A DNA stretch of 64,000 bases from Molanna angustata (Eukaryota; Arthropoda; Insecta; Trichoptera; Molannidae). Below are positions 1 to 64,000 of the stretch, one piece after another. The translations under genes and the position numbers were made by a program. The notes beneath the pieces were generated by a model. That model made no database searches, was not told the DNA's origin, and saw only the letters and a program-made list of their open reading frames with translations. The stretch spans positions 16,993,775-17,057,774 of the forward strand of contig OY754984.1 of assembly GCA_963576475.1 (NCBI GenBank), read 5' to 3'. Numbering within the stretch: the first letter of the stretch is position 1; each line of letters starts with the position of its first letter.

Positions 1-3000
1 ATTTAATCATTCTCAAAATAAATACTTCATCTTTGCATTTATACCACATAAGACATAAATCGTACTCAAAATAAATACTCATATTTGCTTTTCTATCACA
101 TGAAATTTAATCATTCTCAAAATAAATACTTCATCTTTGCATTTATACCACATAAGACATTAATCGTACTCAAAATAAATACACATATTTGCTTTTATAC
201 CACATGAACTTTAATCATTCTCAAAATAAATACTTCATCTTTGCATTTATACCACATAAGACATTAATCGTACTCAAAATAAATACTCATATTTGCTTTT
301 ATACCACATGAACTTTAATCATTCTCAAAATAAATACTTCATCTTTGCATTTATACCACATAAGACATTAATCGTACTCAAAATAAATACTCATATTTGC
401 TTTTATACCACATGAACTTTAATCATTCTCAAAATAAATACTTCATCTTTGCATTTATACCACATAAGACATTAATCGTACTCAAAATAAATACTCATAT
501 TTGCTTTTATACCACATGAACTTTAATCATTCTCAAAATAAATACTTCATCTTTGCATTTATACCACATAAGACATTAATCGTACTCAAAATAAATACTC
601 ATATTTGCTTTTATACCACATGAACTTTAATCATTCTCAAAATAAATACTTCATCTTTGCATTTATACCACATAAGACATTAATCGTACTCAAAATAAAT
701 ACTCATATTTGCTTTTATACCACATGAACTTTAATCATTCTCAAAATAAATACTTCATCTTTGCATTTATACCACATAAGACATTAATCGTACTCAAAAT
801 AAATACTCATATTTGCTTTTATACCACATGAACTTTAATCATTCTCAAAATAAATACTTCATCTTTGCATTTATACCACATAAGACATTAATCGTACTCA
901 AAATAAATACTCATATTTGCTTTTATACCACATGAACTTTAATCATTCTCAAAATAAATACTTCATCTTTGCATTTATACCACATAAGACATTAATCGTA
1001 CTCAAAATAAATACTCATATTTGCTTTTATACCACATGAACTTTAATCATTCTCAAAATAAATACTTCATCTTTGCATTTATACCACATAAGACATTAAT
1101 CGTACTCAAAATAAATACTCATATTTGCTTTTATACCACATGAACTTTAATCATTCTCAAAATAAATACTTCATCATTGCATTTATACCACATTATAAAA
1201 AAACAATCCCATAGTACATACTTAATCTTTGCATTTATACCACATAAGACATAAATCGTACTCAAAATAAATACTCATATTTGCTTTTCTATCACATGAA
1301 ATTTAATCATTCTCAAAATAAATACTTCATCTTTGCATTTATACCACATAAGACATAAATCGTACTCAAAATAAATACTCATATTTGCTTTTCTATCACA
1401 TGAAATTTAATCATTCTCAAAATAAATACTTCATCTTTGCATTTATACCACATAAGACATAAATCGTACTCAAAATAAATACTCATATTTGCTTTTCTAT
1501 CACATGAAATTTAATCATTCTCAAAATAAATACTTCATCTTTGCATTTATACCACATAAGACATAAATCGTACTCAAAATAAATACTCATATTTGCTTTT
1601 CTATCACATGAAATTTAATCATTCTCAAAATAAATACTTCATCTTTGCATTTATACCACATAAGACATAAATCGTACTCAAAATAAATACTCATATTTGC
1701 TTTTCTATCACATGAAATTTAATCATTCTCAAAATAAATACTTCATCTTTGCATTTATACCACATAAGACATAAATCGTACTCAAAATAAATACTCATAT
1801 TTGCTTTTCTATCACATGAAATTTAATCATTCTCAAAATAAATACTTCATCTTTGCATTTATACCACATAAGACATAAATCGTACTCAAAATAAATACTC
1901 ATATTTGCTTTTCTATCACATGAAATTTAATCATTCTCAAAATAAATACTTCATCTTTGCATTTATACCACATAAGACATTAATCGTACTCAAAATAAAT
2001 ACACATATTTGCTTTTATACCACATGAACTTTAATCATTCTCAAAATAAATACTTCATCTTTGCATTTATACCACATAAGACATTAATCGTACTCAAAAT
2101 AAATACTCATATTTGCTTTTATACCACATGAACTTTAATCATTCTCAAAATAAATACTTCATCTTTGCATTTATACCACATAAGACATTAATCGTACTCA
2201 AAATAAATACTCATATTTGCTTTTATACCACATGAACTTTAATCATTCTCAAAATAAATACTTCATCTTTGCATTTATACCACATAAGACATTAATCGTA
2301 CTCAAAATAAATACTCATATTTGCTTTTATACCACATGAACTTTAATCATTCTCAAAATAAATACTTCATCTTTGCATTTATACCACATAAGACATTAAT
2401 CGTACTCAAAATAAATACTCATATTTGCTTTTATACCACATGAACTTTAATCATTCTCAAAATAAATACTTCATCTTTGCATTTATACCACATAAGACAT
2501 TAATCGTACTCAAAATAAATACTCATATTTGCTTTTATACCACATGAACTTTAATCATTCTCAAAATAAATACTTCATCTTTGCATTTATACCACATAAG
2601 ACATTAATCGTACTCAAAATAAATACTCATATTTGCTTTTATACCACATGAACTTTAATCATTCTCAAAATAAATACTTCATCTTTGCATTTATACCACA
2701 TAAGACATTAATCGTACTCAAAATAAATACTCATATTTGCTTTTATACCACATGAACTTTAATCATTCTCAAAATAAATACTTCATCTTTGCATTTATAC
2801 CACATAAGACATTAATCGTACTCAAAATAAATACTCATATTTGCTTTTATACCACATGAACTTTAATCATTCTCAAAATAAATACTTCATCTTTGCATTT
2901 ATACCACATAAGACATTAATCGTACTCAAAATAAATACTCATATTTGCTTTTATACCACATGAACTTTAATCATTCTCAAAATAAATACTTCATCTTTGC

Positions 3001-3319
3001 ATTTATACCACATAAGACATTAATCGTACTCAAAATAAATACTCATATTTGCTTTTATACCACATGAACTTTAATCATTCTCAAAATAAATACTTCATCT
3101 TTGCATTTATACCACATAAGACATTAATCGTACTCAAAATAAATACTCATATTTGCTTTTATACCACATGAACTTTAATCATTCTCAAAATAAATACTTC
3201 ATCTTTGCATTTATACCACATAAGACATTAATCGTACTCAAAATAAATACTCATATTTGCTTTTATACCACATGAACTTTAATCATTCTCAAAATAAATA
3301 CTTCATCTTTGCATTTATA
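1..3319. repeat. 104-bp dimeric satellite array
   Basis: About 32 head-to-tail copies of a 104-bp unit. Each unit is two related half-units of about 53 and 51 bp, both containing CTCAAAATAAATACT, a TTTGC block and a CACAT block. Two variants alternate in blocks. Variant A has TTCTATCACATGAAATTT; variant B has TTTATACCACATGAACTTT. A occupies about 1-170 and 1226-1990, B about 171-1190 and 1991-3319. A 32-bp non-repeat stretch (about 1192-1223) interrupts the array at the B-to-A junction. The A-to-B change carries the same private variant (ACACAT for CTCAT) at 181 and 2001. No coding potential. The left end lies outside the window. Confidence 0.97.
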
Positions 3320-3920
3320 TTGCATTTGCAGAAAATGTTTTATATGGTTGGAATTTTGTCTTATTTTGATTTAATTGTAAATTACTATTCATTCTGTTAT
3401 TTAAATGTCGTTTAATTCAATTATTTATTGCTATTAATTTCTTTTATAAATTAGTGTATATTATATTTTTTTTTTACTTTTTATTTTGATATAAATTGCT
3501 AATTGAATTGTTTAGTGTTTACAATTTGTTGTGATTGTGAATTTATATAATGATTATTTTATTATTTTAAATTTGTAAAAGGAAAAAATGTTTTATTTTG
3601 ATATCGACCTGGCAACTTAAAAGAATTGTTACGGCGGTATTGTGGAAGTTGGTGTCTCTTTCTCGCACTGTGTCTGTAGTGCTGTGTGAGCGGGACATCA
3701 ACTCTGTAGGTACCTGTAGTAGTGTCAGGCATAGATTACACTAACTAGTGTCAGGTCGATGCGGAATAATGTTATGAATATTGTGAATTAATTAATTATT
3801 CTGTTGTTTTTCTTTTTAATTGTTGTTTAATACGAGTTTTATGTATTATTTTCAACTTTTATTTTATAATGGCCTAGAGGCCGTATATGTAGGTACTTAA
3901 ATAAATAAATAAATAAATAA
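3320..3920 (+). mobile_element. LINE 3' end inserted in the satellite
   Basis: Non-satellite DNA ending in a run of AAAT units, bounded on both sides by ATTTATA (3313-3319 and 3921-3927). Satellite sequence (CCACATACGACAT) resumes immediately after the right copy, so this is an insertion into a satellite unit with a 7-bp target-site duplication. The body is AT-rich with a more GC-rich part at about 3600-3770 and no useful ORF, as expected for a 5'-truncated non-LTR retrotransposon reduced to 3' UTR and tail. The LINE family is not recognisable. Confidence 0.65.
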
Positions 3921-3944
3921 ATTTATACCACATACGACATAAAA
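3921..3944. repeat. Satellite remnant
   Basis: Sequence ATTTATACCACATACGACAT matches the satellite half-unit apart from one or two bases. It is the right-hand continuation of the unit split by the LINE tail, and it ends where the next SINE begins. Confidence 0.7.
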
Positions 3945-3948
3945 CTTT

Positions 3949-4122
3949 TTTTTTCTTTTAAAGAATGAATAATATGTTCTTGAAACAAGTACATATACAT
4001 CCTCATACATTCCTTAAATTAAGCATAAATGCTTGTGCTATGGGTAAACGAACTCAGTCGTGACAGGATTCAAACTCGCGACCACTGGATTACTAATCAA
4101 ACCCGCTAACCGCCCAGCCACC
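3949..4122 (-). mobile_element. tRNA-derived SINE, family 2, copy 1
   Basis: On the minus strand the head reads like a tRNA: an A-box-like GGTGGCTGGGCGGTTAG start (4106-4122) and a B-box-like GAGTTTGAATCC, followed by a non-tRNA body and a T/A-rich end. The same head and body recur at 33826-34014, which shows a dispersed family. Pol III transcription is inferred from the boxes. The B box differs from consensus, so this copy looks older than the one at 33.9 kb. Confidence 0.75.
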
Positions 4123-4526
4123 TTCTTCTTTTTCTTCTTCAATAGCAGGGTAGAGGGAGTACAGAGGGAGAGGGATAAGTGTTATGAATTTAACTTATGA
4201 ATTATTATTGTAAAAATAGTTTTAATTTAATATTATTTATAGAGGAGTTGAATAAATCTATTTCGTTTGATTGCTCATTGAAGAAGTGTGATGCTCGGTA
4301 TACGAAAGCATGTTGTTTACCGTTTGTGTTACAGTGAGGCAGGTGTAATGTGTGGTGGGACCGGGTTGCTCGGGTGGGAACCCGAAGAGCTTATCGTTCA
4401 AACAGTTCCGGACAATCCACGATGGAGTTAGCGATTTTATATAAGTAGACGGCATTGGAAATATTTCTGCGGTCTTCCTATGTGCTAATTTTAAAGAAAT
4501 CAACAGAATCAGAGAAGTATTAGTTA
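4123..4526. other. No gene recognised
   Basis: Starts with a CTTCTTCTTTTTCTTCTTC tract, then mixed sequence including a more GC-rich patch at 4330-4440 with a small inverted motif (CGGGTTGCTCGGGTGGGAACCCG region). An ORF on the minus strand here is a shadow of the LINE 3' end. Confidence 0.5.
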
Positions 4527-5180
4527 CGTCATCATCATCCTTAGCGTAACAACCCTTGGTGGGTCCTAGCTGCCTCCAAGAATCTTCTCCAAACTGCTCT
4601 ATTGTTGGCTGCCACTTTCCAGTTCTGCTGCCCCATAGCCCGACAATCCGCGACAACGCCGTCCAACCATCGTAGCTTAGGTCTTCCTACGCTTCTTCTA
4701 CCGGTTGGGTTGTTAGTCAACACCCTTTTTGGGAGCTCCAGATCATCCATACGGTGTACATGACCCAACTAGCGTAGTCTGCTAATCTTAATAAACTTGA
4801 CCACGCTGATGTCCTGGTAAAAATCATAGAGCTCAGTGTTATATCTCTTATGCCATGTTGACCATCAATAATTGGTCCATATATTCTGCGTAAGATTTTT
4901 CTTTCAAAGGCGTCCAGTCTTTTTTCATCGTACTTGGTTAATGTCCAAGTCTCCGAGGCATATGTTAAGACTGGTCTAATTAGTGTCTTGTATAGTGTGG
5001 TTTTAGTGATTTCAATTGTCCAATGATACCAAGGTAACTTCGGTTAGCTGCAAGAATACTCTTCCCAATCTCAATACTTAGGTATATCATTCTCGTTATT
5101 AACGATGGAACCGAGGTTTGTAAATTGCTCCACTGTTACTAATGTGTAATTACTGATAGTTATTGAGGATTGGCTATTAG
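4527..5180 (-). mobile_element. RTE-like LINE, decayed C-terminal part
   Basis: The minus-strand frame 4541-4768 reads GHVHRMDD, then GRRSVGRPKLRWLDGV, the tail downstream of the reverse transcriptase in RTE-type LINEs (GHV.RM...GRP..RW.D). Higher coordinates, in broken frames, give further thumb-like pieces such as FTNLGSIVNNEN and RLADYASWV. Several stops and frameshifts make it a pseudogene. The 3' end is a short GATGATGATG tract at 4527-4537, the kind of simple-repeat tail RTE elements use instead of poly(A). Confidence 0.8.
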
Positions 5181-5210
5181 TTAAGTAGTTATCTATAATT
5201 CACATTCATC

Positions 5211-5264
5211 AAACAATCATTCTCAAAATAAATACTAACTTCACCTTTCCATTTATACTACATA
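5211..5264. repeat. Solitary satellite half-unit
   Basis: AATCATTCTCAAAATAAATACT followed by diverged TTTCCATTTATACTACATAAGACAT matches one half-unit of the 1-3.3 kb array, nearly 2 kb beyond its end, with a few extra bases inside. It is a detached, mutated monomer. Confidence 0.85.
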
Positions 5265-5937
5265 AGACATATTTGTTACTATTTTTTTTTAATAAATTTA
5301 TGAAATCCATCAAACGCCTCGAAAAACAATTGGTCATTAGTGACGCGTCAAAAATGAAATCTGTTATTTTTTCAGAAAGGTCAAAATTAACATAATTTAA
5401 TAAAAATGTATTGCACATGGAAACCCAGCTCCGTATAATAGCCGACTCACCGCCCGCGACGAACATTACATTAATATATTATATAAAAAAGGAAAAAGGG
5501 TGAAAAAAAACGCGCACTCTTTTAGAGGAAATAAAATCAAAGAGTCAGAGGCCTAGCAAATAATCTAGACTCTTTCACATGCGACTGTATTTACATTCAA
5601 AGAAATCGACGGCCACCCCTCTCCCTCTTCGTAGAGGAAACAAATTTTATTTGGAGGCATTTGAAGGGAAAAACGCCGAGTGTAGGAGACATTAGGTGTA
5701 TGTGTGTCTACGGAAGAGTTTCTCTGAAATTAGGACATTATTATCCGACGTTAGATTTTATCTAGTCGTAAGTATGTACATAGAAAGCGCGTTACCAACG
5801 AGACTCCATAGCAAATTTGTATTCTCTAACCGGGCCCAGTTAAAGACCTGCCTAGCGCGATTTACATACGAAAATATTTCAGTTGAACAAGAGGTATTTT
5901 TCTTGCGAACCGTATTGGATTGTGTTTTTATAATGTT
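5265..5937. other. No gene recognised
   Basis: Mixed sequence with short frames on both strands and no recognisable domain. It is moderately GC-rich around 5590-5860 compared with its surroundings. Confidence 0.4.
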
Positions 5938-5941
5938 TCTG

Positions 5942-5976
5942 ATTGGTTGTTCGAAAAGTCATTTCGTTTTTTTTAT
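5942..5976 (+). repeat. Mariner-like terminal sequence, isolated
   Basis: TTGGTTGTTCGAAAAGTCAT followed by TTCGTTTTTT resembles the terminal inverted repeat of mariner transposons. No second terminus, transposase or TA duplication was found nearby, so this may be a stub or chance similarity. Confidence 0.35.
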
Positions 5977-6031
5977 TCAATTTATTTTTTTTATTACATA
6001 TACCAAAAATTACATTTTATATAAGCAACAT

Positions 6032-6487
6032 GTATGCAAGTGAGACATGGACATGGCAGAAGACGCATGGAAGTAAAATTAACCCTGTGGAAATGAGGTC
6101 CCTAAGACGAATGTGTGGTAGAACGATCTATAATAGGATAAGGTATGTGGACAAGAATGCAAGATTGAAAGAAATATTGTGAGTAGAATGAAAGTAAATA
6201 CAATACGAAGGTTCGGACATGTGGAGAGAATGAACGATGAGCGTCTGACAAAGAAAGTATACAAGGCTGAAAAGAGTGGAATGAGAGGTCGTGGCCGCCC
6301 GAGAAAGAGTTGGCATGATCATAAAAATGAGATTTTGAAAGATGATAATATACGAAGTCAGAATAATAGGAGAGCATGTATGAGGAGATAAATAAGGCAA
6401 GACATGCATGTCAAGATAGAGGTGTCTGGCATTCGGTCCTCTCTGCTTACCTCAAGTAGGGATACGGCGTGATGGTATGTATGTATG
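6032..6487 (+). mobile_element. RTE-like LINE 3' end, intact insertion
   Basis: Bounded by a 14-bp duplication TATATAAGCAACAT at 6018-6031 and 6488-6501. Inside, broken frames encode YASETWTWQ, then MRSLRRMCGR, then FGHVERMNDERLTKKVYKAE and GRGRPRKSWHDH, the C-terminal tail of an RTE-type reverse transcriptase. The 3' end is GATGGTATGTATGTATG, a simple-repeat tail. The element is 5'-truncated and carries an in-frame stop before GHVERM, so it is dead. The same family recurs at 10.9, 42.5, 43.7, 51.7 and 61.4 kb. Confidence 0.88.
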
Positions 6488-6517
6488 TATATAAGCAACA
6501 TAATAAATAAAATTGGT

Positions 6518-7000
6518 TGGTTTGGATCCTGTTCCGAGGTGGTAGACTAGTTACATAATATTAATTACTAAGTCATTGTAAGCTGATATATAGAATAATT
6601 GTGTAGCCCATGGTCCACTTATTGATTCCTACATATGTTAGTAGTTTTGTAGTGTATGTTGTTATGAATTAAGAATTTGCTGACAATAGTTGATCCCTTT
6701 GTTTTATACCCATGTTTGATATTGTATGGTGTAAGTCATGTATTTTCTATTAAATTAACGTTTTTTATATCTTTTGCAACTTATTTTAGGATCTTTGGAG
6801 CCAAGTATTGATAATGTCTTTGTCGGTATGTAGTGTTTGTTTTCGGAGTGATTAGTTGATGTCTGTGTCTTATATCGTGACAATGTTGAGCAGTGATATG
6901 GTTTTTCTTATTTATTTTAAAATAAATTAGAATTTGTTTAATGTAGAGTTGTGCAGTAGTTAGTACGTTAAAGTCTTTAAATATTTGAATGGTCGGGAAA
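6518..7000. other. No gene recognised
   Basis: AT-rich intergenic sequence continuing the host DNA of the preceding insertion. No domain, repeat or RNA was recognised. Confidence 0.4.
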
Positions 7001-7004
7001 TGGA

Positions 7005-7052
7005 AAGGTTTTTTATTGTGTTGTCGGTTTCCCCCAACGTCAGCTATCACTT
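7005..7052 (-). mobile_element. RTE-like LINE, terminal scrap
   Basis: The minus strand reads IADVGGN over CCCCCAACGTCAGCTATCAC, matching the extreme C-terminus (VIADVGGS) of the longer copy at 25.5 kb. Nothing further upstream of the element survives in recognisable form. Confidence 0.45.
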
Positions 7053-7624
7053 AGACATACGTTTGTCTTATATCAATTCGATAAGTTCATTTACGGAAAT
7101 TTCTGAATCAAAAAATTTGTTTTTGGCCGACACTCAATTTTTATCTCCAAAGTCAGTCGCTGCATCCCGTACATAGGCTCTTTAATTTAGCTAGTTTACA
7201 AAAGAGTGCTAAATTGTATTTTTTACAATGTTACCGCATAATCGTTATATATTTGGACGGCTGATACGTAAAGCAAGAGTTTTTGCGAAAAAGTTTGTTT
7301 TATTCTCCGTTATGGTTTTTGTTGGGTGCCGTATTATCAAATACAGAAATTCGAAAGAAGCATTTTTTACATCTTATTTTAGTTTGTTTCTTTCAATAGT
7401 ATAAATATGCTATTCGAGATCTAAATCTCAGTAGGCTCACGATGAAGAACTGTTAAAGCAAACGTCGGCAAAGCATTTTATCGTGTTGACGAAATATTGA
7501 ATGATAACATGGATCTTAATTGAAATTAACAATAAATTGTAATTTGTAAAATATAACTGACGAGTTCAAGTGTCTGGATGGATCTACGGACGATATACTA
7601 CAATAAACAGTACCTGTTGCCAGT
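7053..7624. other. No gene recognised
   Basis: Mixed AT-rich sequence. The short frames show no known domain. Confidence 0.4.
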
Positions 7625-7995
7625 AAATTGAAGCATTCAAGATGTAGATATACAGAAGGTTGATGAGCATCTCATGGATCGATATGAGTCTCCAATGAAA
7701 GGGTTCTAAATATGATGGAGAAAGAGACTGTTGCTGTCAAGAGACGCATAAGCCGCATATTTGGCCACATATTCCATGGTGATAAATTTGCCCATCTACA
7801 ACTCATAGTGGAGGGAAAGATAAAGAGAAAACTGAGTATTGTTTGTAAAATAATATCGTGGCTTAAAAATCTCTGGCAGTGGTTCGAGGTTCTGGATGCG
7901 GCATCACTAATTAAGTTGGCGCAGGGTTGGGATGAGTTAGGTGTGATGGTCGCCAACCTCCGTTAGGAGCGGCACAAGAAGAAAAAGAACAATAT
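7625..7995 (+). mobile_element. RTE-like LINE, decayed 3' end
   Basis: The plus frame 7712-7966 reads FGHIFHGDKFAHLQLIVEGK, then ISWLKNLWQWFEVLD and MVANLR. It lines up end to end with LGHIMRGEKYHLLQLILKGK and the remainder of the better copy at 25.5 kb. Changed consensus positions (the GRR.GRR block has become KRKLSIV) show an old copy. It ends in an AAGAAGAAAAAG tract, taken as the tail. Confidence 0.75.
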
Positions 7996-8234
7996 TCGAG
8001 AGAGTGAAAAAGCACTCAATTAATTATTCTAGTTTGGCAGCAGTAATCTTCTTAATAGTCTTTGTGATAAAGGTGTGAAAAAAATAAAAAAAAATAATAC
8101 AAATAAATGACTTTGCAGTATGCAGCAGTCATTATAATCGTCTATAACTCGTCGCCGTGTATGTCTCACTGACAGTTGAAGAAGTTCGATACAAGACGAA
8201 ATATACATATTTCGTGAAACATTTACGTTATTAT

Positions 8235-9102
8235 TCATTCATTCGTCCTTTTCCTCATGACTGAGGATAGCGGCTGTAGTCTGTCGCCACACGTATGGCC
8301 CGCCTCCATGCCAATCTGTTTTGGGCTGAACGCAGAGCACCAGTCACCGAAGACCCCATTGTGGACTTAACCAAATCGCTCCATCTGGTCGGTGAGCGAC
8401 CACGAGATCTCCGTCCCTCCACGCTGCCCATCACAACAAGCTTCTCGAGGCAGTCTGGTTCCCTTCTGGCAATGTGTCCAAAGAATTGAAGGATACGTCT
8501 GTAACATATCGTCGATAGACGATCCTCGATCCTTAGCTCGTCTAGAATTGACACATTGGTTCTTCTGGCTGTCCATGGGATGCGCAGCATACGCCTCCAG
8601 CACCACATTTCGAAAGCATCGATCCTCTTTCGCTCTGACTCCCTAAGTGTCCATGTTTCCACACCATACAGGAACATCGGGAATATCAGAGCCCTGATGA
8701 GTCTAGCCTTCGTGTTTTTCGTAATGGTCCTGTCCTTCCATACTCTTGTGAGCTTTCCCAGTGCTCCCTTTGCCATGGCGATGCGTCTTTTTACTGCCGC
8801 TTCACAACCACCGGTGTCACATATGTTGGAACCCAGATATGTGAAGTCATGTACTATCTCAAGATGGTTTAGAGAGTTTATTGGGGGAAGTTTACATGCT
8901 CTATCAATCACCATCAGTTTGGTTTTGCATTGGTTTATGCTCAGAACGAGTGATAAACTTTCCCTCTCAACACGATCCAAAAGTTGTTTCATATCGGTCT
9001 CGTTTGTGGCTACTAGAGTTGTGTCGTCTGCAAAGCCTAAGTTGGAGATTTTTTTGCCACCAATGCTGAATCCGGCCTCCCAACCATCCAGAGCTTTCCT
9101 CA
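8235..9102 (-). mobile_element. RTE-like LINE insertion, 5'-truncated
   Basis: Flanked by a perfect 12-bp duplication TTACGTTATTAT (8223-8234 and 9103-9114). The 3' end faces left and carries a GAATGAATGA tail (minus-strand reading). The paralogous empty site lies at about 18.6 kb. 868 bp of the element remain, and the reading frame is nearly complete, so this is one of the youngest LINE insertions in the window. Confidence 0.9.
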
Positions 9103-9103
9103 T
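8255..9103 (-). pseudogene. Reverse transcriptase C-terminal half (RTE-like)
   Basis: A 282-aa open frame. Residues about 22-32 give LGFADDTTLVA, the reverse-transcriptase palm motif with both catalytic aspartates. FTYLGSNI (about 88-95), FLYGVETWTL (about 148-157), RRMLRIPWT (about 169-177), FFGHIARR (about 208-215) and GRSPTRWSDLV (about 233-243) follow in the usual order for an RTE-type LINE. The first ATG lies at the insertion junction (its first base in reading order falls in the target duplication), so it is an accident of truncation. The endonuclease and the first half of the RT are missing. The frame is uninterrupted but the product could not act alone. Confidence 0.85.
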
Positions 9104-9368
9104 TACGTTATTATATCAATCGATTAAAACTACGCGCCGTACGCATTTAATACCCTAACCGAGTTTGGAAGTGATGTGATATACGAACATTTTAGTGTTG
9201 TGTGGTGCCTTCCCTGAAGATCTCTGATACGAAGGAAGAAGTTTGCCACCAGGTAGGTGCAATATTACTTTCATTGTATATCCAACAGACTTGAATGATA
9301 AAAATAATAGCGGGAAAATAATCCAATAGGTCGAATTTGTCGACAATATAATTCACTATGCTCACAAC

Positions 9369-9700
9369 CAACGTTCCCTCTAATTTTTCTATTGTGTGTG
9401 CGGATCTTCGACGCATCTGTGCAGTGGCGGTGTGATAAATTTACACCCCCCCCCCCCCGCCATAAACACATATACAATTTTTCATTAAAATGTTTAGTTT
9501 TAGGGTATTTATCAATCACAGTGATTTTATATAATAACAACACTAACAAAGATAATTTTTGAAATAAATAAAAAAGATAACAAAAATCTGGCAATGGAAC
9601 CTTTTTATATAATATTGACTGTGCGGAGGGTAAAACATGTGTGCGGAGACATTTTAGTAAGTGTGCGCGCGCACACGCGCACACCTTACAGGGAACATTG
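9369..9700. mobile_element. hAT-type non-autonomous element, 332 bp
   Basis: Inverted ends: CAACGTTCCCTCTAA at the left and, in reverse complement, CAATGTTCCCTGTAA at the right. They are flanked by a perfect 8-bp duplication CTCACAAC (9361-9368 and 9701-9708). Eight-base duplications are diagnostic of the hAT superfamily. Subterminal stretches rich in GTGTGCG lie at both sides, and a run of 12 C lies near 9450. An ORF crossing it on the minus strand is a shadow; there is no transposase. Confidence 0.88.
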
Positions 9701-9716
9701 CTCACAACACGTGGTT

Positions 9717-10512
9717 GGTGTAGATATTTTTAATAATAATAATAAATTTGGATTATTTTTATAGCGCCGTTTTTGTGATAACCTCACCTCAAGGGCGCTT
9801 TGAATATATTAGGGGTTATTGTAAGACTCGCGGAAGAAGTGAGTTTTTAGGTGTTTCCTGAATAGTACTAAGTTGTCGATTTGCCTCAGTTCAGGTGGTA
9901 GTTTATTCCACGAGGCTGGTCCGGCCACAGCAAAAGCACGATCACCGAAGGATGAAGTGTTGACTATTTATTTCAGTCAACTTGCCAATCACGGATGTGG
10001 TGGCTGACCGAAGTGTTTGTTGTCGCTCGATTACGGTGAGAGGGATGCAGAAGTCTGAAAGATACGTGGGAGCCATGCCATGGATCGCTTTGAAAGTCAA
10101 CAAACATAATTTGTACTTGATTCTCTCTGGCACTTTTAGCCAGTGAAGATTTCGTAGATGGTGGGATATGTGTGAGAATTTCGCGGCTCCGGTGATTAGC
10201 CTAGCAGCAGCGTTGAAGACGGATTGAAGTTTGTTTAGCTCCAGCTTTGGAAGGTTTGCGTAGATACCATTGCAGTAGTCCAGGCGGGAAATAACGAATG
10301 CGTTTACTAGAGATTTCGTTGCTTCCGTAGGTATATTTCGTCTGATAGATTTTATTCGTCGTAAGTGGTAGAAAGCAGAGGATGTTGTGCTGTTTATCTG
10401 TTTTTTGAGACTTAGACTGGAGTCAATATGTACTCCCAGAAGTTTGACGGCGGACTTAGGAATAATGTCGGTGTCTGCAACAGAGACAGAGGTGTTGTCT
10501 ATGTAGCTCATT
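9717..10512 (-). mobile_element. CR1/L2-like LINE 3' portion
   Basis: The minus frame 9942-10511 encodes LLGVHIDSSLSLKKQI, then SRLDYCNGIYANLPKLELNK, VFNAAARLITGA, LHWLKVPERIKYKLCLLTFK and MAPTYLSD, the thumb and C-terminal region typical of CR1/L2-group reverse transcriptases. After a frameshift near 9965 it continues FGDRAFAVAGPASWNKLPPE, then LRQIDNLVLFRKHLKTHFF, and stops. The 3' UTR contains AGCGCCCTTGAGG and ends in an ATT-repeat tail at about 9722-9745. 3' fragments of the same family lie at 23.1 and 47.0 kb. The palm with catalytic residues is absent. Confidence 0.85.
9942..10511 (-). pseudogene. LINE reverse transcriptase thumb fragment
   Basis: A 189-aa open frame beginning within the LINE (MSYIDNTSVSV). 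It lacks the palm and endonuclease and is separated by a frameshift from its natural last 45 or so residues. No independent function is expected. Confidence 0.75.
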
Positions 10513-10559
10513 AAAATCCTTCAAACAAAATATAACATCAAACATAGTAATTATTAAAG

Positions 10560-10883
10560 ATGAGCACTTCTTACCATATCAACTTTTCATGATAGCAACT
10601 GCAACACCACAACATTCTGTGAAATTTCAACAGTTGCAACAACAATAATTTATATCTACCTTTGTTTCAATATTATTATTTTTTTATGTGTATGTACAGT
10701 GATGTATTTTTGACACACTAATATGAAGCAAGTTGCGGACGCGCTTAATTGGAAGGTTAACGTGATTTTTTTCGTTATTAATGTATTTTGTATATATGTA
10801 TTGTTAATTCTCTGTGCGTGTCCCTTAATGAAATAAAACAAAATCGTCGCTGAGAGACCGTTTATAATCACACGAAAATCTTT
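10560..10883. other. No gene recognised
   Basis: AT-rich DNA. A 77-aa minus frame has no recognisable domain and low-complexity character. Confidence 0.4.
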
Positions 10884-10960
10884 TTTCATTCATTCATTCA
10901 TACCATCATGGCATATCCCACAATGTGGGGTAACCAGCGAAAGGTGTGCGGGTGTGCATT
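10884..10960 (-). mobile_element. RTE-like LINE 3' tail scrap
   Basis: A CATTCATTCATTCA tract followed by TACCATCATGGCATATCCC matches, on the minus strand, the 3' terminal GGCGTGATGGTA plus simple-repeat tail of the family at 6.0 and 61.4 kb. Only the end is left. Confidence 0.5.
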
Positions 10961-10974
10961 GTCTTATAAAAGGG

Positions 10975-11140
10975 AGAACAACACATCTATGTATACCCAC
11001 ACACCAGTCTCGTTTCACCAAAAAAGGCACTACATTCAGAATGGCTCGTGAACCTCATTGCTGCACTATGTGAGATGTTAGTGTTTCGGGTGTCTCGTAA
11101 GAGCCGGGTAATAGAAAAAATACAACAGGCAACACGAAAA
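10975..11140 (-). repeat. Repeat G copy 1
   Basis: Contains ACATTCAGAATG, CCTCATTGCTG, GAGATGTTA and AAGAGCCGGGTAATAGAAAA, shared with 46690-46960 (similar orientation) and 56390-56570 (opposite). No coding content. Probably a short non-autonomous element; its exact ends are not defined here. Confidence 0.6.
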
Positions 11141-11145
11141 TCTTT

Positions 11146-11810
11146 GATATTATTTTTGTCTTTCATTTTCAAAAAAAAAAAAAAGTGAAATGACTATCTG
11201 AGCAACCCGATATACAGCGGTCGATTTACCTGTTCTTTCAATGTGAGACAAATTTAGTTACTCGACAAAAAAAAATAAGAGCGGTGGATAAAAACTCGCA
11301 ATGAAACAGCCATTGTTCGTTACACCTCTATTTTGAAAAAGAAATGTTTTCTTTTATTATATTTATCGTCAACAAATGGCATTCAGACATCACAATTGTT
11401 GGTGATAACTGTTGTAATATACTTATTTACTAAAGTTGATTTTTCTTTAGAAAAAAATATCTTTTTATTTAACGGACGCGATTTGATAAATATATATAAA
11501 TAAATAGATACAGAAAAATTAAACGAGAGTCGGGGCGACCAATATTCCAAAAGAGGAAATTCTAAAGAGGAAAATGTAAGATGTTTGAAAAATCTTTAAA
11601 AAATTAATTTTTTAAAATCTTTTTTTTTTTATCATACTTCTTAAAGATTTCTATACTGATTTTTTTTTTTTGCTTTGTTCTTTTTTTCACTTGTGCTACT
11701 CTTTCACGCTTCTTACATATACCCACTTTCACGCATACACACCACATACAAACATACAAATTATACAGACGCATACAATCCTCCCTTCTTACTGGTTTTT
11801 TACTGACTAT
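11146..11810. other. No gene recognised
   Basis: AT-rich with poly-A and poly-T runs (11170, 11625, 11660). The short lysine-rich minus frame is a product of base composition. Confidence 0.4.
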
Positions 11811-11811
11811 C

Positions 11812-12417
11812 CCTTTTTTACTCTCCACACCATGGAATAGTGGAGAGTCATGATTTCACAATTTTTAAACGTATTTTTTACACTAATTTTTCAACGGGTA
11901 TCATGTAGAGAGTGCACACTATGAGTTTCGTCGTGATGTGTTTGTATGTATGGCGTACGCCGTAAAAAGTGATCGCCGTACGCTGTAAGGATTACCCTTT
12001 TTATGTCCTCTCTACAGCCCAAACTATAATTCCGATCGACTTCATATTAACATCATTTATGTAAAGTGCATAGACCTAGAGCTTGTTAGTTTTCCATAGA
12101 CAACTTGCAATTTCTTCTCTATGATTTCATCATTTACGTTGTTTTTTTTTGTGTCCGATTGACTTCATATATGTAAAGACCATAAACTTAGAGCTGATAT
12201 ATCCGATAATTTCTTCCATATGATTTCACCTGTCCAAATTTTGAAAATGCTCTCATGGTCTAGCAAATAGAGGTATTTATATATTTTTTGAACTTTTCAT
12301 ACGATAAAAATACACTCTTAAAAAATGCATTCAAGGATTGCCAAAAATTTAAAAAAAATCTAGCGAAATCATAACTCCCCACTATATTCTCTTGGATAAG
12401 TGAGGAGTAAAAATACA
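11812..12417. mobile_element. ACTCC-family inverted-repeat element, copy 1
   Basis: Starts TTTTTACTCTCCACACC with GTCATGATTTCACAA following, and ends, reversed, with TTTTTACTCCTCACTTATCC and AGTTATGATTTCGC. These ends match each other in inverse orientation and match the family at 40.4, 45.8, 49.3, 50.1 and 60.5 kb. There is no transposase. I read it as a non-autonomous DNA transposon. The superfamily is undetermined because no clear target duplication is visible. Confidence 0.7.
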
Positions 12418-13589
12418 CATTGAAAACAGCATCACAAAATGAAGAAATAAGATATGAAGAAAAACCCACATAGAAAACAAAACAAAATGATAATCCAAAA
12501 AAAAAATATCTGAAAATACATAATTCATGGGAATCCTTTTTAATATTGATAACATCTTTTGTGAAAGAGGTGTTGTCTTTATTTATATAACTTTTCTTTA
12601 TCCCGATAAAAGAATCCGCTAACTTTCATGTATGCCTTTTTGCTTTCGCTGTGTTACATTTTTATGGTATTTTTATAACATAGCCTTCACTATGTGGAAC
12701 AGGTATGAAAATAGACGAACTGCATTTTCAGCACTTTTCCCTATCTCTGAGGTATGAGCTTCTAGAAACTATCAGAAGATAGCTGCCACTGATGTGATGC
12801 TAATAGTAAAAGCATTGTAACATTATTTTATCGGAATATTTTATAGTTTTATATTTAAAAGTTGATAAAACTGAAGAACACGGTTCACGTTCATATATGA
12901 GATGGAAGCAAAATAGATGAAAGTAGGGTTGATAGGTAGTTGAGGAACCTCCTTAGAGCCTAATCCTTTGATATGATAAGTATCTGGATGGGTGAATTAT
13001 TCCCAATTGAAGGTTTGATCGGTGCGTTTGATGCATTTTATTATGATTGAGAAATTTTAAGTAAAATTGCATTACTAGCAAGATGAGCATGTATGAGACA
13101 GTGTATCAATGTTGATGAGGCGATGTATGTCTCAAGATAGAAGAATGCGGTGTTCGGTTCTCACTGCCTACCCCTTGAGGAAGATAGAAGTGGAGAGTAA
13201 AAAGTACACTTGTCTATAGAGACACATACAATATCAATATGAAATCTATCACTCAATTTTCCTTTACAGAAGCTTTTACTTTTGTTATATACATTTTTCA
13301 TACAAATATGAAATTTATTTCACACTGATATGGTAAACCATAGATGTTTTCAAATTTTGTTTAAATTTTGACAATTTTATTATTGAATGCATTTTTCACA
13401 TTGATATGGAAGACCATAGATTTTTTTCTTTAAATTTCGATATCCTTGAATGCATTTTTGATGAGTTTATTTTTGCTGTATCAATAATTCAAACAGTATA
13501 AAAATACCTCGATTTTCCAGACCGTGAGAGCATATTGAAAATTTGGGCAGATGAAATCATAGAGAAGAAACTAACGGATATTTTTCTTC
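12418..13589. repeat. Diverged inverted repeat and AT-rich DNA
   Basis: About 13330-13580, reversed, matches about 12090-12360 (shared CTCTATGATTTCATC, CAAATTTT, TGCTCTCAYGGTCT, AAATGCATTCAAGGAT). So two relatives of the ACTCC-element interior face each other about 1 kb apart. A further GTGGAGAGTAAAAAGTACAC terminus lies at 13190. The segment 13075-13180 looks like a worn RTE 3' end (GTATGTCTCAAGATAGAAGA, CGGTTCTCACTGCCTACC). No gene. Confidence 0.55.
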
Positions 13590-13796
13590 TTCTTCTTCAT
13601 GGTTTCAGCCCCTTTCCTTCCACTGCTGGATATAAGCCTCTTCCGGGCTTTTCCATTTCTTTCTATCCTGGGCACTCTGATTTCACACATGTCCCACCAG
13701 TTTGACAATATCCTCTGTGGTCTCTATACACTTTTTCTATTATGATAGGGTCTCGAATTGAGAATTCTGGGGGTCCAGTCCATTAATTATCACTCT
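13590..13796 (-). mobile_element. RTE-like LINE 3' end
   Basis: The minus strand reads AQDRKKWKSPEEAYIQQWKE followed by a GAAGAAGAAG tail at the left end. A nearly identical last motif (AQDIEKWRQMEEAYIQQWKE) occurs at 39.3 kb. Only the last 60 or so residues remain, with stops. Confidence 0.65.
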
Positions 13797-13962
13797 TTCT
13801 TGACACGTTTCATTCTTTTGTTGATGTACACATACAATTTTGTCATACTTTGTAATCTGGTTGGTTGGAAGAAATCGCCTAATGACAATAAGGCCGCCAA
13901 TGTGCATTATATTTTTTATATTATATTATGTAAAAGAAGATTAATAAATAAATTTTTCAATT
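13797..13962 (+). mobile_element. CR1/Zenon-like LINE 3' tail
   Basis: Ends in GTAATCTGGTTGGTTGGAAG, then a hairpin (ATCGCCTAATGACAAT), GGCCGCC, a TA-rich linker and AATAAATAAA. This 3' architecture recurs at 14.3, 16.2, 24.4, 38.8 and, inverted, 39.2 kb. Confidence 0.7.
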
Positions 13963-14084
13963 AGGTAATCTCTTCACAGTTGACGAAGTTAATACACTAT
14001 TTCGGCAAATTTTTTTATGAAATTTTCGAACTTCGACCGCCATATTTTCATTTTTTTTTGAGATATTGTGTAAACAAAACTAAA

Positions 14085-14400
14085 GCTGTCAAATAACTCT
14101 TAATTTGACACTCTTTCTCCCTCCTTTCTTTGTTGCTCTGATTTTACATTTAATAATGTTATGTTTTTGCCATTGTTTGTTTTTTTATATAAATTTAATG
14201 TGACAATTTTTTAACATTTTTACTCCCGACAAGGTAAAACAAATAATGTTTGCGTTTATGCAACTGTTAAAAGTATTCGATTTAAATTTAATGTACCTAC
14301 CAATATACTATTTATGGCCTCACGTTGCATTGGTTGGCTGGAAGAAATTGCCTTGTGGCAACAAGCCCGCCACTGTACACATTATTATATGTACATGAAT
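14085..14400 (+). mobile_element. CR1/Zenon-like LINE 3' UTR and tail
   Basis: AGCTGTCAAATAACTCTTAAT through TATTTATGGCCTCAC and GGCTGGAAGAAATTGCCTTG, with the hairpin TTGCCTTGTGGCAA and CCCGCCACTGTACAC. It parallels 23820-24420 and lacks protein sequence. Confidence 0.6.
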
Positions 14401-14404
14401 TGAA

Positions 14405-14562
14405 TAATGATGAGGGGATGAATCCAGAAATGCTGCTAAAGATTGTAGTGCGCGAGATACAACAGGAACGCCGACCACCGGGAAGCCCAAAGAGGACATC
14501 CTCGTCCCAGGACCTGTAGAAACAGATCATAGATCTACCACAAGATTAAGAAGAAGAAGAAA
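14405..14562 (+). mobile_element. RTE-like LINE 3' end (GAA-tailed)
   Basis: Encodes MNPEMLLKIVVREI, then QERRPPGSPKR, and TSSSQDL before a stop, followed by CAGATCATAGATCTACCA and an AAGAAGAAG tail. It matches 31.1 kb almost base for base except for an internal deletion. Confidence 0.7.
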
Positions 14563-14573
14563 AATTGAATAAA

Positions 14574-14745
14574 TTAAGTGACAATCAGGCAGCATAGGAA
14601 CCTATATAGGCTTACACTTTTATACAAGATCTTAAACAACCCCAACGCCCCAGTAGAACACGGGTTGTCTCTTCGTTTAAACACTGAAAGAACGCTCAGT
14701 ATTCCAGTAAACAATACTTTGGAATCACATCAGGGACATTGCGTG
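14574..14745 (+). mobile_element. LINE C-terminal scrap
   Basis: Reads RQHRNLYRLTLLYKILNNPN, then GLSLRLNTERTLSIPVNN, related to RRNIHILSLLYNILSNPN and GLPLRSAERTTLSIPIHN at 15.7 kb. About 55 residues remain, with an internal deletion. Confidence 0.6.
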
Positions 14746-14754
14746 GTGGTAATC

Positions 14755-14866
14755 AAAAATTAGTCAAACACTTAACAACAACTGTATCCCCACCGGGAAT
14801 TTAAACATGTACCTTTTGCTTGGGAGACAGCTATCCAACTAACTTAACCAAGAAGGCCGTCGATGT
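14755..14866 (-). mobile_element. tRNA-derived SINE, family 1, diverged
   Basis: The minus strand begins GGCCTTCTTGGTTAAGTTAG, like the family 1 head GGCCTTCGTGGCTCAGTTGG. It continues to ATTCCCGGTGGGGATACAGT. Both pol III boxes have mutated and the tail is lost. Confidence 0.55.
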
Positions 14867-15344
14867 ATTAAAGTAAAACACAATCGTATAATATTTTACA
14901 TTAAACATTCGTTTCCTCATGTAGGTATTTCGTATACAACAAAACTATCGTACGAAAATAAATTACAAAATATACATGATACAGTAGAATCATGAAATTA
15001 TCAAAACGTATGTCTCATATTTTTGACTATACGTATTTACGTTTGTTAAAATTATTCCTTTCGTCGATAAAATATTTTACGATATAATATTTCTATGCAA
15101 ACACTCGAGTTTTTGAAAGTATCTGCACAGTATATTTATCTAAAAGAATATAATATTGTATGTATGTATTTATGTTGTGTCAACACGCAAAGGAGAAATG
15201 ATACTGTTTGTTTTCATATAATATATTTTTTTAGGTTTATTTTTGTGTTTATTTGCCATTCAGTCTCTTTACATTTCAAGATAAATCTGACATTTTTCCT
15301 CGCTTTCTTCAAACTCTCTCAATGAATGACGCAGACCTGTTTAT
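14867..15344. other. No gene recognised
   Basis: AT-rich sequence; short frames show no known domain. Confidence 0.4.
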
Positions 15345-16270
15345 TTTCACAATGGCCCTGTCTTCTTGACCTTTTTCTCCATAAGTTCAGAGTTCATTTC
15401 GGCTACCCATTTATTTTTTAGACAACTTTTTAACGTCTCAATAGATACGAAGTTGGAATATTATTATTTCTTTGCCCTACATTCACTTAATAAACTTAAA
15501 AATTTCCTTCCATTCCGTTGTAAAATAACTCTTGCTCAATCACTTCTTCTTCCATTGCTTGATTATGCCGATGTATGCTATTTGGATGCAAATGAAGTGC
15601 ATCTCAATAAACTTGAACGTCTTCAGAATATAATGTATCAGATTCATCTTTGGGTTGAAAAAATTTGATCGCATATCACCTTACCGCAATCTTCTTTGTT
15701 GGCCCAGGATACGCCAGCGGCGCAATATACACATTTTGTCACTATTGTACAATATTCTCTCAAACCCAAACCTACCACAGTACCTAAAAAGCAAATTCAC
15801 TTATTTATCCAATCATGGACTTCCACTTCGATCTGCTGAACGTACAACACTATCCATACCTATCCATAATACAGAATTTCTCAGCTCTTCGTTCGAAGTA
15901 CAATCAGCAAGATTATGGAATAGCCTTAGTCCGGATATTGCGTCGTCTAACTCACTTAGTATTTTCAAGAAAAAACTAAAGAAGGAATACTTATCCTTGA
16001 ACACCTGATCCCGATTTCCTCTCCTGTCCTTACCATATCCTTTTTATTGCTATGAATTATATATTTTTTTGTTTAATAGTATTTAAGTGTTATACGTATT
16101 TTATTTGATTTCTTTTACTTTTTTTTATTTGCTGTTGTACATACACAATGTTGTCATACTTTGTAATCTGGTTGGTTGGAAGAAATTGCGTAATGGCAAT
16201 AAGCCCGCCAGTGTACGATTATATTTGTTTATATTATGTACAAGAAGATGCATAAATAAATAAATAAATA
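15345..16270 (+). mobile_element. CR1/Zenon-like LINE 3' portion with tail
   Basis: Two overlapping frames: 15366-15668 (LAQSLLLPLLDYADVCY, LNKLERLQN) and 15655-16008 (RRNIHILSLLYNILSNPN, GLPLRSAERTTLSIPIHN, SARLWNSLSPDI, FKKKLKKEYL) with a frameshift at about 15660. The order is that of a LINE reverse-transcriptase thumb and C-terminus. A 3' UTR follows with GGTTGGTTGGAAG, the hairpin TTGCGTAATGGCAA, CCCGCCAGTGTAC and a final run of ATAAATAAATA at 16252-16270. It is 5'-truncated and carries no palm. Confidence 0.82.
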
Positions 16271-16665
16271 ATATTATATAAGAACCAGGAACTCAAGGCA
16301 CCTAAAAGGCCTATGACCTGTCAACGGCTGGTTTAAGTGATCACTTAATGCGCTTGCGCTACGTTTACCAATTATTAATTTACTAATTGAGTTCCCTTAT
16401 CAATGCAGCTTCATGGACTAGGTGATCGACGACATGTGTTGTAATAGCTATGTAGCTAAATTGCTAAAGCTGTAATAGCCAAATTTCGTATATTTTAATA
16501 ATGAGAAACAGATCGTTTGAAAATATGCTATTTTTACTATCGCCATCTATGAAATAACGAAGAAACCTTTTGTAATGCTAGCTATTGGGATGTTGGTATT
16601 TTGAATTCCTGCTTCTTCTATAATATCCCAACTTTTGTCTCTATTGAGATCTCAAAAAAATGTCA
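16271..16665 (+). repeat. Repeat E copy 1
   Basis: Begins AAGAACCAGGAACTCAAGG, CACCTAAAAGG, GACCTGTCAACGGCTGGTT, AGTGATCACTTAATGCGCTT, and ends GTCTCTATTGAGATCT. The same words occur at 47.2, 52.2 and 60.6 kb. No coding capacity. Its interior differs from the copy at 60.6 kb. Confidence 0.65.
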
Positions 16666-17779
16666 AAAAATATCATTGAATGAAAATAATCCCATTTCGC
16701 ATTTATGCAACTTAAAAAATATTTGTTTTTCCTATTTATTACAAATATTATAAATTTAGATTATTTGTTTTGATACATAATTCGAATCATCGATGAACTA
16801 TACAATATATTAGATCAGGCCCTGAAAATTCAACATACTTAAAGTTGCTCAGAAAGATGGGCTGGACACAAAACAGCGAAAACCTTATACACGTTTCCCT
16901 AAAATGATAATGAATGGACACCAGCCCCCCAGACAACGTGTCATTTAGCTCATGAAAAGAAACAAAAAAAGATAACTTCGATGCTAGAAAAGATGCTACG
17001 CAGTTTCTTAAGGTGGCTAGTTTCAAGATATTGGTAGTAAACAAAATAAATTGGAGAAGAAATTTGCAAGAGACCAAGACAGGATTTGATCTGTATGTTG
17101 TGCCATCGGAGAAAAAGAGAGAGCTTTTAATTATATTTACAGTCTAAGACTGTGTAATGTAATGATCAAAAATGTGCTTGTTCATTTTTTATTGAAATTT
17201 AAATATATTAAACTTATGTACATAAAATATGTAGATTGACTGCGACATACATAATATATTATTATCCTCGCACTTGCCAAGTACCTATTGCTGCTATCGA
17301 CTGCGGGTATAATATTTGGTAGGATCTCTGTCGGTCTGCTGTTTTGTATAAAACTACCTATTGATCTATGTGTCTGTAAATATTTTTTATACCCTTAAGT
17401 TGTTTTCTTTATATTCTTTATATTTTTTGTACTTCCATATGTCTTGAACATTTTTTTATTTTCTTTATTTCTTATATTATTATCTAATGTTATTTACAAA
17501 ATAATTTTGTCTATATATTAATTGGTATACCCATAGACAGACTGTGACTTGTGGGATTTTTGTTTGCATGGTTACTTTGTTATGGTTGATATTATGCTAA
17601 TGTGTATTGCGTACTAACCGTGTACCAAAAATACATATAAATATATAACAAATAAATATTTTTATACCTGTAAAGCGATGGATGCGTGCCAAGATTGAAA
17701 TATGTGTCATTTTTTTTAAATTTCTAACTACACCATAAGGGACATGGCGTGATGATATGCATGTAAAAATGTGATACTA
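16666..17779. other. No gene recognised
   Basis: AT-rich DNA without recognised domains. The stretch ending at 17660 with ATATATAACAAATAAATA could be an old LINE tail. Confidence 0.4.
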
Positions 17780-18440
17780 ATCGGTCAATTTAAACCTTCC
17801 TTACTCAAGATACTTATTTGGCCACTAGGCCATCCCACTTTGGAATACAGCAACCGCAACGGCATTGTCATTAACCAACTTCAAGTCCTCTGCGCCACAT
17901 CTCACTGGCATATTTTGACAGATGAGGAGGTGTTCGTCAGTTTGTATCTCACCGCAATTGCAGGAAACATCCTCTTCCACCCTTATACCCACCTTAGCAT
18001 GTTCTCTTTGCATCTAGTGACACCGACGCGTTATCTATTAAGTGTCTTCCATGTTAGGTAGGGTAGTTGGTGTCCCGGTCACTAACTTTCCGACAGATCG
18101 ACCTGATCTCCACCGTATTGTGCTTGCCAAAGTTCTTTCCTTGCCCTATCTTGTGGTAGTTTTAGGGGGGATGTAATACTAAGAGAGCTTTTCCTTGATT
18201 TTAGTCTTGCTACCGGTGGTTTGTGACCAAACAAAGGATGTCTTGGATCCGTTTCCTGTTTATGTCTCTCTGCATTCGCAGCGACTTCCCTCCTGATGTT
18301 CGGAGGGGCAATGCCTATGATCGGATACATGTCACTTACCCGAATGGGTTGTAAACATCCAGATATTATTCGTCCTGTCTCATTGATGGCAACATCGATA
18401 TTGTTGGATATTGAGTGAAGGGAATATTGCACCTACCTGG
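17780..18440 (-). mobile_element. LINE C-terminal region with CNCG motif
   Basis: The frame 18082-18432 reads VAINETGRIISGCLQPI, then PIIGIAPPNIRREVAANAER and HPLFGHKPPVARLKSRKSS. It is followed, after stops and frameshifts, by WKTLNR, then CNCGEIQTDEHLLIC at about 17920-17970. The final Cys/His motif recurs at 37.75, 38.15 and 62.9 kb. This is the post-RT region of a non-LTR element. The exact clade is uncertain. Confidence 0.78.
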
Positions 18441-18690
18441 TGGCGAATTTCTTCCTTCTTCTGGAGTTCTTCACGAAAGGCACTCACTGTTCTCTATTAT
18501 CACAACACTCACTATTGATGTAAAGACACCACTTCCAATAACGGATTGGGTACTTAATGGGGGCGCACGGCGCGTAATTTTAGTTGATACGAAATGACAC
18601 AAAATATGTATATTTCGATCGTATGTATCGAAACTAATTTTTACTTCCACTGTGTGTGACGTGCACGACGAGTTGTAGAAGACGATGTAT
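18395..18690 (-). repeat. Repeat X copy 2 (empty site)
   Basis: The reverse complement matches the two flanks of the LINE at 8.2-9.1 kb, including ACGCGCCGT and CACCAGGTAGGTGCAATATT, with continuous sequence where that LINE sits. The left end overlaps the start of the LINE frame at 18.4 kb, so X may be upstream sequence of such an element. Confidence 0.7.
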
Positions 18691-18699
18691 ACTAGCTTG

Positions 18700-19862
18700 T
18701 ATCGTACAGCTGACTGTCATATGAAGGTAACAATATTTTAGGAGAAGAATAGGGTTGGAGTGTTGCCACATTTACCGAACACACATGTTTAGCTCAAGAT
18801 AGGTAATAACTTATTTTTGTTTCACAATTTCTAAGGATCTGAACTCGCTTGTATGTATTTTGACTTTTAAAGTAATTAAATTATTTTTGTAAGTATTAAT
18901 ATTTTTTTCCTTAAGAGAAAACAAAACAAATATTTTCCAACTTGGTTTAAAAACTAATTTTGCATTTTCAAAATATAACCTGAATTTTCATTTGAATGAA
19001 ATGTAATAGGAATCGAAAAAATCGTTTAATTGGACGTGAACGAATTCAATTTCGTTCTTCTGTCGATACATTTTCTGTTGGCCACCTATCGCTAATTGAA
19101 CAAGTCCTGTATTAAAAACAGAAAATATAAATGTATCGGGTGCTGTGCTTTTGATGCAACTATACGGAAGTAGGTACACAGTGCTGGAACCACCATAGTT
19201 TCAAATGGTGCATTTGCGTCGGGAGAAATAAATCCAGGGCGCAAAATATGAGTAAAAATTCAAAAACATTGTTTTCCTTATAAATCAAGGCCTGTCTCTT
19301 CATTCTGCTGAACGTACCAAACTAGTCATTTCATTTCACTCCACACAAGTTATTATTTTTTAAAGCTATTATTTGAAATAAATCAGTGAGAAACACTCAG
19401 ACTATGGGATGGCAATTCAAATATTTAAGTAAAAAAATATTTTGTAGATATGTTATAAATATAAAAAAATACTTGGTAATAGTTCTACTGTATTTATTAG
19501 ATTATCGTATGTATCTTATCATTAATTATGTATGTATCTTAGGTAGGTACTAAAATAATGTTTTCACAGAATTAAGTTTTGAGATTTAATAAAAAATAAA
19601 AATTAAAACGTTTATTGGAAGCCAATATTGCTGTAAAATTACAATGTCATTTTTTAAATAAATGTATGCTTGAACAATAATCGACAGTAAAAAGGCTATT
19701 GCTTAGGTGATGAACACTCTCAAGTTTCCTTAGAGTTCTGCTAGTTTTAAAACAATGCCTTAGGACATCAACGAACACATAAAAAACATAATTCATAAAC
19801 TATAAAAATTAAATATAATTCAAAATTAAAATAAAATAATATCAAATGTGTGCTTTATAACA
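18700..19862. other. No gene recognised
   Basis: AT-rich DNA. Short frames (for example 18988-19179 minus) have no recognisable domain. Confidence 0.4.
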
Positions 19863-19863
19863 G

Positions 19864-20088
19864 CAGGCCTTCGTGGCTCAGTTGGATAGGTATGTGACTG
19901 CTGATCCTAAGGTCCCGGGTTCGATTCCTAGTTAAGACATAGTTTTTAATCGTGTTTTCAGTCTGGATCTGTGAGACGATTAATATCGTTAGACTCCAAA
20001 ATATAGCAAAATGTTATAGGGTGCGTGTTAAATTGATATTTGACATAGTAATTGTTAGTTGCCCGTAAAGCAATATAAAATAAAATAA
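19864..20088 (+). mobile_element. tRNA-derived SINE, family 1
   Basis: The head GGCCTTCGTGGCTCAGTTGG contains an A box matching pol III consensus (TGGCTCAGTTGG), with the B box GGTTCGATTCC about 45 nt downstream, so the promoter looks complete. The body has GTCTGGATCTGTGAGACGAT and GACATAGTAATTGTTAGTTG. The tail ends in AATAAAATAAAATAAAT. It is not a functional tRNA gene: the sequence after the B box departs from a cloverleaf. Relatives lie at 14.8, 35.5, 44.1 kb and a scrap at 23.6 kb. Confidence 0.87.
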
Positions 20089-20324
20089 ATACATCGTTCA
20101 GTTTTTAAATATATGCTTCTACTGGCATCTTTCACTTGCTGGAAGATTTCACATGGTTAAATTTGGTTGAAGTGTATTGCCATATAATAATAAAATCGTC
20201 TTTTTGAACTTTAAATTGATTCATAATGCAATAAAAGATACACCAATACATAAACATGATAAAAAACCCTCAAACTAATTCAGTGTAATTGTAAAAATTT
20301 AAGGATTTTGCGAGATAAATCTTC

Positions 20325-20545
20325 CGCTCAGAGCTAGATTGAGGAACATGAAGAAGAGATTGTAGATGTCGTTAGATGAAGTGGACAAAGAAGGAGATTT
20401 CAGCACACGCATGTTGCCGACCCGAAGAATGGCGATCATCAGCTAGATCACCGAAAGATGGAAAGATAGCTTAGACTCAACCTCGCAAGAGAACTAAGTC
20501 TGTCCCAACAACAAGCCTCGAAGTCTAGCACGAGAGAAAGAAGAA
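20325..20545 (+). mobile_element. RTE-like LINE 3' end, very decayed
   Basis: Broken frames give RRRWTKKE and SPKRWKDS, with TSQEN, the worn form of the (R)RW(R/K)DSW.SSQE ending seen at 22.6, 31.1 and 49.1 kb, followed by GAGAGAAAGAAGAAGAC. Confidence 0.5.
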
Positions 20546-21044
20546 GACATAAAAAATATAGCAGCAGGCTTCAAAAACTGTAGACACAGCCCTGGTTGTA
20601 TGTACATTAAATATCTACATTCATGCAAGAGAGATTTTTGTCTATGAACAAATGATGTTGAAGTAATTGGTCCATTAGATACGACTCTTGGATAGTGAAA
20701 CAAATGAAGAGGAAAGGATGAAATTAATAAGTCATTAGTGTTTGTTGCGATGTTTAGTGCGCGCCAAAGTTTTTTGTTAAAGCATAGTTTTCATTATGTA
20801 TTCATCTTGCCTATTTTTTGATTAAGGAGCTGTTGTTACAATATACATAATCTTAAGAAACGTTTAGCAATCCTCTCTCTTTCCATATACGTATTACAGC
20901 GGTAGGAAAAGCTCGTAGCAACTGATTTCAGTATGATCCTAATCTTTATCCAAATGTCATTTGCTTCAAGAAAATTTATTTCTCTTCCGCGAGATTTGTA
21001 TGGCCATATCTATATTTTTTGTGTTTTTGTTCATGTATAATGAA
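20546..21044. other. No gene recognised
   Basis: AT-rich DNA with no supported feature. Confidence 0.4.
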
Positions 21045-22072
21045 AACACCAACTTAGAGGCTTCGCAGCATATAAATGTAAAGATTCACACCGAGTCGAT
21101 GTCCCCTACTTAGTACCTATTTATTTTGATATGTTTTTATTTGAATATTTTTTGTTTCAATAAGTTTTATGACATAAAAGTTGTACTGTTTTTCATATAT
21201 GTATAAAAAAAAATAAAGAAAAATATAAGTTTGTAATGTTGTTTCACTTTTTTCAGATAAATTTAATTGAGAAGATTTAGTGTGTGTGTGTATGTGGGTC
21301 TGTGTTTGTGTCCGTCACCACCAAATAACTTTAGACCCGCTCAATGCACAGTGTATACAATTTTAGAATATATAGAACATTATAGACAAAACAAACTTTT
21401 ATACTCGGAATTAAGAATTTTCGTTTCAGTCAGGGGTTATCAACTTCTAAATTTTTTATTAATTTTTCCATATATCACAAAAACCGTTAAATCAAGAACG
21501 CTGAAAATTGGTATAAATAAAGGCAAATACAACATCTCAGATTGTTTTTTTATTAAATGTTTCTCAAATTTTTTTTATGAAAAAAAACATTTTTTTATGA
21601 TAATTTGTGTTTAACTTCCTACCTATATTTCCAAAGTTTTCAAAAATATCCAAAAGAGCCGAACTTTCCCAACTTGATAATTTAATTTTCTATGAAAAAT
21701 ATTAACATTGTAGTTATACATCTCAAACTTTTTCCAACAATTTTTAAAAAAAATTAATTTAGTAACGACATCGTTTCATACTATTTGTTAGGCAGTATAC
21801 ACTACACAATATCTACGGGGACTCAATATTTTGATACTTAATCTCCAATCATACGTACATACCATCATGCTGTTCTCATATCCTGGGTAGGAAAATAAGA
21901 CTGACCTCCATACTATCCTATCCTGACATACATATCTACATGTTTCATATAAAAAACAAAATAGGTATTTATTAATTTGTGTTTAAGTGTTAATAGTTTG
22001 GTACTTATTCTTCAATCATACATACTATCGTCATCGAAAGTTGGATCTCATGTGTTACATGCAACTAGTTAT
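21045..22072 (+). repeat. Repeat R copy 1
   Basis: Begins ACACCAACTTAGAGGCTTCG and, after a gap, has a GTGTGTGT tract, CCGCTCAATG, TTTCAGTCAGGGGTTATCAA, AAAATTGGTATAAA, a poly-T/A part, TAGTAACGACATCG, and ends TCTCATGTGTTACATGCAAC. The same order occurs at 34.1-35.4 and 53.5-54.6 kb. Roughly 1 kb, no protein domain. Possibly a non-autonomous element. Confidence 0.75.
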
Positions 22073-22545
22073 ATTTAAATTACATCGTTATTCCTCGGGA
22101 AACTCATAGAACATACTTTGGTGAATTGTTTTAAATTTATAAGAAATAAGAATAGAGGAGGAAAAGACGAGAGAAAGATTGTTTAACCATTAAGAAGAAA
22201 ATGTAAAGGGGGATTGTGGCGGAGGTATTTATGTAAAATAAGGAGAATAGTGTATTATGTAAAATCCCTGGCGTAACGAGTAGATATTATTTTAAAACCA
22301 TTGACAAGTCCGCCATTTTGTTTGAGTTATATCTTCCATCTTTTGTCATGTCTGACCAATATATCTAATGTGATGGTAAAATAAACAATTTAAACCAATG
22401 GGACCACAAAAATCTTGGGGCCTCTAAACACTTTCCGTACCCCCCGCATTTATTTTTACTGATTAGAATAATAAAAATATACTGGGATGACTTATGTAGT
22501 GTTATATAAGTTTAGCATCCCAAAAATTCAACACGAGTATATCCA
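22073..22545. other. No gene recognised
   Basis: AT-rich sequence, nothing recognised. Confidence 0.4.
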
Positions 22546-22549
22546 AGCA

Positions 22550-23130
22550 TCCAAGAAGATGCAAGCTGGTAATAGATGACATTCCAGTGGAGCAAGTTAT
22601 GACTTTAAGATATCTGTGTGTGGAAATCTTGAGCCATAGTGACCTTTACTCAGAAGTTAGAGAACAGATCAAAAAAGCAGTCGCTAGTTCAGGATGTCTT
22701 AAAATATCATCTGGCATAACAAATATATAAGAACGGATAGTAAGGTCAGAATTTATAAGAAATGTGTTAGACCAATCATGGCATATGCGGTGGAGACAAG
22801 AGCCGACACGACCAGAACCAAAAAAAATCGGAAATGAAGACTTTAAGGGTTATCACAGGGAAGACACTTAGGGACAGAATTCGCAATGACGACATAAGGC
22901 GGACCTGTGAGACCGAGGACATCATACGATGGAGTAGAGCTAGGAGAAGATTTTGGAGGGACCATGTTAACAGGATGGACGCATCTCGAATCCCATCCAT
23001 AGCGGCAAACGAGATCCCACCAAGGCATCGCCTCCCCAGACAACCACCGAAGAGGTGGAGGGATAGCTGGACCTCAGCTTCACAGGAATAGCTTTTTCGA
23101 AAAACAGATTTACGATCTATGTAATATAAG
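22550..23130 (+). mobile_element. RTE-like LINE 3' end (GAA-tailed)
   Basis: The frame 22834-23091 reads MKTLRVITGKTLRDRIRNDD, then RRFWRDHVNRMDASRIPSIA and QPPKRWRDSWTSASQE. Upstream in another frame lie KKCVRPIMAYAVETRA-like remains of the thumb, so about 180 residues are represented, with a frameshift near 22830. It ends with AGAAGTAGAAG. Sister copies: 14.4, 31.1, 36.1 and 49.1 kb. Confidence 0.8.
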
Positions 23131-23138
23131 AAGTAGAA

Positions 23139-23345
23139 GACTTATGTAGCGCCGTTTTTGTGAAAAGCTCTCCTCAAGGGTACTTTGAATATATTGCTAG
23201 CTCATATTTTGGTCGATCCGCTTCAATTCAGGTGGTAGTTTAATACACGAGGCTGGACCAGCTTCAGCAAAAGCTCGATCTCCAACGCATATGGTGTTAA
23301 CTTTATTTATTAAGTTTAGCTTGCCCATCATGGAGTGAGATTCCA
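23139..23345 (-). mobile_element. CR1/L2-like LINE 3' fragment
   Basis: TAGCGCCGTTTTTGTGAAAA, then GGTGGTAGTTTAATACACGAG and GCTGGACC match the 3' end of the LINE at 9.7 kb. Reversed, it encodes a worn GDRAFA..GPASCIKLPPE. It abuts the preceding GAA-tailed LINE. Confidence 0.7.
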
Positions 23346-23549
23346 ATCATGTTGTCAAATCTCAAACTCATCCGTGCGCGCAGTTTTCTAAAAAAGGAAT
23401 GTGAAATTTTCGCTTCACGTATTAATATACCGATAACGCAAAGGGCACGGTATGATTGTGTTTTTGTTAGTGCTTTTTTATATGGTTATTTTATTTTATT
23501 TTGTGTAGCTTCTTTGGCAATAAACATATTCAATGTTGAATATTTATTG

Positions 23550-23612
23550 ATTTCATATATGCACCCAATAACAAGCCACATTCTGGAGACTAATGATGTT
23601 TGTCGTCAACAT
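23550..23612 (-). mobile_element. SINE family 1 body scrap
   Basis: GCACCCAATAACAAGCCACA followed by TTCTGGAGACTAATGAT matches the body of the SINE at 44.1 kb. Neither head nor tail is left. Confidence 0.5.
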
Positions 23613-23819
23613 TTGGCTCAAGAGTCGATATGTAATCTAACTCGGCCACGAAGACTCTTGTTATTGAAGATTTCTTTATAAGCTTACCTTAATTATGTCG
23701 AATAAAGACAGACCCCTGAATTCGCGACTTTCACAAGTAAGCAGATCTGAAAAAAAAGAAAATATCATAATTAAGTGATGATATTACGACGTCTTAATAT
23801 ATTCAACTGTTTAAATAAG

Positions 23820-24420
23820 ACTTAAGTTAATATAGCTGTCTAATAACTTTTAATTTACATTCCTCTATCCTTTCTTTCCTCCACAACCTCAATCACCTTA
23901 CTTTCTTTGTAACTGTGATTTTATATATTTATTTATTTGGATAGAAATAGCAACAATAAAACAATATACAGAACAGAAAAATAAAACATGCGCCAAAACT
24001 ACTATCCACAAATTTAAACAATATGAACAGCAAAAATAAAAATTAAATAGAAGAGAAATACATTAAATAGAATAGAACAATAGAAATAAAATATATATAA
24101 CAAAATATATACAAAACAAAACTAAAAAGGTACAGAACCTATCAAGATAAAAAAAAATAGTGAAAATACGTAATGAAATAATATAGTCGTGTGTAAAGGA
24201 CTGTGGAGATAAAGGGGTAGGAAGGACAAAGAGGGAAATGAGGGTCGTGAAGTAGTCTGCCGCATAAAGCTACCACTCAAACAACCTACATATAATATTT
24301 AATAATATTATGTGTAAGTACCTACAACTACAATATTTATGGCCTCACTTTTTTTTGTTTGATTGGAAGAAATTGCCTTACAGCCATAAACTCGCCATTG
24401 TACACATTGCATTAGAGTGA
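23820..24420 (+). mobile_element. CR1/Zenon-like LINE 3' UTR, expanded
   Basis: It opens with AGCTGTCTAATAACTTTTAA and closes with TTTATGGCCTCAC and GATTGGAAGAAATTGCCTTA, ATAAACTCGCC and TTGTACACATT, the same order as at 14.1-14.4 kb. About 370 bp of A-rich sequence (23930-24300) lies between them and is absent from the other copy. Confidence 0.6.
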
Positions 24421-24424
24421 AACT

Positions 24425-25060
24425 AAAAATGAACATTAATAAGAAAAAAAAATTGTCTTCTATAGGTTCAGAACCCATAAAAATTGATGGTCAAGATATT
24501 GGCAGAGTAGAATCATATGTTTGTCTCGGCCACACCATGAAACTGGGAAGAGATAATTTAGAAGCTTAAATAGAAAGAAGAAGAGGTCTAGGATGGGCTG
24601 CGTTCAGCAAATTATCAAATATTCTGAAATCTAAAATTTATCCCAATCCACTTAAAGAAAAAAGTTTTTGACGCTTACGTATTCCCTGTGCTCACTTACA
24701 GCTTTGAAACATCCGCATTGACTAAGAGAATAATGGATAAGCTAAGGGTGACTCAAAGAGCAATGGAAAGAATAATGTTGAATATCTCGCTAAGGGACTA
24801 CAAAACTAATGAATGGATTAGGTAGAACTCAGGAGTAGCGGAAGTGGCCAAAAGAATATCGTATTTTACAAAAGTTGTGATGGACTGGATGCCAAGAACA
24901 GGAAACAGAAGCGTGGGATGGCCCCAGGCCAGATGGTTCGATGACATAAAAAAGTGGCATGTCCAGAATGGCACAGGATAGAGACCAGTGGAAGTCCAAG
25001 CGGGAGGCTTTTGTCCAATACTAGACTCAAGAAGAGGCTGAGTAGGTAAGTAAGTAAGTA
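24425..25060 (+). mobile_element. RTE-like LINE with AGTA tail
   Basis: Translates, with stops, as IDGQDIGRVESYVCLGHTMK, then GLGWAAFSKLSNILKSKI, LTYSFETSALTKRIMDKLRV, TQRAMERIMLNISLRD and GWPQARWFDDI. This is the thumb and tail of an RTE-type reverse transcriptase. At least three in-frame stops make it a pseudogene. The 3' end is a GTAAGTAAGTAAGTA tract (25045-25060). Confidence 0.85.
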
Positions 25061-25496
25061 TGTACACATTATTATACATGAAATAAAATTAAAAAAAATT
25101 ATGTATTCATCAAAATAATAGAATATCTCACGCGACGAAACAAACTTCAAAAAACTGGTAATTGACTGGCTGAAAAGAAATGCCAGAATACAATCTGCTC
25201 ATGTCCTGTTAAATATCCTTACATAGTTCACTGCTCTGTGCCTTCATAACCTAAGAAACTATACCATAGCTTGGTGCCGTCCATCATTTCCACTACAATT
25301 ATATAGGAGAAAATAACTGAGAGATCACGTTATATTATTCTGATTATTTTTCTTTTGTGTTTATGTTTAATTACATATTTTGCATTCAAAAACATGTAAC
25401 CTTAGGCCAAATTGAAAAAGTACTGCCCCAGAACAGACTTGACTTGTGAGGCAGTAAATTTCCAAATAGGTACAATTATTGTATATAGTATGTTTA

Positions 25497-26205
25497 TCTT
25501 CTTCTTCCGGTGCCATGTCAGGAACCCCCGACGTCGGCTATCACTCTGGCAAATCCCTCTCTGTCCTGTGCTGCTCGGAATATCTGTTCCACGGTCCTGA
25601 AGCCGTTCCAATCCATAATGTTGCGCAGCCAGGACATCTGTCTCCTTCCAGTCCCTCGGCGACCTTCTATCTTGCCCTTCAGTATTAGTTGGAGCAAGTG
25701 ATACTTCTCTCCTCTCATTATGTGACCCAGATATGTGATCTTGTGGACATTTATTGTGGACAAGAGTTTCCTGGTTGTTCTGGCTCGGCTTAAGACTTCT
25801 GAGTTCGTAACCAGATCTGTCCAAGGGATTTTGAGCATTCTGCGATGCAACCACATCTCAAAAGCTTCCAGCCTGTTCATGGTGTTATCCTTCAATGTCC
25901 AAGTCTCACAGCCATATAGCAACACAGACCACACATAACATCTAATCATCCGCTGTCTCAGGTCCATATTTAGCTTTTTGTTGCAGAAGAAAGATCTCAT
26001 TTTATTAAAGGTTGCTCTTGCTCCCTCAATTCTGCACTTGATCTCCATATCCGGGTCAAGGGACTCCGAAAGAATACTGCCAAGGTACTTAAATTTATCC
26101 ACCTTATCTATAACCTTGCCCATTAATTGCAAGGAAGAACCAGGATATTCACATCGACCAAATGTCATCCACTTTGTTTTGGCTACATTTAGTATGTTTA
26201 TAATA
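25497..26205 (-). mobile_element. RTE-like LINE 3' portion
   Basis: 5'-truncated element whose 3' end faces left and finishes in a GAAGAAGATAAAC tract (minus reading). LINE homology starts at about 26205; beyond it lies AT-rich DNA. It is the best-preserved member of the LGHIMRGEKY family that also left scraps at 7.0 and 7.7 kb. Confidence 0.82.
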
Positions 26206-26288
26206 AGTCTTTTTGAAATATAGTTTTTTTTGTTATTGTTATAATATATTATTATATATGTGTAAATAATGGAAATAAATAATTTCAT
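25518..26288 (-). pseudogene. Reverse transcriptase C-terminal region (RTE-like)
   Basis: A 256-aa open frame. Residues from about 31 on are LINE-derived: NVAKTKWMTFG, KFKYLGSILSES, a basic helix with MRSFFCNKKLN, LYGCETWTL (about 122-130), RRMLKIPWTD, YLGHIMRGEKYHLLQLILKG, GRRGTGRRQMSWLRN and the terminal VIADVGGS. The first 30 residues (MKLFISIIYTY...) are translated flanking DNA. The palm and its aspartates are missing. The frame is open but the product is a fragment. Confidence 0.8.
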
Positions 26289-26300
26289 TTCATTTCATTT
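26215..26300 (+). mobile_element. Possible LINE tail with ATTTC repeats
   Basis: AATAATGGAAATAAATAATT followed by three to four ATTTC units (26281-26300) looks like the 3' terminus of another LINE, on the plus strand and back to back with the preceding element. No coding sequence is attached. Confidence 0.35.
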
Positions 26301-27586
26301 CAATAAGGAATGCTAGTATTTTAAATTATTTCTTATGAAATGGATGTTTTATGTTTCTTTCTGGACAAACATTAAATATCACAGAATTAATCAATTAATA
26401 AAACTATATACATATTTACCCTATCCATGTTACCTACTATGAATATCATATAATTTGAATGACTTTAAAAATACGAATATTAAAAAAAAATCTACGAATT
26501 TAAGCAGTGTAGGTGTTTCTTATATCCATATTTTTATAACAAAGCTTTCAATAAATAAAAAGTCACTCATATAAATAAAACAACATCATTCAATAATATT
26601 GAATTACATAGAATTATTGCTTTTTGAAATTTATTTCTAGATTAAAGCGCTACTTTGATATTTTAATAAAAAAAAAACAATATTTGTATTTCTGCTTTGT
26701 TCACACGGAGGTTGATTTCATGTCGTTTTCCCAATACAATTAATTATTTTCATTGTTTGTATACATCAAAAGGATGTTTATCCAACGGCATATTAAAACT
26801 TGATTTGGATAAAAATAATAATAATAATAATAAACAACAAAACGAGCGCGAAATAATTAATTCAAATCTTATTTATATAAACAAGAGAAAATAATACAAT
26901 CGTTTGACGTAATTCGTTCACACCATCGTCGAAAGCCAAAGGGAGACAAAACTCACTGAATCATTTTACAAATTCATTATTATACCATTTACCAGTTTCT
27001 TTTTTCTGTCAATGTTAACTGAGAAAGCAGAATGTTGTTCTACACGTGTTATATTATTCCCCGAGAACAAAGGGACCTTCTTTGAAAAGGCCCCATTGTT
27101 CAGTATGTTTTCTTAAAAAAAACATTTTGTTCGGCTTTTTATATCACTGTGTGTGAGTTTTTTTTTCTTCTTCATCTTTTTGTCTTTTTCTAAGGTTGCC
27201 CTTATTGTTTATCGCCCCGAAGTAGGATAGGAAAAACCCTGACTCGGCGAAATACCTACACGACTTCTTACACGAAATAATAAATTTCTTCGAATCAAGA
27301 AGACGAATCGAAGAAAAAATAGATATTTCGTTCTTTATGTGTGTACAGACAATTTGCTAGTCACAACTGCTTATGCTGTCGAGTCAACGTCCACTTTGGC
27401 AAAAAAGGACGGATTCAGTTTAGCTTGAAATAAACTATGTCCTTTTGCTACATGCTTTATACAATCGTTAGAATACAAAGGATGTCATTAGAGCTACGAC
27501 AAATTAATATATCTGAATAAAGCAGGATCCACACTGAAATGATATTACGTACTATTTTGTTTTAAGTGTAGCTTCAAAGAGGAGAA
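26301..27586. other. No gene recognised
   Basis: AT-rich DNA. A patch at 27190-27260 (CGCCCCGAAGTAGGATAGGA) is less AT-rich but shows no domain. Confidence 0.4.
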
Positions 27587-28409
27587 ATGATGTTTTCAAT
27601 CAGTAAACAGAAAAAAAATACTGAAAAACCGACAATACTAAAAAAAAAAATACTAAAAAAACCGACATTCATTGATAATATTATTCACAATAAATCCCGT
27701 CATCATATGTCACATAAATTATCCACTTTCCACTCACTAATTCACAGGTTATTGCATGTACCACAGAGTCAAAATAAATATTTAGATGAATTAAAAACAA
27801 TAAAAACGTTAGCATATAATAATGGTTACAATGAAAACTTAATAGACAATCTGATATTTAAAAAGAAAAAGAAGTTATTGTTAAAAAATATTGCACCAGG
27901 TCTAACAAATTTAAATGAAAAATCTAATAAATGGGTCAAACTATCCTACGTCGGAAATGTCACAACAAATATTAGTAGAGTCATCAAAAAAACTGGCAAA
28001 AATATTGCATTTTCTAATCCAAATACATTAGGTAAATTGTTAATAAATAATAAAGACAAAGTTGAACAGTTGAATAACAGCGGAATTTATGAACTAAATT
28101 GTAACTCATGTACGGGAACATATGTATATTGGACAAACAGGCCGTGCCTTTAAAACAAGAATTAAAGAACACATGGCATGCATTAGATTAAAGAAAGACA
28201 CCTCAAATTTTGCAGAATATATAAACAAAAACAACCACCAATTTAATAGTGACCATAATATAAATATAATACATCGGGGAATAAAAGGGAGAAAACTTGA
28301 CCGACTAGAAATATTAGAAATAAACAGAGTAAAAAAGGATCCACAAAAATTACTCATCAATAAACAAATTGATCATATATATTCACCATTATTGAAACCG
28401 ATGGGTTAG
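27587..28409 (+). pseudogene. Penelope-like element: post-RT region and GIY-YIG endonuclease
   Basis: Two frames: 27587-28153, then 28122-28409 after a frameshift near 28125. The first holds HKLSTFHSLIHRLL and LDELKTIKTLAYNNGYNENL, the region after the reverse transcriptase in Penelope-like proteins. WVKLSYVGNVTTNISRVIKK and GIYELNCNSC follow. The second continues MYIGQTGRAFKTRIKEH and LEILEINRVKKDP. GIY...YIGQTGR..F..R..EH with CNSC is the GIY-YIG endonuclease of this retroelement class, and the probable catalytic Arg and Glu are present. The RT domain is absent, so the copy is truncated and frameshifted. Confidence 0.9.
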
Positions 28410-28929
28410 ACAGACATATACCTTCCTTTGTTGTTAAATGCATGAAGATTAAAATTAAGCTGTTCATAATTATAACTACCAAATATCTATGAAATACATT
28501 GGTTTTAACCACACTTAAAAGATAACAATAAACCAATAAATACAATATTATTTACATTTCGAATTTTACTGCTGTCGTTTTCTTTTGTTACAGACCTAAT
28601 GGACACAGGGGACTACAACCAGTGACCCAACTACTTTCATTGTATTAAAACGTAGATTTATATAGATTCATTTGCATTATATAACTTCTTTTCAACCGTT
28701 CAAAAACCAACATTTTTATACACCTGTCATGTAAATTTTGTATATAACCACTAGTCTCAGTCTTGTAGAGCATTATTCTGACGATGTGCTTTGCACGAAA
28801 CGCGTCAACTCCAAGAAATACAATAGAACTATAACCAAGTATTTTTATAACATATCAACGTACAATGGAGTTCTATCAAGAATTGTCGATCGACAAACTA
28901 AACTTACAAAAAAAATATGTTATTTTTGA
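28410..28929 (+). mobile_element. Penelope-like 3' UTR and downstream leader
   Basis: Untranslated sequence after the endonuclease, followed by a second leader in direct orientation. It holds the hammerhead-like motif at 28761-28816 and, at 28865, an ATG opening MEFYQELSIDKLN. That matches the starts at 41020 and 50922, so it is the beginning of the Penelope ORF. A new ORF start after a 3' end is the arrangement expected of tandem Penelope pseudo-LTRs. A splice-acceptor-like TTTTCTTTTGTTACAG lies at 28580-28595. Confidence 0.75.
28761..28816 (+). ncRNA. Hammerhead-ribozyme-like motif A
   Basis: Core CTGACGA (28778-28784), one extra T, then stem II GTGC/GCAC closed by TTT (28786-28796), GAAA (28797-28800), and CGCGTC (28801-28806), which places the predicted cleavage after C28806. 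Stem I pairs 28761-28770 (TCTTGTAGAG) with 28809-28816 (CTCCAAGA) around a TA bulge, with AA/TT next to the core. Stem III is the palindrome ACGCGT without a loop, so it would form only between two molecules or two tandem motifs. Activity is inferred. Confidence 0.65.
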
Positions 28930-29685
28930 TGTGTTGTTTCAATTTAACGGTTTTTATATATATTTCATTTGTGTTTGTATATTTATAATATTTTTTACAG
29001 ACGTTACAACTTTGAAATATTAATATTTATATGGAAATACCTGATTTCTTCTTCCTCTCCTTATCCATTTGTTTTCCTATCATTTCTATGAACTGTTTTA
29101 CATTCAATCTTTTTTAATCTTTTTCCTATTTACTTCTCTTTTTTCTTTATTTTTTGCATGTCATTTCATTACCTTATTGGTATATTAAGTACACATTATG
29201 TCGTATTCTGATTTGTTTCAGAATACGAAAACGTCTAAATCAACGGGCGACCGTGGATATTAGGATTTTATCCGCGCGGTGTGACGTAATGAGTCCCGTA
29301 TAAATTCAGTCAACCTTTTGACATTTCTCATAAACTAAAATTGAGACGGATAAATTTAGACGAATCAGAATAGGATAATATATTGTATTGTTTGTATATT
29401 TAACATGAAATCTGATTGATTGGAAGTTGGGATAAATAGCTGTTTGATAATAATAATTCCGCCAGGGTTCAAATCATAATATGTACTAGAAGTTACAAAT
29501 TAATAAATATGAAAATAAAATTTAGGTTAAAATAAAACCAGGGTTTTTATTTCTATGTTATGAATACTCTCATTTAGGTGACATTTTAAACTGAAACTCT
29601 TGAATTTAACTTCTCGTGTTTTTGATAAATAAAATAGTCTCTCAAATATAATCTTGACTTAAGTCAATATCCTTAAGTCAATATA
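28930..29685. other. No gene recognised
   Basis: AT-rich DNA. A slightly GC-richer patch with CAACGGGCGACCGTGG and CCGCGCGGTGTGACG lies at 29238-29290; nothing else was recognised. Confidence 0.4.
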
Positions 29686-29687
29686 GG

Positions 29688-29877
29688 GGACACGGAAGGA
29701 GCCTCCACGTAGATTGAGTTTCGGTTAACTTCGGAAAAGCAATCGGGCGTCCCTGGAAACGGCAGAATGCCGGCCAATCCTTCCACCACCGGAGCACCAA
29801 CCAATATGATGGTGTTCCGGACACGGAAAGTAAGTAATATCCTCATACGACGAAAAAGATATAGACGAAGTCAGTAA
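29688..29877 (+). other. GC-rich island with short ORF and donor-like site
   Basis: A sharply GC-richer stretch in AT-rich surroundings. An ATG at 29767 opens a 36-codon frame starting MPANPSTTGAPTNMMVFR and ending at 29877. GGAAAGTAAGT at about 29825-29835 matches a splice-donor consensus and would end the coding exon in the middle of the frame. It could be a small exon of an unseen gene or the 5' end of a retroelement ORF. No family is recognised. Confidence 0.3.
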
Positions 29878-30359
29878 AGATACAAAAACAGAAGTTTTTT
29901 TAAGTAATTCCTGTTGTCAGAAAAAAAATTTACATAACATCCGTATGACCTCAGCTTTAGAGGAGATATTACATATTGATAAATACAAGTTACTTATTGA
30001 TGGAGGTCAGCTGTCACTTAATGAAAAGGAAACGCTTTTCTCATCCGGAATCTTACTTCACTTGAACGGACCTTATATCTTATAATTCCTAAACACACTT
30101 TATTATTTAAAAGAAGGTACCTACAAGCAATTGAGACAGCATCTTCCGAGTTTTTTTCTTTCTTTAGAAAATTTATAATTTATTTGTAGATTATCAAAAG
30201 ACCAGTAATTAATATGTCTTAGAGGAAATTCTCCGCTTCAAAAACACATGTTCAAATTCACGAACTGAAGCAGAACGATTTGACGTTGTACATTTTTATT
30301 TGACTAATAAAGAAATTATATTTATTCAAAATTTGTTTCAATAATTTGTCATTAAAATA

Positions 30360-31053
30360 ATGTATTTCTCTTTGTATCAATCTATATTAGAATATGCAAT
30401 TATATCATGGGGAGGCGCTTACCATGTAACAATAGACCCTTTGATAAAACTACAAAAATCCGTTTCAAAGATAATCTACAAGGTACCAATCCGCACTCCA
30501 TCCGACGCATTATTTAATGACTTTAATATACTAAACATATCACAATTATATGCAAAGAACGCTTGTACATACATATATAAAAACATAGACAAACTTGACC
30601 CTACGCAAACATCTAGACCAACTAGACAGACCGAACAGGCTAAACTCCTAATAACTAAACTCAAGACAACTTTTGGACAAAGAAATTTCCTGTATTTTGG
30701 AGTCAAATTATACAACGAACTACCTTTAACACTTAGACAAAACAGTAACTTGAAAATATTTAAGCGAGACATTAAAATTTGGATTAAAAAAGGGGCAGAG
30801 ACTATATTAAAAATAAATTAATCACCTGAACTCATAAAATACTCCCATAGTTACTAACCAAAACTGAAAACTAATAAGACATCTATACACTGTCTCAGAA
30901 CAGGTTTTACCTAGTGAGGCAGTTTATGACAATAGTAAAATATCTGGTAACTATTATGGAACCTTAGTTAAATATATTATAATGCATTAAAAAAAAATTT
31001 GTTACTAGATTTAGAAAAATTGTATTTTATATAATAAATAAATAAATAAATAA
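30360..31053 (+). mobile_element. LINE 3' portion with ATAAATAAA tail
   Basis: The open frame 30360-30821 (153 aa) reads LYQSILEYAIISWGGAYHVT, then IKLQKSVSKIIYKVPIRTPS, NACTYIYKN and FGVKLYNELPLTLRQN with a basic end. The tyrosine-rich start plus ILEY..I.WGG is a LINE thumb motif. The 3' UTR of about 230 bp ends in AAATAAATAAATAAATA (31034-31053). The clade was not resolved. The catalytic palm is missing. Confidence 0.78.
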
Positions 31054-31069
31054 AAAATAAAGATGATTC

Positions 31070-31280
31070 AATAAGGGCGGGGTTTCTTTGCACAGAAAAG
31101 ATCATGTTGAGAGTATGAATCCAAAAAGGCTGCCAAAGATTGTAATGCGCGAGATACCAGAGGTACGCCGACCAACGGGAAGACCATCAAAGAGATGGAG
31201 GGAGAGCTGGACATCCTCGTTCCAGGACCTCTAGAAACAGATCATAGATCTACCAAAAGAGGAAGAAGAAAAAAATAAAT
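31070..31280 (+). mobile_element. RTE-like LINE 3' end (GAA-tailed)
   Basis: Encodes RKDHVESMNPKRLPKIVMRE, then VRRPTGRPSKRWRESWTSSF and QDL before the stop, CAGATCATAGATCTACCA and an AGAAGAAAAAAATAAA tail. It sits directly behind the tail of the previous LINE. Confidence 0.78.
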
Positions 31281-32552
31281 TTGTATTGACAGTTACAACA
31301 ACGAGTTTCGCTACTGCCACCACCACCCGCTCTGTATATGGGCACGCCGGTGACACTCTATTGGTAGCACTGGTTTTACTTTACGCTTGCGTCTCCAAAG
31401 GTGGCGCTATTTAATTTTTTTTATGTTGATATTTTTGAAAATGCAATGTAACATTTTCAGACCTTCAGCATACTTCAGTTGTTGTTTGTTGTGACGCGAA
31501 AAATTTGATCCTTTAAAATCTTGAAGTAAACCAAATAATAAATATAACACGTGTGATTTTGTAAAATTCTTGTTGTTTTCGGTGTTAATCTACATACATA
31601 CCATCACGCCATGTGATGGTGATGGTGTTAATCTATTGCCAGCTTTTTGTATTTTTCGATTATCTTCGCAAGATGGCTGATAAGTTTTGCTGTGTTTTGA
31701 ATAAATTGTCAAGTGAAATACGGCGAAGTGAAGTTATATAGTTTTCCGAAAATCAGTAATAAATCTTTCTTTGTGGAAAATAAATTTAAAAAACCTAATA
31801 ATCTACAATGCACATTTTATTTAGAACCATGTATTTTATGAATTATTTGGCATGATTTTTGAAATATTGCAAATAAAATCCTTCATATGTGTTTTTTTTA
31901 ATAAATAATGATTGAAAAATGGTTATTTTTTATTTAAGTTATCCTTGAATCCGTTCCTCAAAGCTGGAAACATTTTAAAATTTAAATTTAAATTTGCCGT
32001 GGACCGGTCGCGTATTCATTGCCCCTATAGCGGAGATGCAAGAAACCTTATGATTATCCGGTTACAGCTTCTATGTATTGAGTGACACATCTGAAATTTA
32101 CTGAAAGTTTACTTCTGTATTATCTGTGTATATGGGGACTGTAAACGGTCCCGTCACAGAACGCTAAGTGAGCGAAATGATAAAAATGTATTGCATGAAA
32201 AGTAGTTCATAGAACTAGGATTGCATACTCTTATTTACGAGTAAGCGGGAAATCAGAAATTAATATGCGGGACTTGTCCAAATACTCATAATCAAAAGAC
32301 AATTAGTTTTCCTTTTTAAAGAGTACCCACTTGTCTTGTGATTTGACACATTTGAGCATTTTTTTAAATTATTTTAATGGGATTTATATCTAATCTCTAG
32401 GTTTACCATAAAGCGGGACAATTGGCGACTCGCAGACATGAATCGAGGGACGCCTTATTTTAGTTGTGGAAACGAGACGTCACGCCTCACGGCCCGATCC
32501 CACTTGGTCGGGTGTTAGACCCGATATCATATCGGGTCCTCTTGTGGCAATA
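31281..32552. other. No gene recognised
   Basis: Mixed DNA with GC-richer patches at 31300-31400 and 32400-32540. The latter holds the palindrome GACCCGATAT-C-ATATCGGGTC (32518-32538). No protein or RNA was recognised. Confidence 0.4.
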
Positions 32553-33082
32553 CTTTAATTCATTTAAATGATTTGACAAATAATTTTGTATAAATTCATT
32601 CTCATTTAAATGATTGCCGAATAATTTTGTATGATTTCAGTTTCATTAAAAAGATTGACAAATAAACTTTGTGTTAGTTCAGTTTCATTTAAATGATTGC
32701 CAAGTGATTTTGTATTAGTTCAGTTTCATTTAAATAATTGCCAAATAAGTATGTATTAGTTCCGTTTCATTAAAATGATTGACAAATAATTTTGTATAAG
32801 TTCAGTTTCATTTAAATGATTGCCAAGTGATTTTGTATTAGTTCAGTTTCATTTAAATGATTGCTATATAATTTTGTATTAGTTTAGTTTCATTTAAATG
32901 ATTGCCAAATAATTTTGTATTAGTTCAGTCTCATTTAAATTATTTCTGAATGGTTTTGTATTAGTTCAGTTTCGTTAAAATGATTGGCAAATAATTTTGT
33001 ATTAGTTCAGTTTCATAAAAATGATTGCCAAATAATTTTGTGTGAGTTCAGTTTCATTTGAATGATTGAAAAATAATTTTGC
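32553..33082. repeat. 41-bp minisatellite, about 13 copies
   Basis: Head-to-tail copies of a unit with TTTCATTTAAATGATTGCC followed by AAATAATTTTGTATTAGTTCAG. Copies differ at several positions and show no block structure. No link to the satellite at 1-3.3 kb. Confidence 0.93.
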
Positions 33083-33825
33083 ACATTTCTCCGAGTCTCA
33101 CATGAAAACCAAGTTTGTAGGTACATACTCAGCTACACTAACGGACTAACGGCTGGTCGTTTTGTTTCCGTTAGAAGTGAAACTACGTGTTACAATTCTC
33201 GTAACGATTTCAGTACAACTTATTATTGTTAACTTGGTTATGTACAATTTACAACGATATGTTCGTTAATCGAATTGGGTACCAGCAAACTAAGCTTATT
33301 TCTTCCTTTTTATGTAACACCACTTTCAATTCTTATGTGCCTGTTTTTTTTTTGCTTCTACTTATGTAATTTCTATAACTTTTTTTTTCTTGAATTGTGT
33401 AACTTTTTTTAATATTGAATTGTGTAACTATTTTTTTTTCTTTTTCTTTTTTACTTTACTTTTGTAGCCGAATTATTTCTAATTTATGTACTTGTGTAAC
33501 TTGCGTGTGTGATTGAGTGAGAGCTCATGTAATTTTGTGTGCATCCATAATTTGACGTCCAGCACTCGTAGTAATAACCAATATTGTTTTCTTTATGTGA
33601 GAATTGTGAGCTGGATGTCTGTCGATGTACCCTTTTAATAAAAATAGAGAAATAAAATAAATAATTAAAATACATCCTGAAAAAAATTGTTATTATACGA
33701 AATAAAATAATGTAGATTATTGTGCACTTTTCAATGTTTTTTCAAAGGTTGACAATCCCAGAATGTTATTAAATTTACGCCATTTGAATTGTATTGGTAT
33801 GTTGAAAATAAAAAAAAACATTTCC
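33083..33825. other. No gene recognised
   Basis: T-rich DNA (33290-33470) and an A-rich end at 33640-33720; no supported feature. Confidence 0.4.
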
Positions 33826-34014
33826 TAGATTTTTTTTTTAAAAGAAAATGAATATGTCCTTGTTAAACAAGTACATATACATCTTCCTACGTTCCCTAAA
33901 ATAAGCAAATAAATGCTTGTGCTTAGGTGAACGAAATCGGTCGAGGCAGGATTCGAACTCGCGACAACTGGATTACTAGCCCAGCGCGCTAACCGCTCTG
34001 CCACCGACCCATTC
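33826..34014 (-). mobile_element. tRNA-derived SINE, family 2, copy 2
   Basis: The minus strand begins GGGTCGGTGGCAGAGCGGTT and has the B-box GAGTTCGAATCC, closer to consensus than the copy at 4.1 kb. It shares the body ACAAGCATTTATTTGCTTA and the T/A-rich end. It is directly followed by repeat R. Confidence 0.82.
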
Positions 34015-34062
34015 ATAGATCATCAGAGCACGAGTGTTTTGAGAGAAGAAATTGTATTTATT

Positions 34063-35440
34063 CCAACTGTCGATTCGTTCAAGAGAATGAAATTCTACTG
34101 AAGGAAGAGGCAGTTTAAATCCAAGCGTGTACGAAGGAATATTTTGTATAGCGTAGTGGACTTTTTGCATGCTAAAAACACCAACTTAGAGGCTTCGCAG
34201 CATATATGTTCCAGTACATGGATTTACTCAGAATTCGGAGTAGAACATTTTATGTGAGTTTTGTGTGTCAGTGTGTGTGTGTCTGTATGTGTGTATGTAT
34301 GTGTGTCTCTGTGTGTGTGTGTGTGTGTCTGTCCCCCCCCTTATCCGCTCAATTTACTGAGTCCAAAATTTCAGAATATATAAACAGTTATATGCCTACA
34401 AAACTTTTATACTCAGAATTGTGAATTTTTGTTTCAGTCAGGGGTTATCCACTTTTGTGTTTTTAGTTTATTTTTCCATATATCTCAGAAACTTGAAAAG
34501 CTAAACGCCGAAAATTGGTATAAACATAGATAAATACAAAATCTCAAATTAGTTTAAAAAAAACTCCAGGGTTTCTCAAATATTTTTTAATAAGAAAACT
34601 ATTTTTTCTATGATAAATTTATGAGTTTCTTCTTCTTCTTCGTTTCCTCAATGCTGAGGGTTGCGATCTATGGGGCCGCCAATGGACAGAATTAGTCGCC
34701 TCCATTCCTCTCTGCCCTCCGCAGCTCGCACGGATAAAGGTCGTTCCCAGTCATCTCCTTAATTTGGTCACACCATCGCGCAGGAGATCTGCCTCTACTT
34801 CTTTTGCCTGGTACACTTCCTGTGATAATACTTATTTACAGGTTACCTGGCTCTCTCCTGGCGATGTGACCAAAGAATCTCAATACCCGGCGGCTGCATA
34901 CTGTAGACAATCTTTCTTTTATCTTGATCTCTTAAAGGACCGAGTCATTTGTTCTTCTTGCAGTCCACGGAATTTAACTGTCTATATTTCCAAAGTTTTT
35001 AAAATTTTCGAAAAAAGCCGAAACACCCCAACTAGATAATTTAATTTTCTATAAAAAATATTAACATTGTAGTAGAAGGTACATCTCAATTTTTTTTTAA
35101 CAATTTTTATAAAAATTTAATTGAGTGACGACATCGCTTCATACAATTTGTATGGCAGTCGCCTATACACAATATCTAAGAAGACTCAATTGTTTGATAC
35201 TTAATCTCCAAACATACATACACACCATCATGCTGTTTCATATTACGGGTAAGAAAAGTGACTGACCTACATACTATCCTATCTTGACATACATACCTAC
35301 ATGTGTTGTATAGAAAACAAAATATCTTAAAATATTCAATAATTTGAATTTATGGGTAAATAGTTTGGTACTTATTCTTCAAGTATACATAGTATCGCTA
35401 TCGACAGTTGGATCTCATGTGTTACATGCAACAAGTTTAT
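34063..35440 (+). repeat. Repeat R copy 2, interrupted by a LINE
   Basis: Same order as the copies at 21.0 and 53.5 kb: ACACCAACTTAGAGGCTTCG, GTGT tract with CCCCCCCC, CCGCTCAATTTACTGAG, TTTCAGTCAGGGGTTATCC, AACTAGATAATTTAATTT, GTGTTACATGCAAC. CCAACTGTCGATTCG at 34063 mirrors the reversed CCAACTGTCGATAGCG near 35411, an inverted pair, though homology among copies runs slightly past it. A LINE fragment occupies 34627-34975. Confidence 0.78.
34627..34975 (-). mobile_element. RTE-like LINE nested in repeat R
   Basis: The minus strand contains GKRSRGRSPARWCDQIKEMT and LRRAERNGGD-like remains, then IATLSIEE, and ends at the left in a GAAGAAGAAGAAAC tail. The copy at 54.1 kb reads ATGAGTTTAACTGCC straight across the site. 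The C-terminal motif resembles GRSPTRWSDLVKS of the element at 8.2 kb. Confidence 0.75.
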
Positions 35441-35456
35441 TTATTTTACATTCATT

Positions 35457-35960
35457 AATTCTCAGGCAGCTAATAGGTACTATGTGAAATATTAATTTAA
35501 CACGCAACCAATGACAAGTTGCCACATTATAGAGACTTACGATATTAATCGTAAGTCTCTAATATTTCTTCTCGGGCAACTAACAGGTACTATGTCAAAT
35601 ATTTATTTAACACGCACCCAATAACAAGTTGTCACATTCTAGAGACTCACGATATTAATAGCAAGTCTCTAATATTTCTTCTCGGGCAACTAACAGGTAC
35701 TATGTTAAATATTTATTTAACACGCACCCAATAACAAGTTGCCACATTCTAGAGACTCACGATATTAATAGCAAGTCTCTTATATTACCTACTTCTCGGG
35801 CAACTAACAGGTACTATGTCAAATATTTATTTAACACGCACCCAATAAAAAGTTGCCACATTGTGGAGACTTACGATATTAATCGTCTCACAGATCCAGA
35901 CTGAAAACACAACTAAACACTGTGTCTCCGCCGGGTATAGAACCCGGGATCTTTGTAGAC
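35457..35960 (-). mobile_element. SINE family 1 with tandem tail (four 110-bp units)
   Basis: The SINE head lies at the right (CCGGGTATAGAACCCGGGAT, reversed). From 35457 to 35880 its body/tail segment is repeated: units start near 35458, 35568, 35678 and 35792, each beginning CTTCTCGGGCAACTAACAGG (first unit diverged) and containing GAGACTCACGATATTAATAG or a variant. Unit lengths are 110, 110 and 114 bp before the last unit joins the head. The pol III boxes of the head are mutated. Confidence 0.85.
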
Positions 35961-36127
35961 AATTATTGTATGCAATAGTCAATTTTGTATCTCAAAAGCT
36001 CATAATTACAAATATCCATCATTTAAAACTATGTCTACGCGGGGAATCTAATCTGGAACCCATAGCTTAGCAGTCAAATATTATATGGATAGGTTTCATT
36101 TCTGAATCAACAGACGGCTGTAAAACC

Positions 36128-36235
36128 CATATACGTAGGTCAACGTCTGCCTCAAAGACCATCAAAAATATGGGATGATAGGTGGAGATCCGCATCCCAG
36201 GAGAGAGCCGATAAAAAAATCATGAATTAAAAAAA
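36128..36235 (+). mobile_element. RTE-like LINE 3' scrap
   Basis: Reads GQRLPQRPSKIWDDRWRSAS, then QERADKKI, the worn counterpart of RPPKRWRDSWTSASQE at 23.0 kb. Only about 30 residues remain. Confidence 0.55.
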
Positions 36236-36355
36236 AATATAAGAACATTTGATGATTCTTCAATGCCATTTTATGAAAGTGATGTGCCTTTTTGTCAATT
36301 TTAAAATAAAAATATCAAGGTTTATGTTTCTGGAGCTTGGGGTCACTTTGACACG
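36236..36355 (+). mobile_element. ACTCC-family interior fragment
   Basis: TTCTTCAATGCCATTTTATG, AAAGTGATGTGCC and GGAGCTTGGGGTCACTTTGA match the interior of the copies at 46.3, 49.4 and 50.2 kb. No ends are present. Confidence 0.6.
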
Positions 36356-36599
36356 CAGCACGCAGTCAAGTCCAAAAATTAGACTTGTGGCGTACAACGA
36401 GTTTATTTCTTTGTTGTTATAACTATATTAAACTCTTATTTTTTTTCAATAAATAAAATAAAAAAGAAAGCAAATGTTCAGTTTTCAGTTTAATTTGGTT
36501 ACTTTCAACATGAATTATGGTATCTCTCAACATTTTTTTTTTCAAAGTAAATCACTATTAGAGAAAGAGAACAAAGTGAACAGCCGTATAGAGTAGGTC

Positions 36600-36900
36600 G
36601 ACTGTAAACTATACTCGTTAAGCGGAGTAGGAACCTATGTACATTAGTTTCTTCTGTGAAGTCTGCGAAGTCGTTCCGGCCAGAAGAAACGACTCGCCTC
36701 ACTCATACGCCATTTCCGTTACCGTTTCGTTAGCCGTTAGTGTTTCGGCCGTTAGCCGCCGCGGTCATTATAACTTTAGCTATTGTTGGTGTACAAAGAA
36801 TGAGAGTCACAGTTGTAACTATTGCCGTTTTTACTGTGAAACTAAACCGAGCGCTGTGGTGAGTTGTAAAGCGCGTCAAAATAAAAACAACTGAAGGGAA
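36600..36900 (+). other. GC-rich island with 85-aa ORF
   Basis: One of the least AT-rich non-transposon stretches, with repeated GTTAGCCGTTAG and GGCCGTTAGCC words. The frame 36637-36894 starts MYISFFCEVCEVVPARRN and is cysteine-rich near its end, but I recognise no family. GTGGTGAGT at 36857 resembles a splice donor. It may be a promoter or untranslated first exon of a gene outside what I can see, or part of an unknown element. Confidence 0.25.
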
Positions 36901-37194
36901 AAGATGAAAGAAAACACGTAGGATTAGTCGTATAACAGTAAAAGATAATGTCCCAGAGAAGTTAATAGTGTTTTCAAAAGTCATATACTCGAGTAGTTAT
37001 AAAGAGGATATATTTTCGCGTGTGTGTATAGGAATGATAATATCTTTGAAAATAGCGTTTTTATAGACGCCAAGTAGCTATTTGTGAAATATAAAATTCT
37101 TCATTGTGTAATAGTAAACATAGTCAAGGTACAATGTAAGTCAACAAAGTTCAAAAAGTTCGACCTAATATATTATAATGCCTTGAGGGATAAG

Positions 37195-37870
37195 ATCACT
37201 AGATAAGTAATATTCGGTAGCAGAGTACTGTGCTCCTGTATGGCTCAAAAGTGCACATACAAAATTAGTTGACACTCAACTGAATGTGGCCATGAGGACC
37301 ATAAGCGGCAACATCGGGTCTATCCCAATAAAGTGGCTTCCTGTGCTCGCACATATACTTCCCCCTGCCGCTAGATGAAAATTCTCCCTATTTAATCTGT
37401 GGAAGAGAATTTGTGACAACAGCGCTTTGCCAATCCATAGTGATGTTCCGTCTGAGGGACAGCAAAGACTTGCTTCAAGGAATCCAGCAGCGAAACTCGG
37501 ATGTAACCTTGTTAGGGAAAACTTCAGCCTAAATGAGACTTGGCACAGTGACTGGGTAAACTCCAACATAGATGTTAATAGGTACATGGAAACTCCAACG
37601 AAGATACCTCCAGGTTTCGAGCTGCCAAGAAGGCTGTAGACCTCCCTGAATAGGATCCGCACTGTACATATATGGACGCTGCAACTACCTTATGGCAAAG
37701 TGGGGCATTGTTCCATCCGCACAATGCGATTGCGGCCACCCCTTTCAAACAATGCAACACATATTGGAAGAATGCAGCGTCGATGCATATAAGGGCCCAA
37801 AGTCGGACATTCACGAATTGACACCGGCATTTGTGGATTGGCTCGGAGCCCTCGACGTGAATGTGTGATT
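37195..37870 (+). mobile_element. LINE C-terminal region with CDCG motif
   Basis: Translates in pieces as YCAPVWLKSAHTKLVDTQLN, then AMRTISG, IKWLPVLAHILPPAARR (stop), ALPIHSDVPSEGQQRLASRN and PPGFELPRRL. After frameshifts it ends CDCGHPFQTMQHILEEC and VDWLGALDV. The EYC.PVWL..AHT start is the LINE thumb and the CDCG...QT..H...C end is the Cys/His tail also seen at 17.9, 38.15 and 62.9 kb. Confidence 0.8.
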
Positions 37871-37984
37871 GCCATATCGTGCTGTTTTGTGTTTGATTGC
37901 TGTCATTGCTGTGTTTTGTTCATTTTGATTTTAAACATTTGATTCACTAGTACCATACGATAAAAATTAAAAAAAAACTAGGTA

Positions 37985-38310
37985 AGTATTGTTGATAAGT
38001 ATTGTTGTCCTTGCCCCCAGGGAAGAACCTTCTCTTCTTGTCTGGAAAACTCTGAACAGACTAAGAACGGGGTGTGGAAGGAGCGAGGACAATTTGGCAA
38101 GATTGGGAATGTCGGAGAGCAATCCAGATGGACTTTGTGACTGCGGCGAAGATCAGACGATGGCACACCTCTTGGGGTGCCCTCTGGTAGGAGCGATGAG
38201 CACCGAAGGGGAGTTGTGGGAGGAAACAACTGGGAGGATCGTCTGAATCCTGATTTACTGGTCTGGGAAGTGAGTTTAGGACGCTGCCGACACGATAGAA
38301 GAAGAAGTTG
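37985..38310 (+). mobile_element. LINE C-terminal fragment with CDCG motif
   Basis: The frame 37989-38246 reads VWKTLNRLRTGCGRSEDNLA, then LCDCGEDQTMAHLLGCP. The spacing of Cys and His equals that in the preceding element, but the sequence is a different family, close to the one at 18.0 kb (WKTLNR, CNCGEIQTDEHLLIC). It begins directly behind the A-rich end of the previous LINE. Confidence 0.78.
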
Positions 38311-38624
38311 TATTGTTGATAAATGTAATAGGAATTTTTTAATTTGTATGTCGTATGGTGTATGTCATCGTGTATAATATGTATGTCAAACTATAAGTTT
38401 TAAATTATTTTTATTGAAAGTACACAAACAATGACTGGACATGTAAACTGGTGATACGCAATATAAAAACATAGTTACAACTAGCATCAATTACATGCAT
38501 ATATTATAACCTTATTATAATTCATTAAGTAGTGTAAAAAAAACAAAGAGAAGTTACAAAGAATGATTGTATAAGTTCGATCAGTTATATTTATTAATTT
38601 ATCTTCTTGTACATAATATCTAAC

Positions 38625-38864
38625 ACCTGATCTCGATTTCCTCTTCTTATTCCTTCCCAATCCCTTTTTTGTTGCTATGATGTTTTTCTTTTTATTTATC
38701 TTGGTGTTATGTATATTTTATTTGTTCTTTTGTAGCATTAATTTTTTTTTATTAATGTACATGTATACCTAATTCTGTCACACTGTAATCTGGTTGGTTG
38801 GAAGAAATTGCCTACTGTCAATAAGCCCACCAGTGTGCATTATAATTGTTTATATTATGTACAA

Positions 38865-38870
<6 letters not shown>
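38625..38870 (+). mobile_element. CR1/Zenon-like LINE 3' UTR
   Basis: CCTGATCTCGATTTCCTCTT through GTAATCTGGTTGGTTGGAAG, the hairpin TTGCCTACTGTCAA, CCCACCAGTGTGC and GTTTATATTATGTACAAAAA. It is nearly the same as the 3' UTR at 16.0-16.25 kb and runs into the AAAT microsatellite, which is its expanded tail. Confidence 0.75.
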
Positions 38871-39193
<323 letters not shown>

Positions 39194-39261
39194 ACATATA
39201 TGATGCACCCTGGCAGGGTTATTGCCATTGGGTAATTTCTTCCAACCAATCAGATTACATA
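39194..39261 (-). mobile_element. Inverted CR1/Zenon-like LINE 3' tail
   Basis: The reverse complement reads TGTAATCTGATTGGTTGGAA, GAAATTACCC, AATGGCAATA and CCTGCCAGGGTGC, the same 3' hairpin region as on the other side of the microsatellite but in opposite orientation. Confidence 0.7.
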
Positions 39262-39770
39262 TTCTACCTATCGTTCCTTCCACTGCTGAATGTAGGCCTC
39301 TTCCATCTGTCTCCATTTTTCTATATCCTGTGCTGCTTCAATCTATTTTTTTCCCTTCGACCACAACAATCTAGTGTGGCCGACCGACACCCCTTTTGTT
39401 TTCCCATGGCCTCCACTTTAAGACTTTAGGAGTCCATCTTGAATTTGGCTGTCTGGCTACGTGTTCTGCCCATTGCCATTTCAATTTTGCGATCCGATCC
39501 ATGATATCGGCGACTTTTGTAACGGACTTGCCCCTACACTTTTCAACCTGGCTGTAGAATATGTTTTAAGGAAGACATATAATAATAATGCTAAACCCAA
39601 CATATACATCCATAGCAGCCAGATTGTAGGGTATGCTGAAGACCTCAATGTAGTATGAAGATCCCTAGTAGCAGTGCAAGAAGTTTTTGAGCCCTCAGAG
39701 ACAGCAGACAAAGAAATGGGACTAGCAATAAATGAAGACAAAACAAAAATAAACCCTGGATTTTTTTCTT
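39262..39770. mobile_element. RTE-like LINE with internal inversion
   Basis: The minus-strand part (39262-39500) encodes, in broken frames, WAEHVARQPNS, VLKWRPWENK, RGVGRPH and AQDIEKWRQMEEAYIQQWKE, the C-terminal end. The plus-strand part (about 39508-39770) encodes GLAPTLFNLAVEYVLRK and SSQIVGYAEDLNVV, then KEMGLAINEDKTK, the RT palm. YAED has a glutamate where YADD is expected, a loss of a catalytic aspartate. The upstream part is therefore inverted next to the downstream part, with the region between them missing. Confidence 0.75.
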
Positions 39771-40385
39771 TTTTATACCTGGGTTACTGGATCGTACAAA
39801 ATCTGGGACTGAGAAAACCAAATTTCATTAATAATTGATAAAATAATTTAAAGAGATAAATTTTCTTAAAAATTATATTTTTTCCTTTAGAGTCAGGACA
39901 AGAAATTATGCAAGATAGGGATGGGAAAGCTACGTTGAATGGGTAAAATAAAAAACATACTGAACGTTCTCTCGCAATACTTGGGGAGCAAAGAAAACAT
40001 GTTTGTTACAGTAATAGAAGATATAAGTATGTAAAGTATATACCAAATTGAATTATCCGCAAGGCGAGCAAGTCGCTTGGCTGACATAGTTTACTCTCTG
40101 TGTTTTTCTCTAACGGCTCATCTAGACTTGTTTTCATAATAAGAATATGTAATGCTATCATCTTGCCTGATTAGTTTCGACCGATCGAGCGAACGGACAG
40201 TTTGTTATTGTATGTAACTGTGGAGATATGAAGAGAATAGTTATTTTTATTACATCTCAAGGGAGTCGAAGATATAAAACACAAGCTGGCGTGACGACCG
40301 GTACATTACTCTATTTGTTCTTTCTAGATACATGCTTTGTATTTGAATTTCGTACAGGTCCTACGACATAACTATTTGGCTTTCC
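39771..40385. other. No gene recognised
   Basis: AT-rich DNA. No domain was recognised. Confidence 0.4.
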
Positions 40386-40690
40386 TTTCGTACCTTTATT
40401 GCTCTTCACTAATCCAAGGGGATATGGTGGGGAGTTATGAAGTCGCAATTAATTTATAAGGTTTCTTTTTCGCAGATTATCAACTAGTACCTTGCTGAGA
40501 TTGTATTTCGAAAATTTCATCAAAATGTGTACCTGTGTGTGTGTTGTGCACTATGTGCTATTTACGGCGTGTTTATTTTACTTTATCGATTACATAGATT
40601 AAAGTAGATAGGTACTCATTCGATTATTTAAAAAATTTGCAAATTTGTATAAAAGATATTTCAAATTTTGTTACATAACTATCTACTTTT
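40386..40690 (+). mobile_element. ACTCC-family element, left half
   Basis: Starts TTGCTCTTCACTAATCCAAG, GGGATATGGTGGGGAGTTAT, then GATTATCAACTAGTACC, GTGTGTGTGT and TTACTTTATCGATTA, as in the copy at 45.8 kb. It is cut off after about 300 bp. Confidence 0.7.
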
Positions 40691-40805
40691 TGTTTAATTT
40701 GAGATGACATAAATACATAGTTAATTGATTTCGTTATCTTGCATTACTTTAACATTTAAATTTTACTGTTTTATGTTGATGGCGTTAAAAAAACAAATAC
40801 ATATT

Positions 40806-41065
40806 TTAAATAATAAATAAATTTGCTATGGTAAAATAAAACCAAAGTTTTCAGTTCTACTAATTTAATGACACTGACTAGTTTCGGTCATCCAGTGACC
40901 ATTCTCAAAGGACACTTTGAAAATGGTCACTGGATGACCGAAACTAGTCAGTGTTATTAAATTAGTAGAACTGAAAATTTGGTTTTATTTTACCATACAA
41001 AATTTATTTATAATTTGAAATGGAGTTCTACCAAGAATTGTTCGTAGAAAAGTTAAAAAAAAAAA
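40806..41065 (+). mobile_element. Penelope-like leader with inverted repeat
   Basis: Near-perfect inverted repeat: arms about 40810-40908 and 40914-41012. The right arm runs into an ATG at 41020 that opens MEFYQELFVEKLKKK, the same start as at 28865 and 50922. The left arm stops being similar just where that ATG would lie. After about 24 codons the frame ends. This is a 5' end of a Penelope-like element preceded by an inverted copy of its own leader. Confidence 0.75.
40911..40955 (+). ncRNA. Hammerhead-ribozyme-like motif B
   Basis: Stem I GACACT (40911-40916) pairs with AGTGTT (40950-40955). Core TTGAAAA (40917-40923), extra T, stem II GGTCA/TGACC with loop CTGGA (40925-40939), GAAA (40940-40943), CTAGTC (40944-40949). 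Predicted cleavage follows C40949. Stem III is the palindrome ACTAGT. Core positions 3 and 8 are T and A instead of the usual C and G, so pairing is kept. The inverted copy at 40868-40908 keeps the core but not stem I. Confidence 0.65.
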
Positions 41066-42465
41066 TACAAATTTTATGCCCTGATTCATACTGATCCAAT
41101 TTAATTCAATACTCAATGAAACGCATAGCAGTCAATTATAATACTCTCTCTCGTACGATATTCAAATATACGAGGCTTCACTATTAAGTGGTGACGGATT
41201 GGAATATAACTGCAAATTTAAATAATAAATTAATTTATAAAAATATTTTATTGCACACTGTAAATAAAAAATATGAAATTGGGATCGGATTCAAGTTCAA
41301 AGAGTTGGTTTCGGCAATGTATTGATGAGGAGGTAAAGTGACGGAATGTATGTGGCTGGATTGGATGTCAGTGGAATATATTCCGCCTTCCCATTATCCA
41401 GTACCTATGCCCTTTTCCTACCTACATACATTGTCCATCTTCAATACTTCACCCGCAACAATAATATCATCACCGCTCAGTAGCGAACGCATTCATTGGT
41501 CAGTATCAAATCCGCATCGCTCGTATAAGTATTATGTAAATCCGTATCGCTCGTGTATCTGAACCTTATTAGCTGCAATATTTATAGCCTCATGATTAAC
41601 GAAGACCATAGCCCACCGTTGATGATACGAGCCGATCGACAGATCTTTATTCATGTGTTGATCGTTCAACAGAGCAGAGTCGCGTTAAATCTTTATCTAT
41701 TAGATCCGACCCACTACATCACAAATCAATTAAGTTATTATTTATATTGTAATTTTTTTTTTTTCGAATAAACCAGAGTTGATTATGTAAGTAGTGCTTT
41801 TGATTGAAAACCTTCATCACTATAAATTATATATTTTCAATTATTTAAAGCAATATCATACTTGGAGGTATATGTAGGTACACGCACCTTTGCAATATAA
41901 TCTCTTCTGATGTTAATAAATAAACAAACATATACCCTCAAACTCGTATAAGTATCAAATCCGCATCGCTCGTAGTATGAAACTAAACTTCATATAAGTT
42001 TTGCATCGCTCGTCTGAGTAAAAAACAGAACGATTATCGTTCACACATCCATTTCGATTTATTAAAAACACCTCCTTCACACATTCCTATACAATTGAAA
42101 GCCTATGTCTCCTACATAGGCACTTTTTTGTTTACCTGTCTTGTTTGTATAAGGCAGTCTAAAGTTCCTTTTTGAAGTGAACTTCAAAATTTTAAATTAT
42201 TTTTTGAGCAAATAATATATTTTCTGCCATATTATGGCAGAAAATGTTCTTATTTGAATAGCATATAATTATGATAAAAAAAATCAAACAAATTGAATTG
42301 AATGAAAAATTATAGGTTTATTGTTTTTTGTCATCATAATTCTATGTAATGTGATTATGAAGTGCCTACATAAAGTGACAGTTTCAAGATTGAAAAAAAA
42401 ATCATAAAAATTAAATATTTTTAATACTGTTTTATTCGATTATGAATACTAAAATTGACCAAACT
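41066..42465. other. No gene; degenerate CATCGCTCG repeats
   Basis: AT-rich DNA with scattered CATCGCTCG or TATCGCTCG words, each preceded by AAATCCG or similar and three followed by GTATAAG or GTGTAT, at about 41515, 41548, 41963 and 42003. A small perfect palindrome with TTTTCTGCCATA lies at 42230-42243. Short frames carry no known domain. Confidence 0.45.
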
Positions 42466-42469
42466 ATAA

Positions 42470-42795
42470 ATAACACATATATACATTTATACATTCCATC
42501 GCGCCATGTCACTAACGTGGTAGGCAGAGAGAATCGAACGCCAAACTTTTCTATCCTACCACGCAACCATCGCATTATCATTCATTCATACATGTTCGTC
42601 TGTTCTTCCAGTTTCTATATCGAGCCATTCTTTTCTTGGACTTCCCCGACCTCTTGTTCCATTTCTGTCCGCAATTTATATTTTCTTCGTCAGACGTTCC
42701 TCATTTATTCTCCCCGTGTGGCCATACCATTTCAATGTGTTCACTTTTATTCTTTTGATGACATCTCACTTCATTTTACTTTAATAATGAGACCC
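42470..42795 (-). mobile_element. RTE-like LINE 3' end
   Basis: Reversed, it contains VKVNTLKWYGHTGRINEERL-like translation, then EQEVGEVQEKNGSI-like sequence and an end TGACATGGCGCGATGGAATG, corresponding to FGHVERMNDERLTKKVYKAE and GGCGTGATGGTATG at 6.2-6.5 kb. An intermediate divergence of the same family; the frame is broken. Confidence 0.65.
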
Positions 42796-43375
42796 AAATT
42801 ATTACAACTCTAGTAAATAAGCTTCTTCTTAACTGTCGACTTCCGCATTTAAATAGATAATTTCCATTTCTTCTTCGATCAATTTGATAAAAAAAACTAA
42901 AATTTTCCGGCTACAATCTGTACCTGATTCCATCTATCAGTTTTTAATACAATTTTTATCGCAGACATTCTATTCGCGGTTAAAGTATTGATTTTGTCTA
43001 CCAGATACGTATATTGATATGTGGAAATATGTATGTAGTTTAAATTTCATATGTGCTGCTTTTCATTGCTTCCTTTTATTTATTAAATAGGTCAATACAT
43101 TATTGGCAAAAGGGTGGAATAAAATACATCACATGTTTATGGTAGTTATATTATGGTTCAAACAGCGCTGACATCAAAATGGTTCGTCTTATCAACTGTT
43201 TTTATTATTAATTTGTACTATGGACATATTGAACAATTATTATTTTTGAGTCATCAATTAGCTTAAACATTACAGAAAATGATTGGTTACTTGATTAAAT
43301 AAAGCAAGATCTTCCAATTGACGTGTAGAACTACATTACACTTAATATTTTCAAAATCGAATAAATTTGAGAAAC
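42796..43375. other. No gene recognised
   Basis: AT-rich DNA; nothing supported. Confidence 0.4.
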
Positions 43376-43935
43376 TTACGGTCTTAGAAACAGTACGGTC
43401 AGAGAAATGTGAGATCAAAGATGTGTATGAAGAAGGTATTGGAGAGACCATAGTAAATAATCACAAGTTTAATGACTAACATGGCAGTATTTTTGTGATG
43501 AACGTCATAGAGAGAATAGATTCCAAAGTCTATCGTATATTGCCTTGCGTGAACAAACAGAAGGAACTAGAATACGTGGAAGTCACCTCAAAAGTTGGAA
43601 AGACAGTTGCAATTCCACATCATAAGAGAAAGCAAACTCTACGCAAACAGGCCCTAGTGAACTTTAACCAGTTCAAGAATGAAGAATATTAGAAATAAAA
43701 TAAATATGGTTCAGCACCTAAATGAGTGATGAAACAGTGGAGTTGGTCAGGTATAATATGGCAAAAAATATGACAGTATAATTAGTTTTTTACAAAAAAT
43801 AGTATTGTATGTAAGAAGTCAGAATAAAAGGATAGCGCGTAGGACAATACAATAGTATGACTGATGAGAAAAATTAACATCAAGGTAGAAAAAGCTGACA
43901 TAAGTCTCTTTGCCAACCCCAAACAAGGATTTTTT
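43376..43935 (+). mobile_element. RTE-like LINE, very decayed
   Basis: AAGAAGTCAGAATAAAAGGA, TAGCGCGTAGGAC and ATGAGAAAAATTAACATCAAG at 43816-43885 correspond to GAAGTCAGAATAATAGGAGA, GCATGTATGAGGAGATAAAT at 6.35 kb. The upstream part is only loosely similar. The frame 43495-43692 shows no known domain. Confidence 0.45.
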
Positions 43936-44067
43936 TATTTCTATTATTATTTTGTAAACATACGGTCTTAAATACAAGTAATACAAAAATATATAAGTAC
44001 TCCTTTAGAGGACCAAGTAAGTTTACATAAATAATCACTTTTGTGTACATTGTTACGGTAGAATTAT

Positions 44068-44302
44068 TTTTTATTTTATTTTATTTTATTTAATATTGCT
44101 TCTCGGGCAACTAACAGGTACTATGTCAAATATTAATTTAACACGCACCCAATAACAAGTTGCCACATTCTGGAGACTTACGATATTAATCGTCTCACAG
44201 ATCCAGACTGAAAACACAATTAAAAACTGTGTCTCCACCGGGAATCGAACCCGGGACCTTTGGATCAGCAGTCAGATACCCAACCAACTGAGCCACGAAG
44301 CC
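44068..44302 (-). mobile_element. tRNA-derived SINE, family 1, with TSD
   Basis: Flanked by AGAATTAT at 44060-44067 and 44303-44310. The minus strand starts TGGCTTCGTGGCTCAGTTGG with an intact A box and has the B box GGTTCGATTCC and CCGGTGGAGACACAG. The body matches 19.9 kb, and the tail is TAAAATAAAATAAAATAAAA. At 235 bp this is the most complete SINE here and could serve as the family reference. Confidence 0.92.
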
Positions 44303-44310
44303 AGAATTAT

Positions 44311-44691
44311 AATAGAGAAAGGAATGGGAAGGATATTAGGAGTTGGATGGAAAGAGAAAGAGGAGATCTTGTGAAAACAATACTAATACAGAAGCCATAG
44401 AGGCATTCAGGGACTTCATTACTGATGATTTAAATCTAACACATTAGAGAGGTTTATATTCTCAAAGAACACATTGTAATTATTGTTGCAAGTTCTGTAA
44501 ATAAATGCATGCTGTAAATTTTTATGCATGCTGTTTTACATGTAGGTAATTTGAATGGTAATGGATGTGTGACGTAATGTGACTGAGGAATACGACATAG
44601 CCATTAACTAATTAGAAGTCATTTTTGAATGATTGTTGACTTAAATCTCGCAATCATCAGTTCTGAGGCCAATTCTAATAGGAGAAAAGGC
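44311..44691. other. No gene recognised
   Basis: AT-rich DNA with no supported feature. Confidence 0.4.
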
Positions 44692-45226
44692 TTAAAGCAG
44701 CCCATTCACGATCGTGCCATTCGGCGTCGTTCCATATGGACGGGGCTCCATTTGGAGCATTGAGAAATTTTCATCACACTCACGGGCGCGCCATCGAGCC
44801 ATCAAAATTAGTATACGTAAGCGGTCGGTGCTTTCGCATAATAAGTTCTATTTTTTTTTTAATTTTCAAGTAAAAATGAGTTATAATTATGATGATGAGT
44901 TTTATACAACTGCTATTTAGCGGTTTGTTTATATATAAATAGAAAAAAACAAAGAGAAAATATTGTATTTTTGCATTCACGAGAGTATCAAACAGCTCGG
45001 CGCAATGAGATGGCGCAATGTACCGCTGGTTTTCACACTCACGAGCATGCCGTGCCGACAGGATGCGCCGCGCCGTTTTCGCGGTACTACAGAGTTTCGA
45101 TCGTTTGGAATTCCATTTTGGTGTGTCAGGCTAATTGAGCTGTGCGGGATTTGACATTCACGAGCGCATTTTGGAGTGATGGCAAGCCATTTCGAAGGAT
45201 GGCAAGATTGTGAATGGGGGCCTTAA
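44692..45226. mobile_element. TTAA-bounded non-autonomous element (piggyBac-like)
   Basis: TTAA at 44692-44695 and 45223-45226 flanks inverted ends: AGCAGCCCATTCACGATCGT at the left and, reversed, GGCCCCCATTCACAATCTTG at the right, both continuing GCCAT. A TTAA duplication points to the piggyBac superfamily. CATTCACG or CACTCACG motifs recur inside at about 44709, 44776, 44976, 45038 and 45153. It is clearly GC-richer than its surroundings. Short frames inside encode nothing recognisable. Confidence 0.8.
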
Positions 45227-45830
45227 GGTATGATGTCAAGAATTTCCATAACTTTGTCAAAAGACAGTTCAGTGATTTTTAAGTTATCTGCTTACCTCCA
45301 GTAGAATGATAGCGTGATAGTGTATTTGTAATTTTAAATAGTTGGGATAAAAAATCGAATTCACAACATTTATCATGGATTTTTGTATTCAAATAAAATG
45401 ATTCTATTATCGAAGATAACTCTTTAAATGCCTGAGCTGGATTTATACGTATCGTTCGGCCTGATGGTCATAAAGTATTAAAATGACTTTTAAATCAATA
45501 AACCCTCGTCTATTAAGGGAGCCCGTGGATAGTACGTAGCTAGTTTGATTTACTGCAACAGGCCAGTCAGATGTGATAAATTGGTGGTTGGGGATAACGT
45601 ATTTTTGTGATTTATATATAAAAAAACCTGTCACATTCCCACTAATGGTGTCTGAAAAACAGTTTCCAGCAGATAAATGATAATCATTAGCTTAAAGTGA
45701 CTGGTATCGAATGGGTTATATTTTAAGTGAAACATAATAGGTATATTAGAAATAATCATTTGAGGCAGACACTCAACTCTCAAGGACACTGATTATTGTT
45801 TTTAGGAATTTTGAAAATAATATAAACCAT
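45227..45830. other. No gene recognised
   Basis: AT-rich DNA with no supported feature. Confidence 0.4.
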
Positions 45831-46560
45831 TTTTACTCCTCACTAACCCAAGGGGATATAGTGGGGAATTATGATTTCGCAATTTATAAAGGTATTTTTT
45901 TATTGTAGATTATCAACTAGTATTATGCTGAGATTGTATTCTGAAAGTTTCATCACAATGTATCTGTGTGTGTGTGTGATATGTGGTGTGTGCTGTGTAC
46001 GGCATGTTTATTTTACTTAATCGATTAAAGACTAAATTACTCATTCGATTTCTTTAAATTTTGCAAATATGTATATCTACGATTATTTTTTTTTTATTAT
46101 TTAAATTTGTAAATAGTTGAAAATTGCTAATATTGAGAGTCTTCACTGGTCCATATGCTGGTAACTCATTTGTGTTTATACATTGTAGATATGACAGTCT
46201 GTGCTCTAAAATTGAAATAAAATAAATCTAATACCTACTCGCTTAGACCCCATTAGATTTTGAAGGATATCTGAAATGTGCTTAATTTTTTTTAACTGTC
46301 AAATATTTAAAAGTGACCTCAAGCTCCAGAAACATTAAACTATATATTTTTTTTTCAAATTGGTAAAAAGGCATATCACCTTCATAAAATGGCATTGAAG
46401 AGTTATCAAGTTTTAGTAATAAAATATTTAAATAAAAAATAATTTAACAAACTCATTTCATGAAAATGCTGAATATTTTCCATACAAAATTTGAATACTT
46501 TATAGAATGACTTGTTAGTGAGGAGTATAGCGTTGGCCACAACCCACTCGTTTTTAAAGT
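45831..46560 (+). mobile_element. ACTCC-family element, full-length copy
   Basis: Begins TTTTACTCCTCACTAACCCA and has GGGGATATAGTGGGGAATTA, GATTATCAACTAGTATTATG, a GTGTGT tract, TTTACTTAATCGATTA, then GAGGTCACTTTTAAA (reversed in part) and ends TTGTTAGTGAGGAGTATAGC. ACTCCTCACTAAC is thus present at both ends in inverse orientation. Homology with 49.3 and 50.0 kb extends about 40 bp beyond the right inverted repeat (GTTGGCCACAACCCACTCG), so the inverted repeats may be subterminal. Confidence 0.78.
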
Positions 46561-46689
46561 GATTTTTACTCAAATAGCTTCGATTTGTCAATAGACGGGG
46601 TTATAAATTAGTTTCATTTTTATTCGATAGATGGCTATAGTGTTTTCAACTTATTTTCAAACGCTGCTAATTTACCATGCAACATATAT

Positions 46690-46960
46690 TATCATCGAAT
46701 TATATATAAACTGTGAAGCACCGGCTCAGAATAGTGCTTCCACTCTTTTCTATTATCATCGTTTCGGATTTCCCGTAAAAGCCGGGTAATAGAAAATACA
46801 ATAGGCAACAATAACATCTCAAATAGTTCAGCAATGAGGTTTACCATCACACATTCTGAATGTAGTGCCTTTTTAGGTGAGACGAGACTGGTATGTGGGG
46901 ATACACGCATGTTTCGTTTTTCTTTCGTATGTACACCCACACAACTGTCACTGGTTAATA
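46690..46960 (-). repeat. Repeat G copy 2
   Basis: CTGTGAAGCACCGGCTCAGA, CTATTATCATCG, AAAGCCGGGTAATAGAAAAT, CAGCAATGAGGTTTACC, ACATTCTGAATGTAGTGCC. The most complete of the three copies. No coding content. The minus frame 46692-46940 is incidental. Confidence 0.65.
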
Positions 46961-46974
46961 ATTAATTGAAATGA

Positions 46975-47135
46975 TATTTATAGCGCCGTTTTTGTGATAA
47001 CCTCACCTCAAGGGCGTTTTGAATATATTCCAGGTTTTTGTAAGACTCGCGGAAGAAGTGAGTTTTCAGGTGTTTCCTGAATAGTGTTAAGTTGTCGATT
47101 CGCCTCAGTTCAGGTGGTACTTCAAATTATGGGAT
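46975..47135 (-). mobile_element. CR1/L2-like LINE 3' end
   Basis: ATTTATAGCGCCGTTTTTGT, GATAACCTCACCTCAAGGGC, AAGACTCGCGGAAGAAGTGA and CAGTTCAGGTGGTA match the 3' end at 9.77-9.90 kb almost base for base. About 160 bp remain. Confidence 0.82.
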
Positions 47136-47159
47136 GTGCCGTGATAGTATGATTCAAAT

Positions 47160-47295
47160 TTCGCATTGACAATTTGTGTACGTTGCGAAAGCGCTTCAAG
47201 TGATGACGTCATAAACTATTCGATAACTGGTCGAAAGCTCTTTAGGTGCCTAATTTACCGCTTCGTCTCTGTTGAGATATTTTATTTGTAAAAAA
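47160..47295 (-). repeat. Repeat E, diverged
   Basis: GTACGTTGCGAAAGCGCTTC, AGGTGCCTAATTTACC and TTCGTCTCTGTTGAGATATT correspond to the repeat E words GAACGTTGCGCAAGCGCAT, AGGTGCCTTGATTTCC and TTCGTCTCTATTGAGATAAT at 52.3-52.4 kb. Confidence 0.6.
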
Positions 47296-47299
47296 AAAA

Positions 47300-48040
47300 C
47301 AAATTTATTGTATTTTTAATAAGGTGAATCATCCAATAAGTCTAGTCTGGTGATACCTGGGTTTCACATTTTAATATTTAGGTAATTTTGGATAAACTTG
47401 TAAATTATTAAGTTATATAACCAAAGTTAATATTAGGTAAGTGTATGAATGTAATATAAATTAATTATTTGCTTAATAGTCGATATACCTCGTAATAAAG
47501 ATAGTAACGTAATAATATTAATATTAATATAAATAATAATAATAATGAGAAATTCATGAAGTTTACTAAGTATCGGCATCAGTCCCAAATGAACATATGA
47601 ACTGTTCTCCCGAAAGATAATTTCGGAACTGGGACGAGACATTCCGCCTCAGCGGTGATTATTAATAGTGGAAGATCTTAATCTTGAAGCCTCAGGTGAA
47701 CACTAGCACAAGTCTCCTTTTTTGTATCACAAACTTTGAAAGCAACATATTATACTCTTCTTCTTCTAACGGCTATTTATTTATATATTTATATTAGTGA
47801 TCACGCAGATGTCAAATTAGGTCCAAAATTTCTTTCAAAATTTAAGTCATTTGACCTAATCTATGATAAAAAAAACTTCATGAATTCATCAAGAGGTACA
47901 AAATTTTGTTTTCACATATTGCAAACTGTAGTTGTTTATTTAATTACCAATTATATTGATTTACAGTAGTTTGTGTATTTTTCTTTAACATGAAATGTAT
48001 TTGAATTTATAGCCACTGCGTTTGATAATTCATTTTTGAT
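47300..48040. other. No gene recognised
   Basis: AT-rich DNA. TAATATTAATATTAATATAA near 47513 is simple sequence. Confidence 0.4.
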
Positions 48041-48044
48041 TCCC

Positions 48045-48180
48045 CCCCAGGTTTTTCCAACACCGGTATGGTAGTTGGTGTCCGGTTGATAGAGACTCGC
48101 TTGGTTTTCAACATTCGTTCTGCCCAACCCGTTCTCGCCAAAGTTTGATTCTTATTTCATCTAGTGGTGCGCATTTTTTG
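48045..48180 (-). mobile_element. LINE fragment like that at 18.1 kb
   Basis: GGTAGTTGGTGTCCGGTTGA and GCCCAACCCGTTCTCGCCAA resemble GGTAGTTGGTGTCCCGGTCA and the GTGCTTGCCAAAG segment at 18.06-18.13 kb. Short and frameless. Confidence 0.5.
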
Positions 48181-48299
48181 GTTTTCGATAGGAAACTACG
48201 TCTCGAATATTGAAGAGTTCTTTTACACTTTTATAACAACATTAATAAGTTTAAGATGGCATAGCGGAAAAAATCATTTTGAAACAAATTATAAAATTA

Positions 48300-48485
48300 T
48301 AATAAATAGAACAGTGGACATAGAGGTGAATCCTAGAAAACCATTTACCATTTGGATTTCCACAATAATCAGAGATATCAAGGAGGCGAGGCTTCGTTCC
48401 GAGGATGCGGAGAACAGAAGGACCCGTAGAATGATTATGAGAGCCAACCCCGACTGGGACAAAGGCTAGAAGAAGAAATGACAAA
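48300..48485 (+). mobile_element. RTE-like LINE 3' end
   Basis: Reads ISTIIRDIKEARLRSEDAEN, then RRTRRMIMRANPDWDKG and a stop, followed by AGAAGAAATGAC. The DI..A.L..EDA.NR..WR....ADP pattern is a common RTE-type C-terminus. Confidence 0.65.
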
Positions 48486-49019
48486 TCTGTATAAAAAAAT
48501 AATCACAATATTTTCTTCGACATACACACTTTTGCATCTGGATTCGAGATATGTCTTCAGACTAGAGAGTGTTTATATTACTTATCCTGTGCCCATAATT
48601 ATTCCTTATCTACGGGGCTGAAAATATCCTTGGTCCCGGCTCCTTTGTTATTGCGATCGACTGATATTGAACAAGGATGTCAAAATGAACATTTCATTAC
48701 CATTATAATCTTTGGCAGATTATTACACAAAACACGACATCCATTAATAATAATCGTCGCTGTTGGTGGCCAATAGAGGTGCTATTGTAACCAATTGTCC
48801 ATAAAACCTCCAGAAAAATAAGAGGCAGGACACTACGCGACACACAAAGAAGCACTACGATCCGAGAAATGTGTGATACGTATCGATTTGCCTCTTTTAT
48901 CTTGTGTTTAGGTACATACCTAAAAAAATAAACTAAAGTAAAGAAACTTAAGTTGACACGAAACTCAAATAATTAATTTAAGTAATTAAAAAACGAGAAA
49001 AATTTAAGTAATTAAAGTT
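48486..49019. other. No gene recognised
   Basis: AT-rich DNA; a short repeat TTAAGTAATTAAA occurs twice near 48975 and 49005. Confidence 0.4.
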
Positions 49020-49235
49020 GACACGAAGACGATTCTGAAGAGATCATGTGGGGAGAGCGGGTTCGGATCGAGTGGTGAGGATGGCAGCGGATGGGGAGAT
49101 AACAAATGGCAGACCCCCTGGAAGACCACCCAAACGATGGAAGGATAGCTGGACGTCCACTTCACAAGAGCAGGCTCCGAGAATAACAGGACACAGTCCT
49201 AACTAAAGCAGAAGAAGAAGAAGAATTTAAAAAAA
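49020..49235 (+). mobile_element. RTE-like LINE 3' end (GAA-tailed)
   Basis: RRFWRDHVGRAGSDRVVRMA, then NGRPPGRPPKRWKDSWTSTS and QEQAPRITGHSPN before a stop. Tail GCAGAAGAAGAAGAAGAAT. A sister of 22.9 kb, with fewer changes from the apparent consensus. Confidence 0.8.
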
Positions 49236-49284
49236 TGTGGACACAGTTTCCAAAGAGTCCTTTACGTTGAAATGTTGAATAATA

Positions 49285-49845
49285 TGAGTGCGTTGTGGCC
49301 AACACTAAACTCCTCACTAACAAGTCATCCTATAAAGTATCCAAATTTCGTATAGAAAATATTCATCATTTTCATGAAATGAGTTTGTTAAATTATTTTT
49401 TATTAAAATATTTTGTTATGAAAACTTGAAAACACTTCAGTGCCATTTTATGAAAGTGATGTGTCTTTTTACCATTTTGAAATTTTAAATTTTCTGCGCT
49501 TGGGGTCACTTTTAAATATTTGACAGTTAAAAAAATCGAGAAGCACTATTCAAATATCCTTCAAAATCTTATGAGATCTAAGCGAGTATAGATATATGTA
49601 CATATTTGCAAAATTTGAAAAGAATCGAATGAGTACTTTAGTCTATAAGTGATAAAGTAAAATGAACACTCTGTACATAGCACACACACACATGTACCTA
49701 CATTGTGATGAAAGTTTCAGAATACAACCTCAGCATGATACTAGTTGATAATCTGCAATAAAAAAATAGCGTTAAAAACTGCGAAATCATTACTCCCAAC
49801 TATATCCCCTTGGGTCAGTGAGGAATAAAAATATTTCATGTCAGT
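49285..49845 (-). mobile_element. ACTCC-family element, reverse orientation
   Basis: GTTGTGGCCAACACTAAACT, CCTCACTAACAAGTC at the left and CCCCTTGGGTCAGTGAGGAA, TAAAAATA at the right. The interior matches 45.8-46.5 kb reversed, including AATGCCATTTTATG-type and GATAAAGTAAAATGAAC words. It lacks about 180 bp of the other copy. Confidence 0.78.
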
Positions 49846-50039
49846 CCATATATTGTTTACATTTATAGTCAATGTGAAAACTTAATATCGAACGCAGATG
49901 TTTTATACAGCAAACAAATACAAATACAGAAAATAAATTTGGTATGAAATACAGACTTGTTCAATTTTATAAATAAATTCTGAATGTTTCAGAACTCTAA
50001 CTGGTCAAATGGTAAGTTAAAATTAATAGCGAAATTCCA

Positions 50040-50790
50040 GTACGGACAGACGGGTGAACTTAAACATCTCAAAAGATCTTAAAAACGAGTGGGCTATGGC
50101 CTACTTTGTACTCCCAAGTCACAAAATATGAAAGTATACAAAGTAATTTTGTATGGAAAATTTTCAACATGAAATGAGTTTGCTAAATTAGTTTGATTTA
50201 AATATTTTATTACGAAAATTTGATAGGTTTTCAATGCCATTATATTATGAAAGTGATGTGCCACTTTAGCAATTAGATCAAATTTTAAGTTTCCCGAGCT
50301 TGGGGGTCACTTTGAAATATTTTACAGTTAGAAAATTGATAAGCACTGATCAGATATCCTTCAAAATCAAATGTGGTCTAAGCGAGTATTAGATACTTAA
50401 TTTTTTAAGAATTGAATGCGTACTGTAGTCTATAATCGATAAAGTAGAATAAACTTGCCGTACGTAGCACATAGTACACAGCACACACACTAATACATTA
50501 TGATAAAACTTTCAGAATACAATCTCAGCATGATACTAATTGATAAAAATAGTAATAATGAAAATTTCCTTGAACCCTGCGCAAGTGGCGAGTTTATTGC
50601 CGTATGGCAATTTTTATTTCTCCTCTGCTGGGAATCGAACCCAAGACGTCCGCACAGAAACCGAACGGCTTACCAACTGTCACGGCGGTCGGCTATCTGC
50701 AATAAGAAAATAACCTTAAAATTTGCGAATTCGTTGCGAACTCCCCAATATATCCCCTTGGGGTGCTGAGGAGTTATTAGTTAGGCTGTT
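50040..50790 (-). mobile_element. ACTCC-family element carrying a SINE
   Basis: AAAAACGAGTGGGCTATGGC at the left, TTCAATGCCATTATATTATG, GAGCTTGGGGGTCACTTTGA, GATAAAGTAGAATAAAC, and at the right CCCCAATATATCCCCTTGGG with GTGCTGAGGAGTTATTA. Its ends are more diverged than in the two preceding copies. A SINE lies at about 50565-50697, where the sister copy at 49.75 kb reads TTGATAATCTGCAATAA without a break. Confidence 0.75.
50565..50697 (-). mobile_element. tRNA-derived SINE, family 3
   Basis: The minus strand begins AGCCGACCGCCGTGACAGTT, has the B box GGGTTCGATTCCC, then AGAAATAAAAATTGCCATAC, GGCAATAAACTCGCCAC. The tail part (TTGCC....GGCAA followed by TAAACTCGCC) is the same hairpin plus adjacent word that ends the CR1/Zenon-like LINEs, best matched at 24.38 kb. 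It is nested in the ACTCC element. Confidence 0.8.
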
Positions 50791-50799
50791 ATTATACTG

Positions 50800-51180
50800 T
50801 TGATAAAAATGATTCTGCAAATGCATCCTTAAAAGATCTGAAAATACAAAACGGAGTAATTTAATTATATTATAGGTAATTAGATTTAATTTTTTGATCG
50901 AAAGTTCCTGATGGAATTCCATTAAATTTTTCTTAAATTTTTTAATAAACATTAAAAATAAATAAAAAATTTATAACTGTTTATTAAAACTACAACCGGT
51001 TTCATGCTAAGCACATTTTCAAGTAGTCAACTACTTGAAATGTGCTTAGCACTTGAAAATGTGCTTAGCTCAATTACTTGTAAATGTGTTAAGCACGAAA
51101 CCGGTTGTAGATTATGATCTTAATAAACAGTGGACTTAAGTTAAAAACGTTTTTAATTTTTAATGTTTATTAAAAATTTT
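50800..51180 (-). mobile_element. Penelope-like leader with inverted repeat, reverse
   Basis: Inverted repeat: left arm about 50935-51030, right arm about 51030-51172, both containing the CCGGTTGTAG block and the TTTTTAATGTTTATTAAAAA block. The left arm continues on the minus strand to an ATG at 50922 that opens MEFHQELSIKKLNLITYN. The right arm stops matching just before the corresponding ATG. The coding similarity ends by about 50830, next to the ACTCC element. Confidence 0.75.
50988..51028 (-). ncRNA. Hammerhead-ribozyme-like motif C
   Basis: In minus-strand reading: stem I GACTAC (51028-51023) pairs with GTAGTT (50993-50988). Core TTGAAAA (51022-51016), extra T, stem II GTGC-TTA-GCAT, GAAA (51003-51000), CCGGT, T50994. 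Predicted cleavage follows 50994. Stem III is the palindrome ACCGGT. Core positions 3 and 8 are T and A. Opposite-facing partial copies at 51030-51110 are weaker: one has TTGTAAA in the core. Confidence 0.6.
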
Positions 51181-51645
51181 AAGACATATTATTATAGGGA
51201 TTGATATTTGTTTAATAAACCTAAAACTGATATCATCTATGAATGATACTCGCTTGGTTTTTCAAAAAGATTCTTACAAACCCGACTCCACTTTTTGGTG
51301 GAAAGAAGATCCTCGCTTCTCTGCTATATTAAAACAGGTGAATTCTTCAAAAGTACTTCTGGAGTACCTACCCCGTATGGATGGGGATTAAAGGTATGCC
51401 TGAGATGTTCTTAAGGTGCTTAAACCAACTAAGTGGGTATAAAAAACCTTGCGTAAAAGTTATACGACAAAAAAAAACGTTTTATACTTTAAACGCGCGG
51501 GAAAATATATTCGCAAGATAAAAAAAAAAAATTTAAAGAATTTTATAAAAAGAGTCTGCTTTAGTGACTGTAATCAAATAAAAAAAACATAATATATAAA
51601 CAAATCACTTTGACCAGTATTGTCTGATCCAAGCATTTAAAAGGA
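51181..51645. other. No gene recognised
   Basis: AT-rich DNA with AAAAAAAAA runs; nothing supported. Confidence 0.4.
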
Positions 51646-51865
51646 AGGCAAAATTGCCGTACATTATGCAAATATTGTAGTACCTACTTTGACGTATGCC
51701 AGTGAAACTTGGACGCGGCAAGAGGCGCAAGAAAGCACAGAATAAATGCAGTTGTCATGAGATCGCAAGTGAAGACGGATTTGTAATAGAACGATGTATG
51801 ACAAGGTACGAAACAAAGACACATGGAAAGAATGTAAGATGAAGAAAGATAAAATAATTAATGGA
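51646..51865 (+). mobile_element. RTE-like LINE fragment
   Basis: Reads [20 protein letters not shown], then RTMYDKVRNKD, corresponding to YASETWTWQ and RTIYNRIRYVDKN at 6.05-6.15 kb. It has stops and lacks the 3' tail. Confidence 0.65.
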
Positions 51866-51892
51866 ATGTAATAAATAAATAGCCTTAAAAAA

Positions 51893-51996
51893 TACGAATT
51901 AAATTATTAATTAATATTTAATTAATAATTAATTATTAAATTATTAATTAATTTGTAATTAATAATTAATTATTAAATTATTAATTAATTTTTAAT
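51893..51996. repeat. AT-rich palindromic repeat
   Basis: Built from TTAATTAAT and ATTAATTATTAAATTATTAA words that read nearly the same on both strands. Two larger copies of AATTAATAATTAATTATTAA lie at 51915 and 51957. It directly precedes an ACTCC-family terminus. Confidence 0.8.
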
Positions 51997-52034
51997 TCAT
52001 AACGTCCCACTATATCCCCTTGTGTTAATGAGGA
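51997..52034. mobile_element. ACTCC-family terminus
   Basis: ATAACGTCCCACTATATCCC followed by CTTGTGTTAATGAGGAGTAA matches the TTACTCCTCACTAACCCAAG end, reversed. The rest of the element is replaced by the palindromic repeat. Confidence 0.6.
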
Positions 52035-52199
52035 GTAAAAAAGATGTAATGGATTATACCTACATATATTATAGGTACCGTTTTAGGATGTTTGTATGTG
52101 AATGAACAATATTTTTTTTTTTTTTATTTTATTAAGTTTACAATAACATATACAAAATATAAAACAAACAAACTATATAGAAAAGATTCACAGTAAGAC

Positions 52200-52500
52200 A
52201 AAACATATTTACCCTTTACTATGCGCTTGCGCAACGTTCACCAATTATGCCTTTTTAATGAGATAAAAAGGCATAATTGGTGAACGTTGCGCAAGCGCAT
52301 AAAGTGATCATGTAAACCAGCCGATGACAGGTCGTAAGCCCTGTAGGTGCCTTGATTTCCCGGTTCTCCTACAGTAAATATTCCAACTTCGTCTCTATTG
52401 AGATAATTAAAAATCTGTTAAAAAATATCTTTGACTCCCGACAGGGGAAAAAATCCAATGTTTGCGCATATGCAATAATAAATATATTCGAACAATATTT
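52200..52500 (-). repeat. Repeat E copy with 38-bp perfect palindrome
   Basis: The right part, reversed, reads GCATATGCGCAAACATTGGA, TGTCGGGAGTCAAAGATATT, GTTTTAACAGATT-like, ATCTCAATAGAGACGAAGTT, GGGAAATCAAGGCACCTACA, GGTTTACATGATCACTTTAT, as at 60.6 and 61.1 kb. At the left it folds back: 52220-52257 and 52264-52301 are perfect 38-base inverse complements around ATGAGA. Confidence 0.8.
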
Positions 52501-53540
52501 CATTTTGTCAATTAAAAAAATGTTTCAGTTGTCATTTTACGCGTCTTTTGCAGAAATAAAACTATTCCACATGACTTTTTGGTCATATTATGACTACAAC
52601 ATCAACTGTCAGAAAGCAACCGTAGCTTGCTGTTTTTCCACATAATATGAAAGTCAACCTTCGAAATTAAAAACAAAAAAAGATGGAGACACATTTTAAT
52701 TACTTTTATATCACTAAAGATTCACTTCACGTTCCCAAGTTTATATATTTGTTTTTTCCTTGCTATGCTTAGCTTTGTTTTTAACCAAAAGCCCCTTTAT
52801 CTCTGACTTTTTCTCATAATTTTTTCCTCGGTGCTTTCGATTAAAAGGTATAGGTACTCCTTGAATTCTAATCCTAATTGGATTGTACTTATACTAAGAG
52901 AATAACTCCTGATATCGGCTTTTGTGCACGTAAAGCCATTAACTTAGCTTGACTTGAGTACATTCTACGTCACACCCGTTGTACCTTTGTTTATATTTAG
53001 CTATTTTCTACGACTTAAATTATTCAAAGTACAAAGCTTTATTACGTCCATAATTCAAGACGATACCTAGCTATTCTTGATACTGCAACGTCCATTACTA
53101 TCAGTTTTTGTAACATATCAACATACATGAATGGAAAGGAATGGCTGAATATACGATGGTGATGGTGTTGCTGAGTTGGTACGTGAGTCAAATGCAATAG
53201 ATTTTTTTTACTTTTTTTCAATAGACGCGAAGTTGGAATTTTTTTTATTTATTCACTTGTATAAAATAGCTCTTTTACTTGAATAAATCTGTTTTTGTGG
53301 TGTATTAGAATACGTGGTATTGCCCCCTTCCCCGATAAAGACTATAAATACGGTAGAGACGCCATTTGCGACTTCTTATCGCTTCCGCGCGCTATGCAGA
53401 TTTTAGTTATGTTGAAAATGTTGATATTTTCAAGAATATATTGGACTTTTTTTGGACACAGTAAAATAGTTACATCCAAATAATAAAATTCGACAGTGGA
53501 TATAGGCACATCAGTCTTGGCTGCCTGCCTATAAATAAAT
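52501..53540. other. No gene recognised
   Basis: AT-rich DNA. A TATAAATA word at 53343 precedes a GC-richer patch; the 62-aa frame 53295-53483 shows no domain. Confidence 0.4.
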
Positions 53541-53543
53541 AAT

Positions 53544-54566
53544 CCAACTGTCGATTTGTTCAGGAGAACTTTGTTCTCTTAACATATCGACAATGTATCA
53601 AGCCAGAATACGCGAGAATTGTATGGAGAGGTCTACTTTTTTCACGGCTTTTCCAACTTTGAAGTCAAAAAACACCAACTTAGAGGCTTCGCAGCATATA
53701 TGTTCCATACACGGATTTACTCAGAATTCGGAGTAGAACATTTCGTGTGTCTGTGTGTCTGTGTGTGTGTCTGTGTGTGTGTGTGTCTGTGTGTCCCCCC
53801 CCCCCTTATAACTTTTGATCCGCTCAATTTACAGAGCCTAAAATTTCAGAATATATAAACAGTTACAGGCCTACAAAACTTTTATACTCGGAATTTTGAA
53901 TTTTTGTTTCAGTCAGGGGTTATCAACTTTTGAATTTTTATTTTATTTTTCCCTATATCTCAGAAAACATAAAAGCTAGAATGCTGAAAATTGGTATAAA
54001 CATAGACAAATACAAAATCTCAAATTAGTTTTTTCAAAAAAATTCCAGGGTTTCTCAAACATTTTTTATTAAGAAAAGTATTTTTTTTATGATAAATTTA
54101 TGAGTTTAACTGCCTATATTTCCATTTTTTTTAAAATATCGAAAAAAGCTGAAACACCCCAACTAGATAATTTAATTTTATATGAAAAATATTAACATTG
54201 TAGCAGTACATCTCAAATTTTTTTTAACAATTTTTATAAAAATTGAATTTAGTGACGACATCGCTTCATACAATTTGTATGGTAGTCACCTATACACAAT
54301 ATCAAAGAAGACTTAATAGTTTGATACTTCATCTCTAAACTTACAATATACATATACCATCATGCTGTTTTCATATTCCGGGTAGGAAAAAAAGACTGAC
54401 CTCCATACTATCCTATCTTGACTACCTAGGTACATGTGTTGTATAGAAAACTAAATATCATAAAATAATAAATAATTTGTATTTATGGGTTTGGTACTTA
54501 TTCTTCAACTATACATACTATCGCTGTCGACAGTTGGATCCCATGTGTTACATGCAACTAGTAACA
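53544..54566 (+). repeat. Repeat R copy 3, uninterrupted
   Basis: CCAACTGTCGATTTGTTCAG at the left, ACACCAACTTAGAGGCTTCG, a GTGTGTCT tract and a C-run (53796-53806), TTTCAGTCAGGGGTTATCAA, AATTGGTATAAACATAGA, AACTAGATAATTTAATTT, TAGTGACGACATCGC, and at the right TCGACAGTTGGATCCCATGT. It provides the empty site for the LINE nested in copy 2. Confidence 0.78.
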
Positions 54567-54982
54567 ATAATAATCATCTTATCTTACTGTATTTTGTGTC
54601 TCGGTTTAATTACCCTTATATTAATTTTATACCTTTAAAAAAAGGGTTAAATCACCTAGTTGTTGTGTTCCTATTTGAGAATCAAGATCAAATTATGAAA
54701 CATTGAAATAAATGTACACAGGTAGTTGAGATTTGATAAGATGAAGATAACACTGTAAGTATATTATTTATTGCGTCATCTAGCGTAGAACGTGACTAGG
54801 AAAAGGAGACCCTATAGTCTGTAAAACCATAAAGATATATTATCAGGTAACATTAAGATTACAATTACGACAATTTCATTGTTGATTTATTTAGACAAGA
54901 TTAATAATTAAATTACTAGGTATGATACAGTTGTTATAATAAACAATATTTATTATTAAAATACAGAAATTATAGCTCACAA
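54567..54982. other. No gene recognised
   Basis: AT-rich DNA; nothing supported. Confidence 0.4.
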
Positions 54983-55600
54983 TTTATTTATTTAACAGTT
55001 TATTGTAAACAACTTATTTTCCAGTAAAAATAGCGGACTTAATGCCTAGTTGCAATTTGTTCCAGACAACCATCTGTTACAATTATGGGTGAACGTGGTA
55101 CATGTACAAAAAAAAAAAACCTACATAAAACTATAAACGTATAACATTTATACACAAAAAAGTAAAAAGGATTAAAATATGTAGGTACACCAATGACATT
55201 TAAACAAATTAATCTTAGATGAAACCTGTTACAACACTATGGGAGGGAAGGAAAAAAATGAGAGATTTGTCTAACCAAAGGAATAAGGAAATTAATAGGA
55301 AATATGTTGGTTAAAAAATGGAAAGTAGGAGCACGCGCTTTAATCTAATTTTGAAGGATGCTAACGTTGGTGCAGTTCTAATGTCAAGAGCCAAGTTGTT
55401 CCATAACCGAGCAGCATGGACAGTAAATGATGATGAATAGAAAGCCGTGGCATGTAATGGGATGGCGAGGGTTCTCTCTTCGCTAGATCGAAGCGGAAGT
55501 CCATGAGAGGCCAGAGGTTGAAATCTTTCAGTCAGATATGATGGAGCAATAGGGTTGTTCAAAAAACGTATGCAAGCTAGGAATTAAACCCATAACGACG
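54983..55600 (-). mobile_element. CR1/Zenon-like LINE 3' portion
   Basis: The frame 55311-55562 reads NNPIAPSYLTERFQPLASHG, then LPLRSSEERTLAIPLHATAF, SSFTVHAARLWNNLALDIRT and FKIRLKRVLL, parallel to GLPLRSAERTTLSIPIHN, SARLWNSLSPDI and FKKKLKKEYL at 15.8 kb. The 3' UTR runs left to a TTAAATAAATAAATT end near 54990. 5'-truncated. Confidence 0.78.
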
Positions 55601-56389
55601 GAAAAAAAATCGTACAACTTACTATTTTATCACTGTGGTATTCGCCTGAGTATTTTGGTTTCATGAAAGTGTTATCTTTTATAAGGGAAAATACTAAAAT
55701 ATTATTCTTGTCATTACTGCTTCGGTTTTGTATGAGATAACCATCTTTTGCAGACTTCGTATTGAGATGTCCCGTGCTAAGCATTTGGACAATTAGCTAT
55801 AATAACAATGTATTGTTCCTAGAGGCAGTTAATGTTTTAAAGATTAGCTTTTAATGCCAGTCCCTTAAGTAAGAGACGGTACCTTATATTATATAAATGT
55901 ATTTACCCTTGGGTTTACCTAATGATAACCCCAAACGTTTTGTTATGTGAGATCATGCCGAGAATACAGAATTAACCCCTGTTTTATAATTAAATATCCG
56001 CAAAGTTTGCCGAAGGAACTGTGTTTTTATAAACATCTATATTGAAAGTGTAAACAAGACTTTTGTACGAAGTTACAACGAGAAATTGTACCAATTAAAG
56101 TCGAATTAGAACAATTTTTTCCATTGTTGGAGCCGGGAAGTTAAAATGTAAAGGGCATACGACCTGATACCAGTGGTCTTATAGTCTTAATTTCGTCGTA
56201 TTGTTAGAAGTTCTATAAAAAAACAAAAGAGAAATTAATAGGTACAAATCTTTTCAAAGACGTGCATGACAGAACAAGAAATAAGTACAAACATTCTAAC
56301 AAATAAACCCACAACGTGTAGAGACCACCGACTGGTTTGCATAACCTTATAAAAAGAAGCATGAAATTTTCGGTTCAAGTATCGTCACA
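55601..56389. other. No gene recognised
   Basis: Mixed AT-rich DNA; the short frames show no domain. Confidence 0.4.
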
Positions 56390-56570
56390 TCTTAAAAAGG
56401 GAATATTCAGAATGGGTGCTGGTAAACCTCATTGCTGAACTATTCGAGATGTTATTGTTGCCTGTTGTATTTTCAATTACCCGGCTCTTACGGGACACCC
56501 AAAAATGATGATAATAGAAAATAATGGAAGCACTATTCTAAGCCGGTAATTCACAGCAAAAGGAGAAACA
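56390..56570 (+). repeat. Repeat G copy 3
   Basis: GAATATTCAGAATGGGTGCT, CCTCATTGCTGAACTATTCG, GAGATGTTATTGTTGCCTGT, ATTACCCGGCTCTTACGGGA and TAAGCCGGTAATTCACAG, the opposite orientation of 46.7-46.95 kb. Confidence 0.65.
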
Positions 56571-57031
56571 AGAAATCAGGATACAATGAAAGAATATTTG
56601 ATGTTATTAATATAATGAAAGTTGAGTTAACATTGAGATTTTTTGAACACTTTGGAAGTAACGATTTATGATAGTATGTAGGTTTGTACATTTCAAAGAG
56701 AATGTTATAAATAATCTGGAAAGTTCAAGATTTGTTTGAACATGGCTGCATAGAGGACACCAGCTATTATGAGCTGTGTCCATTATATTCTTCCGAAGAA
56801 GCGCACTACGTAACGTTGGGGAGGGTTTGCAATCTGCTCAGGAATAAAATTATTTCGAATCTTAAAAAGACCCGGGTTTTAAGGTAGAAACACAGAATTC
56901 GTAAGATCAATTAGTAAAAGAGTTCGAAAAACGACTGGTTCGTGGATGTTGAAGGTTTACTGTGAACGGGTTTTAAGATTGAGTAAAACGAGTGACTCTA
57001 TTGTGAAGGGGAGTAAGAAGAACCAGGGATG
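56571..57031. other. No gene recognised
   Basis: Host DNA flanking the next transposon. No domain was recognised. Confidence 0.4.
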
Positions 57032-57034
57032 TAA

Positions 57035-58117
57035 GGCCCAGAATCATAGTCGCAAAATAGGTACTTAGATGAGTTTGAGTTACAGTTTTTTAATCATAGA
57101 ACTTTGTTTCTCACAGAAGTCATCAAAAATCGTTACTCATCTCCCGTGAGTTTGAGTCACCAAAATCGGTGACTTTAGACGCTGAGCATGCTTTGAACTG
57201 TCAAAATCGTTTACAAACCTAGTTTATTTTAATTTTTATTCGATATAAAAACTGGTGAATTTCGAGATATTATTTTTGTGGTGAATATAAAATTATCTTC
57301 ATTAAACAGGGAGCATTAAAATGTCTGATATATTTGAGTTTTTGCAAGATATTGACAATATTGGGAATACAGATGTGATTAATTTTCCCGATGAATCATT
57401 TGCCGCAAGGCGAATGAGACGCCGCAAATGTTATATTCGAAATATGATAAACCCTATCGAATTTTATGAAAACTGTGAATTTAAAAAGCGCTACAGATTT
57501 TATAGAGAAACTGTGCTCACTGCCATATTGCCGCTTATTCACGATGGATTGCGAAAAATCAACAACAGAGGCATGCCTATAACGCCTGAAATTCAAATAT
57601 TGATAGCCCTGAGATTCTATAGTACAGAAATTGCTCGGCGATCCACTCCCAAGCATCCTGTTTTTGCTAATTAAGGGCTGATATATTTTCTTATTTTCTA
57701 CAATAGTAATTTTCTTCCCCAATAATTCCATTAAAAAAATATTAATCATATGCAGTATTCCTTTTAGCATTCATTATTAATTATTATTATAAAAATAAAC
57801 AAAACGCGAAAGAAGCAAGCAGATGTTTTGAACTCAAATGACAGTTTTAATTCATAGATTGAAGAGAGTAGATAGGGATTTCAAAGACAAATTTAAAAAA
57901 GTAACCATAAATTTCAAAATAATTGCTGAAAACTTATGAAATTCCTACAGTTTGAGAACTATCAAACTCAACTGAGTTTGAGTCGTTATCTCAGCTCAGA
58001 CACGTCAGATTTTGGACTATGTTTACCGAAAAACCTACTCAGCTAAGAAAGCCTTGAGCTATGCTCTCCTGAGGCACTATTGAGACCTGACTCATCTCAT
58101 GTTTATGATTCTGGGCC
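57035..58117. mobile_element. PIF/Harbinger-like element, 1083 bp
   Basis: Inverted ends GGCCCAGAATCATA (57035-57048 and reversed 58104-58117), each followed inward by an ATGAGT word, and a perfect TAA duplication (57032-57034 and 58118-58120). Three-base T(A/T)A duplications are the PIF/Harbinger signature. It holds one ORF, similar to the N-terminus of Harbinger transposases, at 57321-57674. The catalytic DDE part is missing, so this is an internally deleted, non-autonomous derivative with both ends intact. Confidence 0.92.
57321..57674 (+). CDS. Truncated Harbinger-type transposase N-terminus
   Basis: 117 residues from an ATG with AAA upstream. FEFLQDIDN and RRRKCYIRN are followed by FKKRYRFYRETVLTAILPLI (about 53-72) and NRGMPITPEIQILIALRFYS (about 81-100), the pattern of the HARBI1-like region before the catalytic domain. 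The last 16 or so residues (EIARRSTPKHPVFAN) do not follow the family and probably result from the internal deletion joining unrelated DNA. No DDE residues. It could at most be a DNA- or partner-binding fragment; expression is unknown. Confidence 0.75.
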   Translation: MSDIFEFLQDIDNIGNTDVINFPDESFAARRMRRRKCYIRNMINPIEFYENCEFKKRYRFYRETVLTAILPLIHDGLRKINNRGMPITPEIQILIALRFYSTEIARRSTPKHPVFAN

Positions 58118-58701
58118 TAAGTTCTTATGAGCATATACAGCGGTAGTATCTATAGAATAAACTTAAAATACTGACCTTGCGCCTGAGGCCTAGTGATTGC
58201 AATCCATCAGTCAATGATGGGTCGAACAGCACGACTTTACAGCATCGTAAAGACGTACAACATCAAGAGAATTCAGTAGGTATTATAGGCGGTATACCAA
58301 AAATCTCGATGGTAGATACTGGGAAAAAGATAGGCGGTGTTTCCTTGTTGATTCTTAAACTATTCGTGGAAAAAAAGATTATCTTAAAAGTAGGTATTTA
58401 TAAATAGCTTTAATTTACCATGTTAATTTAAACATACAAACAACCGCTGCTATAGGCAATATCAAATACATCACAAATGACAAAATAAAATTCAAATTCC
58501 TTCCTTCTAACGTTCGTGAATTTAGCCATTATGAGCAAAGCTTTTTTCTGTGACCACATCTTAGTTTTTCGCCGATGTAAGCACCATTGAGATGAGGTTA
58601 TTACTAAAATGGCACTATGTTAAAATTCTATTTTTATAATTTATTAAAATTATTTTTACAAACTTTGTGGAATTCCATATTAATAGCAAATTATTTTAGT
58701 A
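58118..58701. other. No gene recognised
   Basis: AT-rich DNA; the frame 58177-58407 has no recognised domain. Confidence 0.4.
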
Positions 58702-58805
58702 ATTTTTTTACTAAAATATGAATAACAAAAAACTTTGTATATCCCACTTCACATGTGAAGTGGGATATACAAAGTTTTTTGTTATTCATATTTTAGTAAA
58801 AAAAT
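58702..58805. repeat. Perfect 104-bp palindrome without spacer
   Basis: Arms 58702-58753 and 58754-58805 are exact inverse complements with the centre at ACA|TGT inside CTTCACATGTGAAG. The arm contains ATCCCACTTC and AACAAAAAACTTTGTAT. Pairing stops exactly outside 58702 and 58805. No flanking duplication or similar sequence was seen elsewhere. Confidence 0.97.
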
Positions 58806-59369
58806 ATATTTTTATTATTTATTTATTAATTTTATTTACCTTTTATCACACCATATTTATAATGACAACAATAAGTAGATTACTGCTGCCCAACTAGGAA
58901 ATCATGTTCTAGGGCTAGCAGTTTTCAATTTTTACTGACAATTATATGCAATTATGTACCAGGTGATTGTTCCCGTTCCACACTAAATGGGTCATTACCA
59001 CAACAAACATATGGTCTCACATAAAATAGATTAACCAGGTCCTAGTGTCTGCTATAGTACCTGTCATAAATCTAATCTCTGACGCGATTTTTATTTCAGA
59101 ATATTATAGAAAGAGACTAGTTAACTATGTTGGTGTAGTTAATTTGAATCATATGCTTTCCAAATCAAATCAAATATTGTTATGTATTACTAAAAGAACA
59201 TCGCAAACACAATACGCCATAGTTACAAATGTTGTTAAAATTTTAATTTTGAATTATTTAAGTAGTTATTGAATACTAAGTACCTATATGTGTTAGTTCT
59301 GTTCGCCCATAATTTATGATGTATTTTTTAATATTTATTTTGAATATTACTTCATGGTCTCCAGGTACT
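58806..59369. other. No gene recognised
   Basis: AT-rich DNA; the frame 59045-59272 has no recognised domain. Confidence 0.4.
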
Positions 59370-59820
59370 TGCCGCAATTCCTGATCTTGGGCCTAATATT
59401 TAACGTAATATCCTGTTTTCAAATGTCAGCAGTCTTTGTTGGTCCTTGATTGTCATGCACCAGGACTCAGCACCATACAGGATTACTGGATAATGAGGAA
59501 ATTCACAAGTGATTACTGAAGCAATGAGGAAATTCGTGCATTGACAGGACAACCTTTAATCACCAGCGAAATCAGGTCCAGAAGATTAGCTTGGATTGGA
59601 CATGTTGTTAGATCAGGGGAAGAAAGAGCCACAAAACGTATCCTGCAAAATAACCCTGTGGGCAAGAGACCCCTGGGAAGACCAAGGCAGAGATTGATGG
59701 ACAATGTTACCCGAGATCTGAACGTGCTGAATGCTTGTGATGACTGGGAGTCCACTTTCAGGAGGCTAAAGCTCTACCGGAGTTGTATGGTCATCGGAAG
59801 TAAGAAGTAGTAGTAGTAAG
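59370..59820. mobile_element. RTE-like LINE with internal inversion
   Basis: The minus-strand part (about 59370-59495) reads PVILYGAESWCMTIKDQQRL, then LTFENRILR and ILGPRSG. The plus-strand part (59508-59806) reads NEEIRALTGQPLITSEIRSR, then RLAWIGHVVRSGEERATKRI, GKRPLGRPRQRLMDNVTRDL. In RTE proteins the first block lies directly upstream of the second, so the upstream block is inverted. The 3' end is AAGTAGTAGTAGTAAG. The copy is 5'-truncated. Confidence 0.8.
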
Positions 59821-60513
59821 TATTTTGAATATTCTTGTGATGTTATTCTTTAAGAGAGGAAGGTAAACTATTGAAGAGTCAAGGAGCAATAAATGAAAAA
59901 TTTCTTTGACCAAAAGATGTTTTCATGTGTGGGATTGTGTAATTTAGGTTTGTACTTGTTCGTGTTTATATAGATTGTTGTGTTCTCTGTACTTTTATGG
60001 AAGTAAGTCAGAATGTATTGAATGTATGTTTGCCTAGGGTCAAATACTTTGAACTCGTTATGAAGGTTTTCTGTATGATAGTCAAAAGGTTTTTAAGTAT
60101 TATTTGCACAATGCATCTCTGAGTTTGACAAAGTTTTTCAATGATGGTCTTGGCACACCCTCCCCAACCGACGATTCCATATGACAATAGTGAGTGAGTT
60201 AGTGCGTCATAAACAGTTTGTTTGTCAGGTTTTCTGTAAACGTAATTATTCAGCTATAGTGTGCTTTATTTTAAATAATGACAATCTTTTCCCTAGTACC
60301 CTCAAAAGATACGTCTTTCAAATAAATTACATTTAATTTTTACATTTTTATTTTATCGCGTGTGGTGGAATATTATAATAAAGTTAATTAATTTTCCTCG
60401 ATATTTTTGTTCTGGCTCAGTTCATTTTTCACCACATTCACAGCGTTTGAAAGTTTTAATTTTCACTTCACTGAAATTAATATAATTATACGGAAATTGA
60501 GAAAATATATTTA
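59821..60513. other. No gene recognised
   Basis: AT-rich DNA; nothing supported. Confidence 0.4.
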
Positions 60514-60514
60514 T

Positions 60515-61260
60515 TTTTACTCCTAACTAACCCAAGAGGATATTTTTTAACAGATTTGTAATTATCTCAATAGAGACGAAGTTTGAACATTTACTGTAGA
60601 AGAACCGGGAAATCAAGACACCTACAGGGCTTACGATCTGTCATCGGCTGGTTTACGTGATCACTTTATGCGCTTGCGCAACGTTCACCAATTATGCCTT
60701 TTTAATGAGATCCATATCAATTCAATTTTTGAAAGTTCTATATATTGCAATACTGAAATTCTTTTCGCATGAAAATTATGATTTTTACTACAGCCATCTA
60801 TGTGTGAAATTATGAACAACATTCTTATTATTTTTATTTATTTTTTGTTGTAACGCCATCTATTGAGAGAATTGTTTTTTTTTTGTAAATAATGAGAGCA
60901 ACAAATCTTATACCTGAGGTGACAATGCATTTTTCGCATAGAAGTCACCCCTGAATTGCGCCAGACTTATAAGGTCATTTTTGTCTTATTTACCTACTTG
61001 TACCAATGTGTAATTAATCGAATATTTTTTTTATTATTGCATATGCGCAAACATTGGATTTTTTTCCCTGTCGGGAGTCAAAGATATTTTTTAACAGATT
61101 TTTAATTATCTCAATAATTGAAAGAGATTGTATTCTGAAAGTTTCATCACGATGTATCTGTGTGCGTTATGTTCTGTATACTATGTAAGGCGTGTTTATT
61201 TTACTTTATCGATTATATACTAAAGTACTCATTCGATTCCTTTCAAAACTTTATATATCT
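60515..61260 (+). mobile_element. ACTCC-family element disrupted by repeat E
   Basis: TTTTTACTCCTAACTAACCC and AAGAGGATAT at the left, then repeat E, then ATTGTATTCTGAAAGTTTCA, TCACGATGTATCTGTGTG, TTTACTTTATCGATTATATA as in 45.9-46.05 kb. The right end of the ACTCC element is missing, as is its part between GGATATAG and GAGATTGTATT. Confidence 0.7.
60539..61115 (+). repeat. Repeat E, 544-bp unit between direct repeats
   Basis: A 33-bp word starting GATATTTTTTAACAGATTT and ending TAATTATCTCAAT occurs at 60539-60571 and 61083-61115, one base different. Between them: GAAGAACCGGGAAATCAAGA, GGTTTACGTGATCACTTTAT, GCGCTTGCGCAACGTTCACC, GCATATGCGCAAACATTGGA and TGTCGGGAGTCAAAG. At 52.4 kb the 3' words run straight into the 5' words, so the unit behaves like part of a tandem or circular form. 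No coding capacity. Confidence 0.75.
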
Positions 61261-61374
61261 AATATACGCACTAACAATATAAAATCAATTTGGTTTTCAT
61301 ATTGATTTTTTATTTTGCATATAAGTAACAAAAAAAAATAATTATAAAATGCTTACGATAATTAATACATACAT

Positions 61375-61860
61375 GCATAGATACCATCACGCCGTTTCCC
61401 TATTTGGGTTCAGTAGAGAGAACCGAACACCAGACTCTTCTATCTTGACAAACATGCTTTGCCCCATTTGTACCTATTATTCTGACTTCGTATATTACCA
61501 TATTTCAAAATCTCATTTATATGATCATGCCTACTCTTTCTCGGGCGGCCACGACCTCTCATTTCACTCTTTTCAGCCTTGTATACTTTCTTTGTCAGGT
61601 GCTCATCGTTCATTTTCTCTAACTGTCCTACTCTAAAAATCTCTTTCAATTTTGCCTTCTCGTCTGATATACACATTGCTTATCCTATCATAGATTGTTT
61701 TGCCACACATTTGTCATAGGGACCTCATTTCCACAGCGTTAGTTTAACTTTCATGCGTCTTCCGCTATGTCCTTTGTCCATGTCTCACTTTCACACATTA
61801 TTGTTGAAACAACTATTTCATTGCGCACAGCGAGCTTTGTAGGCCTTGATATAATTGGGT
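61375..61860 (-). mobile_element. RTE-like LINE 3' end
   Basis: The minus strand contains KLKEIFRVGQLEKMNDEHLT, then KKVYKAEKSEMRGRGRPRKS, RHDHINEILKYGNIRSQNN. It agrees closely with the insertion at 6.03-6.49 kb and extends further upstream (GTGAGACATGGACAAAGGAC). The 3' end at the left is GGCGTGATGGTATCTATGCA with TGTATGTATTAAT. The frame is broken upstream. Confidence 0.85.
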
Positions 61861-62394
61861 CAGATAATTTGGCTTTATTCAATGGCTGACCCAATTACGA
61901 TAATTAGAGTCGTTTGAAAATGTGTAGGTCCAATTTTGACATATGACATGAAAAATTAATTCTTCGTTAAAAAATTATAAACCTCTTCAAAAGAATGGAA
62001 CTTAGAATTAGTTTATAAAACATGAAAAAAATCTAATCATAGATGTAAGGTAGGTACACCAAAATGTACATAAAATTCATATCGTTCATTTTCTCTACAT
62101 GGTAACATTAATTAATTATAAATTTTACTTTGCTAAAGGAAAAAAAAAATGAGTGGGTAAAAAGTACATTTAAAAAGACTCAAAGAGAAATTACTTCACT
62201 TCAACGACTGCGAAAACGTTCTTATAAAGCACTGGTTGTCAAGCTTTAATTAAATAAACCATTTCTCTATTTTGTTGTTTTTGAGATACGGCATGCGCCG
62301 GTTGGACATGACGAAAAATATACAATGACACTGATATTGTTATTCAAAATTTGTGGTGACACACATTATAAGGTACTTATATCGCGTCATCATA
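61861..62394. other. No gene recognised
   Basis: AT-rich DNA; nothing supported. Confidence 0.4.
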
Positions 62395-62790
62395 TCTTTC
62401 GCCGACACCAATGATTTCCGCTGGAATCCCCGCATCTCTGGTAGCAACAAGCCCGACATACTCACATTACGAAACCACTCAACAATCGGCAGCAGTCCCA
62501 AACACATCCATGCACTGGACTCGCCATTCCTGTCCGGCCGTCAGTCACAGGCAGTCGCACGCACCAGCCGCACACATCGCGTCACGCACCTTCATCATTA
62601 TTCAACCAATTCGCGAACTAACCTCCATCCTTCACGCCTCATACCTCCATAATAAAGACAACAATATGTTATCTGCGTTCACTTTTTCAGAACGTTTAAA
62701 CATTTTGATAATATTGACGGATGAAACCATTGGAACTATTTTGCCATTCAGAGTTTCTTCTTCTATCGTGTCAGCAACGCATTGAAATAA
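62395..62790 (+). other. GC-richer stretch with 124-aa ORF, unrecognised
   Basis: The frame 62411-62785 begins MISAGIPASLVATSPTYSHY and contains PIRELTSILHASYLHNKDNN and FTFSERLNILIILTDETIGT. A second frame (62353-62652) overlaps. The first 240 bp are clearly GC-richer than the surroundings, as old coding sequence or a transposon ORF1 might be. No catalytic motif, zinc finger or transmembrane segment is evident. I cannot name a family. Confidence 0.3.
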
Positions 62791-63020
62791 TCTTCTACCA
62801 GTACCTACATAGAAACGTCAATAGCACAATCATTGCCCACCATAAGACCGTGCATGGTGCCGTTGACTGGACTTGAGGGGCATCTGCACATATGTGCGGT
62901 GGTCTGCTGCGCTCCACAGTCACATGTCGTTGGCATTCCCTGTTGCAGGAAGCAACAAGTAGACAAGTTATCCAACATTCTCCCAACGCCCGTTTGGAGA
63001 ACGTTGGGAGAACGGAGAAA
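62765..63020 (-). mobile_element. LINE C-terminal fragment with CDCG motif
   Basis: Across two minus frames it reads LVASCNREMPTTCDCGAQQT, then TAHMCRCPSSPVN and GLMVGNDCAIDV, ending in the stop near 62809. The Cys-x-Cys-Gly, Gln-Thr, His, Cys spacing equals that at 17.9 and 38.15 kb. One frameshift near 62920. Truncated upstream at about 63020. Confidence 0.7.
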
Positions 63021-64000
63021 TTAAAATTCGGAGCTTGTAGCCACGAAGAGCAACTACAGGGCTTTTAAGATTTTTTGTCAAAAATAACGTTCACTCTTAT
63101 TTAAACATTCATTGAACGATGAGCCTGTTATTCCTCTGTAATGAACTGTCTTTGACACTTTAAGTGTCTGCAAGGTTTTATGTTCTTTCGGAGTTTCGCA
63201 AAGAGCCGAGCTTAGTCTCTATAAGCAGAACGGGTGGTGGTGAGGGAAAAACAGATGAAACCTTTAATATTATAGTTTTTTGCTGTACAGAGGACATAAA
63301 AAAGAAAAGAACGCCATATACAAAATATAAGACGAAATTCATAGTATCCACATGGGATACCCGATACCTTCTTTTCTTCTCTCTGGGTAAATCCCAACTC
63401 TCTATCTGTGCCAACTGTTGAGGTCAGCTGTCCTCATTATAAAGAACCTTACGTCCTGAACTATTTCACTTAGGCCATGTCTCTGCAGTTGGCTTCGTCT
63501 TTGCAGTTGGTTTAGGCTTTGTTGACGTAGTATGCAAAAATAATTCTAGATTATGTTGGTTTACGATCCCCACAGATTTTCTTTTTCCTTTTTCTCTCTT
63601 TTTAGGCCTGTTGGCCTGTTGAAGTCTGCGTCAGCTTCCTTCCTGTGACGTGGACTGCCAGCGGTCCTTTCATCTCTTGGGAAGACGTGCAAGAAGTCTG
63701 TTTTTTTTTAGCAAAAATTGTCCCTGGCTAGTTTGACGGTCCTTGAGTTTGTCATTCTCTACACACCGATTTACGTTTAAAAATCTTTGAGAAACTGTCG
63801 TGGAATATTTATGTACATCAATGTAGGTAAATTATTCCTGTTTTGATATTAAAAAGCAAGTATATCCATCATGACATACTTGTGTTTATTATTATTATAT
63901 TAGAGAGACGTATACCAAAGAAATTGTTAAGCGCGGATTTCTGAATATTTTGTCATGACTGTTTATATATAGGTATGTACTTGCCTTTTTTCCCATTCCA
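63021..64000. other. No gene recognised
   Basis: Mixed DNA. Less AT-rich around 63170-63250 and 63600-63700, with short frames on both strands (for example 63178-63414 minus) but no recognised domain. Confidence 0.4.

Follow-up and report, generated by a model that had tools for sequence, protein, structure and literature searches.

The 64-kb window analysed here, that is, the whole stretch of 64,000 nucleotides from Molanna angustata, contains three minimal hammerhead motifs, all at the starts of leaders of Penelope-like elements (PLEs). Their places and strands, as given in a preliminary description, were all three verified in the sequence. Copy 1 (28772-28812, plus strand) reads ATTATT-CTGACGA-TGTGCTTTGCAC-GAAACGCGTC, with a predicted cut after 28806. 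Copy 2 (40911-40955, plus strand), GACACT-TTGAAAA-TGGTCACTGGATGACC-GAAACTAGTC-AGTGTT, has its predicted cut after 40949, and copy 3 (50988-51028, minus strand), GACTAC-TTGAAAA-TGTGCTTAGCAT-GAAACCGGTT-GTAGTT, between 50994 and 50993; both have a U3-A8 core. The stems II, the GAAA and the self-complementary hexamers ACGCGT, ACTAGT and ACCGGT are present as had been claimed. The hexamers have no loop and form a stem III too short for a monomer, as in the minimal (dimeric) Penelope type. Furthermore, A9 is separated from stem II by one additional U in each motif, and a MEF(Y/H)QEL-type ORF start follows 58, 70 and 71 bases past the first base beyond the predicted cut in copies 1, 2 and 3, respectively. 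The window copies are individually decayed; in copy 2 the T at the end of AGTGTT differs from the commonest letter of its family (family 2), and GCAT in stem II of copy 3 departs from the commonest letters of family 3.

Penelope coding sequence was recognised beside the three copies solely as a C-terminal remnant at 27572-28404, and no reverse transcriptase domain was recognised there. Its first part, from the GIY-YIG endonuclease region (27572-28153, plus strand), continues in another frame to 28404. A protein search with the read-through query returned four homologs, P0001-P0004, by which copy 1 is tied to a GIY-YIG endonuclease ORF; identity was 45% to P0001 over 99% of the query (PF26215) and 40% to P0002 over 88% (PF01541). 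The first piece alone (27572-28153) gave no Pfam family at E≤0.1, and Pfam, NCBIfam and PDB searches of the endonuclease pieces gave nothing useful. The protein search with the first-frame piece alone had no match at E≤0.001, probably because candidates were limited to proteins 0.55-1.75 times the query length. No coding part was seen for copies 2 and 3 in the window.

The leader of copy 1 has a TATATAA sequence (28741-28747, plus strand) 31 nt upstream of stem I and an ORF start (MEFYQELSIDKLNL) with tail at 28865-28908 (plus strand), and copies of its family end near AAACTTA(G). By eye, a TATATAAC-type site is found in 16 of 20 family-1 copies. The family 1 core, CTGACGA...GAAA...T C, agrees with the conserved type I hammerhead core, C3 U4 G5 A6 N7 G8 A9 / G12 A13 A14 / A15.1-U16.1 / H17. 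Stem I of copy 1 had previously been drawn as TCTTG-TA-GAG/CTCCAAGA, a spurious chance pairing; the family pairs ATTATT with AATAAT. AATAAT, pairing with ATTATT directly on the core, is present in 18 of the 20 fetched copies, and the 3' strand is broken in copy 1 itself, where AACTCC replaces it (both by eye). An inverted arm occurs in 2 of 40 scored family-1 copies, so that this family is rarely palindromic.

Both strands of the window were scanned with a descriptor that was composed only after the motifs had been seen (core, 3-8 pair, stem II of at least 4 bp, GAAA and palindromic hexamer). It matched exactly the three motifs and the mirror arm of copy 2, against an expectation of 0.03 per window from 200 dinucleotide shuffles. 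A slightly looser descriptor gave one match (L305) in 200 kb of unselected sequence of the same genome, a stretch in which no leader ORF start was found. The covariance-model check proposed in the preliminary description turned out negative, with no match to an Rfam hammerhead family in the window at E≤10 and no hammerhead at the gathering threshold. Stem III-less hammerheads are poorly covered by Rfam models. Taken singly, the motifs fold no better than shuffles (z of -0.43, -0.85 and -0.20 for copies 1, 2 and 3). In the 995-Mb genome each family yielded 1037-1442 candidates, which are first-look counts rather than censuses, with about 40 candidates scored per search. Pattern scans of viral contigs gave at least 240 loci; those with stem II of 4 bp or longer comprised at least 23 canonical-pattern and at least 2 U3-A8-pattern matches.

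Copies 2 and 3 carry U3-A8 in place of the canonical C3-G8, a feature missed earlier. This pair is present in both arms of both window copies, in 113 of 116 family-2 segments and in 61 of 64 family-3 segments (64 of 73 were taken in). The TTGAAAA core was found in 40/40 direct arms of the first family-2 sample, and the ACCGGT hexamer in 48 of the 64 family-3 segments. Families 2 and 3 have the rest of the type I core, with U3 and A8 as the exceptions; they are rejected by the strict core definition used in PMC3088659 and accepted by a definition based on a paired 3-8.

Covariation was counted on the family consensus sequences. Eight of ten counted pairs change on both sides with 100% pairing, and 0 of 500 shuffles scored as high. 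Two-sided change is seen in 6/6 pairs of stem I, in the core pair 3-8 and in one pair of stem III. The sixth pair of stem I involves a 5' base of uncertain identity, which in family-2 copies with a promoter is C. In stem II, 2 of 4 pairs covary; they were counted on hand-set strands because the MAFFT alignments A1 and A2 misplaced the stem II gap in copy (or family) 2, and A2 was kept for the other helices. Slid partners pair in 17-58% of cells, compared with 100% for the true partners. Stems I and II adjoin the core and show compensatory changes in the family consensus, as is characteristic of type I hammerheads. Within family 2, no compensatory change was seen among 116 ungapped segments (of at most 154), the copies being too alike. 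The preliminary description was thus right that hammerhead-like motifs with covariation occur in three Penelope leader families. Of the compensating changes it reported in all stems, the covariation stands and is stronger in the family consensus than in the window copies, while stem I of copy 1 drops out as a chance helix; its observations and its interpretation hold to that extent. As far as the sequences tell, what is conserved in the hammerhead is its fold.

In copies 2 and 3, two leaders lie head to head as inverted repeats of about 100 bp within one short insertion, an arrangement that had gone unseen. The copy 2 insertion (40809-41051, plus strand, boundaries within a few bases) is made up of an inverted leader, a direct leader and an ORF-start tail (MEFYQELFVEK; 41020-41051, plus strand). 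Its inverted arm (40803-40910, minus strand) contains the mirror hammerhead, with a TTGAGAA core and a stem I of just 4 bp by the descriptor. The direct repeat on its left (40784-40808) shares 23 of 25 bases with 41052-41076 and is presumed to be the target-site duplication plus edge. The copy 3 insertion (50888-51189, minus strand) consists of an inverted leader (51051-51189), a direct leader (50925-51025) and a tail (50922-50888). It is flanked by a repeat (51190-51209) with 80% identity to 50868-50887, presumably an old target-site duplication; for family 3, flanking duplication was measured in this window copy alone. The computed folding energy of the approximately 100-bp hairpin of copy 2 is -145.8 kcal/mol, compared with -10.7 kcal/mol for the hammerhead, and such a hairpin would swamp the hammerhead in two-leader insertions.

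Family 2 was further investigated in two samples. Sample 1 comprises 40 copies retrieved with a query spanning the hammerhead, which favours complete arms; sample 2 comprises 37 new copies among 40 distinct loci (3 were already in sample 1), retrieved with a query 3' of the cut site that is unselected on the hammerhead and still favours tail-bearing copies. In 39 of the 40 sample-1 copies the longest shared flank had a median of 12 bp and reached at least 10 bp in 34, compared with a median of 5 bp for mismatched pairs. In a two-leader copy this flanking duplication encloses a tail arm reaching about 40 nt into the ORF and an inverted arm that stops close to the ATG, with a head-to-head junction peculiar to each copy. 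Families 2 and 3 show the target-site duplication, the tail in the ORF start and the optional inverted pLTR of leader/pLTR insertions. A tail with two start sites is also seen in PAc, the Poseidon element of Anolis carolinensis (PMC11167929).

In family 2 a TATA box precedes the leader by about 29 nt. Insertion arms most commonly have their 5' end at the position expected for the transcription start, where stem I has its first base. Among the arm ends without promoter in sample 2, 24 of 47 fall on this base and 4 at the predicted cut site. Arms extend more than 4 nt 5' of the cut site in 36/37 direct and 15/23 inverted cases; an inverted arm is absent from 14 of the 37 copies. The number of arm ends at the cut site did not clearly exceed scatter (1 direct and 3 inverted within 4 nt, 37 copies), and these four ends may point to some cut templates. 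Overall, the insertion pattern argues that most templates would have been left uncut by the ribozyme.

Our explanation, which we consider probable, combines two elements: the leader (pseudo-LTR) RNA of the three families opens with a minimal type I hammerhead, and priming is two-sided on mostly uncut leader RNA. The endonuclease of the element would break both target strands. Each of the two 3' ends would prime a cDNA on leader RNA of the same source, with two alternative internal sites for the start. As a rule, both cDNAs would continue across the hammerhead, left uncut, as far as the 5' end of the RNA, where their ends would be joined to give head-to-head leaders. Acting as a dimer in its putative ribozyme role, the hammerhead would most likely trim tandem read-through RNA or cut it into units, and would not as a rule define where the inserted template has its 5' end. 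This explanation is held less firmly because start-site ends make up half, not most, of the promoter-less ends in sample 2 and because family 1 is rarely palindromic. The family-2 copies in sample 2 that have no inverted arm likewise show that two-sidedness is not general. Furthermore, shared arm variants fit arm-from-arm copying equally as well as two cDNAs of one source, and later deletions at palindrome centres could yield uneven arms. We give about even chances to a fuller statement, in which integration would be often two-sided (usually so in two families) with a stagger of about 12 bp, cDNAs joined at the RNA 5' end would produce inverted pLTRs without self-priming, and the leader would start exactly at a hammerhead with a lineage-specific U3-A8 core, acting on tandem read-through RNA, not on the insertion template.

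The inverted leader could instead arise by self-priming, as proposed for rotifer Penelopes in the available part of PMC3846280, with a strand end folding back and priming its own copy. The palindromic centres of family-2 and family-3 copies fit this proposal, as do 9 variants common to both arms (36 are unshared, including alignment-edge artefacts). In family 3, centres were readable in 28 of 39 copies; 25 of these are distinct, which speaks for our explanation, and just 7 have loops of 2 nt or less, the others having loops of up to 40 nt, which would permit self-priming and count against two-sided priming. In contrast, 23 of 40 family-2 copies have a symmetric loop of just 0-2 nt. Of 59 copies with one tail, 6 have a tail-less arm that exceeds the tail arm on the 5' side by 8 nt or more, in agreement with the sample-2 alignments, and neither arm can have been copied from the other because each holds sequence that the other lacks. 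The anchor method places the two arm starts 10 nt or more apart in 15/59 copies, of which L329 and L334 are even in the sample-2 alignments. This comparison used 59 of the 77 family-2 copies: L319, whose tail is truly on both sides, was left out, as were L277, scored as double-tailed apparently because it lies inside another leader whose ATG matched, and 16 copies in which the anchor found no second arm, although L325 and L342 among them show one in the alignments. Insertions of a single leader flanked by repeats, for example L330 and L344, also count against self-priming. Given these features, we regard self-priming as unlikely. We find it very unlikely that the palindrome was amplified as a unit, as a fold-back or MITE-like element whose centres diverged later through palindrome instability. 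Long palindromes are prone to centre deletions, and the high copy number and nearly identical arms would suit such an element. Yet among the 40 copies of sample 1 the direct arm is unchanged from the consensus over 98 bases in 28 and the inverted arm in 20, while the same 40 copies have 27 different centres, and no variant separates left from right arms. Moreover, 20 of the 40 centres contain bases beyond both arms (templatable in 3 of the 20 if the start lay 1-2 nt further up), and single, truncated and promoter-bearing leaders all occur within family 2.

The hammerhead itself could be questioned separately from the insertion route. Its resemblance in copies 2 and 3 might be incidental, with the leader selected as a promoter or protein-binding sequence and the ribozyme dead behind a non-canonical core. 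This reading, which we hold to be rather doubtful, draws on the UUGAAAA core, which violates the strict consensus, on the template 5' ends of most arms, which are not set by the hammerhead, and on PAc mutants in which cleavage was dispensable for insertion in vitro (PMC11167929). It is opposed by the comparison of the three families, in which stem I, the 3-8 pair and stem II all change on both sides; in addition, natural U3-A8 hammerheads exist, and such swaps are reported active in vitro in the available part of PMC3088659. Chance pairing in AT-rich, palindromic DNA would agree with the folding of single motifs and with the one chance stem described earlier. It is extremely improbable in view of three motifs plus a mirror arm where the shuffles predict almost none, the recurrence in 116 family-2 and 64 family-3 segments, and the low pairing of slid partners.

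These findings bear on PLE insertion, on the inverted pairing of LTR-like ends and on the role of the hammerhead, which a review has called a mystery in vivo (PMC7761336). Such a genome, in which each family has about a thousand candidate leader insertions and many of those in family 2 are young and cleanly bounded, offers countable predictions: how symmetric the junctions are, which variants the arms share, and whether 5' ends fall at the transcription start or at the cut site. A natural set of predicted U3-A8 hammerheads in a eukaryotic retroelement lineage is a further gain. If our explanation is true, two-sided integration would yield very many short palindromic insertions bearing a predicted ribozyme.

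PLE hammerheads and natural U3-A8 cores are both already in print. Minimal (stem III-less) PLE hammerheads are credited to Cervera and de la Pena 2014 and to Lunse, Weinberg and Breaker 2017 in the available parts of PMC7761336, PMC6466107 and PMC10085705. As described in these citing papers, they share with the present motifs the type I order, the GAAA, the tiny self-complementary stem III suiting dimers and the pLTR position, but families 2 and 3 have U3-A8 rather than C3-G8, and the motif here begins at the inferred transcription start. The covarying 3-8 pair, as U-A, resembles the natural U3-A8 cores of PMC3088659, a paper whose main text, in its available part, does not mention Penelope. 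Like the metazoan retrozymes portrayed in the available part of PMC7229834, the insertions are short non-coding hammerhead repeats, of a kind suggested there to be moved by PLEs; retrozymes are tandem repeats with type I hammerheads, whereas the leader pairs of copies 2 and 3 are inverted and lack tandem direct units. As in PAc, reverse transcription would begin internally, close to where the ORF starts, and the tail would lie between two start sites (PMC11167929). The same paper reports both target strands cut and extended and hammerhead cleavage unneeded for insertion, which is also our reading, and its main text leaves head-to-head genomic junctions unanalysed. The ribozyme cut site of PAc lies inside the ORF, whereas the one predicted in the family-2 reference precedes the ATG by 71 nt. 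The Penelopes of Adineta vaga, according to the available part of PMC3846280, likewise have inverted head-to-head pLTRs, junction palindromes, short target-site duplications and an inverted copy shorter by about the tail. They are low in copy number and are explained by self-priming, whereas the families described here form solo leader pairs at high copy number, with junctions that argue for two cDNAs.

All three hammerhead-like motifs of the preliminary description are present in the window, at 28772..28812 (+), 40911..40955 (+) and 50988..51028 (-) (copies 1, 2 and 3), each with a MEF(Y/H)QEL-type ORF start 58-71 bases past the predicted cut. A descriptor made up from the core, the 3-8 pair, stem II, GAAA and the palindromic hexamer, devised after the motifs were seen, matched the three motifs plus the copy 2 mirror arm, against 0.03 matches per window in shuffles. 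A slightly looser descriptor gave one match in 200 kb of unselected sequence of the same genome, in a stretch with no leader ORF start. An Rfam search of the window returned no hammerhead, even at E<=10, and the stability of the single motifs is nothing unusual.

Several other features were observed in the window. A near-perfect, MITE-like inverted repeat with a short loop (52222-52299) matches mir-3910 (E 2.2e-09, under its gathering score), and a further AT-rich near-perfect hairpin (58705-58803) matches plant miRNA families under gathering scores. Two ORFs resemble LINE reverse transcriptase pieces, one at 8255-9115 (-) (RVT_1 E 1.8e-06, just under cut-off) and one at 25518-26294 (-) (no Pfam match at E<=0.1). 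A long simple-repeat array at 38850-39337 (-) reads FIYLFIYL in all three frames, and the 24-bp repeat AGTATCAAATCCGCATCGCTCGTA at 41502-41974 has two identical copies 449 bases apart with a 67% copy in between. Elsewhere, a viral contig (L048, 9868-9898) holds the canonical hammerhead-like CTGATGATGGACTAAATGTCCGAAACCGGTA with a palindromic stem III.

Whole-genome searches (995 Mb, 131 contigs; 40 scored per search) yielded 1037 first-look candidates for copy 1, 1326 and 1221 for copy 2, and 1442 for copy 3. The copies compared number 21 in family 1, 77 in family 2 (window copy included) and 40 in family 3, the families being the genomic relatives of the respective copies. Upstream of copy 1 lies a remnant with a broken reading frame, in relatives of which PF26215 and the GIY-YIG domain PF01541 are found. 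Copy 1 accordingly appears to be the 3' end of a Penelope truncated at its 5' side, with a leader behind it; PMC8969392 describes this partial-tandem arrangement as the usual Penelope form. At locus L244, some 1.1 kb separates a family-2 copy from a family-3 hammerhead (2836-2864) that lies beyond it, and at L277 a family-2 palindrome is apparently reversed inside another Penelope leader that begins ATGGAATTCCATCAAGAATTAG.

In family 1 the core is the canonical CTGACGA, and stem I, ATTATT/AATAAT, sits directly on it. By eye, AATAAT is found in 18 of 20 fetched copies and is absent from the window copy; the stem I first drawn for copy 1 is therefore a chance pairing. The consensus of family 2 is GACACU-UUGAAAA-U-GGUCA/UGACC-GAAACUAGUC-AGUGUC and that of family 3 GACUAC-UUGAAAA-U-GUGC/GCAC-GAAACCGGUU-GUAGUC. 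The covariation claimed for the motifs holds between the families: across the three consensus sequences, few as they are, eight of ten pairs (stem I, the 3-8 pair and stem III) differ on both sides with 100% paired cells. None of 500 shuffles, which leave relatedness in place, reached this value, and pairing falls to 17-58% with partners slid. Two of the four pairs counted in stem II likewise show two-sided differences, families 1 and 3 being identical at these positions. Some doubt attaches to the sixth pair of stem I, because one of its bases is C in promoter-bearing family-2 copies and G in half of the palindromic ones, and because upstream bases vary in family 3. No compensatory change was seen within family 2. 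Family 3 apparently has two leader subtypes, distinguished by a 7-nt duplication (GTAGGTT) located exactly at the 3' strand of stem I.

Families 2 and 3 carry U3-A8 in place of C3-G8 and, owing to this, deviate from the strict hammerhead consensus. The core TTGAAAA occurs in 40/40 direct arms of sample 1 (40 family-2 copies, query spanning the hammerhead), and U-A is found at 3-8 in 113/116 ungapped family-2 segments and 61/64 family-3 segments. Since both arms of window copies 2 and 3 share it, the change is probably older than the insertion. Perreault and colleagues (PMC3088659) describe several natural hammerheads with U3-A8 and refer to work in which such swaps are active in vitro; in Poseidon of Anolis carolinensis (PAc), cleavage is partly restored by a C3G/G8C swap (PMC11167929). 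On these grounds, U3-A8 is compatible with ribozyme activity.

Copies 2 and 3 sit in inverted repeats of ~100 bp per arm (folds of -145.8 and -97.4 kcal/mol, respectively). In family 2, the right arm terminates in the ORF start at GTTAAAAAAA and the inverted arm terminates near the ATG. The insertions are flanked by duplications: in 39 sample-1 copies, the longest shared flank has a median of 12 bp (at least 10 in 34/39), compared with 5 for mismatched pairs. L270 has none, and window copy 2 has 7 exact bases only, or 23/25 allowing mismatches. The centres are individual, with 27 forms between CAAA and TTTG in 40 family-2 copies, symmetric loops of 0-2 nt in 23 and bases beyond both arms in 20; in three of these 20, sequence lying 1-2 nt upstream could have served as the template. 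The 28 family-3 copies with a readable centre fall into 25 forms, and loops <=2 nt occur in only seven of the 28. Fourteen of the 37 copies of sample 2 (new family-2 copies, query 3' of the cut site) have no inverted arm, and several inverted arms are truncated separately from their direct arm; an inverted match was found in only 2/40 scored family-1 copies.

We propose that two cDNAs would be primed, one from each side of the target break, that their ends would be joined into head-to-head leaders, and that read-through RNA could be cleaved by the hammerhead as a dimer. This two-sided model is plausible because PAc cuts and extends both target strands (PMC11167929). Self-priming is an idea published for rotifer Penelopes (PMC3846280). 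Of the arm variants, nine occur in both arms of their copy and 36 in one arm only (edge artefacts counted); the former suggest that both arms derive from a single source RNA or locus. Arm starts lie at least 10 nt apart in 15 of 59 one-tail family-2 copies (13 without L329 and L334, evenly aligned in sample 2). In six of the 59, two analyses agreeing, the tail-less arm extends further 5' than the tail arm, and therefore neither arm could have served as template for the other, barring a later deletion of the centre. Within the open-licence literature, we found no paper giving a two-sided explanation for inverted Penelope pseudo-LTRs (pLTRs).

The 5' ends of the arms pile up near a putative transcription start, placed from arm ends and TATA distance. 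In the family-2 reference it lies 29 nt from the TATA, with the cut site at +39 and the start codon (ATG) at +110; the additional G in GACAC might, at a guess, be a copied cap. Among the 37 direct arms of sample 2, 13 start at -3..+6, 12 contain the promoter, 11 start inside and one <=4 nt from the cut site; for inverted arms the counts are 11 at -3..+6, three <=4 nt from the cut site, nine elsewhere and 14 absent. Promoter-less ends thus fall at the start site in 24/47 and at the cut site in 4/47, and 36/37 direct arms extend 5' of the cut site, which suggests that family-2 insertions were mostly templated by RNA uncut by its own hammerhead. This agrees with PAc, in which ribozyme mutants still insert (PMC11167929). 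Five inverted arms (L320, L325, L328, L341, L342) begin between +61 and +78, four of the five between +73 and +78, which may mark another site where reverse transcription stops or starts.

Penelope hammerheads as such were already known (PMC7761336, PMC6155905); new, to our knowledge, are Penelope families with U3-A8 and the evidence that many copies give on the junctions, and the best value of these findings is as a test of how Penelopes insert. PAc has a tail and two start sites, as do the family-2 arm ends here (PMC11167929), and in A. vaga, according to PMC3846280, the inverted pLTR is shorter by about the tail, as are the inverted arms described here.
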